From NCBI GenBank assembly GCA_022376925.1, contig JAIOJX010000001.1:37046170-37110169 (forward strand): DNA of 64,000 bases, given 5' to 3'. Below the pieces are notes generated by a model that saw nothing but the letters and a program-made list of their open reading frames with translations, had not been told where the DNA came from and did not search any database. The translations under genes and the position numbers were made by a program. Origin of the DNA: Tragulus kanchil (taxonomy: Eukaryota; Chordata; Mammalia; Artiodactyla; Tragulidae). This document shows positions 1 through 64,000 of this stretch, piece after piece (the first letter of the stretch is position 1; each line of letters begins with the position of its first letter).

Positions 1-424
1 TGGCAGATGGATTCTTTAACTCTGAGTCACCACTGTGCCATGGGACGGTTGGAAGGGCTTCTGTGCTAGATAAAGGTCTAGGCACGCACTTGTCAGACTC
101 ATAGCTCATAAAACTATGGGATGGAGTGATAACATGCAGTATTTCCCTCTACGTGTGCAGGGATTTCTTAATCAACTTGTCTTTGCACCATTAATTTTTA
201 GTGCCTGATCTCTCCACATCTCCAGTGGCTCTGCCAATGGGCACAGCAGCCTGGCATTTCCAGTCTTGTCTCTACAAAGACTATTTCCCCAAAATTGTAT
301 TGCATAGTCCACTCACCTCTAACTCTGGTAGGTCCCGAATAAGCACAATTTCATTCAACTACTAGTTTTTAGATGTTTCTGGGATTCTTTCTGGTAAGGT
401 GGAAGGCAAATAAACTGTCTAGCT
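1..424. other. Unassigned non-coding DNA
   Basis: No long frame, recognisable repeat or RNA gene is visible here. Composition is ordinary for mammalian intergenic or intronic sequence. Confidence 0.5.
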
Positions 425-590
425 AGGGATTTCTAAGTTTGAACCTCAGCAATGCTGTGTGATCTTCGTTAAGTTGCCTAACCTCTCTGAATCTGTTTCT
501 TCATTTTTAGAGTAGGTATCATGACACCCACTGCAGATGATCGCTGTGAGGATGAAACAGTGTGGCATGTATGAATACGCCCTTCTCAGA
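425..590 (+). repeat. MIR SINE
   Basis: The order of segments matches the core and 3' part of MIR: a tRNA-like core, then a stretch resembling 'gtgtgatcttcgttaagttg', 'cctaacctctctgaatctg', 'tttcttcattttta' and 'gtgaggatgaaa'. It is diverged, as expected for this pan-mammalian family. The edges are approximate. Confidence 0.75.
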
Positions 591-1324
591 AACTATCCCT
601 TCTAGGTTCTAGAAGCATTTAGCATGTAATGGGGAATGAAGAATGGATAGGGGGGCAGTGAAAGCAGAGCCTGGGGAGAAAGGGGGAATAATAAAGGGAG
701 ATGCAGGTGTGAATGGAAGGGTAGCAGGGGAGTGTAGCACCTGATACTTTCTGTGTTCTCTGTGAGCGGAGAGAAGCCACTGAGCACAAGAAAGTGAGAG
801 TGGGCAGGAGTCTGGAGGAATCTCACAGTCAGTCATTAGTGCTAATTTTCACATGTTGATTATGTAGAGGGGTTGGCCCCTCGCTCCAGTGGCCTCACTG
901 CCCACAGTTCTAGAAATTTTCTTCTTCTCCAGAAAACCTGCTTGGATTAGGCACAACATGGGTTCTCCATGACAAACCCTGTGCACGTCACTGCTACTCT
1001 TCCCAATTGCCATCTCCCAAAGATTACTCTGGCCCCACCCAGAACTCTTCCAGACTCCTTGCATGTGGTGGTTTGTCGTGCATTTTTCTCTTCCACTATC
1101 CTAAATGTTTATGAATGCAGTGAACAATCAGCAGGTCTGTTTGGACTGGAAGCTTCCTGAAGACAGGATCAGGCTGGTGAAGTTCTCTCCGTGGAGACAG
1201 CAGGAGCACAGAGACGCCTTGAAGCATTGCCTCCTGCTATCCTCTTTTCTACCACCTGGGGGCGACACAGAGGCCCATGAGCCCTTCTTTGGCTTGTCCT
1301 CATCTTTTCCATGCGTTGAAATGT
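591..1324. other. Unassigned non-coding DNA
   Basis: No repeat or gene recognised. The short frames on both strands lack codon-like composition or known domains. Confidence 0.45.
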
Positions 1325-1605
1325 GTCTTACGTTTTCCTCTCTCCCTTTCTTCTCTCTCCTCCATGTTTCCCTCTTCTTTCTCTTCAGTTCTGTCTTTTT
1401 TTCTGTTTCTCTACCTCTCTTTCTCTCTTTTAGTACCTCAATAAGTATCTCTTTTCATCTATCTCCCTGCCTTGTGTGTATGTGTCTCTCTTCTCTCTGT
1501 GTGTCTCTGTCTGTTTCCTTTTTCTCCCCCTTCTTACTTTTTTCTTACCCTTTCACCTGTTCCCTTTCACTGAGAAACCCTTTCAGTGTTTCTCTGGATT
1601 TCTTG
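1325..1605. repeat. Pyrimidine-rich low-complexity tract
   Basis: A C/T-rich tract on the + strand with many ctctt, tttct and gtgtctct motifs. It generates a spurious 179-residue Ser/Phe/Leu-rich frame at 1105-1644. The 3' part of the tract, from 1483, is repeated at 2562 as the start of a 1.0-kb duplication. Confidence 0.8.
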
Positions 1606-2497
1606 AACTGTGTGGAATTCCTTCACAATAGATGGAGACTGTGAGAAAGTGGTTGGGAATGAGGACGATTTACTGCCGCCAGAGAAGGAGCTAGTCTTCC
1701 TTCCATCTATAAACGGTGTGAAACAAATCCTTTGGAATCAGCCTCCACCTCCTCAGCTGCCAGCTTTCAAAAGATGCTCTGCTGTCCATCACAGTCCCTC
1801 TGCCCCGTGAAACAGTGTGCTCTCCAGGTGGCAATACAGTGAAAGGAGCCTGGAAGGTACATGTCATCACAAGCCAGGGGGAATGTGGCAGATGGCCTAG
1901 GGCATCTTCCCAGGGACAAGGGAGAGAATACAGTTCCATGCATTTGGCCCCAGGACCTTTAACACTTGTCCAGTGTTCACACAAACATACTTGGAAAATA
2001 TCCCAAGGACTCCTGATGTCAAGGGTATGATGCTAGAATCAAGCCTTCCCTCAGATGCTTCTTTATGTTGCCCTAAACGCCAATCTCATCCTCACCCCCA
2101 ACCCAGGCACTTGGCAAATATCGAGGCTGAAGCTTCAGGCAGGAGGCATGTCCATGACCTTTATAAACTCCTCGGATGTGGGACTCCTCTGATCATATGC
2201 TATGTTAGGTGCGGCACATGTTTTGCAGCAAAGTTCTGCCTCCCCCTCATCAGCCCTGGGGTGCTGGTGTGAAAAGAACCTTGAAATGGAAGCCAGCCAC
2301 CTTAGTTTAGGGTGCCAACTCCCACACCCTTCCTCCATTGCTACTGTGGCCCCCAGTGGTTTTACGAAGCATCCCCCAGGTGAATAACCCTTTCAAAAGG
2401 AATATATATATGCACAGTGTTAAACTAAGACATATGAACAAAAAGAAAAAATAGGCTGCAAGCTCCTGATGCTTATGGCTGATACCCAATTATGAAG
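1483..2497 (+). repeat. Duplication 1, copy A (1015 bp)
   Basis: Repeated in direct orientation at 2562-3576, an offset of 1079 bases. All open frames inside, for example the 97-residue minus-strand frame at 1691-1984, recur unchanged in copy B. There is no recognisable gene. The content is the end of a pyrimidine-rich tract followed by unassigned sequence. See the findings on false duplication. Confidence 0.97.
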
Positions 2498-2561
2498 GCC
2501 CAGGTGAAAATAACCCTTTGAGCAACAATGGTCTTAACAAGGTGGATGATTGTTTTAATAT
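2498..2561. other. Junction spacer of duplication 1
   Basis: This 64-bp spacer contains a near copy of unique sequence found beyond copy B: 'gagcaacaatggtcttaaca' and what follows at about 2520-2550 match 3635-3665. The match is preceded by degraded sequence. The spacer end, next to copy B, loosely resembles the flank before copy A. This is the pattern of two noisy contig ends laid end to end. Confidence 0.75.
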
Positions 2562-3576
2562 TGTCTCTCTTCTCTCTGTGTGTCTCTGTCTGTTTCCTTT
2601 TTCTCCCCCTTCTTACTTTTTTCTTACCCTTTCACCTGTTCCCTTTCACTGAGAAACCCTTTCAGTGTTTCTCTGGATTTCTTGAACTGTGTGGAATTCC
2701 TTCACAATAGATGGAGACTGTGAGAAAGTGGTTGGGAATGAGGACGATTTACTGCCGCCAGAGAAGGAGCTAGTCTTCCTTCCATCTATAAACGGTGTGA
2801 AACAAATCCTTTGGAATCAGCCTCCACCTCCTCAGCTGCCAGCTTTCAAAAGATGCTCTGCTGTCCATCACAGTCCCTCTGCCCCGTGAAACAGTGTGCT
2901 CTCCAGGTGGCAATACAGTGAAAGGAGCCTGGAAGGTACATGTCATCACAAGCCAGGGGGAATGTGGCAGATGGCCTAGGGCATCTTCCCAGGGACAAGG
3001 GAGAGAATACAGTTCCATGCATTTGGCCCCAGGACCTTTAACACTTGTCCAGTGTTCACACAAACATACTTGGAAAATATCCCAAGGACTCCTGATGTCA
3101 AGGGTATGATGCTAGAATCAAGCCTTCCCTCAGATGCTTCTTTATGTTGCCCTAAACGCCAATCTCATCCTCACCCCCAACCCAGGCACTTGGCAAATAT
3201 CGAGGCTGAAGCTTCAGGCAGGAGGCATGTCCATGACCTTTATAAACTCCTCGGATGTGGGACTCCTCTGATCATATGCTATGTTAGGTGCGGCACATGT
3301 TTTGCAGCAAAGTTCTGCCTCCCCCTCATCAGCCCTGGGGTGCTGGTGTGAAAAGAACCTTGAAATGGAAGCCAGCCACCTTAGTTTAGGGTGCCAACTC
3401 CCACACCCTTCCTCCATTGCTACTGTGGCCCCCAGTGGTTTTACGAAGCATCCCCCAGGTGAATAACCCTTTCAAAAGGAATATATATATGCACAGTGTT
3501 AAACTAAGACATATGAACAAAAAGAAAAAATAGGCTGCAAGCTCCTGATGCTTATGGCTGATACCCAATTATGAAG
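2562..3576 (+). repeat. Duplication 1, copy B (1015 bp)
   Basis: Near-identical to 1483-2497. The copy boundary at 3576 falls after '...ccaattatgaag', where copy A diverges into the spacer and copy B continues into new unique sequence. Confidence 0.97.
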
Positions 3577-4019
3577 CTGGAACAAAGTTCCAAATGAAGT
3601 GTAAAACAAAGCTACAAACCCAATAAAAATCAAATGAGCAACAATGGTCTTAACAAGGTGGATGATGTTGTTTTTCTCAAATTCAATTGCTGCTCAGATC
3701 GTGACTGCAGTACCGACTGGGACACAGGTTCCTTTGAGTTCGTCGTGCTGTATTACCGCATGCCAGGCGATGACTCAGCTCTCACACCGCTTTTTTTCCT
3801 ATTAGATCTACTGCTAAACTGTCATTCCCACAGCCCTCAGGGACATCATTTGGCCTTCACTGGGACTAAGCCATCATTTATGTATTAAGTCTTGCTATGT
3901 TCTTTTCTCATTAGTCCTTGACAATGCAAGTAGGACAATGTGAAGCTAATGAGATCTTTTATACAAAATGTGGCAGAGATTGCTGGTTATCTACCCCATC
4001 AACCACTCCCTTCCTCCCA
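3577..4019. other. Unassigned non-coding DNA
   Basis: No recognisable repeat. An 84-codon open frame at 3634-3888 has no identifiable domain and I do not treat it as a gene. Confidence 0.4.
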
Positions 4020-4445
4020 GAGTGTGCCCAACTAAAACACTACGTTCCCTGGCCTCCCCTATAGGTAGGCATGGCCATATCACAAAATTCTAGCCAATGA
4101 GATCTAAGTGGAAGGGTTTTGGGGATTTTGGGGAGATCTCCTAAAAGGGATAGGCACTGGTCTTTCTTTGGCTTTTCCTTCCTATTACTGCTTGAAGTGA
4201 ACAAGTATTACCCAGGGCTATAGCCAGCAAGTTGGATCATGAGAATGAAAGCTAGACTCTAAGGACAACCCTGCAGAGAGCTGGGATTACAGTCGCTGCC
4301 AACTTCGTGGAGTGACCACCCTAAACCTACACATCCGATCTCTGGACTTCTTTGACACGATAGAGAACTAACCTTCCACCTTATTTAACCAGTGTCATTT
4401 TAGATGACTTTCTGTTACATGCAGCCCAACCTGATCCAAAAATCT
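4020..4445 (+). repeat. MaLR-like LTR (tentative)
   Basis: The sequence follows the order seen in old mammalian MaLR/MLT-type LTRs: 'gccaatgagatctaagtgga', a purine-rich middle, 'ggacttctttgacacg', then 'ttatttaaccagtgtcattt' and '...tgttacatgcagcccaacct'. Family assignment rests on general resemblance only. Edges are approximate. Confidence 0.45.
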
Positions 4446-5439
4446 TATGGCTGCCTTTAATTTTATAAGGTAGCCATCCAGTCGTATGATACAGAATAGG
4501 CTTCTATCATTTATTTTAGCTTTTTATGGTAATAAAAACACAATTTTAAAAATTATCACAGAAAAAACTCTAGCTCCTAAGAATATTCCATACCCCAAGA
4601 GATCGCCAGAGCCTGGGAGAAACTTTGGCATAGTAGTTAGGACCCAGAAAGGATCTAGGAACCCAAGACCTAGGTGATGAGGCACAGATCTTTGAACTTC
4701 TACAGGGGATCACCTGACCTTCAGCTTATGTCTCAGGCCAGCAGACAGCTAAGAGGGAAGCTTAGGAGAAAAGGGCAGAGGCATCAGGGAAGAGGACAAA
4801 CAACTGCGCCATCCTACCTAAACCACCTCTGCAGCCTTTCTCAGACTCAGCTTCCTTTGTCTTTGCCCCAAGTAGCTGCACAGAAGACAGCTCCTGCTGG
4901 AATGAGAAACCATAAGCCAAGAGAGTGACTGTCATTGCTTCCTAGAACGCCAGGGGCCTGAAGCAGGTGACAGGGAGGTTGGGGCCAAAGCACTAGCCAG
5001 GAAGGGTCAGCTTTCTATCCCTCCATGGGGCCCCAGCTGCTGGACTTAGCTATGACCCGGGAAACTTGATTCCTGTGACTGAAATCCCTATGCTAATTTC
5101 AAATTTAGCCCTGGGCTTGGGCCACTTCGTAAACTGCCTCCTCATTTGTTCCCCTCCCCACCACTGCCTCAGGGTTCAGGGCCAGAGTTTGGTAGAAGAG
5201 GGGGTGCTACGAAATATGAGCCTCAGTTTGGCCTGCTTAACTTGTCTGCAGAAAATAAATCTTAATCAAGTCCCTGGAAAGAGGTCCTCCTGCCTTCACT
5301 GCAATTCTTTCTCTCTCCTCTCCCTTTGTCTCCTGTCCACTCCCACCAACCTCTCTGCCTTCCTAGAGTCCTTGTCCTTGGCCAGCCTGCCTTCCCTTCC
5401 CCTGCAGGCTGTGCTGGGCCCCATGGGTGAAGCAGTGGA
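4446..5439. other. Unassigned non-coding DNA
   Basis: No repeat recognised. Open frames at 4674-4928 and 5066-5473 are short and show no domain or splice context that would support a gene. Confidence 0.4.
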
Positions 5440-5560
5440 AAAGCACGTGTTTGGGCTACAGCATGAAAGCTAATCCCAGATCTACCACTAACTAGCTGTG
5501 AGATCCAGGGCGAGTCACTTCAATCCTCTGAGTCTGTTTCCACTCCTGGTAATTCTCCTA
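5440..5560 (+). repeat. MIR SINE fragment
   Basis: The segment 'ctaccactaactagctgtga' followed by 'cactt(c)aatcctctgagtct' is the MIR core in plus orientation, moderately diverged. Confidence 0.7.
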
Positions 5561-5631
5561 ATACAGCTGCCCCCACGATTCAATTGAGACAAAAATGTGT
5601 ACTTCCAACACCTAATACGGGCTTTCAATCA

Positions 5632-5672
5632 ACACGTGTGTGTGTGTACGCGCGCGCACGCGCGTGTGCATG
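5632..5672. repeat. Alternating purine/pyrimidine tract, Z-DNA candidate
   Basis: Forty-one bases alternate purine and pyrimidine without a break: a (GT)n run, then (CG)n with two CA steps, then GT/GC. Its centre at about 5648-5664 is nearly pure CG, unusual in a CpG-depleted genome. Such tracts are the classical left-handed DNA formers. Confidence 0.9.
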
Positions 5673-6039
5673 GGTGCATAGCTCCTACTAGCCACAACTA
5701 TTCCCCAAATCTGACCCTCCTCTTCTGCTGCCAGCCTTAGTGAAAGGCACCTGCTGCCAGCCGGAAAGCAAGGAATCATTCCTGACTCATTCCTCTACCT
5801 TGTCTTCCGGCTCCAACCCATCACCAACCAAATCCTGTCAATTTTACCTTCCAGTCTCAGTCAGATACTGTCCCATAATACCATGTACCTCCAGCATTGC
5901 TTTGAAAAGTTGCAGTTTTACATAAATGGCTGTGATCATTCATGCCCATCTCCCTTCTCATCACTGTATTCCCAGTACCTAGCCCAGCACCAGTTAGGTA
6001 TTAATAGATATTGTTGAATAAATGAATGAGGTAGAGGTA
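5673..6039. other. Unassigned non-coding DNA
   Basis: No feature recognised. The stretch near 5950-6030 ('ttgttgaataaatgaatgag') resembles the 3' tail of MIR-type elements but is too short to assign. Confidence 0.35.
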
Positions 6040-6150
6040 AGCTATTTGAGATTCAGAGAAGTTAAGCAACTTGCCCAGAGTCACACAGTAAGCAGCCATG
6101 CCAGGATGTGAACTAATGCTCAAGTTGGTGCTCTTAATCATAGTGTTAGC
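6040..6150 (-). repeat. MIR SINE (antisense)
   Basis: 'agagaagttaagcaacttgc', 'cccagagtcacacagtaagc' and 'gatgtgaactaatgctc' are the antisense MIR core. The duplication boundary at 6074 falls inside it. Confidence 0.75.
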
Positions 6151-6586
6151 CGTAATGAGACCGACATAACAGGATGGGCCATGGTACAGGTGTAAGGTGA
6201 GGCAGAAAGGCTATAAAGTAACCTCTGTATTTTTGCTTGGGGACTGGATTTGCACTCTTTCCCTTTCCTGGTTAGGGACTGCATCAGTGGAAGTCTGCAT
6301 CAGGATTCTAATCTTGTCAAGATTAGACAAGACCATGCCACAGTGTCGTGGGCAAAGCATAAGTGTACATGTGGGGAGTGCTGGGGGAGATCAATGAAAT
6401 AGTCAGACCTAGACCTGGTAAAATAGAGCTAGCTATGGAGCGATACGGAGACTTCCTGAAGCCTGAAGGCGGTAGGGATGGGGAGTTAGCACCACCTGGT
6501 GGACTCCAAGCTCATTTCAAGTCAATAATGAGTGCCGAGGAAAGTGTTGGAGAGTCTGGGCTGAAAAGGCCAGATAGGTATAGAAG

Positions 6587-6794
6587 GGGCTTCCCTGGTA
6601 GCTCAGCTGGTAAAGAATCTGCCTGCAATGCGGAGACCCTGGTTCAATTCCTGGTTCAGGAAGATCCCACGGAGAAGGAAATGGCTGCCCACTCTAGTAT
6701 TCTTTCCTGGAGAATTCCATGAACAGAGGAGCCTGGCAGGCTGCAGTCTATGGGGTCACAAAGAGTTGGACACGACTGAAGTGACTAAGCAGAG
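6587..6794 (+). mobile_element. Bov-tA SINE (in duplication 2, copy A)
   Basis: A tRNA-like head with A box (tagctcagctggtaaag) and B box (ggttcaattcc) is joined to a Bov-A body ending 'ggggtcacaaagagttggac' and 'acgactgaagtgac'. This dimeric structure is diagnostic of ruminant Bov-tA. It has no coding capacity and is mobilised by the BovB machinery, with which it shares its 3' end. Confidence 0.95.
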
Positions 6795-6804
6795 CGCGGG
6801 AAAA

Positions 6805-6980
6805 GAATTCATTACTGAGAGCTTACTGTACTGGATGGTACTTAAATCCTCACACCAACCCAGATCAGGAACCAAAGACCAAAGTGGTTAAGTACCTTGC
6901 TTGAGATCAAACGACTAAGGGATGACAGTTAGAACTTGGACCCAGGTCTGCCTTTCTAGAGCTCACCTTCTTTCTACTGT
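6805..6980 (-). repeat. MIR SINE (antisense), copy A
   Basis: 'ttactgagagcttactgt', 'aaatcctcacaccaaccc', 'agtaccttgcttgagatcaa' and 'gaacttggacccaggtctgc' follow the antisense MIR order. Repeated at about 7915-8090 in copy B. Confidence 0.75.
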
Positions 6981-7136
6981 GCTACATGTGGCATGAAGAA
7001 GCCATGAGGAGCAAAGGAAGGAAATTTTAAGGAAGAACAGAAGTTAAATTTCAGGTCAATTCTGCTCAAGAAAAGCACGAAGCTGGCAATAGAGTTCAGA
7101 CAAGCTGTCCCTTCCCAAGGGTCTGCTGCACTGGCC

Positions 7137-7183
7137 CCCAATGGGTAAGAAGAGAGGTAAGCATTTAGTTCAGAAAGTTAAGC
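7137..7183. other. Junction spacer of duplication 2
   Basis: The second half, 'agaggtaagcatttagttca' and 'gaaagttaagc', is a corrupted version of the unique flank just before copy A, 'agaggtaagctatttgagat' and so on at about 6032-6068. It carries several small indels and substitutions, whereas the neighbouring kilobase copies match exactly. Confidence 0.8.
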
Positions 7184-7696
7184 CCCAGAGTCACACAGTA
7201 AGCAGCCATGCCAGGATGTGAACTAATGCTCAAGTTGGTGCTCTTAATCATAGTGTTAGCCGTAATGAGACCGACATAACAGGATGGGCCATGGTACAGG
7301 TGTAAGGTGAGGCAGAAAGGCTATAAAGTAACCTCTGTATTTTTGCTTGGGGACTGGATTTGCACTCTTTCCCTTTCCTGGTTAGGGACTGCATCAGTGG
7401 AAGTCTGCATCAGGATTCTAATCTTGTCAAGATTAGACAAGACCATGCCACAGTGTCGTGGGCAAAGCATAAGTGTACATGTGGGGAGTGCTGGGGGAGA
7501 TCAATGAAATAGTCAGACCTAGACCTGGTAAAATAGAGCTAGCTATGGAGCGATACGGAGACTTCCTGAAGCCTGAAGGCGGTAGGGATGGGGAGTTAGC
7601 ACCACCTGGTGGACTCCAAGCTCATTTCAAGTCAATAATGAGTGCCGAGGAAAGTGTTGGAGAGTCTGGGCTGAAAAGGCCAGATAGGTATAGAAG

Positions 7697-7904
7697 GGGC
7701 TTCCCTGGTAGCTCAGCTGGTAAAGAATCTGCCTGCAATGCGGAGACCCTGGTTCAATTCCTGGTTCAGGAAGATCCCACGGAGAAGGAAATGGCTGCCC
7801 ACTCTAGTATTCTTTCCTGGAGAATTCCATGAACAGAGGAGCCTGGCAGGCTGCAGTCTATGGGGTCACAAAGAGTTGGACACGACTGAAGTGACTAAGC
7901 AGAG
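7697..7904 (+). mobile_element. Bov-tA SINE (in duplication 2, copy B)
   Basis: The same insertion as 6587-6794, repeated 1110 bases downstream with no visible difference. It is not an independent insertion. Confidence 0.95.
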
Positions 7905-7914
7905 CGCGGGAAAA

Positions 7915-8090
7915 GAATTCATTACTGAGAGCTTACTGTACTGGATGGTACTTAAATCCTCACACCAACCCAGATCAGGAACCAAAGACCAAAGTGGTTA
8001 AGTACCTTGCTTGAGATCAAACGACTAAGGGATGACAGTTAGAACTTGGACCCAGGTCTGCCTTTCTAGAGCTCACCTTCTTTCTACTGT
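7915..8090 (-). repeat. MIR SINE (antisense), copy B
   Basis: Duplicate of the MIR at 6805-6980. Confidence 0.75.
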
Positions 8091-8499
8091 GCTACATGTG
8101 GCATGAAGAAGCCATGAGGAGCAAAGGAAGGAAATTTTAAGGAAGAACAGAAGTTAAATTTCAGGTCAATTCTGCTCAAGAAAAGCACGAAGCTGGCAAT
8201 AGAGTTCAGACAAGCTGTCCCTTCCCAAGGGTCTGCTGCACTGGCCAGGTACCCCAGCCCCATGCCATCTCCCTCATTCTGTTTCCTATTTGCAGCAAGT
8301 TCTTGATGCCTTAGTGTCTCAAGATGTTAGTGGCCACTGTCTTGGATCCTTCTCTGTCCTTAAGGGAAGGAAACTAAGGAAATTTAGGAAGACCATCCAC
8401 AAATCATAGGAATTTGGATTAAGTTAAACTAAATGCAAAATATTGAGTGTCTATCCTAGCCTGGTTCTGTGTGGTCTTTAGGTTGCAAAATAGACACCT

Positions 8500-8680
8500 A
8501 CCTGAAATATTTAGCTCCCAACTCTACCACTTACCAACTGCAGGAAGTCACTTCCTTTCTCTGATTCTTGGGTTCCTCATCAGTAAATAGAGATAATTAT
8601 CCCTTCTGGGACATTGGGAAAACTCAGAGAGAATGTCTACATAATACTCTTAACATTGGCACATGCAATGCTATTACTAA
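8500..8680 (+). repeat. MIR SINE
   Basis: 'caactctaccacttacca', 'gtcacttcctttctctgat', 'cctcatcagtaaatagagat' and 'gagagaatgtctac' follow the MIR core and tail in plus orientation. Confidence 0.7.
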
Positions 8681-8810
8681 TGACCAGTTGAATCAAGCAT
8701 AACATATCCTGTTCTAGCCGATCTTAATAGTTACCAATACATTGTTAAAGGATTCCATTTATTTATTCATTCATACATTTCGTTGAAAACACAGTTAACA
8801 GTCTTATTCT

Positions 8811-9122
8811 ATGTTCCCTTGTAGCTCAGTTGGTAAAGAATCTGCCTGCAATGCAAGAGACCTCGGTTCAATTCCTGGGTCAGGAAGATCCCCTGGAGAA
8901 GGGATAGACTACCTAATCCACTATGCTTGGGCTTCCCTGTTGGCTCAGCTGGTAAAAAATTCACCCACAGTGTGGGACACCTGGGTTCTATCCTTGGGTC
9001 AGGATCCCCTAGAGGAGGAAATGGCAACCCACTCCAGTATTCTTGCCTGGAGAATTCCAGGACAGAGAAGCCTGCCAGACTACATTCCATGGGGTCACAA
9101 AGAGTCATACATGGCTTAGCAA
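8811..9122 (+). mobile_element. Bov-tA2-type SINE (two tRNA-like heads plus Bov-A)
   Basis: A first tRNA-like unit starts 'cccttgtagctcagttgg', with B box 'ggttcaattcc'. A second starts 'gcttccctgttggctcagct'. The Bov-A body ('cactccagtattcttgcctg' to 'ggggtcacaaagagtca') follows. The three-part structure is the ruminant Bov-tA2 form. Open frames through it on both strands are spurious. Confidence 0.93.
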
Positions 9123-9334
9123 CTGAGTATGCAAGATGAGAATAGAAGTCAACCAGGCAAAGAAAGGAGACAAAGGGAGACTTAGGGAGAGGGATGCATC
9201 TGCTTGTTCAAAGGCCTGAGGACAAGAAAGCGCAGCAACTTCACATAACTGCAGCCATCTCTTTCAGTTTCCCACGTGGTGTTCCACTTGCAAAGCAGGA
9301 CACACAAGAGACTTGGGCTTGATCTCTGGGCTAT

Positions 9335-9440
9335 TCTTGCCCAGAAAACCCCATAGACAGAGGAGCCTGGTGGGCTACATATAGTCCATGGGGGTCACAA
9401 ACAGTCAGACACTACTAAGTGACTGAGTACCATCACAATA
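9335..9440 (+). mobile_element. Bov-A SINE fragment
   Basis: 'ttcttgcccagaaaacccca', 'agacagaggagcctggtggg' and 'gtccatgggggtcacaaaca' are a 5'-truncated Bov-A body. Confidence 0.85.
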
Positions 9441-10065
9441 AACGTGATAGGGAACCAATTTCATAGTCTACTGCTTGTTTACATTGGGCCCAGTAACTGT
9501 TCAAGATCACACAAAGAATTTGCAGCAAACCTGAGATTAAGACCAATTTCCCTTCTTCCCCAACATGATGCATCGGATTCCTGGCCAAGTCTTATTTTAT
9601 GCAAAGTGTATCTTTAGCATAACATTGCGGATTCATTGAATACAGTTTCCAAGAATGAAACTGATGACCCTGAGTATGGATTTCAGGTCATTTATTTAGC
9701 AAGTCCTACTGAGCACATAATAGTGTGCAGCCCCACGCCAGATACTAACGATAGGTAAGCACCACTGAGTTTTTACACAGAGAGGTACGGAAATCTGCCA
9801 GCCCAGCCCCTCTTTTTGAGGCCTCCTGGGAAGGACAAGGAATTTTTGCATTTATAGGTAAAATGTGGGAGTCTGGCAGGAGGAAACTGGAACTTGGTCT
9901 TGCATACAAGCAGGCTAATGAAGTAGCTATCTGCTGGACGTCAAAATACCACAGGGAATGAACTGCATGACGTTGACCTTCTCAAGGAAACTAAAAGAAA
10001 CACACTTATTTGTAAGGGAATGCCACCTCACATTGCAGAGTCTAGCATTACAAAGAGAAAGCATC
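9441..10065. other. Mostly unassigned; possible MIR fragment near 9480-9560
   Basis: 'actgttcaagatcacacaaa' and what follows at about 9497-9550 resemble the antisense MIR core. The rest is not recognised. Confidence 0.4.
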
Positions 10066-10109
10066 AAAAAAAAAAAAAAAAAAGAAAGAAAGAAAGAAAG
10101 AAAGAGAGG
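10066..10109 (+). repeat. Poly(A) plus (GAAA)n microsatellite
   Basis: About 18 A residues are followed by five or six gaaa units and gagagg. This is a typical expanded tail of an old retroposon, but the body of such an element is not obvious upstream. Confidence 0.9.
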
Positions 10110-10635
10110 AAGCATCACCATGGTACTAGTCTATTCAGACTCTACTTTTATAATGCTCCACTAATTCAGTCAAGCCTAGGTGGGGTCTGTCATTCCCTTC
10201 CCAGAGTTTAAATAATCTGCTATTTTAAAAAATTCTCAAAACTTCTGATTTATAACAAAAGATGAGTAAGTTTAGAATGCATGAGAGGGACAAAGAATTT
10301 GGCCTATAAAATATTGGTTTATGACATGCATTCTTTTGGGGTTAAATATATATTTACTTTGTAAATCATTAAGAGAAACTACAAGATTAAAAAGAAGAAA
10401 CTGAAAATAACCTGTAACCCCCACAATCAACTATTAACTTTGTAGTTTTTCTACTGTCCTTTCCCATACATAGAAAAAGTTGAACAATTAAAAATATTAT
10501 ATCACATATACAAATGTATATCTTCTTTCACTCTAAACTTGTGAATGTTGTACCAACTCAGTAGTTCATCTCAAAAAACACAATTTCACTACTTTCTGTA
10601 TAATATTCCAATAAAAAATACAAGCTCCAGTAGAG
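10110..10635. other. Unassigned AT-rich DNA
   Basis: No repeat, gene or RNA is recognised. Confidence 0.4.
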
Positions 10636-10804
10636 TGTGTGTGCGTATTAAGTCACTTTGGTCGTCTCTGACTCTGTGCAACCCTATGGGCTGCAGCCCA
10701 CCAGGCTCCTCTGTCCATGGGATTCTCCAGGCAAGAATACTGGAGTCGGTTGCCATGCCCTCCTCCAGGGGATCTTCCAGACTCAGGGATCGAATCAGAG
10801 CCTC
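10636..10804 (-). mobile_element. Bov-A2/ART2-type SINE
   Basis: Antisense Bov-A: 'ttaagtcactttggtcgtct', 'tgcaaccctatgggctgcag', 'aagaatactggagtcggttg', then the B-box complement 'gggatcgaatc'. Confidence 0.92.
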
Positions 10805-11395
10805 TTAAATTTACTGTGCTGGCAGGGGGCACCCAGGAAGCAATATAGTATAGCAGTTCCCAAAGTGTAAAGATATTGTAGTGTTTGCTTAAAAAAAAAA
10901 AATAGTATTCCTTTAAAAAGTGATCCATTGGCAAGTGATTTTTCAAACCCTGGTTCAAACAGAAAACAAGTTTCTTTTCAGCAACGCTGATCTCTGTCTT
11001 GAACTCTCCAAGGAAATACGGCACAAGTATTTCTGTTTGTTCAAGGATCCTTTTATATGTGGAGCTTTTCATTAGGACACTACTCTATAGAAATAGTGAG
11101 GTATCGCCCCAGTGTGGACATTTAGGATGTTGCAGCGCTTTACTCTTAGAGCATTTTGCCTAACCATACTTGCATAGACAGGTGTGTGTATTTATCTAAC
11201 TTTCTCTCTTTCGAGACTCAAAGGACAGAAACTTTTGGGTCCCCCAAAACAACACACTTCTCATTCTTCCCTGTCTGGTAATTTTTTCTGGCTCTCAATG
11301 GATCACATCTCATGGGGGATCCTAAGGAAAAGAGTCTTAGTCTGACTGGGATTCTTTCTGCCAATCTCAAGGTCTGCCTCTTTGTAGTAGAGGTT
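10805..11395. other. Unassigned non-coding DNA
   Basis: A short A-run occurs at about 10891. I recognise no gene or repeat. The 139-residue minus frame at 10653-11072 runs through the neighbouring SINE and is spurious. Confidence 0.4.
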
Positions 11396-12060
11396 TGTCT
11401 GCTTTTCTTCTAATAGTATTTTTGATTTTAGATCGATTTTAGGTAAAAATTGGAAAGATAGGGCAGAAAGTTCCCATATACCCAACATCCACTTTCTCCT
11501 ATTATTAACATCTTATATTAGCATGGCACATTTGATAGAGTTACTGAATCAGTAGTGATACATTATTTGTATTTCTTTTGTTGTTCCTGTTCAGTCACTT
11601 GGTTTTTACCTAATGTCTTTTTTCTATATCTGGATCCCACTCAGCATACCATATTACATTTAACAGATCTTCCTTGTTTTGGATGATCTTGAAAGTTAAG
11701 TATTTTGTATAGTCTCTCAGTTGGGATTTGTCTGCTGTTTTTCTCACCATTAGACTGTTTTAATGTGTCAGTAATCTTGCCTCCACCACCCCATGGACAG
11801 AATGAAAAGGCAAAATGTGTCAGAGGTCAAGTGCCATTCTTATCACTCCCTATCAAGAGTATATACTATTAACATAACTTATCACTATTGATGTTAACCT
11901 TGATCAATGGCCTTTAGATACTGTTGTTGAATTCCTCCACTGTAAAACTACTTTCCCCCGCCTTCTCACACTGTACTCTTTGGAAGGAAGTCACTGCACA
12001 GAGCCCAGACTTGAGCAGTGAGTTATCCTCCACTTTGGAGACCATTTTCAAATAGAAGCT
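11396..12060 (-). mobile_element. Old L1 3' region (L1M-type), antisense
   Basis: The order 'aattggaaagatagggcaga', 'agttcccatatacccaacat', '...cttccttgttttggatgat', 'ttgggatttgtctgctgttt' and '...gatgttaaccttgatcaat' matches the antisense non-coding 3' region of old mammalian L1s. Heavily diverged, no open frame. Subfamily not determined. Confidence 0.65.
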
Positions 12061-12200
12061 AGAGCTATTCATTTGTGCATTCATTCTTCAAATGATTTCT
12101 TCAAGTCTATATATTGGGCATGGTGTCAGGAAGTATTAAATCTAGTCCCTTTCCTCTAAGAACACAGTATCTACTTGGACACGTGGTCCAGGTATGGTAT

Positions 12201-12717
12201 TGTCAACTTAAAAAAAAGATAACTTGAAAGCTGTGGGTTAAGTTTTATTAGGGGCATAATTAGGATTGCATCCTGAGAGGCCACATCTCAGATGGCTCTG
12301 AGAGACTTGCTCCACAGAGGCAGAGGAGGAGGAAGAAAGTCAATGTAAGGATTTTGGTGTGGGGGAGTTCAAATGTTATTAAACAAAGGGTTTCCAAAGG
12401 GTTTTGTTTTACAAATTGTTTGGGTCAGTCATGAAGATGTGATGTTTTCATGGAATTTAGCACTTTTCTAGGTGTGAGGGGATGCAAGGATTGAGATTGT
12501 AAAATCTGTTCCTTAAGCATTTTCTTATCTAAAAACCTGTTTCACCAGATTCCCCCGAACACAGAGTGCCTCCTCCCACCCTGATTTCCTTCAGGGGGTG
12601 TTGAAAACCAGCAGCTCTCAACAGCATAGTGTTCAATCCCTGCAGAGGCAGAATGCAAATGTCCTTGTTGTTCAGTCACTGACAATGTAATTGATAAATG
12701 CCAATTTGTAGTTGACA
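12201..12717 (-). mobile_element. Solo LTR, minus orientation (517 bp)
   Basis: The element begins TGTCAACTT and ends AGTTGACA, the TG...CA ends of a retroviral LTR with short terminal inverted repeats. It is the reverse complement of the LTR at 12865-13320 over almost its whole length. The complement of an AATAAA signal lies about 45 bp from its outer end, so I set it as minus strand. The flanks 'gtat' and 'atat' suggest a mutated 4-bp target-site duplication. No internal endogenous retrovirus sequence is adjacent. Family name not determined. Confidence 0.75.
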
Positions 12718-13428
12718 ATATCACGTAGGCAAAATATAGCATGGACAACTGTAAAAGGTGTTTTCCTAGAATTCAGAATTCCCTCACATCATAGAGGAAA
12801 GCAGACATCAGAAAAGTATATCATACTAAGGGCATTCACTTCTCAGGAAAACAAGCATAACTAGTGTCAACTACAAATTGGCATTTACCAATTACATTGT
12901 CAATGACTGGACAACAAGGGCACTTGCCATCTGCCTCTGCAGAGATTGAACTCTGTGCTGTTAGGAACTGCTGACCTTTAATACCCCTCAAAGGAGATTA
13001 GGGTGGAGCAAGGCACTCTGTGCTCCATGGAATCCTGTGGGGCAGGTCTTTGGATAGGTAAATGCTTTTAAGAACAGATTTTACCATCTCAATCCTTGCA
13101 TCTCCTCACACCTAGAAAAGCACTAAATTCCTTCATGAAAACATCACATCCTCATGACTTACCCAAACTATTTGCAAAACAAAACCCTTTGTTTAATAAC
13201 ATCTGAACTCCCCCACACCAAAATCCTTACATTGACTTTCCTCCTCCTCTGCAGTCCTAATTATGCTCCAAATAAAACGTAACTCACAACTCTCAAGTTG
13301 TTCATCTTTTTTAGTCTACACTAGTAAAGTTATTTATTTTTTTAAAAAAAGCAGCCATTTAAAAATTTCTCAAAATTGTCCTAAGGCAAGATAACAAGCG
13401 AAGAAATACTTATTTAAGAAAATCTACT
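12281..13428 (+). repeat. Duplication 3, copy A (1148 bp)
   Basis: Directly followed by an identical unit at 13429-14576 with no spacer. Copy A starts inside the left LTR and ends after the right LTR. The frame at 12542-12748 recurs unchanged at 13690-13896. Confidence 0.97.
12865..13320 (+). mobile_element. Solo LTR, plus orientation (456 bp)
   Basis: Runs TGTCAACTAC...GTCTACA with an AATAAA at 13271-13276, about 45 bp before the 3' end. Flanked on both sides by CTAG ('aactag' before, 'ctagtaa' after), consistent with the 4-bp target-site duplication of class I endogenous retroviruses. It lacks about 60 bp relative to the left LTR, near the position matching 12270-12315. No internal retroviral region remains. 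Confidence 0.78.
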
Positions 13429-14576
13429 CCACATCTCAGATGGCTCTGAGAGACTTGCTCCACAGAGGCAGAGGAGGAGGAAGAAAGTCAATGTAAGGAT
13501 TTTGGTGTGGGGGAGTTCAAATGTTATTAAACAAAGGGTTTCCAAAGGGTTTTGTTTTACAAATTGTTTGGGTCAGTCATGAAGATGTGATGTTTTCATG
13601 GAATTTAGCACTTTTCTAGGTGTGAGGGGATGCAAGGATTGAGATTGTAAAATCTGTTCCTTAAGCATTTTCTTATCTAAAAACCTGTTTCACCAGATTC
13701 CCCCGAACACAGAGTGCCTCCTCCCACCCTGATTTCCTTCAGGGGGTGTTGAAAACCAGCAGCTCTCAACAGCATAGTGTTCAATCCCTGCAGAGGCAGA
13801 ATGCAAATGTCCTTGTTGTTCAGTCACTGACAATGTAATTGATAAATGCCAATTTGTAGTTGACAATATCACGTAGGCAAAATATAGCATGGACAACTGT
13901 AAAAGGTGTTTTCCTAGAATTCAGAATTCCCTCACATCATAGAGGAAAGCAGACATCAGAAAAGTATATCATACTAAGGGCATTCACTTCTCAGGAAAAC
14001 AAGCATAACTAGTGTCAACTACAAATTGGCATTTACCAATTACATTGTCAATGACTGGACAACAAGGGCACTTGCCATCTGCCTCTGCAGAGATTGAACT
14101 CTGTGCTGTTAGGAACTGCTGACCTTTAATACCCCTCAAAGGAGATTAGGGTGGAGCAAGGCACTCTGTGCTCCATGGAATCCTGTGGGGCAGGTCTTTG
14201 GATAGGTAAATGCTTTTAAGAACAGATTTTACCATCTCAATCCTTGCATCTCCTCACACCTAGAAAAGCACTAAATTCCTTCATGAAAACATCACATCCT
14301 CATGACTTACCCAAACTATTTGCAAAACAAAACCCTTTGTTTAATAACATCTGAACTCCCCCACACCAAAATCCTTACATTGACTTTCCTCCTCCTCTGC
14401 AGTCCTAATTATGCTCCAAATAAAACGTAACTCACAACTCTCAAGTTGTTCATCTTTTTTAGTCTACACTAGTAAAGTTATTTATTTTTTTAAAAAAAGC
14501 AGCCATTTAAAAATTTCTCAAAATTGTCCTAAGGCAAGATAACAAGCGAAGAAATACTTATTTAAGAAAATCTACT
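13429..14576 (+). repeat. Duplication 3, copy B (1148 bp)
   Basis: Perfect-looking tandem copy of 12281-13428. It carries a truncated minus-strand LTR (13429-13865) and a complete plus-strand LTR (14013-14468). These are copies of the same insertions, not new ones. Confidence 0.97.
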
Positions 14577-14811
14577 AAATCTTGGTAAGGACAGTGAGAG
14601 TCTGTGGTACTTGAGTCATAACTCACCCCCTCCCTATTTCCACCCCAGTTAAGCCTAGCAGGGCTCCTCTTCCTTTCAACTTCTAGTTAAGGAACTCAGT
14701 ATCTCGCCAGGTGGGGCAGGACTCCAGGTTTTGTCTTGCCCCTCCCCAAGTATGAGTTGCAGAGGCTAAATTCCTGGTGAGTATGCCCAAGAGGAATGCT
14801 GAAGGATCCTT

Positions 14812-15140
14812 TCCTTTTTTAAAAAAAATTTATTCATTTATTTATTTTTGGTTATTCTGGGTTTTCACTGCTGCTGCTGGCTCTTCTCTAGTTGCAGGGA
14901 GTGGGGCTACTCTCTAATTGAGGTGAGCAGGCTTCTTGTGGCGATGACTTCTCTTGTTGCAGAACTTGGGCTCTAGGGCACACAGGCTTCAGTAGTTGTG
15001 GCACATGGGCTCAATACTTGTGACTCCAAGGCTCTAGAGCACAGGCTCCATAGCTGCAGCTCACGGGCTGAGCTGCTCTGCAGCATGTGGGATCTTCATG
15101 GATCAGGGATCAAACCTATGTCTCCTGCATTAGCAGGCAA
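14812..15140 (-). mobile_element. CHR-type tRNA SINE, antisense
   Basis: Starts with an A/T-rich tail ('aaatttattcatttatttat'), then 'ggttattctgggttttcact', 'gcagggagtggggctactct', 'ttcagtagttgtggcacatg' and 'catgtgggatcttcatggat', ending in a tRNA-like head complement. This is the cetartiodactyl CHR SINE pattern in antisense. Its 5' end is truncated against L1 sequence. Confidence 0.85.
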
Positions 15141-15222
15141 AGCACAAAGTCCCATACAGGATAAACCCTAGAAGAAACACCAAGACACATATTAATTAAT
15201 GAAGCTGACACAAATTAAACAC

Positions 15223-16342
15223 AAAGACAGAATACTAAAAACAGCAAGGGAAAACAACTAGTGACATACAAGGGAAACCCCATATGTTTAACAGCTGATC
15301 TTTCAACAGAAACTCTGCTGGCCAGAAGGGAATGGCAAGACACTTTAAAGCACTGAAACAGAACAATCTGCGACCAGGAAAACTCTACCCTTCAAGGAAC
15401 TCACTCAAAATTGATGGAGAAATCAAAAGCTTTACAGACAAGCAAAAATTGAGAAAATTTAGCATCACAAAACCAGCCTCACAGCAAGTATTATAGGGAC
15501 TTATATAGACAACAAATAGAAGAAGAAAAAGATGGGGGCGTCCCTGGTGGTCCAGTGGGTAAGGACATCGCCTTGTAGTGCAAGGGGTGCCGGTTAGATC
15601 CCTGGCCTGGGAAAATCCCACATGCGTGTAGCAGCTGGACCAATGTGTCCAATTACCGAGCCAGAGCTCTGGAGTGCGTGTGCCCAGAGCCGGTGCTCTG
15701 TGACAACAGAGGCCACTGCGATGGGAGGCCCACACGGGCCAAAGATGGATGAAAATAGATAAATGAAAGACCAATAGAAGTGGCCTGCCTGCCTCCTCTC
15801 TCCTCAACCCGCCCCCCCTCCCCCTAAAAAGAAAAGGCAAAGTCTTTAAAATGAAAAAAAGAAAAGAAAAAGATCTAAAAAACAAACCCATCATAAAATC
15901 TAAGAAAATTGCAATAGGATCATCTGTATCAATAATTACTTTAAATGTAAATGGACTAAAAAATTCAACCAAAAGACACAGACTGGTTGAATACATGCTA
16001 AAAAAAAAAGACCCACAAATATGCTGCCTACAAGAAACTCACTTCAGACCTAAAGACTGAAAGTTAGAGGCTGGAAAAATATATTCCATGCAAACAGAAA
16101 TCAAAAGAAAACTAGAGTAGCAATCCTCATATCAGACAAAATAGACTATAAAATAAGGAAGATTATAAGAGACAAGGCAGGACACTATATTATGGTCAAG
16201 GGATTGATCCCAAGAGAAAGACATAACAATCATAAATATCTATGTACCCAACACAGGAGCACCCCAGTCCATAAGGCACACACTTTCAGACATAAAAGAA
16301 GAAATTGACAGTAACACAATAATGGTAGGAGACTTTAACACC
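15223..16342 (+). repeat. Duplication 4, copy A (about 1.12 kb)
   Basis: Direct repeat of 16379-17491. The outer parts match closely. The interior at about 15796-15835 and 15870-16095 differs at many positions from copy B. The offset drifts from 1155 to 1149, showing net indels. Confidence 0.93.
15534..15864 (+). mobile_element. CHR-like SINE, unrecognised subfamily (copy A of duplication 4)
   Basis: tRNA-like head 'gtccctggtggtccagtggg' with a B-box-like 'ggttagatccctgg'. The body carries the diagnostic 'ggaccaatgtgtccaattac', 'gagccagagctctggagtgc', 'gatgggaggcccacacgggc' and 'gaaagaccaatagaagtggc', then a C-rich and A-rich tail. The target-site duplication agaaaaagat lies at 15524-15533 and 15865-15874. 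It is inserted into L1. Confidence 0.85.
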
Positions 16343-16378
16343 TTTACATCATCTGAAACAAAAACAAAATTTCTGCAA
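16343..16378. other. Junction spacer of duplication 4
   Basis: 'tttacatcatctgaaacaaa' and what follows look like a corrupted version of the unique sequence beyond copy B, 'cttacaccaatggacagatc' and 'atcaaaacagaaaatt' at 17494-17530. The end joins directly to a slightly altered start of copy B. Confidence 0.7.
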
Positions 16379-17491
16379 AAAAGACAGAATACTAAACAGC
16401 AAGGGAAAACAACTAGTGACATACAAGGGAAACCCCATATGTTTAACAGCTGATCTTTCAACAGAAACTCTGCTGGCCAGAAGGGAATGGCAAGACACTT
16501 TAAAGCACTGAAACAGAACAATCTGCGACCAGGAAAACTCTACCCTTCAAGGAACTCACTCAAAATTGATGGAGAAATCAAAAGCTTTACAGACAAGCAA
16601 AAATTGAGAAAATTTAGCATCACAAAACCAGCCTCACAGCAAGTATTATAGGGACTTATATAGACAACAAATAGAAGAAGAAAAAGATGGGGGCGTCCCT
16701 GGTGGTCCAGTGGGTAAGGACATCGCCTTGTAGTGCAAGGGGTGCCGGTTAGATCCCTGGCCTGGGAAAATCCCACATGCGTGTAGCAGCTGGACCAATG
16801 TGTCCAATTACCGAGCCAGAGCTCTGGAGTGCGTGTGCCCAGAGCCGGTGCTCTGTGACAACAGAGGCCACTGCGATGGGAGGCCCACACGGGCCAAAGA
16901 TGGATGAAAATAGATAAATGAAAGACCAATAGAAGTGGCCTGCCTGCCTCCTCTCTCCTCAACCGGATCCCCGCCCAAAAAATAAAAGGCAAAGTCTTTA
17001 AAATGAAAAAAAGAAAAGAAAAAGATGTACCAAACAAACCCATCATAGCATCTAAGAAGATGGCAATAGGATCATTTGTATCAATAATTACTTTAAATGT
17101 AAATGGACTAAATGTCCGAACGGAAAGACACAGACTGGCTGCATGGATACAAAAACAAGACCCATATATATGCTGCCTACAAGAAACTCACTTCAGACCT
17201 AAAGACTGAAAGTGAGAGGATAGACAATTACACTCCATGCAAACAGAAATCAAAAGAAAGCTGGAGTAACAATCCTCATATCAGACAAAATAGACTATAA
17301 AATAAGGAAGATTATAAGAGACAAGGCAGGACACTATATTATGGTCAAGGGATTGATCCCAAGAGAAAGACATAACAATCATAAATATCTATGTACCCAA
17401 CACAGGAGCACCCCAGTCCATAAGGCACACACTTTCAGACATAAAAGAAGAAATTGACAGTAACACAATAATGGTAGGAGACTTTAACACC
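16379..17491 (+). repeat. Duplication 4, copy B (about 1.11 kb)
   Basis: Second copy of the 15223-16342 segment. It continues into the ORF2 endonuclease region with sequence expected of an L1 ('gactttaacacccctcttac'), so this copy is the one contiguous with the rest of the element. Confidence 0.93.
16689..17016 (+). mobile_element. CHR-like SINE, unrecognised subfamily (copy B of duplication 4)
   Basis: The same insertion as 15534-15864, with the same target-site duplication. Differences are concentrated in the C-rich tail. Confidence 0.85.
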
Positions 17492-17880
17492 CCTCTTACA
17501 CCAATGGACAGATCATCAAAACAGAAAATTAGTAAGGAAACACAGCCTTAAATGCCACACTAGAAGAGATGGATCTCACTGATTTCTTTAGGACCTTCTA
17601 CCTTAAAGCAGAAGAATACACTTTCTTCTCAAGTGCACATGGAACATTCTCCAGGATAGACCACAACTTGGGCCACAAATCAAACCTCAGTCAATTCAAA
17701 AAAATTGAAATTATATCAACCATCTTTTTTGACCACATTGCTGTTAGACCAGATATTAGCGACAAGAAAAAAAACACTAAAAGCGCAAACACATGGAGAC
17801 TAAACAACACACACCGAAAAAACAAACAGATTACTGAACAAATCAAAAGAGAAATAAAAATAATTCCTAGAAGAAAATGA
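17027..17880 (+). pseudogene. L1 ORF2 endonuclease region (decayed)
   Basis: ORF2p is the L1 endonuclease/reverse transcriptase. The frame at 17003-17209 shows IITLNVNGLN and CCLQETHF, the N-terminal endonuclease motifs with the catalytic Asn and Glu. The frame at 17569-17880 shows FSSAHGTFSRIDH and a diverged FFDHI in place of the usual SDH-type catalytic motif. Stops at 17209 and frame changes separate these segments, so no functional protein is encoded. Confidence 0.88.
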
Positions 17881-18219
17881 CAATGAAAACACAACAATGC
17901 AAAACCTATGAGATAACGCAAAAGCAGTTATAAGAGCAAAGTTTATAGCAATACAATCCTATCTCAAGAAACAAGAAAAACATTAAAAAGACAGCCTAAC
18001 TCTATGCTTAAAACAAATGGAAAAAGAAGAACAAAAAACCTCTAAACTTAGCAGAAGAAGAGAAATTATAAAGATCAGATCAGAAAGAAATGAAAGAAAC
18101 AATAGTAAAGATACATAAAATGAAAAGCTGGTTCTTTGAAAAGATAAACAAAATTGACAAACCACTAGTCAGACTCATCAAGAAAAAGAGAGAGAAAAAC
18201 CAGATCAACAAAATCAGAA

Positions 18220-18708
18220 ATGAAAAAGGAGAGGTTACAAAAGACAATACAGAAATACAAAGGATTAAAAGAGATTATTATGAACAACTATATGGCAACA
18301 AACTGGGACAACCTGGAAGAAATGGACATATTCTTAGAGAAGTTCAATCTCCCAAGATTGAACCAGGAAGAAATAGAAATTATGAACAACCCAATTAAAA
18401 GCTCAGAAATTGAATCTATAATCAAAAATCCACCCAAAAATAAAAGCCCATGGCCGGATGACTTCACAGGTGAATTGTATCAAACATTTAAAGAGGAGCT
18501 AATGCCTATCCTTCTAAAATTGTTTCAAAAAATTGCACAAGAAGGAACACTTCCAAATGCATTCTACGAGGCCACCATCACCCTGATACCAAAACCAGGC
18601 AAAGACAACACAAAAAAAGAAAATTATAGGACAATATCACTGATTCTCAACAAAATTCTAGCAAACAGAATTCAGCATCATATCAAAAAACTCAAAAAAC
18701 AAAAATAA
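18220..18708 (+). pseudogene. L1 ORF2 remnant: linker and start of reverse transcriptase
   Basis: The 162-codon frame reads [40 protein letters not shown] and [12 protein letters not shown], which is the start of the L1 RT domain (fingers). It then runs into the C-terminal ORF2 segment beginning [23 protein letters not shown] at 18711. The palm, including the catalytic FADD region, is missing, so there is a deletion of about 1.3 kb relative to a normal ORF2. Confidence 0.88.
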
Positions 18709-18710
18709 AC

Positions 18711-19196
18711 ATGTGGGACCTAATGAAACTTAAAAGCTTCTGCACAGCAAAAGAAACTACAAACAAGGTGAACAGACAACCCACAGAATGGAAGAAAGTA
18801 ATAGTAAATGAAACAACCAACAAAGAATTAATCTCCAAAATATACAAGCAGCTCAGACAACTCAAAACTGAAAAAACAAACAACAAAATCAAAAAATGGG
18901 AAAAAGACCTAAAGAAACATTTCTTCAAAGAAGATATACAGATGGCCAAAAAACACATGAAAAGATGCTCAATGTCGCTTATTATTAGAGAAATGCAAAT
19001 CAAAACTACAATGAGATATTACCTCATACCAGTCAGAATGGTCATCATCAAAAAACCTACAGATAATAAATGCTGGAGAGCGTGTGGAGAAAAGGGAACA
19101 CTCTTGCCCTGTTGGTGGAAATGTAAATTGATACAACCACTATGGAAGACAGTGTGGAAATTCCTTAAAAAAACTAAGAATAGAAGCACCATATGA
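18711..19196 (+). pseudogene. L1 ORF2 C-terminal remnant
   Basis: A 161-codon frame beginning [18 protein letters not shown] and ending with [16 protein letters not shown] and [18 protein letters not shown], the cysteine-rich C-terminal region of L1 ORF2p. It directly abuts the early RT segment, confirming the internal deletion. The copy beyond 18800 is repeated at 19956. Confidence 0.9.
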
Positions 19197-19911
19197 CCCA
19201 GCAATCCTACTATTAGGCTTACACCTTGATGAAATCAAAATTGAAAGAGATGCCTGTACCCCAATGTTCATGCAGCACTCTACACAATAGCTAGATCATT
19301 GAAGCAACCTAGATGTCCATAGACGAATGAATGGATAAAGAAGCTCTGGTATATATACAATGGAATACTTCTCATCTGCAAAAAGAAATGCAGAAGATTC
19401 AATCCTAATGAGATGAATGAATCTAAAACCTATTATACAAAGTGAAGTAAGTCAAAAAGAGAAGGACAAATATAGTATCCTAACACATGTATATTGTGGT
19501 TAATGGGCTTAAAGTGTAAATTTTGATAGCTTGTAATTAAATTGACAGAATTGTCAACCAGTCACCAAGTTTAGAACATTTCATCACTCCCAAAAGAAGT
19601 CCCATAACCCATTAGCAATTATTCCCATTGCCCCTCCCTCCAGCTCAGGGCAACCACTGTAGTGGTTTATTCGCTAAGTCGTGTCTGACTCTTGCGATGC
19701 CAGGGACTGTGGCCTCTCAGACTCCACTCTCCATGGGATTCTCCAGGCAAGAATACTGGAGTGGGTTGCCATTTCCCTCTCCAGGGGATCTTCCTGTCCC
19801 AGGAATTGAACTCAAGTCTCCTGCCTTGCAGGCAGATTCTTTACCGACTGAGCTACAAGGGAAGCCCCAAATGAATCTATTTGCCTTTTCTGGACATTTT
19901 ATGTAAATGAT
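18800..19911 (+). repeat. Duplication 5, copy A (1112 bp)
   Basis: Direct repeat of 19956-21067, an offset of 1156. The L1 part and both flanks of the SINE match, but the SINE inside (19655-19867) differs at many positions from copy B (20811-21023). Confidence 0.95.
19655..19867 (-). mobile_element. Bov-tA SINE (copy A of duplication 5)
   Basis: 'gctaagtcgtgtctgactct', 'ccatgggattctccaggcaa', 'gaatactggagtgggttgcc', then a tRNA-head complement ending 'gagctacaagggaagcccc'. It reads as a Bov-tA in minus orientation. Compared with copy B it is unusually different in the first Bov-A part and around the B-box complement. Confidence 0.93.
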
Positions 19912-19955
19912 TTTAAAAGAAACTACAAACAAGGTGAACAGAAAACCCAAAAAAT
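19912..19955. other. Junction spacer of duplication 5
   Basis: After 'tttaaaag', the spacer reads 'aaactacaaacaaggtgaac' and 'agaaaacccaaaaaat', a shortened, corrupted version of the sequence just before copy A (18753-18799). Confidence 0.8.
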
Positions 19956-21067
19956 AATAGTAAATGAAACAACCAACAAAGAATTAATCTCCAAAATATA
20001 CAAGCAGCTCAGACAACTCAAAACTGAAAAAACAAACAACAAAATCAAAAAATGGGAAAAAGACCTAAAGAAACATTTCTTCAAAGAAGATATACAGATG
20101 GCCAAAAAACACATGAAAAGATGCTCAATGTCGCTTATTATTAGAGAAATGCAAATCAAAACTACAATGAGATATTACCTCATACCAGTCAGAATGGTCA
20201 TCATCAAAAAACCTACAGATAATAAATGCTGGAGAGCGTGTGGAGAAAAGGGAACACTCTTGCCCTGTTGGTGGAAATGTAAATTGATACAACCACTATG
20301 GAAGACAGTGTGGAAATTCCTTAAAAAAACTAAGAATAGAAGCACCATATGACCCAGCAATCCTACTATTAGGCTTACACCTTGATGAAATCAAAATTGA
20401 AAGAGATGCCTGTACCCCAATGTTCATGCAGCACTCTACACAATAGCTAGATCATTGAAGCAACCTAGATGTCCATAGACGAATGAATGGATAAAGAAGC
20501 TCTGGTATATATACAATGGAATACTTCTCATCTGCAAAAAGAAATGCAGAAGATTCAATCCTAATGAGATGAATGAATCTAAAACCTATTATACAAAGTG
20601 AAGTAAGTCAAAAAGAGAAGGACAAATATAGTATCCTAACACATGTATATTGTGGTTAATGGGCTTAAAGTGTAAATTTTGATAGCTTGTAATTAAATTG
20701 ACAGAATTGTCAACCAGTCACCAAGTTTAGAACATTTCATCACTCCCAAAAGAAGTCCCATAACCCATTAGCAATTATTCCCATTGCCCCTCCCTCCAGC
20801 TCAGGGCAACCACTGTAGTGGTTTATTCGCTAAGTCGTGTCTGACTCTTGCGATGCCAGGGACTGTAGCCTGCCAGGCTCCTCTGTCCATGGGATTCTTC
20901 AGGCAAGAATACTGGAGTGGGTTGCCATTTCCCTCTCCAGGGGATCTTCCCGACCCAGGAATAAAACCCCAGTCTCCTGCATTGCAGGCAGATTCTTTAC
21001 CGACTGAACTACAAGGGAAGCCCCAAATGAATCTATTTGCCTTTTCTGGACATTTTATGTAAATGAT
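19956..21067 (+). repeat. Duplication 5, copy B (1112 bp)
   Basis: Second copy of 18800-19911. It then continues with 'atcatacaaaatgtggtctt', the expected continuation of the old antisense L1, so copy B is contiguous with the right-hand unique sequence. Confidence 0.95.
20811..21023 (-). mobile_element. Bov-tA SINE (copy B of duplication 5)
   Basis: The same position as the SINE at 19655-19867 but closer to the usual Bov-tA sequence ('gcctgccaggctcctctgtc'). Confidence 0.93.
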
Positions 21068-21236
21068 ATCATACAAAATGTGGTCTTATGTGTCTGACTT
21101 CCTTCACTTAGCATAATGTTTTCAATGTTCATCCATGTTGTACATGTATCAGTTCTTCATTCCTTTTACTAGCTGAATAATATTTCAATTCTCTCTATAA
21201 CCCATGGAACTTCTGGCTTATATAGTAAGACTATAG

Positions 21237-21590
21237 AGGCTTCCCAAGTGGCTCAGTGGTAAAGAACCTGCCTGCCAATGCAGAAATGCAGGTTCAATTC
21301 CTGGGTAAAGACGATGACCCAGAGAAGGCCATGGCAACCCACTCCAGTATTCTTACTTGGAAAATTCCATGAACGAGGAGCCTGGGTTGCAAAGTCCATG
21401 AACTGCATCACTTTGTTGTACACCTGAAACAGACACAACATTGTTAATCAGTATACTCCAATATAACATGAATTTTTTTTAAAAAAAATCAAAAAGGAAA
21501 CCATAAAATATCAAATAGAATATTGTAGTCAACAGTCCATGGGTCGCAAAAAGTCAGACATGACTGAACACACACAGACACTATTAGACT
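21237..21590 (+). mobile_element. Bov-tA SINE interrupted by an L1 3'-end fragment
   Basis: A tRNA-like head ('aggcttcccaagtggctcag') and Bov-A body run to about 21410. Then 'gttgtacacctgaaacagac' to 'tactccaatataacatg', resembling an L1 3' end with an A-rich tail, intervenes. A Bov-A tail ('cagtccatgggtcgcaaaaa', 'gtcagacatgactgaacaca') resumes at 21532. Rearrangement rather than simple nesting is possible. Confidence 0.7.
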
Positions 21591-21839
21591 ATGTTTAACA
21601 TTTTGAGGAACTTCCAAACTCTTCTAGAGAAGCATCATCATTTAAGATTCCAGTAGCCCTTAATTATCACCATTTTACATTCCAATAACCTGTGTGTGAG
21701 AGTTTCAACTTCTCCACACCCTCAACAACACTTTTTAGTCTGTGTCTTTTATTACAGCCTTCCTAATAGCTATGAGGTAGTGTATTATTGTGGCTTTGAT
21801 TTGTATTTTCCTGAAGGCTAATGATGCTCAGTATTTTTT

Positions 21840-22160
21840 TTTTTAATTTTTTTTTTTATTTTATTTTGGGGTGGGCAAGTTGAGGAGGGAGGGCGGTGGG
21901 CGGGCCACTTCTGTTGGTCTTTCATTTATCCATTTTCATCCATCTTTGTTCTTTGGCCCGTGTGGGCCTCCCATCGCAGTGGCCTCTGTTGTCACAGAGC
22001 ACCGGCTCTGGGTGCATGCGCTCCAGAGCTCTGGCTCGGTAATTGGACACATGGGTCCAGTCGCTCCGTGGCATGTGGGATCTTCCCAGGTCAGGGATCG
22101 AACCAGCGCCCCTTGCACTGCAAGGCGGTGTCCTTACCCACTGGACCACCAGGGAAGCCC
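21840..22160 (-). mobile_element. CHR-like SINE, unrecognised subfamily, with 17-bp TSD
   Basis: Antisense form of the element at 34683, with 'ggcccgtgtgggcctcccat', 'gtaattggacacatgggtcc' and the head complement ending 'accaccagggaagccc'. The target-site duplication gatgctcagtatttttt occurs at 21823-21839 and 22161-22177. It interrupts the old antisense L1, which resumes exactly after the TSD. Confidence 0.92.
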
Positions 22161-22599
22161 GATGCTCAGTATTTTTTCTTGAACTTATTGACCATGTGTA
22201 TGTCCTCTTTGAAGCTACATATATTCAGACCATTTGTCCAGCTATTATTTGGACTATTTTAATTTTATTGAGTTGCAAGTACTGTTTATGTATTCTAGAT
22301 GGAATTTCCTTTTCAGATACAGGATTTTCCTTATCAGATGGAGGATTTCCTACATTTTTCTCCTATTTTATGGATTATCTTTTCACTTTTTTGATGTGTT
22401 ATATTTAAAACATAATAGTATCTAACTTTGATAAAGCTCACTTTGTTTTTTCTTTTGTTACCTGGATTTGGGTGTCATATCTACAAACATCATTTACTTC
22501 AGAGTCACAAAGATTTAAGGTCATAAGGAATGTTCTTCTGAATGTGTAGCCTGTGTTCTGGGTTGGTCCCTTTCATTCTCATATCCCACCCAATTATCT

Positions 22600-22830
22600 T
22601 CTCATGACCACAACATTCTATGCAGTACTTCATGGTTTCCTTAATTTTCATTTTATACTGGCGTATTACCAATTAACAACATTGTGTTTGTTTCAGATGT
22701 ACTACAAAGTGATTCATTATACATATACAAATATCTATTTGTTTTCAGATTCTTTTCCCATTTAGGTTACTACAGAATACTGAGCAGAGTTCCCTGTGCT
22801 ATACAGTATATCCTGTTGGTTATCTGTATT
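22600..22830 (-). mobile_element. Old L1 3'-end region, antisense
   Basis: 'gtttcagatgtactacaaag', 'tgattcattatacatataca' and 'gttccctgtgctatacagta' match the antisense 3' non-coding region of old L1s. Related sequence resumes at about 23215-23290 ('ttatctattttaaatatagc'). Confidence 0.7.
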
Positions 22831-22935
22831 TTTTTATATAAATAAATGTTTATTATGAAATTACCAAATGACAAGCACTAATCTATAATGGTGGATTAAA
22901 GACATCCCTAGCCTCACAGAGCTTAATTTCTACTG

Positions 22936-23210
22936 CAGATCCTTAGCTAGCTTTTTTTTGGCCTCTAACTCATCATTTGTTTTCATCCATCTTTTTTACT
23001 CTTTGGCATGTGTGGTCCTCCTATTGTGTGCGCCTCCCTTGTTGCAGAGCACTGGCTCTGGGCACATGTGCTTCAGAGTGCTGGCCTGTAATTGGACACA
23101 CCAGCCCAGCCACTCCACAGCATGTGGGATCTTCCTGGGCCAGGGATCAAACCGGTGCTCCTTGCACTGCAAGGGGGACCATTTACCCACTGGATCACCA
23201 CATAAGCCTG
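22936..23210 (-). mobile_element. Older CHR-like SINE, antisense
   Basis: Shares the layout of the 21840-22160 SINE but is more diverged: 'cctgtaattggacacaccag', 'catgtgggatcttcctgggc' and the head complement 'ggatcaccacataagcc'. Likely an older member of the same lineage. Its 5' half is duplicated at about 24172. Confidence 0.8.
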
Positions 23211-23296
23211 GTTATCTATTTTAAATATAGCAGTGTGTACATGTCAATCCCATACTCCCAGTCTATTCCACTCCTGCACCCTTATCTTTCTGGTTT

Positions 23297-23628
23297 TCTT
23301 TTTGTTTTATTTAATTTATTTATTTTTGGCTATGCTGGGTCTTCATTGCTGTGTGGGCTTCCTCTGGCCACAGTGAGCAGGAGCTACTCTTCATTGCGTT
23401 GTGTGGGCTTCACATTGTAGTGGCTTCTCTTGCTGTGGAGCACAGGATCTATGGTGCACGGGCTTCAGTAGTTGTAGCAGGTGGACTTTTCAGGCTCTAG
23501 AGCACAGTTTCAATGGATGTGGTGCATAGTTGTTCCATAGCATGTAGGATCTTCCTGGATCAGGGATCGAACCTGTGTCTGCTGCAGTGATAGGCAGATT
23601 CTGTACCACTCAGCCACCAGGGAAGCCC
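23297..23628 (-). mobile_element. CHR-type SINE, antisense (copy A)
   Basis: A/T tail 'tttaatttatttatttttgg', then 'ctatgctgggtcttcattgc', 'ggcttcagtagttgtagcag' and 'gatcttcctggatcaggga', with the head complement 'cagccaccagggaagccc'. Possible TSD 'ttctggttttct' on both sides. Repeated at 24399-24731. Confidence 0.88.
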
Positions 23629-23857
23629 TCCTTCTGGTTTTCTTAATTGATTAAGTAGTGCTTTGGGGACAATAAAAATAGCCTCCTTAATTCCCTGCTC
23701 TGGATTGATCAATCCTTAGCCTGCTGGTTCTGCAGACACCAGCAAAGTGATAAAATTGATTGCCCACATTACTTATATCTATGCTCACCAGAGTACCCCC
23801 ACCACCTCACAGAGCTGTTGAGGACTTTTAATGAGATAATAAGAGGCCTTCCCTGGG

Positions 23858-24035
23858 ACTTCCCTGTAGTTCAGTGGCTGAGACACCATTCTCCCAATGC
23901 AGGGGGTATGCGGTTCAATCCCTGGTCAGAGAATTAAATCCCACATTCTGCAACTAAGAGTTCACACAATGCTATGAAGATTCAAGACGCCATGTGTTGC
24001 AACTATGACCTGGTGCAACCAAATAAATAAATAAT
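23858..24035 (+). mobile_element. CHR-type SINE, plus strand (copy A)
   Basis: 'gggacttccctgtagttcag' head, B box 'ggttcaatccctgg', then 'ctgcaactaagagttcacac' and an 'aaataaataaataatttt' tail. Repeated at 24959-25137. Confidence 0.85.
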
Positions 24036-24398
24036 TTTAAAAAACGGCCTTCCCTGCCCATACCATCCAATGTAGCTGTTACTCAATTCTCTGTGTTATA
24101 TTTCCCTTTATTTACTTTATAACATCATTGCCTGACATCTTACTTGTTTTCATGTTTATAGTCAATATGTGGCTTCAGAGTGCTGGCCTGTAATTGGACA
24201 CACCAGCCCAGCCACTCCACAGCATGTGGGATCTTCCTGGGCCAGGGATCAAACCGGTGCTCCTTGCACTGCAAGGGGGACCATTTACCCACTGGATCAC
24301 CACATAAGCCTGGTTATCTATTTTAAATATAGCAGTGTGTACATGTCAATCCCATACTCCCAGTCTATTCCACTCCTGCACCCTTATCTTTCTGGTTT

Positions 24399-24731
24399 TC
24401 TTTTTGTTTTATTTAATTTATTTATTTTTGGCTATGCTGGGTCTTCATTGCTGTGTGGGCTTCCTCTGGCCACAGTGAGCAGGAGCTACTCTTCATTGCG
24501 TTGTGTGGGCTTCACATTGTAGTGGCTTCTCTTGCTGTGGAGCACAGGATCTATGGTGCACGGGCTTCAGTAGTTGTAGCAGGTGGACTTTTCAGGCTCT
24601 AGAGCACAGTTTCAATGGATGTGGTGCATAGTTGTTCCATAGCATGTAGGATCTTCCTGGATCAGGGATCGAACCTGTGTCTGCTGCAGTGATAGGCAGA
24701 TTCTGTACCACTCAGCCACCAGGGAAGCCCT
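24399..24731 (-). mobile_element. CHR-type SINE, antisense (copy B)
   Basis: Duplicate of the SINE at 23297-23628. Confidence 0.88.
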
Positions 24732-24958
24732 CCTTCTGGTTTTCTTAATTGATTAAGTAGTGCTTTGGGGACAATAAAAATAGCCTCCTTAATTCCCTGC
24801 TCTGGATTGATCAATCCTTAGCCTGCTGGTTCTGCAGACACCAGCAAAGTGATAAAATTGATTGCCCACATTACTTATATCTATGCTCACCAGAGTACCC
24901 CCACCACCTCACAGAGCTGTTGAGGACTTTTAATGAGATAATAAGAGGCCTTCCCTGG

Positions 24959-25137
24959 GACTTCCCTGTAGTTCAGTGGCTGAGACACCATTCTCCCAAT
25001 GCAGGGGGTATGCGGTTCAATCCCTGGTCAGAGAATTAAATCCCACATTCTGCAACTAAGAGTTCACACAATGCTATGAAGATTCAAGACGCCATGTGTT
25101 GCAACTATGACCTGGTGCAACCAAATAAATAAATAAT
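24959..25137 (+). mobile_element. CHR-type SINE, plus strand (copy B)
   Basis: Duplicate of the SINE at 23858-24035. Confidence 0.85.
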
Positions 25138-25161
25138 TTTAAAAAACGGCCTTCCCTGCCC

Positions 25162-26276
25162 ATACCATCCAATGTAGCTGTTACTCAATTCTCTCTGTGT
25201 TATATTTCCCTTTATTTACTTTATAACATCATTGCCTGACATCTTACTTGTTTTCATGTTTATAGTCAATATCTTCCAACCAAGACTCCATTGGAAGAGC
25301 AAGAATCAAGTTTGTCATGTCCATTTCTATACTTCTAGCCCCTATAACACTGTCTTTTGTATAGTAGATTCTCAATAAATATTTGCTCAATGAATGAATA
25401 AATGAGTGAACATATAAGGCATCTATTAAGATGCCTAGCACACTGCCATCACCCTGATACCAAAGCCAGGCAAAGACAACACAAAAAAAGAAAATTATAG
25501 GCTAATTTCACTGATGAATTTAGATGCCAAAGTCCTTAACAAAATCTTAGCAAACAGAATTCTCATACATCATGATCAAGTTGGTTTCATCCCAGGTATG
25601 CAAGGATTCTTCAATATCTACAAATCAATCAATATGATACACCATATCAACAAATTGAGAGACAAAAACCACATGATGATCTCAATAGATGCAGAAAAAG
25701 TCTTCGACAAAGTACAACACCCATTTCTGATAAAAACTCTTCAAAAAATGGGCATAGAAGGATCCTATCTCAACATAGTGAAAGCCATATATGAGAAGCC
25801 CACAGCGAACATTAGTCTCAATGGTGAAAAACTGAAGGCATTCCCTCTAAGATCAGGAACAAGACAAGGGTGTCCACTTTCACCACTATTATTCAACATA
25901 GTCCTGGAAGTTCTAGCAACAGCAGTAAGAGAAGAGAAAGAAATAAAAGGAATCCAGATTGGAAAAGGAGAAGTAAAACTCTATTTGCAGACGACATGAT
26001 ATTATACATAGAAAACCCCAAAGACACTACTACAAAACTACTAGAGCTAATCAACGAATCCAGCAAAGACGCGGGATACAAAATCAATACACAGAAATCA
26101 CTGGCATTCCTATACACAAACAATGAAAAATCAGAAAACAAAATCAAAGATGCAATCCCCTTCACCACTGCAACCAAAAGAATCAAATATCTAGGAATAA
26201 ACCTACCCAAAGAAACAAAAGAACTGTACACAGAAAATTACAAGACACTAATGAGAGAAATTAAAGAAGACTTAAA
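25162..26276 (+). repeat. Duplication 7, copy A (1115 bp)
   Basis: Direct repeat of 26325-27436. The offset drifts from 1163 to 1160 through a 2-bp and a 1-bp difference. It contains the L1 pre-integration flank, the left TSD (25428-25442) and the first ~830 bp of the young L1. Confidence 0.96.
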
Positions 26277-26324
26277 AGAACATGTTCTTGGGGCAGATAT
26301 AAATTCCCTTTATTTTAAACCTTT
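26277..26324. other. Junction spacer of duplication 7
   Basis: 'agaacatgttcttggggcag' is a shortened version of the L1 sequence beyond copy B (27437-27470). The rest, 'ataaattccctttattttaa' to 'cctttat', loosely follows the sequence before copy A (25128-25161). It is the clearest example of a two-part corrupted junction. Confidence 0.8.
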
Positions 26325-27436
26325 ATACCATCCAATGTAGCTGTTACTCAATTCTCTGTGTTATATTTCCCTTTATTTACTTTATAACATCATTGCCTGA
26401 CATCTTACTTGTTTTCATGTTTATAGTCAATATCTTCCAACCAAGACTCCATTGGAAGAGCAAGAATCAAGTTTGTCATGTCCATTTCTATACTTCTAGC
26501 CCCTATAACACTGTCTTTTGTATAGTAGATTCTCAATAAATATTTGCTCAATGAATGAATAAATGAGTGAACATATAAGGCATCTATTAAGATGCCTAGC
26601 ACACTGCCATCACCCTGATACCAAAGCCAGGCAAAGACAACACAAAAAAAGAAAATTATAGGCTAATTTCACTGATGAATTTAGATGCCAAAGTCCTTAA
26701 CAAAATCTTAGCAAACAGAATTCTCATACATCATGATCAAGTTGGTTTCATCCCAGGTATGCAAGGATTCTTCAATATCTACAAATCAATCAATATGATA
26801 CACCATATCAACAAATTGAGAGACAAAACCACATGATGATCTCAATAGATGCAGAAAAAGTCTTCGACAAAGTACAACACCCATTTCTGATAAAAACTCT
26901 TCAAAAAATGGGCATAGAAGGATCCTATCTCAACATAGTGAAAGCCATATATGAGAAGCCCACAGCGAACATTAGTCTCAATGGTGAAAAACTGAAGGCA
27001 TTCCCTCTAAGATCAGGAACAAGACAAGGGTGTCCACTTTCACCACTATTATTCAACATAGTCCTGGAAGTTCTAGCAACAGCAGTAAGAGAAGAGAAAG
27101 AAATAAAAGGAATCCAGATTGGAAAAGGAGAAGTAAAACTCTATTTGCAGACGACATGATATTATACATAGAAAACCCCAAAGACACTACTACAAAACTA
27201 CTAGAGCTAATCAACGAATCCAGCAAAGACGCGGGATACAAAATCAATACACAGAAATCACTGGCATTCCTATACACAAACAATGAAAAATCAGAAAACA
27301 AAATCAAAGATGCAATCCCCTTCACCACTGCAACCAAAAGAATCAAATATCTAGGAATAAACCTACCCAAAGAAACAAAAGAACTGTACACAGAAAATTA
27401 CAAGACACTGATGAGAGAAATTAAAGAAGACTTAAA
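26325..27436 (+). repeat. Duplication 7, copy B (1112 bp)
   Basis: Second copy of 25162-26276, and the copy contiguous with the remainder of the young L1. Confidence 0.96.
26604..27159 (+). pseudogene. L1 ORF2 reverse transcriptase, first part (frameshifted)
   Basis: The 108-codon frame from 26833 shows the RT motifs [17 protein letters not shown] and [16 protein letters not shown]. Upstream, 1-bp differences between copies change the frame: the run at about 25665 has five A and the one at about 26826 has four. After GKGEVKL the frame leaves the expected path because about four bases are missing just before the catalytic FADD motif, which is read in another frame at 27144-27155. Confidence 0.9.
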
Positions 27437-28697
27437 CAGATGGAGAGATATTCCATGTTCTTGGGGCAGAAGAATCAATATTGTGAAAATGACCATACTA
27501 CCAAATATCATCTACAGATTCAGTGAGATTCCTATCAAACTACCAATGCCATTCTTCAGAGAACTAGACCAAAGAATAACACAGTTCATATGGAAACACA
27601 AAAGACTCCGAATAGCCAAAGCAATCCTGAGAAAGAAGAATGGAGCTGGAGGAATCAGCCTCCCCAACTTCAGACTCTACTACAAAGCAACAGTCATCAA
27701 GACAGTATGGTACTGGCACAAAAACAGAAATATCAACCAATGGAACAAGATAGAGAACCCAGAGATAAACCCATGCACCTATGGATACCTTATTTTTGAC
27801 AAAGGAGGTGAACATATAAAATGGGACAAAGACAGCCTCTTCAACAAATGGTGCTGGGAAAACTGGACAGCTACATGCAAAAAAATGAAGTTGGAACATT
27901 CCCTAACACTATACACTAAGATCAACTCAAAATGGATTAAAGACCTAAATGGAAGACCAGAAACCATCAAACTCTTAGAGGAAAATATAAGCAAAATACT
28001 CAAGGACATAAATCAAAGCACGATCTTCAATGACCCACCTACTAGAATAGCGGAACTAAAAAGAAAAATTAACATGTGGGACCTAATGAAACTGAGAAGC
28101 TTTTGTACAGCAAAAGAAACTACAAAAAAGCTGAACAGACAACCCACAGAATGGGAGAAAATCACAGCAAATGAAATAACAGACAAAGAATTAATCTCCA
28201 AAATCTACAAACAACTCAGACAACTCAACATCGGAAAAATGAACAACCCAATTGAAAAATGGGAAAAGGACTTAAACAGACACCTCTCCAAAGAGGACAT
28301 ACAGATGGCCCCAAAACACATGAAACAATGCTCAATCTCACTTATAATTAGAGAAATGCAAATCGAAACTTCAATGAGATATCACCTCACACCAGTCAGA
28401 ATGGCCATCATTAACAAATCCACAGACAATAAATGCTGGAGAGGGTGCGGAGAAAAGGGAACACTCTTGCATTGCTGGTGGGGGTGTAAATTGATGCAGC
28501 CTCTATGGAAGATAGTATGGAGAGTCCTTAAAAAACTGAAAATAGAAGCACCATACGACCCAGCAATCCCACTATTAGGCTTATACCCTGATGAAATCAA
28601 AACTGAAAGAGGCACCTGTACTCCAATGTTCTTTGTAGCTCTCTACACAATAGCCAGAACATGGAAGCAACCTAGATGTCCATCAATGAATGAATGA
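27030..28697 (+). pseudogene. L1 ORF2 reverse transcriptase (FADD) to C-terminus
   Basis: The longest frame in the window, 555 codons. The first 37 codons are out-of-frame read-through. From residue 38 it reads [13 protein letters not shown] (RT catalytic FADD, residues 39-42), then [12 protein letters not shown], the thumb/linker, [20 protein letters not shown] and the cysteine-rich [18 protein letters not shown] with [20 protein letters not shown]. It stops at PRCPSMNE, slightly earlier than a complete L1 ORF2. Normal ORF2p is about 1275 residues, so this is a truncated relic that cannot retrotranspose. It is not a host gene. Confidence 0.93.
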
Positions 28698-29192
28698 ATA
28701 CAAAAGCTCTGGTACATATATATGATGGAGTACTACACAGCTGTAAAAAGAAATGCAGAAGAATCAGTCCTAATGAGGTGGCTGGATCTAGAACCTATCA
28801 TAAAAAGTGAAGTAAGTCAAAAAGAGAAGGACAAGTACAATATACTAATGCATATATATGGAATCTAGTAAGATGGTCATGATAACACATGTAGTGAAGC
28901 GATGAAAAAACAGACGTGGACAGTAGACATATGGACATTGTGGGGAATGAACAGTGAGTGGGAGGCGTAAAGGAAGTAGCATGAAAACCTATACTGTCAT
29001 ATGTGAAAAAAAAATAGATATTATTATTGTGCTGCAGGAAAAGGGGATCCTGCAGGAGTACTGTGTGATGGCCTGGAGGAGTGGGATGGCGGGTATACAT
29101 ATGACTAATCTGGGATCATACATATCTGTAAACAACAGAACTCTGTAAAAGTAAAAAGTAAAATAAAAATTAAAAAAAAGATGCCTAGCACA

Positions 29193-29459
29193 TAATAGAT
29201 GCTCAATAATTATTAGCTGCTGCTGCTATCATTACTGTCACTATTATCACCATTACTACAAGACCAGAGCTTCATCAACGATATGAGACTTTGTTGTAGT
29301 CTTTTCTTGCTGTGAACATACTAGATTCACTTCAAGAATAAATGTTCTGTAGGCTCACTAAATGGTTAGGTGACTTTAGGCAACTTGTATTTCTTTCCTT
29401 CCTTGAATCTCAGGTTCGTTCATATACATATGTGGCAATATTGTATAGCTGCTTCATGC
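29193..29459. other. Unassigned flank of the young L1
   Basis: Starts with the post-TSD flank 'taatagatgctcaataatta', which resembles the end of an old MIR/L2-type repeat. The rest is unrecognised. Confidence 0.4.
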
Positions 29460-29690
29460 TCAGGCTCTGGAGCAGACACTTGGGTTTAAAACTAGACTTT
29501 GTCTTTACTTGGGATGTGATCTTGGACAAATTACTAATTTCCTTTAGCCTACATTTCCTTATCTGGAAAAGGAAGATTATGATAATGAAACCACAGGGTG
29601 GTTTTGAGAATTGAATGAGATAGTATAGGTGAAATGATTAGCACAGTACCTGACACAGAGTTACATTCAAATAGTAACTATAACTCAAAG
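29460..29690 (+). repeat. MIR SINE
   Basis: 'ggctctggagcagacacttg', 'gggatgtgatcttggacaaa', 'ttactaatttcctttagcct', 'gttttgagaattgaatgaga' and 'tagcacagtacctgacacag' follow full-length MIR order. Confidence 0.82.
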
Positions 29691-30000
29691 CCTTAGCCTC
29701 TGGCTGACCTTATGAGAAAGCCCTCATCTAACTATGGCAGTATAGGTCAGTGGGTGGAAAACTGGCCACTCTCAAATGCCATTCCTGGCTTGGACACCAT
29801 GGGATGTCTATTTCTGCTGCAGACAGTGCCCCTGCACATTTGATCACTTCTTGGTGGTCCACATTTTCATAATGGCATCATGAGATTTGAGACAAGCCAA
29901 AACAGCAGAGGAAGTTGAAAGTCACGTTCTCCATTCTGATGCACACCCACATCCCTGAACCTTCCTCAATCAGAATATCATGGTTTTTGTGTCTCAAATA
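29691..30000. other. Unassigned non-coding DNA
   Basis: Nothing recognised. Confidence 0.4.
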
Positions 30001-30005
30001 CAGGC

Positions 30006-30215
30006 ATGGATCACTTCAGTCGTGTCCAACTCTTTGCGATGCTATGGACTATAGCTGGCCAGGCACCTCTGTCCACGGGATCTCCACACAAGAATACTGG
30101 AGTGGGTTTCCATGCCCTCCTCCAGGGGAGCTTCCCGATCCAGGGATTGAACCCATGTCTTTTATGTATCCTGCACTGGCAGCAGGTTCTTTACCACCAG
30201 CATGACCTGGGAAGC
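30006..30215 (-). mobile_element. Bov-tA SINE, antisense
   Basis: 'cacttcagtcgtgtccaact', 'aagaatactggagtgggttt', 'ggggagcttcccgatccagg' and a head complement ending 'cctgggaagc'. There is a short insertion near 30157-30170. Confidence 0.92.
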
Positions 30216-30564
30216 ACATGTGTTTCTAAAGCACACAATAAATCATTTGGACACTGTTCCTACTCAAGATTATCTGCAAACAGGTTCACCTTCATCAGAG
30301 GAAATAATTAAAATCTCACATAGTTTCTTGTAGCAATATTCTTTTGCACTTGATTCAGTTGGATGATCATGAAGCTAATTTCTGACATTTATATAACTTG
30401 ATAGCTTTCAAAGAAATTTCACATCCATCACTTGGAAGGATACAACCAACTGCAGGATGAGGAGGGCTGGTTATTCAGTCACTTTGAAACTGAATACAGA
30501 TATATCACAGATCTCCTGACTTCTAGTCTGGGGAATTCTTCTTTGGTACCCTGCATGCACATGG

Positions 30565-30770
30565 GTTCAGTCACTTCAGTCATGTCTGACTCTTTGTGAC
30601 CCCGTGAACTATAGTCTGCCAGGATACTCTGTCCATGGGATTCTCCAGGTCATTCTACTGGAGCAGGTAGCTGTTCCCTTCTCCAGGGGATCTTCCCAAC
30701 TCAGGAATCAAACCCAGGCCTCCTGCATTGCAGGCAGATTCTTTACTAGCTGAGCTACCAGGGAAGTCCC
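30565..30770 (-). mobile_element. Bov-tA SINE, antisense
   Basis: 'gttcagtcacttcagtcatg', 'ttctccaggggatcttccca', 'gcattgcaggcagattcttt' and 'gctgagctaccagggaagtc'. Confidence 0.93.
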
Positions 30771-31507
30771 TAACTCCCTAGGGAAGACTAAATAAATTAG
30801 TCCTCTCAACAGCTGGAAAGTTATCTCTTCATCTTGTATTAAAATCTGCCTGTGTTTCCACTGAGCAAATCCTAGTCACTCTCTGAGTAATCATTATGTG
30901 GCCTTCGGTGTGGGCAGTCATGTTAGATTATTAATGCTTATTCCTCCACACGCAAACTGCACTCCATTCCTCTCTGTCTTGGTCTCTGCCAGTTTGACCC
31001 ATTTGTCAATTTTCAATCTTTAGTTATCACTCCCACCCAGGCACTTATTATAAGCTGCCAGTATATTTCTATCTTATCCGTCTTCTCAGCCTTTGAATCT
31101 ACCACATGAAAGGTCATATTTCTCTATTCCAATTTCTGCTAATGGCCTTAACACCACTTGACGGGAACAGAAAAGGATTTCACCTTTCAAAAGGTGTCAA
31201 TCAACTTTCAACAAGTTTCCCATTAATTCTGACTGTGTTTCCAAGGATTCATCGAGCAGCACTGTTGACATTCACTACCGTGGGGCTGCTTCATGATGTG
31301 CAATATTCCACTGGGTCCTTTCTGCTGTCTGAAGGCCCCTTGTAGTCTGGCAAGGTATATTTAATCATAATCATCCTGTTTGACAAATGGTCTTTGGGGG
31401 TCAATTGGCTGTCCTCTGACAATTGAGCAGCATCCCTGAGCTACCAAGCCATCCCCTCTTCTTGTAAAAAAAAATAAAAAATAAAACCTAGATCAGACTT
31501 TCCAAGC
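30771..31507. other. Unassigned non-coding DNA
   Basis: No gene or repeat recognised. A 79-codon frame at 31106-31345 has no recognisable domain. Confidence 0.4.
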
Positions 31508-32345
31508 TCAGTTCAGTTTAATTGCTCAGTCGTGTCCAACTCTTTGTCACCTCATGGACTGTGGCATGCCAGGTTTCCCTGACTTTCACCATCTCCCAGA
31601 GCTTTCTCAAACTCTTGCTCAAAGTCATGTTCATTGACTCAGTGATGCCATCCAATCATCTTGTCCTCTGCCTTTCCCGTCTCCTGCTGTTCTTCCCAGC
31701 ATCTTTTGCAATGAGTTGTCTCTTCCTAGCAGGTAGCCAAAGTATTGAAGCTTCAGCTTTAGCATCAGTCCTTCCAATGAATATTCAGGGTTGACTTCCT
31801 TTAGGATGGACTGGTTTGATCTCCTTGCAGTCCAGGGGACTCTCAAGAGTCTGCTCCAACACCACAGTTCAAAGAAATCAATTCTGTAGCACTCAGCCTT
31901 CTTTATGGTCCAACTCTCACATCCATACATGACTACTGGGGAAAACCATAGTTATGACTATATGGACTTTTGCTGGCAAAGTGATGTCTCAACTTTTGAA
32001 TACACTGTCTAAGTTTGTCATAGCTTTTCTTTCAAGGAGCAAGCATCTTTTAATTTTATGGCTGCAGTTACCATCTGCAGGGATTTTGGAGCCCAAGAAA
32101 ATAAAGGCTGTGACTGTTTCCATTGCTTGCCATGTTTCCATCTTTGCCACGAAGTGATAGGACCAGAGGCCATGATCTTCATTTTAGGCCAGTCTTTTCA
32201 CTCTCCTCTTTCACCTTCATCAAGAAGCTCTTTAGTTCTTCTTTGCTTTCTGACATAAGAGTGGTGTCATACGCATACCTGAGATTATTGATATTTTCCC
32301 AGAAATACTGATTTCATTTTGTGCTTCATCCAGGCCGGCATTTCA
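31508..32345 (-). mobile_element. BovB (RTE-clade LINE) 3' part
   Basis: The minus-strand frame at 31631-31930 reads MYGCESWTIKKAE, RLLRVPWTARRSNQSILKEV and YSLEGLMLKLKLQYFGYLL, the C-terminal part of the BovB reverse transcriptase protein. The 3' terminus (near 31510) shares its end sequence with Bov-A SINEs, which BovB mobilises. The element is 5'-truncated at about 32345 and its frame is broken upstream of 31930. BovB is restricted in mammals to a few lineages, including ruminants. Confidence 0.95.
31631..31930 (-). pseudogene. BovB ORF2 C-terminal fragment
   Basis: A 99-residue frame matching the region after the reverse-transcriptase domain of BovB. It ends ...GKGRGQDDWMASLSQ, where small indels shift it off the usual end. 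The core RT catalytic residues would lie upstream (to the right on this strand) and are missing or out of frame, so it is inactive. Confidence 0.92.
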
Positions 32346-33329
32346 GAGTTAACAAACCTTCCCCAGTGCTATCTCATGCTTCTGGTGTGTTTGGGGGACT
32401 TAAAGAAAGGAGATTCTTGACATGCAGTACTCATTGTTGGTGGGAGGCTGGAAAATAGAGCAGCATATACATGGAGCCTTAAAAGGAACTTTTTGGTTCT
32501 TGCAAACAGGGTTCTGAGATGAGACAAGCTAGAGCTTGAAAGAATTTCTTGGAGGGAATGTAAATGGTTCACATGACATTTGGGACACATGTTTCTTATC
32601 TACCATCCCAGCTCTTGTTAAAGCAGACTTAACATGGGAAAGCAGGAAGAAAGTGAAGATCTCTGAATGGAGAGTGGATCCACTTGTTCTGTCAGACTTC
32701 TTTCAAATCTATGGTGAGACGAAGTTGAAGACAGACACAGTCTGGACCCTCAAGTTCTGTAGTCAAGTCAAGGAGACAGACAAGCAAGTAATTACATTAG
32801 AAGACAGTGGGTACATAACTATTAAGGGAGAGAATGCAGGGTGCTGAGGAAAGACAGAGGAGGGGTACCTAGGAGATTAGGGAGGATGTCTTGAAATAAC
32901 ACCTTAGCTGAGCTCTGAAGAATACCAAAGAGGTAGAGCAGAGCAAAAATGAGTGGGAAGGAAGAATATTCCAAAGTTTGAGAATAACATGTGTGTTCAG
33001 CCAGGAGGCAGAGAGAGAGGCAGGGAAATACCCCCATTATAATGTCACTGAGTATGACTGAAGGTCAGAGATGTGACTGGCATAGCGTGCAGGAATGAGA
33101 CCACAGAATTCTACTTGCACAGGCTGTGATGGGAAATGAGCTGGGATTCAAATAACTCTGCAATTTCTGTTTTCTACTGTGTATATAGCATCAGTATGAG
33201 GTATCTCAGGCTCAGAGGAACTGAAAGAAATGCAAGTTGCTGTCCCTGTCCTTGCAGCATTCAGTTTGTTTCAAGTACAGAGTCCAGATTTGAACAAACT
33301 TCAGAAGTCTTCAGAAGTCATACCCCATA
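32346..33329. other. Unassigned; possible old mammalian repeat at 32850-33120
   Basis: The 32850-33120 part ('cttagctgagctctgaagaa', 'tattccaaagtttgagaata') resembles an old pan-mammalian repeat, but I cannot name it. The frame at 32536-32847 shows no domain. Confidence 0.35.
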
Positions 33330-33530
33330 GGGAGGTATGGCTCAGATGGTACAGAGTCTGCCTGCAATGCAGGACACCTGGGTTCGATTCCTGGGTGGGG
33401 AAGATCCCCTGGGGAAGGAAATGGCAACCCACTCCAGCATTCTTGTCTGGAAAATCCCATGGACAGAGGAGCCTGGCGAGCTATAGTCCATGGGGTTGCC
33501 AAAGAGTTGGACACGACTGAGTGAAGTCTG
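33330..33530 (+). mobile_element. Bov-tA SINE
   Basis: Head 'ggtatggctcagatggtaca', B box 'ggttcgattcctgg', body 'cactccagcattcttgtctg' to 'agttggacacgactgagtga'. Confidence 0.94.
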
Positions 33531-33929
33531 AGTGAAGTTTATGGGGCATAGTGGCAGGGGTTTGGTGTGTCTGTGAGGCCTAGATATCCATGTAGTAGCT
33601 GGAGGCGCCTCAGTGAGCCCTAGGGGGTAAGGAAAGACTCAGGAAAGGAGGGAGTCTTACTCTTGAAACTCAGGCTCCTTCAGCTCCCTCACACTTTGGC
33701 CCCAGATCCATGTCTCCTTAGAGTTAATATCATACTTCCAGCAGTCAGCTAGTGTCCTTGTAACACTGTGAGGCAGACACCAACCTTTAGTAGCTGCTCC
33801 TAATGCTCTGAGCTTCAATATAATTGTCTATAAAATAAACACCAGTGAGAGCAGAGTTGGCTGCAGTCACTCTGACAGTTCTTCCAGAGAAAACCTTGCT
33901 CTCCAAGCACTTCGTACTGCCTACCTATG
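33531..33929. other. Unassigned non-coding DNA
   Basis: Nothing recognised. Confidence 0.4.
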
Positions 33930-34480
33930 GTGGCAGTTTGTCTTCAACACAATTAGCATTAATTTTGTTTTTCCATGTACAGTGTTACTCTTCCCCTATA
34001 CAGAGGTAGAGTTTATTCCTCAAGTTCCCTTAAATCTAGGCTGGCCTAATGATGGCTTCCACCAACTGAGTAAGTGTCATTTATGGAAGTGGAAGTGTCA
34101 TTTATGACAAGCTTAGCCTGTAAGAGAACTGACAGTATCTACTTCTTATGCTTGGAATGATCCTTCGGGTAACCTATCTGATATGCAGTGAGAAATCCAA
34201 CCTAAAGGGAAAGGCCACATGTAAGTGCTTTAGTCAACAGCCCCTACTAAGCTCCCAGTTGAAATCCAGAAATAACTGCCAGCCATGTAGTGAGCCATCT
34301 TGGATGTTCAGCCGAGTTGAGCCTTCAGGTGACTGTAGCCCTGGTTACCATCCGACAGTAACTACATGAGAGACATCAAACAAGAACTTTGCATCTGAAC
34401 CCACTAGAACCCTGGAACCATTAGAGATAGTAATGAATTGTTGTGGTCAACCACTAAATTATGGTATCATTTGGTAGCAT
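33930..34480 (+). repeat. MaLR-like LTR (tentative)
   Basis: The 3' end 'tgttgtggtcaaccactaaa' with 'ttatggtatcatttggtagc' matches the end typical of MLT1-type LTRs (ttgtttaagccactaaattt and gtggtaatttgttacagcag). The 5' part is too diverged to place. Confidence 0.5.
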
Positions 34481-34682
34481 AAATTTCAGTGCCTTGTTCT
34501 TGCATAAATCCAGGGCTGAGCAAGCTTTTTCTGCAAAAGGTCAAATAGTAAATGTTTTTGGCTTTGATGACTGTACATCTTGTCACAACTACTCAATTTT
34601 AGCAATGGTAATGAGAAAGCAGTCACAGACAAACGGATGCAGATATGTTCCAATAAAATAATATTTAAAAAGTCAGGGGAGG

Positions 34683-34994
34683 GGCTTCCCTGGTGGTCCA
34701 GTGGGTAAGGATACCACCTTGCAGTGCAAGGGGCGCCTGTTTGATCCCTGGCCTGGGAGGATCCCACGTGCCGCGGAGAGGCTGGACCGATGTGTCCAAT
34801 TACTGAGCCGGAGCTGTTGTGCGCATGCGCCCAGAGCTGGTGCTCTGCCACAAGAGAGGCCACTGCAATGGGAGGCCCACACGGGCCAAAGAACAAAGAT
34901 GGATGAAAACTAGATAAATGAAAGACTAATAGAAATGGCCCGCCTGCCCCCTTCCCTTCCCAACCTGGTCCCCCGGCAATAAAAAAAAAAAAAT
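34683..34994 (+). mobile_element. CHR-like SINE, unrecognised subfamily, with TSD
   Basis: Head 'ggcttccctggtggtccagt' with A and B boxes ('ggtaaggataccacc', 'gtttgatccctgg'). Body 'ggctggaccgatgtgtccaa', 'gagccggagctgttgtgcgc', 'aatgggaggcccacacgggc' and 'gaaagactaatagaaatggc', then a C-rich stretch and A tail. TSD tcaggggagg at 34673-34682 and 34995-35004. No protein is encoded. Frames in it on both strands are spurious. Confidence 0.93.
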
Positions 34995-35212
34995 TCAGGG
35001 GAGGAGACTGAGGCCTTTGCCATAGGTTCCAACCTTTGGGCTAATTGGATAAAACAGTCATCAGAGTATTAGACACTGATAACTAGGTAGGCCTTTCCAG
35101 CAACTTTAGGCTTTTAGCACAAGTTTTTCTGGAAACCCATGTTTCCCTAAATGGATTTTGTAAGACAGACATTAAGGGAGAGAAATGTACTGTTGACGAA
35201 TAAATTTCTTAA

Positions 35213-35410
35213 AGTGTTAGTCACTCAGTCCTGTTCGACTCTTTGTGACCCCATGGACTGTAGCCCACCAGGCTCCTCTGTCCATAGGATTTTCCAGGTG
35301 ATAATACTGGACTGGATTGCCATTTCCTTATCCAGGGGATCTTCCCAACCCAGAGAATCCGGATCTTCAGTATTGCATGCAGAGTCTTTACCATCTGAGC
35401 CATCAGGCTC
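35213..35410 (-). mobile_element. Bov-tA SINE, antisense
   Basis: 'agtcactcagtcctgttcga', 'catttccttatccaggggat' and the head complement 'gtctttaccatctgagccat'. Confidence 0.92.
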
Positions 35411-35990
35411 TGCATTAAATCTAGATAATGCAAGATTTTATTCTGTCAGATTCCTCAGAGCCTTTACATGCTTATCCCAAAGAAGCATACTATTTGAATT
35501 ACAGACCCAGTGCCAGGCTGCTGGGGGAAATTTTTTAAATGAGAGAATTTGAGGTGTCACTTCTTCTTCTGTGTAAAACCAGAGCTTCTGCTTTTGTCTC
35601 ATCTTCTCTCACTGCTCTTCTTCAGGCTCCCTTTCTCAATAAAACCCAGGACTCTACCAAGAATATGCTGCTTGTTATTGGCATTTACTCTCTTGCAGCC
35701 TTGGCTTCCCTCATACAGGATAACAATTCTCACAATAACTGTACCCCTAAGGCCTCAATCTAAATCAAAGGAGCATTCTTAGTGAAGTGAAGAGTTAGAC
35801 TAAAGGCTCTAAATATCAGTGTGCCTGCTGTGCTCATGGAACATCAAGGCCTTTGTGGCTGGAGCACAGTAAATGAGGGAGTGAATGGGGAATGCAGTTA
35901 AAGAGGTGACCAGGAGCTGGAACTCATAGAACACTACAGAATATTATGAGGACTTTTATCTACAGTTCTGAATGAAACAGGGGATCATCA
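35411..35990. other. Unassigned non-coding DNA
   Basis: Nothing recognised. Frames at 35539-35782 are short and without domains. Confidence 0.4.
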
Positions 35991-36224
35991 AGAAGCTTTT
36001 GCAGCAGAAAAGAGATATGATCTAACTTAGGACTTACTTTGCACCAAAATATGGAACCTCAAAGTAAATGAAACAAAAATGGTCAGAGCTGAAAAAAGAA
36101 ATAGACAAATTCTTAATTAGACTTCCCAACAAGTGGTACAATTATTAGATAGAAAACCATCAAGGAAACAAAAGATCTGAAAAACACAATCAAACCAGCC
36201 GGTTCTATTAGTAATTGACATGAG

Positions 36225-36362
36225 ATTATTGGATGGCATCACCAACTCAATGGACATGAGTTCAAGTGAACTTCAGGAGATAGTGAAGGAAAGGGAAGCC
36301 TGGCGTGCTATAGTTCATGGGATCGCAAAGAGTTGGACACAACTTAGCAGCTGAACAACAAT
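36225..36362 (+). mobile_element. BovB 3'-end fragment
   Basis: 'ttggatggcatcaccaactc', 'aatggacatgagttcaagtg' and 'gggaagcctggcgtgctata', ending in the Bov-A-like 'cgcaaagagttggacacaac', are the 3' end of BovB, plus strand. It is inserted between L1 ORF2 segments. Confidence 0.9.
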
Positions 36363-37112
36363 ATAGAACCCTTTACCCAGCAATAGTAGAATACACATTC
36401 TCTTCAGAAGCCTATGGAACACTGGCCAAGATAGATCATACCCTGATAGATAAAACAAGCATCAACAAATTTAAGAGAATGGAATAATACAGAGAGGTAT
36501 TCCCTAAACCATAATATAACAAACGCAGAACTCAATAATCCAAATATAGCAAATAAATACCCAAACACTTGGAAAATAAACAACACTTTTATAAATAATC
36601 CATGAGTCAAAGAGGAAATCTAAAGGCAAATCAGAACTACCTTGAATTGAGTGTAAATGAAAAAATTTCACATAAAAATTATGGTAGGTAGCTAAAGAAG
36701 TGCTGAGAAAGAAGTGTCTAACACTAAATGCTTACATTAGAAATAAGGAAATGTCTTAAATCAATAGTCTTAACTTTTTACTTCAAGAAACTAGAAAGAT
36801 AAATACATAGCAAGAAGAAAGTAAATAATAAATACAAGAAGAGAAATCAATGAAATTGAAAATAAGAAAACAATACAGAAAATCAATGAAACAAAAAGCT
36901 ATTTCTTTGAAAAGACCAATAAAATTGACAAACAAGACTGAGAAAGAAAAGGTGCAAATTACCAATATTCAGAATAAAACAGGGAACATTATTACAGTTC
37001 CTGCAAATATCAAAAGAAATTAAGGGAATACTATAAAGAATTATACATATATGACAATGTAGATAAAACAGATCAATGCCTCAAAAAATACAAACTATCA
37101 AAACCAAGTTGA

Positions 37113-37410
37113 GGGGCTTCCCTGGTGGTCCAGTGGGTAAGGACACTGCCTTGCAGTGCAAGGGGCGCTAGTTTGATCCCTGGCTTGGGAAGATCCCATG
37201 TGCCATGGAGCGGCTGGACCGATGTGTCCAATTACCCAGCCAGGGCTCTGGAGCGCATGTGCCCAGAGCCGGTGCTCTGCAGTGAGAGAGGCCACTGCAA
37301 TGGGAGGCCCACACGGGCCAAAGAACAAAGATGGAAATAAATGAAAGACCAATAGAAGTGGCCAAAAAAAAAAAAGAGAGAAAAACTTAAAATAAAAATA
37401 ATAATAAAAA
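37113..37410 (+). mobile_element. CHR-like SINE, unrecognised subfamily, with TSD
   Basis: Same subfamily as 34683-34994: 'ggctggaccgatgtgtccaa', 'ccagggctctggagcgcatg' and 'aatgggaggcccacacgggc'. It lacks the C-rich stretch and ends in an (A)n plus (aataa)n tail. TSD aaaccaagttga at 37101-37112 and 37411-37422. It lies in the old L1. Confidence 0.93.
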
Positions 37411-37623
37411 AAACCAAGTTGAAATATGCAATTCAAATATACAACCATCAAACTGAATCCATAACTTAAAACCTCCTCCTCATAAAAAGATAATTCTCCT
37501 CGTAAACATTTAAAGAAGAATTTCACAATTTCTTCCCCCAAAATAGGAGGAATTCTTCCAGCTCATTTTATGAAGCCAGTATTACCCTGATATCAAAAAA
37601 CAGACAAAAACAGTACCAAAATA

Positions 37624-37662
37624 CAAAGAAAGAAAGAGAGAGAGAGAAAGAAAAAGAAAGAA
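37624..37662 (+). repeat. (GAAA)n/(GA)n microsatellite
   Basis: A purine-only run of gaaa and gaga units interrupting old L1 sequence. Confidence 0.85.
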
Positions 37663-37954
37663 CAATATCTATGATGAGCCTTGATATAAAAGTCTTGTAC
37701 ATAATATTAGCAACCTGAATCTAGAAATGAATAAAAGTATTATACACCAATAACAAGTGAGATTTATTCCTGGCATGTGAGGCTGGTTCAATATCTGAAA
37801 ATCAAATAATATAACTCACCATGTCAATAGGCTAAAGAAGAAAAGGCATATGATTATATAAGTTAATGCCTAAAAAGCACTTGACAAAATCTTACACCCA
37901 TTCATGGCAATAAAAAAAAAAGCCTCTTAGAAAAATAGAAATATGTAAAGAGCA

Positions 37955-38196
37955 ATTAACCTACAGACCATTTGGTGCAGAGTTGATGCATTTACTATGC
38001 CTGCTCTTCTAATGGTAGTCTTCTGTATACCACGTTGAGAGGGTACTGAGAGTCCGGACACTTATGCAAGGGTCCGAAGCTAGAGTTAGTCCGAGCATTT
38101 CCATAGAAGCTGACTTTGATTTGGGGCCAAGATTGAGTTGAGAGGCAGCCGCCATGCTAAGGGGGGTATATCTCATAATGTGATATGAACATACAC
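37955..38196 (-). other. Unidentified 242-bp insertion in old L1
   Basis: L1 sequence is interrupted between two copies of taaagagca (37946-37954 and 38197-38205), which look like a target-site duplication. The insert is GC-richer than its surroundings and matches no repeat I recognise. On the minus strand an ATG at 38155-38153 opens a 48-codon frame beginning MAAASQLNLGPKSKS and ending at 38009. The context before the ATG is CTTAGC. No poly(A) or poly(T) tail borders it. It could be a retrocopied fragment of a cellular transcript, but the origin is unknown. Confidence 0.6.
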
Positions 38197-39655
38197 TAAA
38201 GAGCATTTTCAAAAAACCTACAGCTAACTATCCTTAGTGATGAAAGATTAAATGCTTTCCTCTAAAGTCAAAAACAGGGAAAGGATATGTACTCTCACAC
38301 TCTTATCCAACATAATACGGGAAGTTGTAGCCACTGCCATTAAGGCAAGCAAAAGCAATAAAAGGCCTACAGATTAGGAAGAAAGAAACAAAACTATCCC
38401 TATTTGCAGATGACACAATGATCTCAGAAGGAAATCCAAGGGAATCTATTTTTAAAACTCCTGGAACTAACAGGTAGTTCAGCAAAGTCATGGATACAAG
38501 ATCAACACACAATCAATTGCACTTCTATACACTAAAAATGAACATGCAGAAACTGAAAGTAGAAGCACAATATCATTGGCAGGCACTCCAAGGAAATGAA
38601 ATACTTTCATTTGCACTTAACAAAATTTGTACAGGATCTGTATGTTGAAAATAACAAAATGGCACATTTTAAGAAACTAACTTTTAAAAGACCTAAATAA
38701 ATGGAGGGACATACTGTACTCATGGATTAAAGACCACTATAGTGAAAATGTCAGTTCTACCCAAAATGATTTATAGGTTTAATATAATTCTTACACAAAT
38801 CCATGCAAAGTTTTATGTAGACTTAGAAAGCTTATTCTAAAATTTATGTGGGGAGGTATAAGGCCTAGAATAGCTAAAACAATCTTGACAAAGAAAAGCA
38901 AAGTGGGAAGAATCAATCTATTCAACATTACAGCTATATCAATTAAGACTATGTGGCATTACCAGAGGATAGGCGTCTAGATCAATGGAACTGAATAGAG
39001 AACTCAGAAATAGATCCACTTGATTTTATATGCCCAACTGATTTTTGATAAAATGTTTAAAATGTTTCCATGGAGAAAGGATAAACTTTTCAACAAATGA
39101 CACAGAAGCCACTGGCCATTCATAGGCCAAAACAAAGAATCTTCAATACTGTAGTATATAGATACAATAGAATATTATTCAGCCATAAAAAGGAATGCAT
39201 TTGAGTCAGTTCTAATGAGGTGGATGAACCTAGAGCCTTTTATACAAAGTGAAGTCAGAAATAAAAAGATAAATATCATATACTAATATGTATATATGGA
39301 ATCTAGAAAGATGTTGCTGATGAATTTATTTCAGGATAGCAATGGAGAAACAGACACAGAGAACAGACTTATGGACCTGGTGGAGGTTTGGAAGGAGAGG
39401 ATGAGATGTATGGAGAAAGTAACATGGAAACTTACATTACCATGTGTTAAAAAATAGCCAATAGGAATTTGCTGTATCACTCAGGGAACCCAAAAAGGGA
39501 CTCTGTAATGACCTGGAGGGGTGGGATGGGGAGGGAAATGGGAGGGAAGTTCAAGAGGGAGGGGACATATGTATACCTAAGACTGATACAAGTTGATGTT
39601 TGGAAAAAAAATAACAAAATTTTGTAAAGCAATTACTCTTCAATTAAAAAAATTT

Positions 39656-40149
39656 TTTTAAAAAACCTCACAGCTTACCAGAAGAAAAGCAAAGGTCATA
39701 ATTACACCAACTACAAGGCTCTTGGTATTGGAGTCTTCAAGGAAAACACAATATACGCAAGCACAAATGGAACAATGCCTTACTTACCTAAAGAAGTAAG
39801 AGCAAGACCAGCTCCAGTTGTGGCTATTGGTCCCTCCCAGCAACCACAGCAGGGAAATTGGCCTATATACATCCCTCATGCCCCTTCAGGGGACAGATAA
39901 AGCAATGGGGTTGTCCAAGTGCCATATGACCCATATACTTAAGAAGAAAAAGGGAGTCACATTGAGTCTGAAACAGGGAAAGATATTCCCACACAAGGCA
40001 AAAAGAGTGGCACAGGCTGTGAGGGTTTCTTGTCCTTTGGTTACAAAGTGTTCTAGGTTCAAGGCTCTGCGCGGGCAAGCCTGGGGAGGGGAGACAGGTC
40101 ATGTGGTGACTGCTTTTTCAACAACATGGCTAAAATGTAAAACATAGAA
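39656..40149. other. Unassigned non-coding DNA
   Basis: The 109-codon frame at 39818-40147 has no recognisable domain. It could be part of an old retroposed sequence, but I see no supporting feature. Confidence 0.4.
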
Positions 40150-40690
40150 CTATAAAACTTACTATAAAAAGTAAGAGAAAATTTTCAGGGTCTAGGGCTA
40201 GGCAAAGATTTATTACACCTGATAACGAAAATGTAATCTATAAAAGAAAAAACTGATAGATAAGACTTCATCAAAATAGACAATGTCTGCTCTACACAGG
40301 ACTCTGTTCAGAGGAAGAATCATCAAGCTGTAAGGTGGGAGAAAATATCTGCAAACTATATATTCGTCAAAGGACAAGTATTGTGAGTCTATAAATAACT
40401 CTCAAAATTCAACAGTTAAAAAATCTAGACAACAGGCAAAATACTTGAACAGAGATTTCACTGGGAAAGAGTCATAGGTGGTAAGTAAGTATATGAAGAA
40501 ATAATATCATTAACCATTAAAGAAATGCAACATAAATTACAGTGAAATAACACTATACACCTATCAGAAGAAATAAAAATAGTGACATCACCAAATTCTG
40601 GCAAGGATACAAGGAAATTGGGTGACTCACACACTACTGGTAGGGATTTAAAATGGTAAACCATTTTAGTAATTCCTCAACATGGCAGAG
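40150..40690 (+). mobile_element. Old L1 (L1ME-like) ORF2 3' region
   Basis: 'agacttcatcaaaatagaca', 'atctgcaaactatatattcg', 'aaagaaatgcaacataaatt' and 'gacatcaccaaattctggca' follow the order of the ORF2 end of old L1s, strongly diverged. It appears to continue at 41575-42137. Confidence 0.75.
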
Positions 40691-41085
40691 TTCCCAAGTG
40701 ATCCTATGTTATATAAATGAGCCAAAGACGGCCTTAGTAAACTGGCCCTATGTTGTTTATTTCTTCAAAGCAGGCCAGCACTCATTTGATCAAAAGTTGA
40801 TCAGCATCAAGCTCCAATTTTTATACAACCAGATTTTTAGTCATTTAGAGTCCACCTGCTTTGCATATCCTGCAAAACTATACTCAACATCTGTTAGTCA
40901 CAGATTAGATAAAAGCCCCCAAACCACTGTTGTTCATAAGAGTCCTTTGACCCAGAGGGTCCCTACCATACTGCTGAGCGATATCACCTAGACATGAAAT
41001 CTCTAGCTCTGATCTTCATCTTCCCTTGAAGTCCCCTTGCCATCCACCACTCAATAAAATAAAAGGGGTAAATTTGAACCCAGAG
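40691..41085. other. Unassigned; LTR-like possibility
   Basis: Lies between two parts of an old L1, so it is probably an insertion. It ends 'ccactcaataaaataaaagg', which could be an LTR polyadenylation region, but I cannot name a family. Confidence 0.35.
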
Positions 41086-41574
41086 ACAGGTGTTCACAGA
41101 AACAAGATGATGTAAATATGGCCAGGTGAGGACAGGTGGATGAGACTGATGCAGCTACACACCAAAGACTAATGGCCACCACCAGGAGTAGGAGACAGTG
41201 AAAGGTTCTACCAAGGCAGACTCTCGTAGGAGCACGGCCCTGCCAACACCTTAATTTTTAACATCTGGCCTCCAGAACTGAGTCAGTAAATTGTTGTTGT
41301 CTGTTTATTTTTTTTAATTTATTTTTCATCTGTCTTTTTTTCTTGGTATGTGTGGGCCTCCCATTGCAGTGGTATCTCACATTGTAGAGCACTGGCTCTG
41401 GCTGCATGGGGTGCAGCTGTTCTGTGGCACGTGGGATCTTCCCAGGTCAGAGATAGAGCTGGTGCGTCTTGCACTGCAAGGCGGACTTTTTAACCACTGG
41501 ATCACCAGGGAAGCCCAATTGTTGTTTTAAGCCACACAGTTTGTGATACTTTGCTGAAGACCTAGCCAACTAAT
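41086..41574 (+). repeat. MaLR (MLT1-like) LTR split by a SINE
   Basis: 'gagcacggccctgccaacac', 'catctggcctccagaactga' and 'gtcagtaaattgttgttg', then after the SINE 'ttttaagccacacagtttgt' and 'ctagccaactaatac'. This is the usual 3' part of MLT1-type LTRs. Confidence 0.75.
41299..41516 (-). mobile_element. Older CHR-like SINE inserted in MaLR LTR
   Basis: 'tgtgggcctcccattgcagt', 'gtgggatcttcccaggtcag' and the head complement 'ggatcaccagggaagccc'. TSD aattgttgtt at 41289-41298 and 41517-41526. It is more diverged than the six young-looking copies and lacks the 'gtgtccaattac' block. Confidence 0.88.
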
Positions 41575-42137
41575 ACTCTATGGAATATCACTTAGTAATA
41601 AAAGGAATGGGCTATTGATTAACACAACAACCTGGAGAATTATATTGAGTCAAAAACAACAAAAAGCCAGTCCCAAAAGGTCACATGTTGTATAATTCTC
41701 TTTATATATCATTTTTAAAAGAATAAGATTTTAGAGATTAAGGGCTAGCTGATGGTTTCCAGGGTTCAAGGACTGGGGAGTAGCATGGGATGGCCATGGG
41801 TGTGGCTATAAAAGGGCAACACAAAGAATCTTTGTGGAAATGTTCTGTATCTTGACTGTGGTGGCAGGTACATGAACCTGCATAAGTAATAACATTGTAT
41901 AGGACTTAATACACACACACACACACACACACACACAAATAAGTACAAGCAAAACTAGGAAAACCAGAATAAAATCAGTGAATTACATGCCAGTGTCCTG
42001 GTTGTGATATTACACTGTAGATCTGCAAAATGTTACCAGTTGGGGAACTTAAAAAAGTGTCAGTGGGTCTCTGTGAATTATTTCTTCTAACTGCATGTGA
42101 ACCTACAATCATCTCAATAAAAATTTTCAGTTAAAAG
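41575..42137 (+). mobile_element. Old L1 (L1ME-like) 3' end
   Basis: 'atggaatatcacttagtaat', 'ggttcaaggactggggagta', 'ggaaatgttctgtatcttga' and 'atctcaataaaaattttcag' follow the 3' UTR of old L1s. A CA microsatellite (41911-41937) sits inside. Confidence 0.75.
41911..41937. repeat. (AC)n microsatellite
   Basis: About 13 AC units, uninterrupted. Confidence 0.97.
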
Positions 42138-44015
42138 AAAATATCACCTGGTTGTTAAGAACAGACTTGAAATGAGAGGAGTGACAGATGGGAGAACACT
42201 CAGGAAACTTTTGAAGAAATCCAGGAGAGAAATGGATGTTGGCTTCAACTAGGAGTGTAGCGGTAGGGCAGAAGCAGTAGGAATAACATTCATTGGATTC
42301 CAGATATATAGTATTTTGAAGGTAGAACTAAGAGAATTTGCTGACAGATGCATGTATGATGTGAGAGAGGAGTGTCAAGGATGACTTCAAGGTTGTAAGA
42401 TGGAGAAGGCTGTAGGTGGAGAGGGTTTGGGAGTCGAGTTGGGAGAAGGGATTAAGATGGTAAAGCTAGGGGATGACATATCATCAGGCAAACAATTGTA
42501 GATAGGGAAAAGGAAAAACTAAGAACTGAGACTTCAAAGAAGGTTCTAAAAGCAGAGAATCTTCTCAAAAAGTTTAGATTATCCAGCTGTGAAAGTATGA
42601 ATATCCAAGTGTGTGGATTCACAGACTAGATGCAATAAGGAATCTGCAGACCACAAACTGGAGATTATTGAGCATGGGTTTCATGATTTGAGTTTCTGTG
42701 TCCCCCAAGAAACCCAGGAGTAAAGTACCCTCCCTCCCCTATACCTACTCCTCCAAAAAAAAAAAAAAACCCTCAAATGAGACAAAACAGAAAACAGCAG
42801 GGTCCACAATGGCCGATTTCAAAGTCTGCAAAGAAATACCTGAGTGGGCAGAGATTCACTGTGTAAATACTGGGAAGAACTACTGTACTTCATTTTGCCA
42901 CCTGATCTATCTTTCCACTGGGAGCCTGGTTGTTTCCCTCAGATCCAGCCTCAACCTTATGGTTGATATGGACTCCAGAAGACATGCAATCCTGGTTGTC
43001 ACCCTCCTCATCATATTTCTCACCCCATCTGTTGGCTGGTTCTTAATTCTCTGCCCTGCTATTAGAATTTCCCTCTGGGAACCCAATTAGGGTGTGCTCA
43101 CCAAGCAAAACTAATGTGCCCTCTGTAGGAAGTATATACAGCAGTGTTCAATACATTGATTTGCGGAGACTTGAAATGGCAGTGTTTCCATAATGCGTGT
43201 CACTCTTGGATAGAACCAGAAGGGAAGTAGAAATAAGAGAAGAAGGGAAAGAGAATGGGGACACTTTGGGACACAGCTGCCATGTACTTCTTCTCTGCCA
43301 TGCCTAGAAAAGCAATGAAGGCTGGAGGCAAATGCTCAGTTTGCTTGGCCCCCAGTGAGGCCACAATATCTCTAAGCCAATTAGTTACATAGAAGGTGGT
43401 AAGGCTGCTCAGTCTGGGGAAGCAAAGCATGTAAGGAGTTAGAGAAGAGACAGGAGCTATTTTCAGTTTTAAGGAACATGGCTGTCACTGTTGATGACAT
43501 GGGAATGAGGGAGAAAGCTGGTTTTCTGCACTGTGGCTTCAAAGCTCAGACCTAGTAATGTAGCAGGGTGTGAGAGGCAGAGGAAATGGGCTTAGCTGGG
43601 GACAAAACTTTCTACAGCCAGAGCCCATCAACCTACCTTTCCATCTCTGGTACAGGTGGCTGGTGTCTTGTAGAAGGGCTCTGGCTATCTAATATTTGAA
43701 TAAGCTCCCCGATATGATGTTGATCTGAAGCCTATCCACACAGTAGCCTTTGAAAATCCCTGAGCCAGTGATCCTATAAGGCCCTTTCCAACTCCAAGCC
43801 AGGATTCTAGTCTCCAGCCCCAGTGCCAGCCAATGCAGCCTAGAGAAAAGTGGGTCCAGGAAGAAGTGCTTTGCAGAGCTAAGAAAAGGAGACAAATGTC
43901 TCCAAGAAAAAGACTTTCAAGAGGCTCCAGCTCTCCTGGTAAGGGAAGGTACAGTTGCAGGAGCACTGTGCCAGGAGTCACACACTCCTCCTGCTTTTGG
44001 TGAGTACACTTTAAG
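42138..44015. other. Unassigned non-coding DNA
   Basis: The 42150-42480 part resembles an unnamed old mammalian repeat ('gtgtcaaggatgacttcaag'). A 130-codon frame at 42698-43090 has a Lys-rich start from an A-run and a hydrophobic C-terminal half, but no domain, splice or promoter context that would make it a gene. Confidence 0.35.
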
Positions 44016-44235
44016 CATTAATAATGCTCACATATTCACATGTAGTGAGAGCCTATTATGTGCCAAACACTTTTCCTTATAACAACCCTCTGAGAGAGAC
44101 ACTATTATTGCCTATTTTATAGAAGAAAAGGCTAAGACTCAGAAAAAGATACAAACTTCTGTAAGATTACATGGTTCTTAATCACCAAGCAAGGCTTGGA
44201 TTGCCTCACTCAAGTATTAAAGCCTTTGGCAAAGG
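44016..44235 (-). repeat. MIR SINE, antisense
   Basis: 'agagcctattatgtgccaaa', 'aacaaccctctgagagagac', 'actattattgcctattttat' and 'gctaagactcagaaaaagat' follow antisense MIR order. Confidence 0.75.
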
Positions 44236-44829
44236 CTTCTTGGAGTCATTTAAACTAAAAGAGCCACTCTCGTGACTGGACTCTCAAGTCCCTGACAGAG
44301 TTGAAGCTAAGGTTTGGGGATGTCTTTAGTTTTATTAACCTGCTTGATTGTGTTTGTGACTGTATACCTCTGTGAAGTGGCTTTTCTGGATGCCATGAGT
44401 TCCCCACATTTCCTGCCTCCACACCGGGACCCACACTAATCTACAAAGTGCCTTTGTGGAACCTAGAAAAAAGTGCCACTTCTAATATATGTTGCTCAAT
44501 GGGCACAGAGCCTGGAGAGCAGTTTGAGACTTCAAACAAAGTAAAAAAAGAATGAGACTCTATCTCTGGGTAGATGCACCTCTGCATTAGTTGCACAGCT
44601 TAGGAAGTAGAGAATGGGCTGGATGACAACCTTCTTGAGCTCCCTTGCCCTTACACCTGTTTGCAGGGTCTGATCTGCTCAATCTGCTCAAACTTCTGGG
44701 TCTTTAGCCCCAGAAGTTGCCTCATCTCATGGAAGTGAGAAAGAAGGAATCTACTCACTGAAGGATGCCCAGACACTGGAGAAGAGAGCCAGAAAAGGGC
44801 CTATTGAGCTTCTTGGATGTGTAGATTAT
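44236..44829. other. Unassigned non-coding DNA
   Basis: Nothing recognised. Confidence 0.4.
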
Positions 44830-46275
44830 TCTTTTTTGTCAATTGTTCAGTTATATTGACTCTTTGAGTATTCTTTGTCCCTTTCTCTCTCTCTCTCCTT
44901 TCCTTCTAGGACTCCCGTTATACATATTGTGACATACTTTGTGGTGTCCCACAAGTCTCTGAAGGCTTTGTTCAGTTTTATCATCCCTTATACTTTCTGT
45001 TCCTCAGACTGTATAATCTTGATTGATCTATTTTCAAGTTGGCTAATTCTTTCTTCTGCCAGGTCAAATCTGCTTCTGAGCCATCCTACTGAACTTTTCA
45101 CTTGAGTGATTATGCTTTCCAACTCCAGAATTTCATTGCATTATTTTTATAATGTCTGTCTCTTCAGTGATATTCTCTATATAATGAGAAATTGTCACCA
45201 TACCTTCCTTTAATTCTTTAAATGTAGTTTCCTTTACTTTCTTGAACGTATGTATAAAGCTTACTTTATAAAGTCTTTGCCTGCTAAGACCCACTCAGAC
45301 ACAGTTTCAGTTTTCTACTTTTTCCCTGAATATGGGTCATATTTTTCTGTATCTTTGTATATGTAATAGTTTTTTTGTTGAAAACTGGGCATTTTAGATA
45401 ATATTGTAGCAACTCTAATACTAACCTCCCTCTGGGGCTTGTTATTGTTTGTTTGCTTGTTCAGTGGTTTTGCTGGACTAATTCTGGGAATTCTATTTCC
45501 CTTGTAGTGGGTAGCATCAAAAGTATCTGAAGAGGTGTTTTTTTCTTTTTTTTCTGCCTTTCTATTTTTTTAGTCTGGCTTCCCTGAGTTTGCTTTTGAC
45601 TCAGCATAGTTTATGGTTAAGCCATCAATTAGTCAGAAATTGTGCCTAAGTCTCTAGATCCAGTGAGGTTTTCCGTGTGAAGCTTGGAGACTGGTTTCAC
45701 AGTTCAGGGGAAAAGCAGTCAGGGACTTATATTTTGGAAGCACTTTCTCTAGTCTTCTCTAAGAAAGTGCAGCCTTGAGCAAAGAAATCTTTGCTCAGAT
45801 GTCTTTGAGCACAGGGGAAGAGTGTGATTTCAGCAAGACTCTTAAGACTCTTTCCCTGATGTACCTGTTGTGTCTTGTTTCCCTCTATTCATATTACCAA
45901 GCTGATATCCTCCTTTGATTGCTAGTCACTGTGAACTTTATAGTGTTAATCAGCACCTTGGGTATGAATTCCTCCACTCTCTAATCCAAATTGTCTATTC
46001 TCTCTAGCTGGGCCAGATCTGCCAGTCTGCAATTTGCCCCACAACTTCCCTCAGGGAGAACCTTGGGGCTCTGGCATACAAGGAGTTGAGGGTCACTGTT
46101 CTTCACTGGCTAATCCACCCACATCCTCCCTACAGAGCAAATGCTATGAGTGGAGGAAACAGGCACCATCAACTGGTTGCTGTCACTCACCCAGTATAGA
46201 TCTCTGTAGCACAGAGAGGGAGAAATGGGATATTCATCTGGCTCGGCCATCTTTCCAGTACAGATGTTCTTAATC
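44830..46275 (-). mobile_element. Old L1 5'-region sequence, antisense
   Basis: 'gttgaaaactgggcatttta', 'gataatattgtagcaactct' and the long T-rich run of text from 44870 to 45620 resemble antisense 5' parts of old mammalian L1s. Assignment is by resemblance. Edges are uncertain, and the 3' part overlaps duplication 8. Confidence 0.55.
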
Positions 46276-46977
46276 AGGGACCTGGGGAAGATTAAAGTTG
46301 TTTACTAGACTGTATCTGAGTCAACCCAGTCTGTCCAGTGGGCCGAGGGTTGGTTTTTCTACAGATGGACCTGGGAGAAGGATGGGTGCTGCTCAACTGT
46401 CATACCCTGCCACTGTTCACAAGTTTCAATCAAATTTGTTGCATAATGTCTCTCAATTTTTTGTAAGTCTGTAAGTCTGCTGGTCAATCTCCAGAGAGTT
46501 TAAAAGGTTTTCTTTGATAATTTTGACCAGTTTAATAGATGCTTCTCTGGAGGAGAGGATTCCATGAGCCCCTCATACCAGAAAGGGGACAATATGAAGT
46601 TCTTGAGACACAGCTGCAGATGACTGACAACCAGACTGACAACCAGAACCAAAGTTGGGTAAGTAGGTTACTGAGAAAACAAAATCACCGTCATTATGAT
46701 ACATGAGAAATATTTATGCTATAGACACCCTTGAACTGAGTTTAGGCTCATTTTATCTTCATAGGATGTCACAAATGGTTCTGTTTATATAGCCAACAAT
46801 GGACGCATAATCTGTCAAATGTGCATAGCACCTGCATTCTGGGAAGCGTGATGGTTTCTTTGGGTTCAGTCTCCCACCCTTACTAGAGCCAGAAAGTGTG
46901 CACTACAACATGTACAAGTCAGCACTGGGAGGAGGGAAAAGCTCTTGGAGCTTTTCCTAGTCTAATGGAACAGACAA

Positions 46978-47024
<47 letters not shown>

Positions 47025-47208
47025 CCAACCTTTGCATGAAAGAGGTGAAGGAGGTGATGAAGCAAGGCAAAAAATGAGGCCAAATCCTGGTTTGGCCTTT
47101 AACCAACTTTGTGGCCTTAAGCAAGACATAACCCTATAATTTTCTCATCTGTTCTCATCTTTAAAAGATAACTGAGTAACCTCTCCCCTGTTTAACTCCT
47201 AAACCTAT
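46117..47208 (+). repeat. Duplication 8, copy A (1092 bp)
   Basis: Direct tandem repeat with 47209-48302, with no spacer. The offset goes from 1091 to 1093 because the CA run inside is one unit shorter in copy A. Confidence 0.97.
46979..47022. repeat. (AC)22 microsatellite (copy A)
   Basis: Uninterrupted. The same locus in copy B (48070-48115) has 23 units. Confidence 0.97.
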
Positions 47209-48068
47209 CCCACATCCTCCCTACAGAGCAAATGCTATGAGTGGAGGAAACAGGCACCATCAACTGGTTGCTGTCACTCACCCAGTATAGATCTCTGTAG
47301 CACAGAGAGGGAGAAATGGGATATTCATCTGGCTCGGCCATCTTTCCAGTACAGATGTTCTTAATCAGGGACCTGGGGAAGATTAAAGTTGTTTACTAGA
47401 CTGTATCTGAGTCAACCCAGTCTGTCCAGTGGGCCGAGGGTTGGTTTTTCTACAGATGGACCTGGGAGAAGGATGGGTGCTGCTCAACTGTCATACCCTG
47501 CCACTGTTCACAAGTTTCAATCAAATTTGTTGCATAATGTCTCTCAATTTTTTGTAAGTCTGTAAGTCTGCTGGTCAATCTCCAGAGAGTTTAAAAGGTT
47601 TTCTTTGATAATTTTGACCAGTTTAATAGATGCTTCTCTGGAGGAGAGGATTCCATGAGCCCCTCATACCAGAAAGGGGACAATATGAAGTTCTTGAGAC
47701 ACAGCTGCAGATGACTGACAACCAGACTGACAACCAGAACCAAAGTTGGGTAAGTAGGTTACTGAGAAAACAAAATCACCGTCATTATGATACATGAGAA
47801 ATATTTATGCTATAGACACCCTTGAACTGAGTTTAGGCTCATTTTATCTTCATAGGATGTCACAAATGGTTCTGTTTATATAGCCAACAATGGACGCATA
47901 ATCTGTCAAATGTGCATAGCACCTGCATTCTGGGAAGCGTGATGGTTTCTTTGGGTTCAGTCTCCCACCCTTACTAGAGCCAGAAAGTGTGCACTACAAC
48001 ATGTACAAGTCAGCACTGGGAGGAGGGAAAAGCTCTTGGAGCTTTTCCTAGTCTAATGGAACAGACAA

Positions 48069-48117
<49 letters not shown>

Positions 48118-48302
48118 CCAACCTTTGCATGAAAGAGGTGAAGGAGGTGATGAAGCAAGGCAAAAAATGAGGCCAAATCCTGGTTTGGCCTTTAACCAAC
48201 TTTGTGGCCTTAAGCAAGACATAACCCTATAATTTTCTCATCTGTTCTCATCTTTAAAAGATAACTGAGTAACCTCTCCCCTGTTTAACTCCTAAACCTA
48301 TC
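47209..48302 (+). repeat. Duplication 8, copy B (1094 bp)
   Basis: Second copy. Its last ~63 bp (48240-48302) are also the start of duplication 9, so that segment occurs three times (47146, 48240 and 49375). Confidence 0.97.
48070..48115. repeat. (AC)23 microsatellite (copy B)
   Basis: One unit longer than its copy at 46979. Confidence 0.97.
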
Positions 48303-48649
48303 TCAGAGTTAACAGTCCTTTTTACTTGATACACTCAAACCATATTAATTTCTTTCTGTTCCTTGAAAATACCAAGTCCTTGCCTGCCTTGAGATCATTG
48401 CACAGTATATTCCCTCTGTCTGAAGTGGATTTTTACAACGTGTTCATGAAGTCAGCTCTCCTCTCATCATTTAGGCAATAGATTAAACATCACCTGTGCA
48501 GAGCAGACTACCCTGACAATGAATCTAAAACAAAACAAAACCAAAAATTCCCTGGCTTTTTTCTACTCTAGTCATTCTATCAGATTATTTCCTTTATAAT
48601 GCTTATAAATACCTGGACATAGAAGCAATATATTAATACCTAGTGGAAT

Positions 48650-48860
48650 ATTGCAGAATTGCCTTGGTTTGGATCCTGGTTCTACCACTTTTTTAAATCT
48701 GTGACTTTGGGCAAGTAATTTAATCGCTCTGAGCTCCAGTTTCTTCATGTGTAAAATAGGAATAATAATAGAACTTACCTTACAGGTGTTGTTGTAAGAA
48801 CTATATGAGTTAATACAGGTAAAATGTTTAGCCAGTATCTGGCATTTGGTAAGAATGTCT
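48650..48860 (+). repeat. MIR SINE (copy A)
   Basis: 'ttggatcctggttctaccac', 'gtgactttgggcaagtaatt', 'cagtttcttcatgtgtaaaa', 'ttgttgtaagaactatatga' and 'cagtatctggcatttggta'. Full-length order. Repeated at about 49784-49994. Confidence 0.9.
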
Positions 48861-48879
48861 CTCAGTATTACATATTACA

Positions 48880-49345
48880 GTAGCCAACCCCCAAAACGGC
48901 TCTCCAATGATCCTTACCTCCTTGTATTCAGAGGAGGGTTGGTCTATGTGATAAGGCAGAAGTAATGGTATGTCATGTCTGAGATTAAGTTATAAAAGAT
49001 TCATCTTGCATCTTGGACACTCTCACTCAGTTCTGTTCTCTCTCCTCAGATCACTCATTCAGGGAGAAGGAAACAACCTGCCACATGAAATAGCCCCATG
49101 GAGAAGTCCAAATGGTATGACAAACCATAGAGGCCTCTGGTCAACACCTGAAGAGGAACTGAGGCCTTAACACAAACACATGAGTGAGTATGGTGGCAAA
49201 TTCTCAATCTCTGGTTGACAACTTGACTGCAATCTCATGAAAGATCCTGAACTGGAATTATCCATTTAACTCTTTCCTGGATTTCTGACTATCAGAAACC
49301 ACATGAAATAATATTTGTTGCTTTAAGTCATTAAAGTTTTAGAGT
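48880..49345 (+). repeat. MaLR-like LTR (copy A)
   Basis: Starts 'ccaacccccaaaacggctct', with 'ctgagattaagttataaaag' in the middle and 'gttgctttaagtcattaaag' near the end. This is the MLT1-type LTR order. Repeated at about 50014-50479. A 66-codon frame inside is not a gene. Confidence 0.6.
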
Positions 49346-49374
49346 AATTCATTAACTAAAATAGATATTAAGTT

Positions 49375-50508
49375 ATCTGTTCTCATCTTTAAAAGATAAC
49401 TGAGTAACCTCTCCCCTGTTTAACTCCTAAACCTATCTCAGAGTTAACAGTCCTTTTTACTTGATACACTCAAACCATATTAATTTCTTTCTGTTCCTTG
49501 AAAATACCAAGTCCTTGCCTGCCTTGAGATCATTGCACAGTATATTCCCTCTGTCTGAAGTGGATTTTTACAACGTGTTCATGAAGTCAGCTCTCCTCTC
49601 ATCATTTAGGCAATAGATTAAACATCACCTGTGCAGAGCAGACTACCCTGACAATGAATCTAAAACAAAACAAAACCAAAAATTCCCTGGCTTTTTTCTA
49701 CTCTAGTCATTCTATCAGATTATTTCCTTTATAATGCTTATAAATACCTGGACATAGAAGCAATATATTAATACCTAGTGGAATATTGCAGAATTGCCTT
49801 GGTTTGGATCCTGGTTCTACCACTTTTTAACTCTGTGACTTTGGGCAAGTAATTTAATCGCTCTGAGCTCCAGTTTCTTCATGTGTAAAATAGGAATAAT
49901 AATAGAACTTACCTTACAGGTGTTGTTGTAAGAACTATATGAGTTAATACAGGTAAAATGTTTAGCCAGTATCTGGCATTTGGTAAGAATGTCTCTCAGT
50001 ATTACATATTACAGTAGCCAACCCCCAAAACGGCTCTCCAATGATCCTTACCTCCTTGTATTCAGAGGAGGGTTGGTCTATGTGATAAGGCAGAAGTAAT
50101 GGTATGTCATGTCTGAGATTAAGTTATAAAAGATTCATCTTGCATCTTGGACACTCTCACTCAGTTCTGTTCTCTCTCCTCAGATCACTCATTCAGGGAG
50201 AAGGAAACAACCTGCCACATGAAATAGCCCCATGGAGAAGTCCAAATGGTATGACAAACCATAGAGGCCTCTGGTCAACACCTGAAGAGGAACTGAGGCC
50301 TTAACACAAACACATGAGTGAGTATGGTGGCAAATTCTCAATCTCTGGTTGACAACTTGACTGCAATCTCATGAAAGATCCTGAACTGGAATTATCCATT
50401 TAACTCTTTCCTGGATTTCTGACTATCAGAAACCACATGAAATAATATTTGTTGCTTTAAGTCATTAAAGTTTTAGAGTAATTCATTAACTAAAATAGAT
50501 ATTAAGTT
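49375..50508 (+). repeat. Duplication 9, copy B (1134 bp)
   Basis: Second copy of 48240-49374, including a MIR (about 49784-49994) and MaLR-like LTR (about 50014-50479). Confidence 0.97.
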
Positions 50509-50669
50509 ATCTTGTCAGTCTACCTGATTGCCATAAGTCCTCTCTACTCTATCCCTAGTCCTTTGTCATGGACTACTAACATTAGAATGAACATGCATTT
50601 ATGTGGTGAGTATACATCAACATTTCACTGAAGGGCTTGAATAGCCCTTGTTATATTGTTACTATACTG

Positions 50670-50900
50670 TTTCTGGTGTCATAGAAAGACCACTGGGCTA
50701 TGCATGGAGAGTATTTTTACTAGAAAACTAAGTGATTTTGGATTGAGTTATTTCACACCTGTGAACATTCTCATCTCTCACATGGAGGAAATAATACTTG
50801 CCATACATATCTGTAAGGGCAGCTACGAAGATGAAATAATTGGTGGAAAATCTAATAAAAGAATAAGTAGTGTCAGGACAATATCAAATCCTCTCTAATA
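50670..50900 (+). repeat. MIR-like SINE (diverged)
   Basis: 'agaccactgggctatgcatg', 'gagttatttcacacctgtga', 'aggaaataatacttgccata' and 'gaagatgaaataattggtgg' follow MIR order loosely. Confidence 0.55.
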
Positions 50901-51314
50901 ATTGCTATTATTGTTCATGGCTAAGGGAAAGCATCTTCTGAATTATTTATCATTAATATCTATAATGATATGTCAAATGAAAAACCTAAGAAGGTTTTTC
51001 CACTGTGTTTCATTCAGCCTACATTATGGCAGTTCCTTAAGTAGCAATCTTTCTGTCAAAGCAAAGATTTTCCCCTAATGAACCAAGATATCATTCTCTC
51101 TCAAGGATTGTAATTTTCTCCCATTATATTAATTCCCTTCACTTTCAGTTTGATTATGCAGTTCCTTCTTGTCATGTACAGCTCAGTATTGTAATATTTC
51201 CCTCACCTATTGAACAATTTCCTCTTTGAGCAAATAAATGCTCAAATAATAACACTGAAGATACTAACTGCCCAAATAAATGTTTTCAATATTTGATAAA
51301 AGAGATACATATAT
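50901..51314. other. Unassigned AT-rich DNA
   Basis: Nothing recognised. Confidence 0.4.
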
Positions 51315-51329
51315 AAAATAGAACAAGAA

Positions 51330-51541
51330 TCAAACCCAGTGCTCTGTGACAGCCTAGAGGGGTAGGATGGAGTGAGGGAGGGAAGGGAGGCATAGAGGGA
51401 GGTGGGAGGGACCCTCGTGAAGGTTCACGAGGGAGGGGATATACATATATATATCCCTAATTCATGTTGATATATGGCAGAAACCAACACAATAGAAGTA
51501 AAGCAAGCATCCTCCAATTAAAAATAAGTAAATTTAAATAA
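51330..51541 (+). mobile_element. L1 3'-end insertion with 15-bp TSD
   Basis: Only the 3' UTR end of a ruminant-type L1 is present: 'cctagaggggtaggatggag', the (gggag)n run, 'gatatacatatatatatccc' and 'catcctccaattaaaaataa'. TSD aaaatagaacaagaa at 51315-51329 and 51542-51556. It contains an extra palindrome at 51412-51433. Confidence 0.9.
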
Positions 51542-51556
51542 AAATAGAACAAGAAA

Positions 51557-51719
51557 AACTTTGATAATCCTATATTTGCACTAGAAATATTAGCATGCAT
51601 TCATAATGCAGTTTCCCTTAACAAATATTTAATTTGTACTTTTGATCAGAGAAAAAGCCTAGAAAATATGAACACATTAACAAACTAATCAGCAGAGTAT
51701 TCAGACTGTGGTCACTAAG
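51557..51719. other. Unassigned AT-rich DNA
   Basis: Nothing recognised. Confidence 0.4.
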
Positions 51720-52096
51720 CACTTCTTAATTTTATCTGTTTCAGAGTGTGTGTAGTAGTATAGCATTACTATTTTAATCTAATGACTAATGTTGTTGAGC
51801 ATCATTATCAGCCATTGGTGGATACTGTTCTGTGAAATGTCTAAGTATTAAGTAGCACTGTTATCAGGTTGTTTATCTTTATTATTGGTTTGTAAGAATT
51901 CTTTAAATGTCTGGATGTGAGTCATTTGTCAGTCATATATTTTGCACATATATTTTCCAGTAGAGTGGTTTGTCTTTTCATTTTCTTAATGATGTCTTTT
52001 GATGTCTTGACATTTTTTAATTGTACAAAATACAGATATCATTTTCTCTTTTATTGTTAGGGTTTTATGTATTTCAGTTAATAAACTGTTGCTTAG

Positions 52097-52235
52097 GGAC
52101 TTCCCTAGTGGTCCAGTGGTTAAGACTCTGTGTTTCCAATGCAGTGGGGCCTGGGCTCGATCCCTGGTCAGGGAACTAGGTCCCACATGCTGCATCTAAG
52201 ACCTAGTGCAGCCAAATAAATAAATAATTAATTAA
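52097..52235 (+). mobile_element. CHR-type SINE
   Basis: 'gggacttccctagtggtcca', B box 'ggctcgatccctgg', 'agacctagtgcagcc' and an (aaat)n tail. This is the short CHR-type form. Confidence 0.9.
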
Positions 52236-53082
52236 AGAAAAAAAGAATCATAGCCCTTAAAAAAAGTAGAAATTGTTGCCTACCTTCCAGTTCACAAAAG
52301 TAATCTCTTATAGCTTCTTCTTAGAGTTTTATCATTTTAATTTTTATATTTAAGTTTATGATTCATTTGGAATTATTTTTTATATGGTATAAGTGATGAA
52401 TCAAGGCTTGTTTTTAATATCAGTGCCTAGTTGTTCCAGCATCTTACTGCCTCTGTCAAAAATCATTTGATGATGTGTGAGTCAGTCTATTTCTTTTTTT
52501 TTTTATTTTGCTTTTTTGCTTTTAGTCTATTTCTTAATTCCATTTTGTTCCATTGATCTATTCTTATGCAACTACTACACTGTGTTAATTATTGCAGCGT
52601 TATTTTAGACATTAAAATGAGACAGTGTAAGTTCTACTTTAAACATTTTTCATGCTTATTTTGGTTATCCTAGCCAAGATGCACTTCTAGGTAAATTTTA
52701 GAAATAGCCTATCAATTTCTACCAAAAAAGCCAGCTGAAATTTCAATCAGAATTCCACTGAAAGAAGAGAGCAATTTGTGGAGAATTAAAATATTAAAAA
52801 TATGGAGCCTTCCAAGTACATGTTATATATGAACATATTATATCCTTCAATTTATCTAGGTCTTCAATGTTTTGAATATTCAGTGTGGGAGACCTACACA
52901 TTTTCCATTAAATATATGCCTATTCATCTTATGTTTTTGATGCTTTTGTAAATATTTTATTACTTCTCATATAGCAATCATATGTTGCAGGAATATGATT
53001 GATTTTCACATATTGATGTTTTATCTTGTAACTTTTCTATTTTTTGAATATTCCTTGCATCTACCTAACATTCACTGACGGC

Positions 53083-53283
53083 TTGCCTGGTAGCTCAGAG
53101 GGTAAAGAATCTGCCTGCAATGCAGGAGACCTCAGTTCAATTTGTGGGTCGGGAGGATCCCTTGTAGAAGGGGATGCAACCCCCTCCAGTATTCTTGCTT
53201 AGAGAATCCCATGGACAGAGGAGCCTGGTGAGCTACAGTCTGTGGGGTTGCAAAGAGTCAGACATGTCTGAACAACTGACAGA
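53083..53283 (+). mobile_element. Bov-tA SINE
   Basis: 'gcctggtagctcagagggta', 'cctgcaatgcaggagacctc', 'ccagtattcttgcttagaga' and 'ttgcaaagagtcagacatgt'. Confidence 0.93.
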
Positions 53284-53870
53284 AGGATTTATATGTAAAT
53301 GATCATGTTGACTATGGGAAAAAACCACAGTTTAACTTTCCTTCTTCTCAATCTTAGTGCTTTATATTTTTATTTCTGTATTGCACTTACTATAGCCTCT
53401 AGCATAATGCTGAACAGAAATGGTAAGAGCAAATGTTTTTAGCATTTTCCTGATTTTAAAGTGAAAGCATTTAATATTTTATCATTAAAGAATTATGTTA
53501 ATTGTTTGTTTTTCTAGAAACCTTTTATCAGGCTAAAGAGGTTCCTTAGTCTGAGCAGTTCCTATTGAGACTATCCTCTTAATTCTGAATTGATGTCAAA
53601 TTTTTCTGCCTTTGTTCTTTATCACATGGTTGTTTAATCTTTTTTCTGTTAATATTATGAATTAACTTGATAGGTTTTTGAATATTAAATAAAATTTGAT
53701 TCCTGAGGTAATCACAAATTGTTTATGATGTCTTATCCATTTTATATATTGCTGGATTCGAGTTGTTAATATTTGTTAAAGATTTTTATGTCTATGTTCA
53801 TGAAGGATATTGGTTTCTAATTTGCTTTTTTTGTAATGTTCTTGTCAGGTCAAGGCTGGGTATAAAATTT

Positions 53871-54345
53871 GTGGAGACTAGGACAAAACAAAAACATAGG
53901 GAATGCTGTTGAAGGTACAAAAATATCAATGTTTTGCCTAAAGATATTTTATTATTTATAAAATATAATAGTAATAACAATGACACATGAATAACAACAC
54001 AAACTTATGAATTGCAAAAAATAGTGTCAATTTTATATAATACAATAAATAATATTTTATTAATGTGATATCTTGATTGGTCATAAGGTTCTTCTGGCTC
54101 ACTCTGCAAAATCATTTCTTAGATACTCAAAATGTATACTTTTATCAATCTCATTTTCAATTGTCATAATGAAAGCAACAAATATTTATAAGCTGTGATA
54201 ATATTGGAACACATTTATGATAAATAATTTTGAAATATAAATTGTGTTACACATAGACCTGATGATTCTCACAGAACAATTTTTCTATAAAGATTTAACT
54301 CTTCACACAAATCAGTTTTACGTGTGAATTTGATTTTCAGTGTAA
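53871..54345. other. Unassigned, very AT-rich DNA
   Basis: No feature recognised. Long A/T-only runs occur near 53945-54080. Confidence 0.4.
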
Positions 54346-54349
54346 ATTT

Positions 54350-54765
54350 ATACAATGGTGTGTTGAGAACTCTGAAAATGGCCCCTAAAAGTGTCATGCC
54401 CTAATACCTGGAACCTGTACATATGAAGAGATACTACTCTTGTGACTTTTATATTATATGGTACCACTGACCTTAGTTAGGTGAGCCTAGCCAGATCACA
54501 TGAATACCTTTAAGTGCATAGAGTTTTCTCCAGCTGATAAAAGGAAGTCAAGGAGACTTGAAGCATACGGGGGATTTGAAATGAGAGTTCTTGCTGCCAG
54601 CTTTGAGGTAATAAGAGCACATGAAAGAAGTTAATTTTTTCTCCAGGTAGAAATAAGCGTGCAAGTCCTGCCCACATGGATGGAGAGAAGGCACGGGAGT
54701 CAGGGAGGGGTTGGTGATAATTGTTTCAACTCCTGAAAGGGGAGAATCTACATAAATTATGTGCA
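54350..54765 (+). repeat. MaLR-like LTR (tentative)
   Basis: 'tgaaaatggcccctaaaagt', 'gtcatgccctaatacctgga', 'acctgtacatatgaagagat' and '...ttgtgactt' follow the 5' half of MLT1-type LTRs ('...aatccccagaacctgtgaat'). The 3' end is unclear. Confidence 0.55.
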
Positions 54766-55207
54766 ATTTCTTTGTAAGAATTATTTTTCTCTATTTCCCC
54801 ATTACTTTATCTATTCAGTTATTTATACCATTAAGGACTCATAAATATTTATTTTACATTTTGGGTTATAATTCAGTACTATGTTATCTTTACTTTGTTT
54901 TTCAGACTTTTCCATTTTTGACTACTGGGAACTCTTTCAGATTGGCTCCTATGTACCTTTGACATGCCCATCATATTTTTTTAGCATTTCCTCAATTTTT
55001 TGATACTACAAGATGATCCAGGCTCCTCTTGTATTTTCCCTGAATAATTTTTTTTATAATAGTGAATTAAACTCATTCACATTTATTGACAAAAGTAACA
55101 GGTTGACTTTCAACTCTGCTAAACTATTTTATTTTATATTTAATATGTGTAACAGTCAGGGTTAATCCAGACAAGTAGCTTAGGTAGGATGTGTGTGTAC
55201 ATGCACA
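54766..55207. other. Unassigned AT-rich DNA
   Basis: Nothing recognised. Confidence 0.4.
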
Positions 55208-55209
55208 CA

Positions 55210-55231
55210 CGTGTGTGTGTGTGTGTGTGTG
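55210..55231. repeat. (GT)n microsatellite
   Basis: About 10-11 GT units preceded by 'acacac'. Confidence 0.95.
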
Positions 55232-55400
55232 GAGGGAGGTTTATTATAGGAATTGGTTTACTCAGATGTGGGAGTGGCTAAGCAAGCCTTCAGGCAATGA
55301 TAATGGGATGATCACTGGCAGGTTCAGACTCCACAGGCACAGGCTAAATCTGTTGTCCACAGGCAAAATTTTTTAGTCTTTTGGAGAAAACTCAGCCTTG

Positions 55401-55666
55401 CTTTTTTTTTTTGCCACTTCTATTGGTCTTTCATTTATTTATTTTGAACCATCTTTGCTCTTTGGCCTGTGTGGGCCTCCCATCTCAGTGGCCTCTCACT
55501 GCAAAGCACCAGCTCTGGGCACATGCGCTCCAGAGTTCCGGCTAGGTAGTTGGACACATCAGTCCAGCCGCTCCGCGGCACGTGGGATCTTCCCAGGCCA
55601 GGGATCGAACCGGCCCCCCTTGCACTGCAAGGCAGTGTCCTTACCCACTGGACCACCAGGGAAGTC
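55401..55666 (-). mobile_element. CHR-like SINE, unrecognised subfamily, with TSD
   Basis: Antisense: 'gccacttctattggtctttc', 'tgtgggcctcccatctcagt', 'gtagttggacacatcagtcc' and 'aggccagggatcgaaccggc', with the head complement 'ggaccaccagggaagtc'. TSD ctcagccttg at 55391-55400 and 55667-55676. Confidence 0.93.
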
Positions 55667-55969
55667 CTCAGCCTTGTTTTTATAACTTCTCAATTGATTC
55701 AGTCTGGTCTATTCAGATTATCTGGATACTCTCCCTTACTTAAGGTCAATGCTTTAGAGCCTTTAATTGCATCTGCAAGATTTTTCTTTTTAACAGCAAC
55801 ACATAGATTAAGTTTTGAATAACTGGGGGCTGCAGTCCAGCTAAATGGACACACTGCAATCATGCTGCATGTTATCACATAAGCTGTGTTCTTATACTTG
55901 GTCTATTTTTTTCTTTGTATTTAGGTAAATTTGTAGTTGCATTCCAGTGTCTACTTCTGTACTATTACC

Positions 55970-56317
55970 TTTTTAAAAATTTATTTATTCTTGGTTATTC
56001 TGGGTTTTCACTGCTGCCACAGGCTCTTCTCTAGTTGCAGGGAGTGGGGGCTACTCTCTAGTTGAGGGGAGCAGGCTTCCTATTGCGGTGACTTCTCTTG
56101 TTGTGGAACTCGGGCTCTAGGGCACACGGGCTTCAGTAGTTGCGCCACATGGGCTCCATAGTTGAGGCTCCGAGGCTCTAGAACACAGGCCCAATAGTTG
56201 TGGCTCATGGGCTTAGTTGCTCTGCAGCATGTGGGATCTTTCCAGATCGCGGATCAAACCCATGTCTCCTACATTGGCAGGCGGACTCTTCACCAATGAG
56301 CTACCAGGGAAGTCCCA
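55970..56317 (-). mobile_element. CHR-type SINE, antisense
   Basis: 'aaatttatttattcttggtt', 'attctgggttttcactgctg', 'agttgcagggagtgggggct', 'ggcttcagtagttgcgccac' and the head complement 'gagctaccagggaagtccc'. Same subfamily as 14812-15140, and here complete at its 5' end. Confidence 0.92.
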
Positions 56318-56979
56318 TTATTACCTTTTTATAATAACTGTATTCTTCCTTTACAGCCTGGGTTATCTGATTTAACCTTTATGTGATATTCTTCTCTATC
56401 TGCATACTCCCTATGCAATGATAAAAATAGGTCTAATCTTTAATGGTATAGTTAAAAGAGAAAAACCCATAAATAAAAAGGAGACCTGCATGTTCACATT
56501 GATATGGGTCACCAAGTACCTGGGAAAACTGGCACAGTTAACACTGAAAGGGGTGAATAGACAGATTTGGTAAGGAGGCCAGTGGTTTCCAAGGAGGAGG
56601 ACGAGGACGACGAGGAGGAACAAACATTTTCTAGCCTGAAATGTTTGCCATGATAAAGATCTACTCTGGAACTAACTTCACTGTTTTATGGATGTAAACT
56701 ATTTTGCACTGGAATATCTCATCTAATCTTGATGTCTGGAGACCATTCTTGCTAATCTTATGTTAATGTCGTGGGAATGGGTCTAGTGAGACCTTTATAG
56801 CCTTAAAATATTCTTTTGATCTATTGTAAAAGTGAAAACATACAAAATACTCTGCCTAAACTAGCTGCTGAGGGTACGCTTCCATCCCCCTTCCAGTTCC
56901 TTTATCTGGAAGCTTTCTCTGTCCCTTTATTTCTTTAATAAAACTTTATCTGCACAAAGCTGGGAGTGACCAAAGCCAA
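56318..56979. other. Unassigned; short (GGA/GAC)n run at 56594-56621
   Basis: No gene or repeat recognised except the purine-rich triplet run. 'aataaaactttatctgcaca' near 56937 could be part of an LTR polyadenylation region, but no family is recognised. Confidence 0.4.
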
Positions 56980-57235
56980 GAGGTATGGAAAGAATAACAC
57001 AGAAACTTATGTTACCATATGTAAAATAGACAACCAATGGGAATGTGCTGTAAGACTAAGGGAACTTAATCAGCAGCCATGTAGCAACCTAGAGGGGTTG
57101 GATGCGGAGGGAGATGAGAGGGAAGTTCAAGTGGGAGGGATCAAGAGTATACCTATGACTGATTTGGGTTTCGGTATAGCAATAAACAAAACTCTGTAAA
57201 AGCAAAAAATAGAAATAAATAAATGAAAAAGTGAA
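56980..57235 (+). mobile_element. L1 3' UTR fragment
   Basis: 'agaaacttatgttaccatat', 'caacctagaggggttggatg', 'gggaagttcaagtgggaggg' and 'ctatgactgatttgggtttc', then an A-rich tail. 5'-truncated. Confidence 0.82.
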
Positions 57236-57381
57236 GTAACTTCAAATGAATGAAAGTCAACTTAGCATCAGATTTCTTAAGAGCAATATGGAAAGCAAGA
57301 CAACAACAGAGTAACATTTTCAAGAAACTTAAGGAAGTATAGCCTAAGCCAAGGATTTTTACATTGGGCCAAGCTGTCCTT

Positions 57382-57508
57382 CTGGAGGTGGACCTCACTT
57401 CAGTATTGTTGCCTGGAAAATTCCATGGACAGAGAAGCCTGGCAGGCTACAGTTCACAGGGTTGCAAAGAGTTGGACACAACTCTTGTGTAGGTTGCACA
57501 CACACACA
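57382..57508 (+). mobile_element. Bov-A SINE with TSD
   Basis: 'cttcagtattgttgcctgga', 'ccatggacagagaagcctgg' and 'gcaaagagttggacacaact', then a CA tail. TSD aagctgtccttc at 57370-57381 and 57509-57520. Confidence 0.92.
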
Positions 57509-57769
57509 AGCTGTCCTTCAGTTACCAGTTACAATTTAATCATCATTTTCATGATAATATTTTCAATTACTTTCCTGAATCTGGTGAACTCTTACTTTAC
57601 ATTTTTTGTTTTTATGTCCACTTGATATGTGTAGTTTTTTCTGTATCAATTACACCTTGATAAAACTGTTAAAATATTTTAAATAAACATGTATGTTAAA
57701 AAAAGAAAAAAGAAAAAAAAAAGTATATCTTTCACCTAAAAAAAAAAATGTATGTTAAAAATAAAATAT

Positions 57770-58612
57770 TCTTTAAAAATTTTATTGCAGTATAGTTGAT
57801 TTACAATGTTGTGTTAGTTTCTGCTGCACAGCAAAGTGAATCAGTTATACCTATACACATATCCCCTACTTTTTAGATTCTTTTCTTATATAGGTAATTA
57901 CAGAGTATTAGGAAGAGTTTTCTGTGCTAAACAGTAGGTCCTTATTGATTATCTATTTTATATACAGTTGTGTGTATATGTCGATCCCCATTTCCCAATA
58001 TATGCCCCACTTACCCCCTGGTAACCATAAGCTTATTTTCTATATCTATGACTCTATTTCTCTTTTGTAAATAAGTTCATAAGTATCATTTTTTAGATTG
58101 CACATATAAGCAATATCATGTATTTGTCTTTCTCTGGCTGACTTACTTCACTTAGTATGATTATCTCTAGGTCCATCCATGTTGCTGCAAATGGCATTAT
58201 TTCATTCTTTTAATGGCTAATATTCCATTGTATGTAAGTATTACATCCTCTTCATTCATTCATCAGCTGATGAACATTTAGGTTGCTTCTATGTCTTGGC
58301 TTTTGTAAATGGTGCTGCAATGAACACTGTGGTGCATGTATCTTTTCAAATAAGAGTTTTCTCTGGATATATGCCCAGGAATAAGATTTCTGGATCCTAT
58401 GGTAGTTCAATTTTTAGTTTTTCAAGGAAATTCCATACTGTTCTCTATAATGGTTCTACCAATTTACATTCACACCAACAGTGCTGGAAGATTCCCTTTT
58501 ATCCACACCCTCTCCAGCATTTATTTTCGTAAACATTTTGATGATGGCCATTCTGACCAGCATGAGGTGATATACCTCTATGTAGTTTTTATTTGCATTT
58601 CTCTGACAATTA
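57770..58612 (-). mobile_element. Old L1 (L1MA-like) 3' region, antisense
   Basis: 'gcagtatagttgatttacaa', 'gtcctattgattatc'-like text, 'ggtccatccatgttgctgca', 'gatgaacatttaggttgctt', 'gaaattccatactgttctct' and 'ccttttatccacaccctctc' follow the antisense 3' end of L1M elements in correct order. Confidence 0.85.
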
Positions 58613-59164
58613 GTGTAAAAATAAAAATATTTTTAAACAAATAAAATGAAAAAATCTATAAAATTTTTTAAATGAATTTCTAATTAAAAAAAATTTTTTT
58701 TTACTATTTTGTGATACATTGCAATTTTCTTTTCCTCATGCTTGAATTTGGGAAGAGATTTTCATCTCTAAAATATTTTTATTTTAATTTTATGTGAAAT
58801 ATTTTTTATTTTATGATTTTGTTCATATTAGCTTTCTGCTTCTGTTCATTTCAAAACAATATATTTCCTTCAATAACAATAACAATTGCATTAGAATATA
58901 GAGATTAATTAGGCATTTTGATTCAAGAGTGCCTTTTCCTGAGATGTAAAGGAGTGGAAGTTTTTGGTTTTGGTGGTGGTGATAGTGGTGATGACTGTGG
59001 AGTGTTTTTTCATTGTCGTTCTTTTTTGGTGTTTCTGCAGAATTTTAAATTTATCCCTCTTTCTTCCCTTCATTATGGGACCTCTATGGGGTGCTTCCTT
59101 TTTAATTTACCTCTTTTCCCCAGAAGAAGTAACTTACTGAGACTCCCTTCTGTGATTGGGAACA
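58613..59164. other. Unassigned AT-rich DNA
   Basis: Nothing recognised. The frame at 58918-59172 carries no domain. Confidence 0.4.
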
Positions 59165-60345
59165 TTTTTTAATTAAATTTTTATTTTGAAATAATTGCAG
59201 ATTCACATGAATTTCTAAGAAATGATACAGAGAGATCCTGTGCACCCACTTTCCCCAAATGGTAACATCATGGAAACACAGAAAATGCTACAACCAGGAT
59301 ACTGATATAGATGTTATCAAGATATAAAGTATTTCCATCACCAAACTGATCACTTATGCTGTGCTTACTCACATCTGCTTGCTTTCTACCCTCTCCCCAC
59401 TCCTTTCTTAACCCTTGGCAACCACTAATTTGTAATATTGCTTAAATAGAATCCACCTCGGGCTTCCCCTGGTGGTCCAGTGGGTAAAGACACCGCCTTG
59501 CAGTGCAAGGGGCGCCGGTTCGAGCCCTGGCCTGGGAAGATCCCACGTGCCGCAGAGCGGCTGGACCGATGTGTCCAATTACCTAGCCAGAGCTCTGGCG
59601 CGTGTGCGCCCAGAGCTGGTGCTCTGCGACGACAGAGACCACCGTGATGGGAGGCCCACAGGAGCCAAAGAACAAAGACAGATGAAAAAGAGAGAAATGA
59701 AAGACCAATAGAAGTGGCCCACCCATTCCCCTCCCTCCGCACCCCACCCCCAAAAAAGATAAATTAATTAATTAATTAAAAAAAATAAGAATCCACCTCA
59801 TGTAACTCTTGGGGACTTGCTGTTTTCCTTTTTCTCAGCATAATTCCCTTCATGCAGGTTACTGCATCATAGTTTGTTCCTTTTTATTGTATGCATGCAT
59901 ATACAGGAGTTTAGAGTCATTCATGAAAGTATAACTGGGTTGTTTCCAATCTTGAGGTGTCTCAAATAAAGCTGCTATAAATATTTGTGTACAAGTTTTT
60001 GTGTGGGCATAAGCTTTTTAAAAATTTTTATTGGAGTATAGCTGCTTTACAACATAGGTTTTTATTTCTTTAGGATACATATTTAGGAGTATGACTGCTA
60101 GTTATATAGCAACTATATGTGTGGTTTTTAAATGAAACATCGAGCTGTTTTCCAGACTGACTATATATTCCACACCGGCAATGTATGAGAGATTCAATTT
60201 TCTCACATTCCTGACAGCAACTGTTATTGTCATTAATTTTTTATTTAAATTGTTCTGTTATGCACATAGAGATACCTCTTTGCGGCTTTAATGACTAATG
60301 ATGTTGAATAAACTTTTCATGTATAATGTTAATTGTAGGTTTTGT
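59165..60345 (-). mobile_element. Old L1 (L1ME-like), antisense, split by a SINE
   Basis: 'gcagattcacatgaatttct', 'cccttggcaaccactaattt', after the SINE 'cttggggacttgctgttttc', 'ctataaatatttgtgtacaa' and 'gtgtgggcataagctttt'. A short extra L1 3'-end piece lies at 60015-60060 ('ttttattggagtatagctgc'). Confidence 0.8.
59460..59787 (+). mobile_element. CHR-like SINE, unrecognised subfamily, with TSD
   Basis: The best-preserved head: 'gtccagtgggtaaagacacc' and B box 'ggttcgagccctgg'. Body 'ggctggaccgatgtgtccaa', 'agccagagctctggcgcgtg', 'gtgatgggaggcccacagga' and 'gaaagaccaatagaagtggc', C-rich stretch, (attaa)n/A tail. TSD agaatccacctc at 59448-59459 and 59788-59799. Confidence 0.94.
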
Positions 60346-62093
60346 GTAGATGTTCTTTATCAAGCTGAGGAAATTACCATTTATTTCTATTTTTCTGAGG
60401 GTTTTTACTATGAATGAGTGTTGAAGTTTTTCAAATGATATTTCTGCATTGATTGACATGATCTATAATTTTTCTTCTTCATCCTGATTGTGGGTTGTGT
60501 TGATTACTTTTTAAGTACTGAACTGGACTATGGATGTCTTTAGATCTTGAGTGAGTCTCTCATAGGCAGCATATATATGGATCTTGTGTTTTTATCTATT
60601 CAGCCATCTTATGCCTTTTGATTGGAGCATTTAGCTCATTTACATTTAAAGAAATTATTGGTATGTACGTACATAATGCCAATTTGCTGTTTGCTGGTTA
60701 TTTTTGTAGTTCTTTTCTTCCCCCTATCTTTTTCTTTTGTTCTCTTCCCTTGTGATTTGATGACTATCTTTAGTGTTATATTTTTATTCCTTTCTCCTCC
60801 CACTTGTACTGGTGTGTGTGTGTGTGTGTGTGTGTGTGCATATCTATTACATATTTTTGTTTTGTGATTGCCATGAGATTCATATATAACTACATATATA
60901 TGATTATTTTAAGTTGATGATCTCTTATGTTTGAATGCATTCTAACAACTCTACATTGTTACTCCTGCTCCCACAATGCTTAAGGCATTCATCATACTCT
61001 ATCTTTGTGAATCTCTTAACTACTTATTGTGGATATAGGTGATTTTACTGTTAATACTTTGTCATTTAATCTTCTTACTATGCTTATAAGTGGTTGATCC
61101 ACTCTTTACTGTAGGCATTTACCAATGAGATTTTTTTCATAATTTTCAGTTGTAGTCTTTCTTTTTTGCATAGAGAATTTTCTTTATCATTTATCTTAAA
61201 GCAGTTTAATGGTATTGAACTCTTTTAGTTTTTGCTTTTTGTAAAATTCTTAATCAGTTCTTCAAATCTTAGTGATAGCCTCACTGGGTAAACTATTCTT
61301 GGTTGTAGGGTTTTTAATTTTCATATCTTTGAATATACCCTGCCACCATCCTCTTGCCTGTAAAGTTTTTGCTGAAAAGTCAGTTGATAGCCTTATAGGA
61401 GTTCCCTTATAAACAACTCATTGGTTTCTTGCTGCTTTCAAGATTCTCTCTTCATCTTTATCTTTTTCCATTTTAATCATAATGTGTCTTGGGTTCATCT
61501 TGCTTGGGACTCTATGCTTTCTGGACCTGAATGTCTATTTCCTCTCCCAGGTTAGGGAAGTTTCCAGCTCTTATTTCTTCAAATAAATTCTTATCCTGTT
61601 TCTTTTCCTTCTGGGATCCCTATAATGCAAATGATAGTGTGCTTGATGTTGTCCTGGAGGTCCTGTAAACTATCCTGAAGTAAACTTTTTTCTGTTTTCT
61701 GTTCAGCTTGGCTGGTTTCCATTATTGGGTTTTCTAATTTGCTGGTCCATTCCTCTGTATTATTAAATCTACTGTTGATTCTTTCCAATGTATTTTTCAC
61801 TTAGTTATTGTATTCATCTCTGTTTAGTTCTTCTTTATATTTTCTAACATTTTGTTAATTTTCTTACTGTGTTCATCCATTCTTCTCCTGAGTTCATCAA
61901 GCATCCTTATAATGATTACTTTGAACTCTTTATCAGATAAATTGTTTATCTCCAGTTTGCTTCGTTCTTATTTTGATTTTTATTCATGTCACTTTGTTTG
62001 GAACATACGCCTCTGTCATTTGCTTAATTCTCTCCTTATTTCTATGCATTAGGTAGGCTGGTTATATTTACCAATTTGAAGATGCTGCCTTAT
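60346..62093 (-). mobile_element. Old L1 ORF1/inter-ORF region, antisense
   Basis: 'agcatttagctcatttacat', 'gtcagttgatagccttatag', 'gggactctatgctttctgga', 'atttcttcaaataaattctt', 'ggtttccattattgggtttt' and 'gttcatcaagcatccttata' follow an antisense L1 inter-ORF and ORF1 order. A (GT)n run at 60812-60838 interrupts it. The minus frame at 61591-61800 (NSRFNNTEEWTSKLEN) looks like a coiled-coil piece of L1 ORF1. Confidence 0.78.
60812..60838. repeat. (GT)n microsatellite
   Basis: About 13 GT units, uninterrupted. Confidence 0.97.
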
Positions 62094-63179
62094 TTAGGAG
62101 AAGTCTTATGAGACCCAGCAGTATATTCCCCTCTGTTCACCAGAGCTCTGTGCTCTAGGTGTGCTCCATCTGCAGGCTGCATCGGCCCTTCTGTTGTGGC
62201 AGGCCCAACTAATGTGGCTGCTGTCATGGGCAGGGCTGTGTCCTAGGGTACCTGACTGTAGAGCCAGTGACTCTGGGACTAATGTTGGCCTATTGATGGG
62301 TTGGTAAGTTCCCAGAGCTGACAGGATAGAGAGAGGATCCCAAAAAGGTTCTTGCCAGCCCAGGGTCCTCATGATAGAACAAGTTCCCAAAGATGGATGC
62401 TGCCACTGACTGTATCCCCAGGAGTCCCAGTTCCCTCATGCCTTTCTGTGAGGTTCTCCAAGATCAGCAAGTGGGTCAGACCCAGGATCCTTTCAAATTC
62501 CTGCCTCTGAACTCAGTCTCAGACTGTGAAATTTTTATCTCCTAAAGTCCTCTGGCTCTCCCATATTCAAGCTCTGGTGGCCTCAAAGCCAGATTTGCTG
62601 GAGGCTCATCTTTCTGGAGCAGGACACCCAGGTTTTGGAGTCCAATGTGGATTCAGATCCCTCAATCCTTGAGGAGAACTTCTGAAGTTGTAATAGCCTC
62701 CGGGCTGCACACTGCCTATCAGGGATATGGCTCATGTCTCCGCCACTCCTATCTGTTTCATTGTGGATTTTCTTTACATCATCGGTTGTGGAAAATCTTT
62801 TCTCCTAGTAATTAGGTAATTCTCACAGATAATTGCTGTATAAATAGTTGTAACTTTAGTGTGTCTGGGTCTTCCAACTCACCATGTTGGCCATATCCTT
62901 TTTTCTACTTTCTTGAGGTAGGCATTTAGATTGTTGATTTAAAATACATCCTTTTTTCCAGTGTAAACTTTTAGTGCTATAAATTTCACTATCACTCTGG
63001 TTTTACCTGTGCTATACAATTTTTCTTATGTTGTATTTTCATTTTTAGTAAGTTTAATATATTTCTATTTTAAATTTTGCTTGCAACTTTCTCTTTGACT
63101 TACGACTTATTTATAAGAGTGATTACTCCAAGTATTTAGAGATTTTTTCCTGTTATTTTTGATTTCATTTTCATTGTAG
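62094..63179 (+). repeat. Duplication 10, copy A (1086 bp)
   Basis: Direct tandem repeat with 63180 onwards, no spacer. The content appears to be the GC-richer 5' UTR of the same old antisense L1 (62100-62760) and AT-rich L1-like sequence to 63179. One visible difference is 'ctccatctgc' against 'ctccacctgc'. Confidence 0.96.
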
Positions 63180-64000
63180 TTAGGAGAAGTCTTATGAGAC
63201 CCAGCAGTATATTCCCCTCTGTTCACCAGAGCTCTGTGCTCTAGGTGTGCTCCACCTGCAGGCTGCATCGGCCCTTCTGTTGTGGCAGGCCCAACTAATG
63301 TGGCTGCTGTCATGGGCAGGGCTGTGTCCTAGGGTACCTGACTGTAGAGCCAGTGACTCTGGGACTAATGTTGGCCTATTGATGGGTTGGTAAGTTCCCA
63401 GAGCTGACAGGATAGAGAGAGGATCCCAAAAAGGTTCTTGCCAGCCCAGGGTCCTCATGATAGAACAAGTTCCCAAAGATGGATGCTGCCACTGACTGTA
63501 TCCCCAGGAGTCCCAGTTCCCTCATGCCTTTCTGTGAGGTTCTCCAAGATCAGCAAGTGGGTCAGACCCAGGATCCTTTCAAATTCCTGCCTCTGAACTC
63601 AGTCTCAGACTGTGAAATTTTTATCTCCTAAAGTCCTCTGGCTCTCCCATATTCAAGCTCTGGTGGCCTCAAAGCCAGATTTGCTGGAGGCTCATCTTTC
63701 TGGAGCAGGACACCCAGGTTTTGGAGTCCAATGTGGATTCAGATCCCTCAATCCTTGAGGAGAACTTCTGAAGTTGTAATAGCCTCCGGGCTGCACACTG
63801 CCTATCAGGGATATGGCTCATGTCTCCGCCACTCCTATCTGTTTCATTGTGGATTTTCTTTACATCATCGGTTGTGGAAAATCTTTTCTCCTAGTAATTA
63901 GGTAATTCTCACAGATAATTGCTGTATAAATAGTTGTAACTTTAGTGTGTCTGGGTCTTCCAACTCACCATGTTGGCCATATCCTTTTTTCTACTTTCTT
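63180..64000 (+). repeat. Duplication 10, copy B (821 bp seen, continues past the window)
   Basis: Matches 62094-62914 to the last base of the window. Confidence 0.96.

Follow-up and report, generated by a model that had tools for sequence, protein, structure and literature searches.

Duplications created during assembly have been described in several vertebrate genomes. The available text of Kelley and Salzberg (2010; PMC2864568) reports duplicated overlapping contigs (DOCs) in cow, chimpanzee, chicken and dog, with 1,094 mis-assembled DOCs (1.09 Mb) in the cow assembly, 13,159 (13.7 Mb) in chimpanzee and 5,698 (10.8 Mb) in chicken; by division, the mean DOC is about 1.0 kb in cow and chimpanzee and 1.9 kb in chicken, provided that the Mb values are overlap lengths. 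For a DOC, mate pairs are further expected to agree better once the pieces are merged. Ko et al. (2022; PMC9516828), in the portion of that paper available, distinguish homotype and heterotype false duplications in vertebrate assemblies, the homotype ones having read depth below the haploid level and lacking haplotype-specific k-mers, and some of the duplications being joined by incorrect gap filling. For the cattle Atlas/Phrap assembly, the accessible part of Liu et al. (2009; PMC2686734) states that Phrap was used on 'either raw or trimmed reads', and that overlapping clones were merged on the basis of shared reads together with sequence overlaps. Among the literature matches listed, no paper describes a gapless false duplication of constant 1.1-kb size, which is not proof that none exists; the dog assembly paper, in the passages available, has nothing bearing on the question.

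The window analysed here (the whole stretch of DNA, 64,000 nt) contains ten pairs that resemble the DOCs as described in that text, in that the ends of neighbouring pieces overlap and are seen as copies lying side by side; in all ten, the end of one piece is repeated as the start of the next in direct orientation. An earlier note had described ten direct duplications of near-constant size, about 1.1 kb, with near-identical arms, and self-BLAST of the whole window, on which pair detection and arm identities are based, bears this out, recovering 10/10 as head-to-tail duplications. The offsets, measured from the start of copy A to the start of copy B, range from 1079 to 1166 bases (n=10; mean 1124.6, SD 33.6, CV 3.0%). 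The coordinates given earlier are correct to within tens of bases, with pair 2 refined to 6033/7153 and pair 5 to 18749/19915. The copies are as follows, with offsets in bases and identities over the matched arms.

1483..2561, + strand, pair 1 copy A (offset 1079, identity 100%); final 64 bases deletion-rich relative to copy B
2562..3576, + strand, pair 1 copy B, exact-match part, followed by the counterpart of A's damaged tail
6033..7152, + strand, pair 2 copy A (offset 1120, or 1110 after small gaps at the start, identity 99.1%); final 16 bases without a match
7153..8246, + strand, pair 2 copy B; 10 bases missing (5 gaps) close to the start
12281..13428, + strand, pair 3 copy A (offset 1148, identity 100%)
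13429..14576, + strand, pair 3 copy B; 1148/1148 identical to A
15223..16379, + strand, pair 4 copy A (offset 1157, identity 95.7%), L1 plus SINE; final 37 bases damaged; differing block 15810-16120
16380..17491, + strand, pair 4 copy B, followed by further L1 ORF2 endonuclease
18749..19914, + strand, pair 5 copy A (offset 1166, identity 97.6%); differing block 19711-19852
19915..21067, + strand, pair 5 copy B; 10 bases missing close to the start
23066..24166, + strand, pair 6 copy A (offset 1101, identity 99.7%)
24167..26324, + strand, chained middle piece 1, 2158 bases: pair 6 copy B (24167-25272) and pair 7 copy A (25162-26324)
26325..27470, + strand, pair 7 copy B (offset 1163, identity 98.4%); continues as an open L1 ORF2 frame, the match of A's frame being lost at its tail
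46118..47208, + strand, pair 8 copy A (offset 1091, identity 99.7%)
47209..49374, + strand, chained middle piece 2, 2166 bases: pair 8 copy B (47209-48305) and pair 9 copy A (48240-49374)
49375..50512, + strand, pair 9 copy B (offset 1135, identity 99.8%)
62091..63176, + strand, pair 10 copy A (offset 1086, identity 99.8%)
63177..64000, + strand, pair 10 copy B; ends at the window edge after 824 bases, its right end lying outside the window

Identity lies between 95.7 and 100% and exceeds 99.5% in six of the ten pairs, two of which (pairs 1 and 3) are 100% identical; these figures refer to the matched arms and exclude the copy-A tails of pair 1 (64 bases), pair 2 (16), pair 4 (37) and pair 7 (27). 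The complete identity of pair 3 over 1148 bases is an observation against an assembly artefact, as merging should have been easy there. So is the seamlessness of the sequence: the window consists of A, C, G and T alone, with no N bases anywhere in it or between copies, and no contig boundary is visible at any junction. The constancy of size whatever the content, also claimed earlier, holds as well, some arms matching L1 and SINEs and others not; pieces of all ten pairs are present among the 20 largest of the 30 repeat families listed in a repeat-family search of the window. The offsets sum to 11,246 bases, about 10,980 of which fall inside the window, in agreement with the surplus of about 10-11 kb proposed in the earlier note; dropping one copy of each pair removes about 11.0 kb, or 17% of the window.

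Outside the pairs, self-similarity is limited. At thresholds of at least 94% identity and at least 45 bases, the further self-matches are a 70-base L1 stretch that matches both copies of pair 7 (94.3%) and overlaps of 109 and 66 bases within the chains formed by pairs 6/7 and 8/9. Self-BLAST of the window finds no long decayed tandem copies of about 1.1 kb, there being no such arm below 95.7% identity. Two weaker matches at a similar offset, one of 231 bases (offset 1047, 77.9%) and one of 181 bases (offset 1232, 79.6%), are read as dispersed repeats, because each belongs to a family with several further members in the window. Tandem Repeats Finder, set to periods of up to 500, returns 16 rows of short arrays. 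Pfam searches of 10 chosen from the 23 ORFs of at least 110 aa yield one family, a reverse transcriptase at 27030-28697; Rfam at the gathering threshold gives two tRNA matches, which are the two copies of one site in pair 6, and ARAGORN reports four tRNA-like places, two of which are the two copies in pair 2. Relatives of the L1 elements gave no match in viral_contigs, and in genome_contigs the pattern matched 27 stretches, with 0 confirmed. The window also contains SINEs that we take to be Bov-tA-like and CHR-2-like, and their type presumably points to a ruminant.

The differences between copies are concentrated at the junctions. In seven of the ten pairs (1, 2, 4, 5, 6, 7 and 10) there is damage within the first 60 bases of copy B or the last 80 bases of copy A, two zones that contig ends would occupy, and in the other three (3, 8 and 9) the ends are clean, which fits an artefact less well; a loss of quality at piece ends is our own expectation and lies outside the published DOC definition. 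In the alignment used for pair 1, 43 bases of the continuation of copy B are missing from the last 64 bases of copy A. Pair 2 lacks 10 bases near the start of B, and the final 16 of A are unmatched; in pair 4, B is 2 bases short near its start and the final 37 of A are damaged; in pair 5, 10 bases are absent close to the start of B. Pair 6 has a single additional base at position five of B, the tail of A in pair 7 is damaged and matches poorly over its final 27 bases, and in pair 10 the third base of B is changed. A C/T difference in pair 8, at 47210, lies past the junction and inside copy B, and is excluded from the end damage. The damaged copy is mostly short of bases, the exceptions being the extra base of pair 6 and some unpartnered bases in the copy-A tails of pair 2 and pair 7.

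Of the 117 difference events in the ten pairs together, 60 fall in the end zones, and pairs 4 and 5 contribute 52 of the other 57 through their inner blocks. If these two pairs are set aside, 38 of 43 events are in end zones that make up 12% of the length (two of the 38 represent one TC variant of a middle piece), and this is not the even spread along the arms expected of a real tandem process. We prefer the per-pair count (7/10), because several events in the same damaged tail do not count as independent, and we give no weight to a binomial figure that treats them so. Apart from the blocks in repeats in pairs 4 and 5, the interiors are near identical, and a few interior differences have an allelic look (a change in AC-repeat length, a TC, and indels of one base). 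Of the 32 substitutions in the inner block of pair 4, 13 are transitions and 19 transversions, unlike ordinary ageing. We note that in both pair 4 and pair 5 the block of differences sits within the arms, an observation that does not favor an artefact. No clear boundary motif is present at the ten junctions; a T stands just before copy B in 7/10 and an A is its first base in 6/10, which we do not count as a motif. Sequence is shared at the junction of pair 9 (4 bases) and of pair 6 (2 bases).

If the junctions are joined contig ends, the damaged copy is predicted to be B at the left of the overlap and A at the right. This polarity was judged for pairs 2, 4, 5 and 7, and closeness to a paralogue is an indirect guide to which copy is correct. 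At the start of pair 5, a paralogue at 28112 sides with A at 11 sites, with B at one and with neither at one; in the right block of the same pair, four paralogues side with B at 11, 11, 9 and 8 sites versus 3, 4, 3 and 2 with A. For pair 7, the match of copy B to human LINE-1 ORF2p scores 750.9 bits over query residues 36-553, and in the frame of copy A the ORF2p match ends at residue 135 or 136 of 156. An interior base of pair 7 that is present in A and absent from B keeps the longer ORF2 frame in A; this counts against an artefact and means that the better copy is not B in every case. What follows copy B of pair 4 reads as ORF2 endonuclease if one change of frame is allowed for, and the tail of A departs from the ORF2 pattern, as judged by eye from the translation. 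The inner block of pair 4 is of mixed polarity, B being closer to human ORF2p in its first part (57.2 versus 46.9 bits) and A in its second (64.8 versus 56.1 bits), an observation that also weighs against an artefact; such a mixture would arise if reads from L1 elements elsewhere had entered either consensus or both. At the start of pair 2, copy A seems to have the fuller MIR-like sequence, as compared with the general MIR consensus. In most of the cases that a paralogue or protein can decide, the damaged copy appears to be the one at its own contig end.

The junctions are irregularly spaced, with segments between them of 4591, 6276, 2951, 3535, 4252, 2158, 20884, 2166 and 13802 bases in order, and because of this irregularity (2158 to 20884 bases) fixed-chunk polishing is rejected as a cause. 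Chaining is seen twice, in pairs 6/7 through the 2158-base piece and in pairs 8/9 through the 2166-base piece. These two smallest segments are nearly equal in length, and in each, one half is common to the left neighbour and the other half to the right. Their outer neighbours match each other over 109 and 66 bases by BLAST, lengths that include a few bases past the junction; the sums of the offsets give 106 and 60, so that the middle pieces correspond to two units minus 106 and 60 bases. When ten duplications were placed at random in 53 kb, at least two such near-abutting overlaps occurred in 1.1% of 200,000 trials, with an overlap limit of 120 bases that was picked post hoc, after the data had been seen.

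We regard it as very probable that the ten duplications as a whole, whatever the exact route, are assembly artefacts, and most likely the pairs do not describe biology. The suggestion of the earlier note that they are unmerged contig ends is supported, on sequence grounds, by the tight size whatever the content, differences that favor the junction side, a polarity that is mostly the expected one, the chaining, and the lack of long decayed copies. Adjacent contigs would overlap by about 1.1 kb and be concatenated untrimmed, each overlap being present twice because the contigs were joined without trimming. Untrimmed joining of contig ends accounts for the head-to-tail order, the junction damage, the side on which it lies where that is testable, and the absence of long decayed copies; the constant length needs an additional step. 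The simplest such step, and the one we think most likely, is that both contigs finish in the same terminal read of about 1.1 kb: neighbouring pieces would share an end read, and therefore the duplicated unit would be one read, perhaps an untrimmed one, given the typical raw length of Sanger reads. A middle piece would then be two reads with a short overlap, giving 2158 and 2166 bases. Because six of the ten pairs are more than 99.5% identical, the majority give the impression of one set of reads used twice and not of two haplotypes. We give this shared-read version of the artefact about an even chance.

Two other routes are also artefacts, and the likelihoods attached to them overlap with those given above for artefacts as a whole and for shared reads. 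As the main alternative, the duplications could derive from gap-filling or local-reassembly patches with flanks of about 1.1 kb, a single untrimmed flank producing one duplication and two untrimmed flanks producing the two chained cases. The 2158- and 2166-base pieces do straddle the points where the outer pieces barely overlap, as a seam-centred patch would, but patches alone leave unexplained the single-read-like, mostly deletion differences at the starts of copy B; the patch route is not separable here from the shared-read version, and we consider it possible, somewhat short of an even chance. Two alleles set side by side as unmerged haplotypes would fit the few interior differences of allelic appearance, and haplotype divergence is the cause favored in the available text of Kelley and Salzberg (2010; PMC2864568). 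That text, however, gives a median identity of 98.1% with few cases above 99.5%, a level exceeded by most of the pairs in the window, and divergent haplotypes provide no reason for an overlap of 1.1 kb every time; we think this origin unlikely.

A real process that, in this genome, generates tandem duplications about 1.1 kb long would account for the head-to-tail joins, and the few bases shared at the junctions of pairs 9 and 6 are in its favor. The errors near the junctions could stem from error-prone repair, which at a real junction would likewise place errors there. Such a process would be expected to leave copies of a range of ages, including decayed ones, but no arm of about 1.1 kb has decayed, and the weaker matches at a like offset are short and belong to multi-copy families. 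The size is also unrelated to content, a boundary motif is not evident, and the blocks of differences in pairs 4 and 5 are confined to repeats. Moreover, were the window representative, a density of ten events per 53 kb would imply enormous growth of the genome. We consider a real process highly improbable, and can give hardly any credence to its more specific form, a germline process of this lineage that adds head-to-tail quanta of about 1.1 kb irrespective of sequence, is prone to errors of synthesis close to the join, and is too recent for decayed copies to exist.

With assembly artefact as the preferred reading, about 17% of the window is probably absent from the animal. Should the remainder of the assembly resemble it, genome size and the counts of segmental duplications and exons would be inflated and read mapping misled. 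The size signature, gapless tandem pairs near 1.1 kb, could flag such joins genome-wide, and the finding is a useful flag of assembly quality.

The comparison with known systems shows several departures. As far as the available text of Kelley and Salzberg (2010) goes, the DOC analysis was limited to separate contigs, whereas the pairs reported here are gapless, and DOCs are mostly haplotype-divergent, unlike the majority of our pairs. The cases of Ko et al. (2022), in the portion available, were classed by read depth and k-mers and are mostly separated by an assembly gap, whereas ours are described from sequence and have no gap between copies. Under pipeline conditions such as those in the accessible part of Liu et al. 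(2009), read-length overlaps with poor ends might survive, although that pipeline is for cattle and no tie is shown between the window and the cattle assembly. Most likely, then, the duplications are an artefact of a known general kind that is unusual in its constant size and lack of a gap.

In pair 4, the arms of the head-to-tail duplication differ in a block of L1 endonuclease sequence, within which transversions outnumber transitions and polarity, i.e. which of the two copies looks damaged, is mixed. Possibly, these differences derive from reads from a different L1 copy. This block and the other features discussed here are as follows.

Features of the window
15810-16120 and about 16967-17275: differing L1 endonuclease block, pair 4 arms
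25514-25999: 161-residue ORF2 frame, pair 7 copy A
46979-47023 and 48070-48116: AC repeat, one per copy of pair 8
7137-7152: unmatched copy A tail, pair 2
26298-26324: unmatched copy A tail, pair 7
6591, 8814, 33330, 53083: tRNA-like SINEs, one family
15535, 34681, 37113, 59460: tRNA-like SINEs, other family
27030-28697: second half of LINE-1 ORF2, protein match to human ORF2p

One base in pair 7 is present at 25664 in the left arm (copy A) and missing from the right arm (copy B, at 26825); the 161-residue frame of copy A spans this base, and the ORF listing contains no equivalent of at least 110 residues in copy B. The AC repeats of pair 8 differ in length by one unit, and in pairs 2 and 7 the tail of copy A finds no match in the sequence with which copy B continues.

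The repeat-family listing includes tRNA-like SINEs of two families, which we take to be Bov-tA-like and CHR-2-like; these types suggest a ruminant. The LINE-1 ORF2 segment is an open frame of 555 codons that matches human ORF2p with 750.9 bits, and is perhaps a fragment of a fairly young L1.
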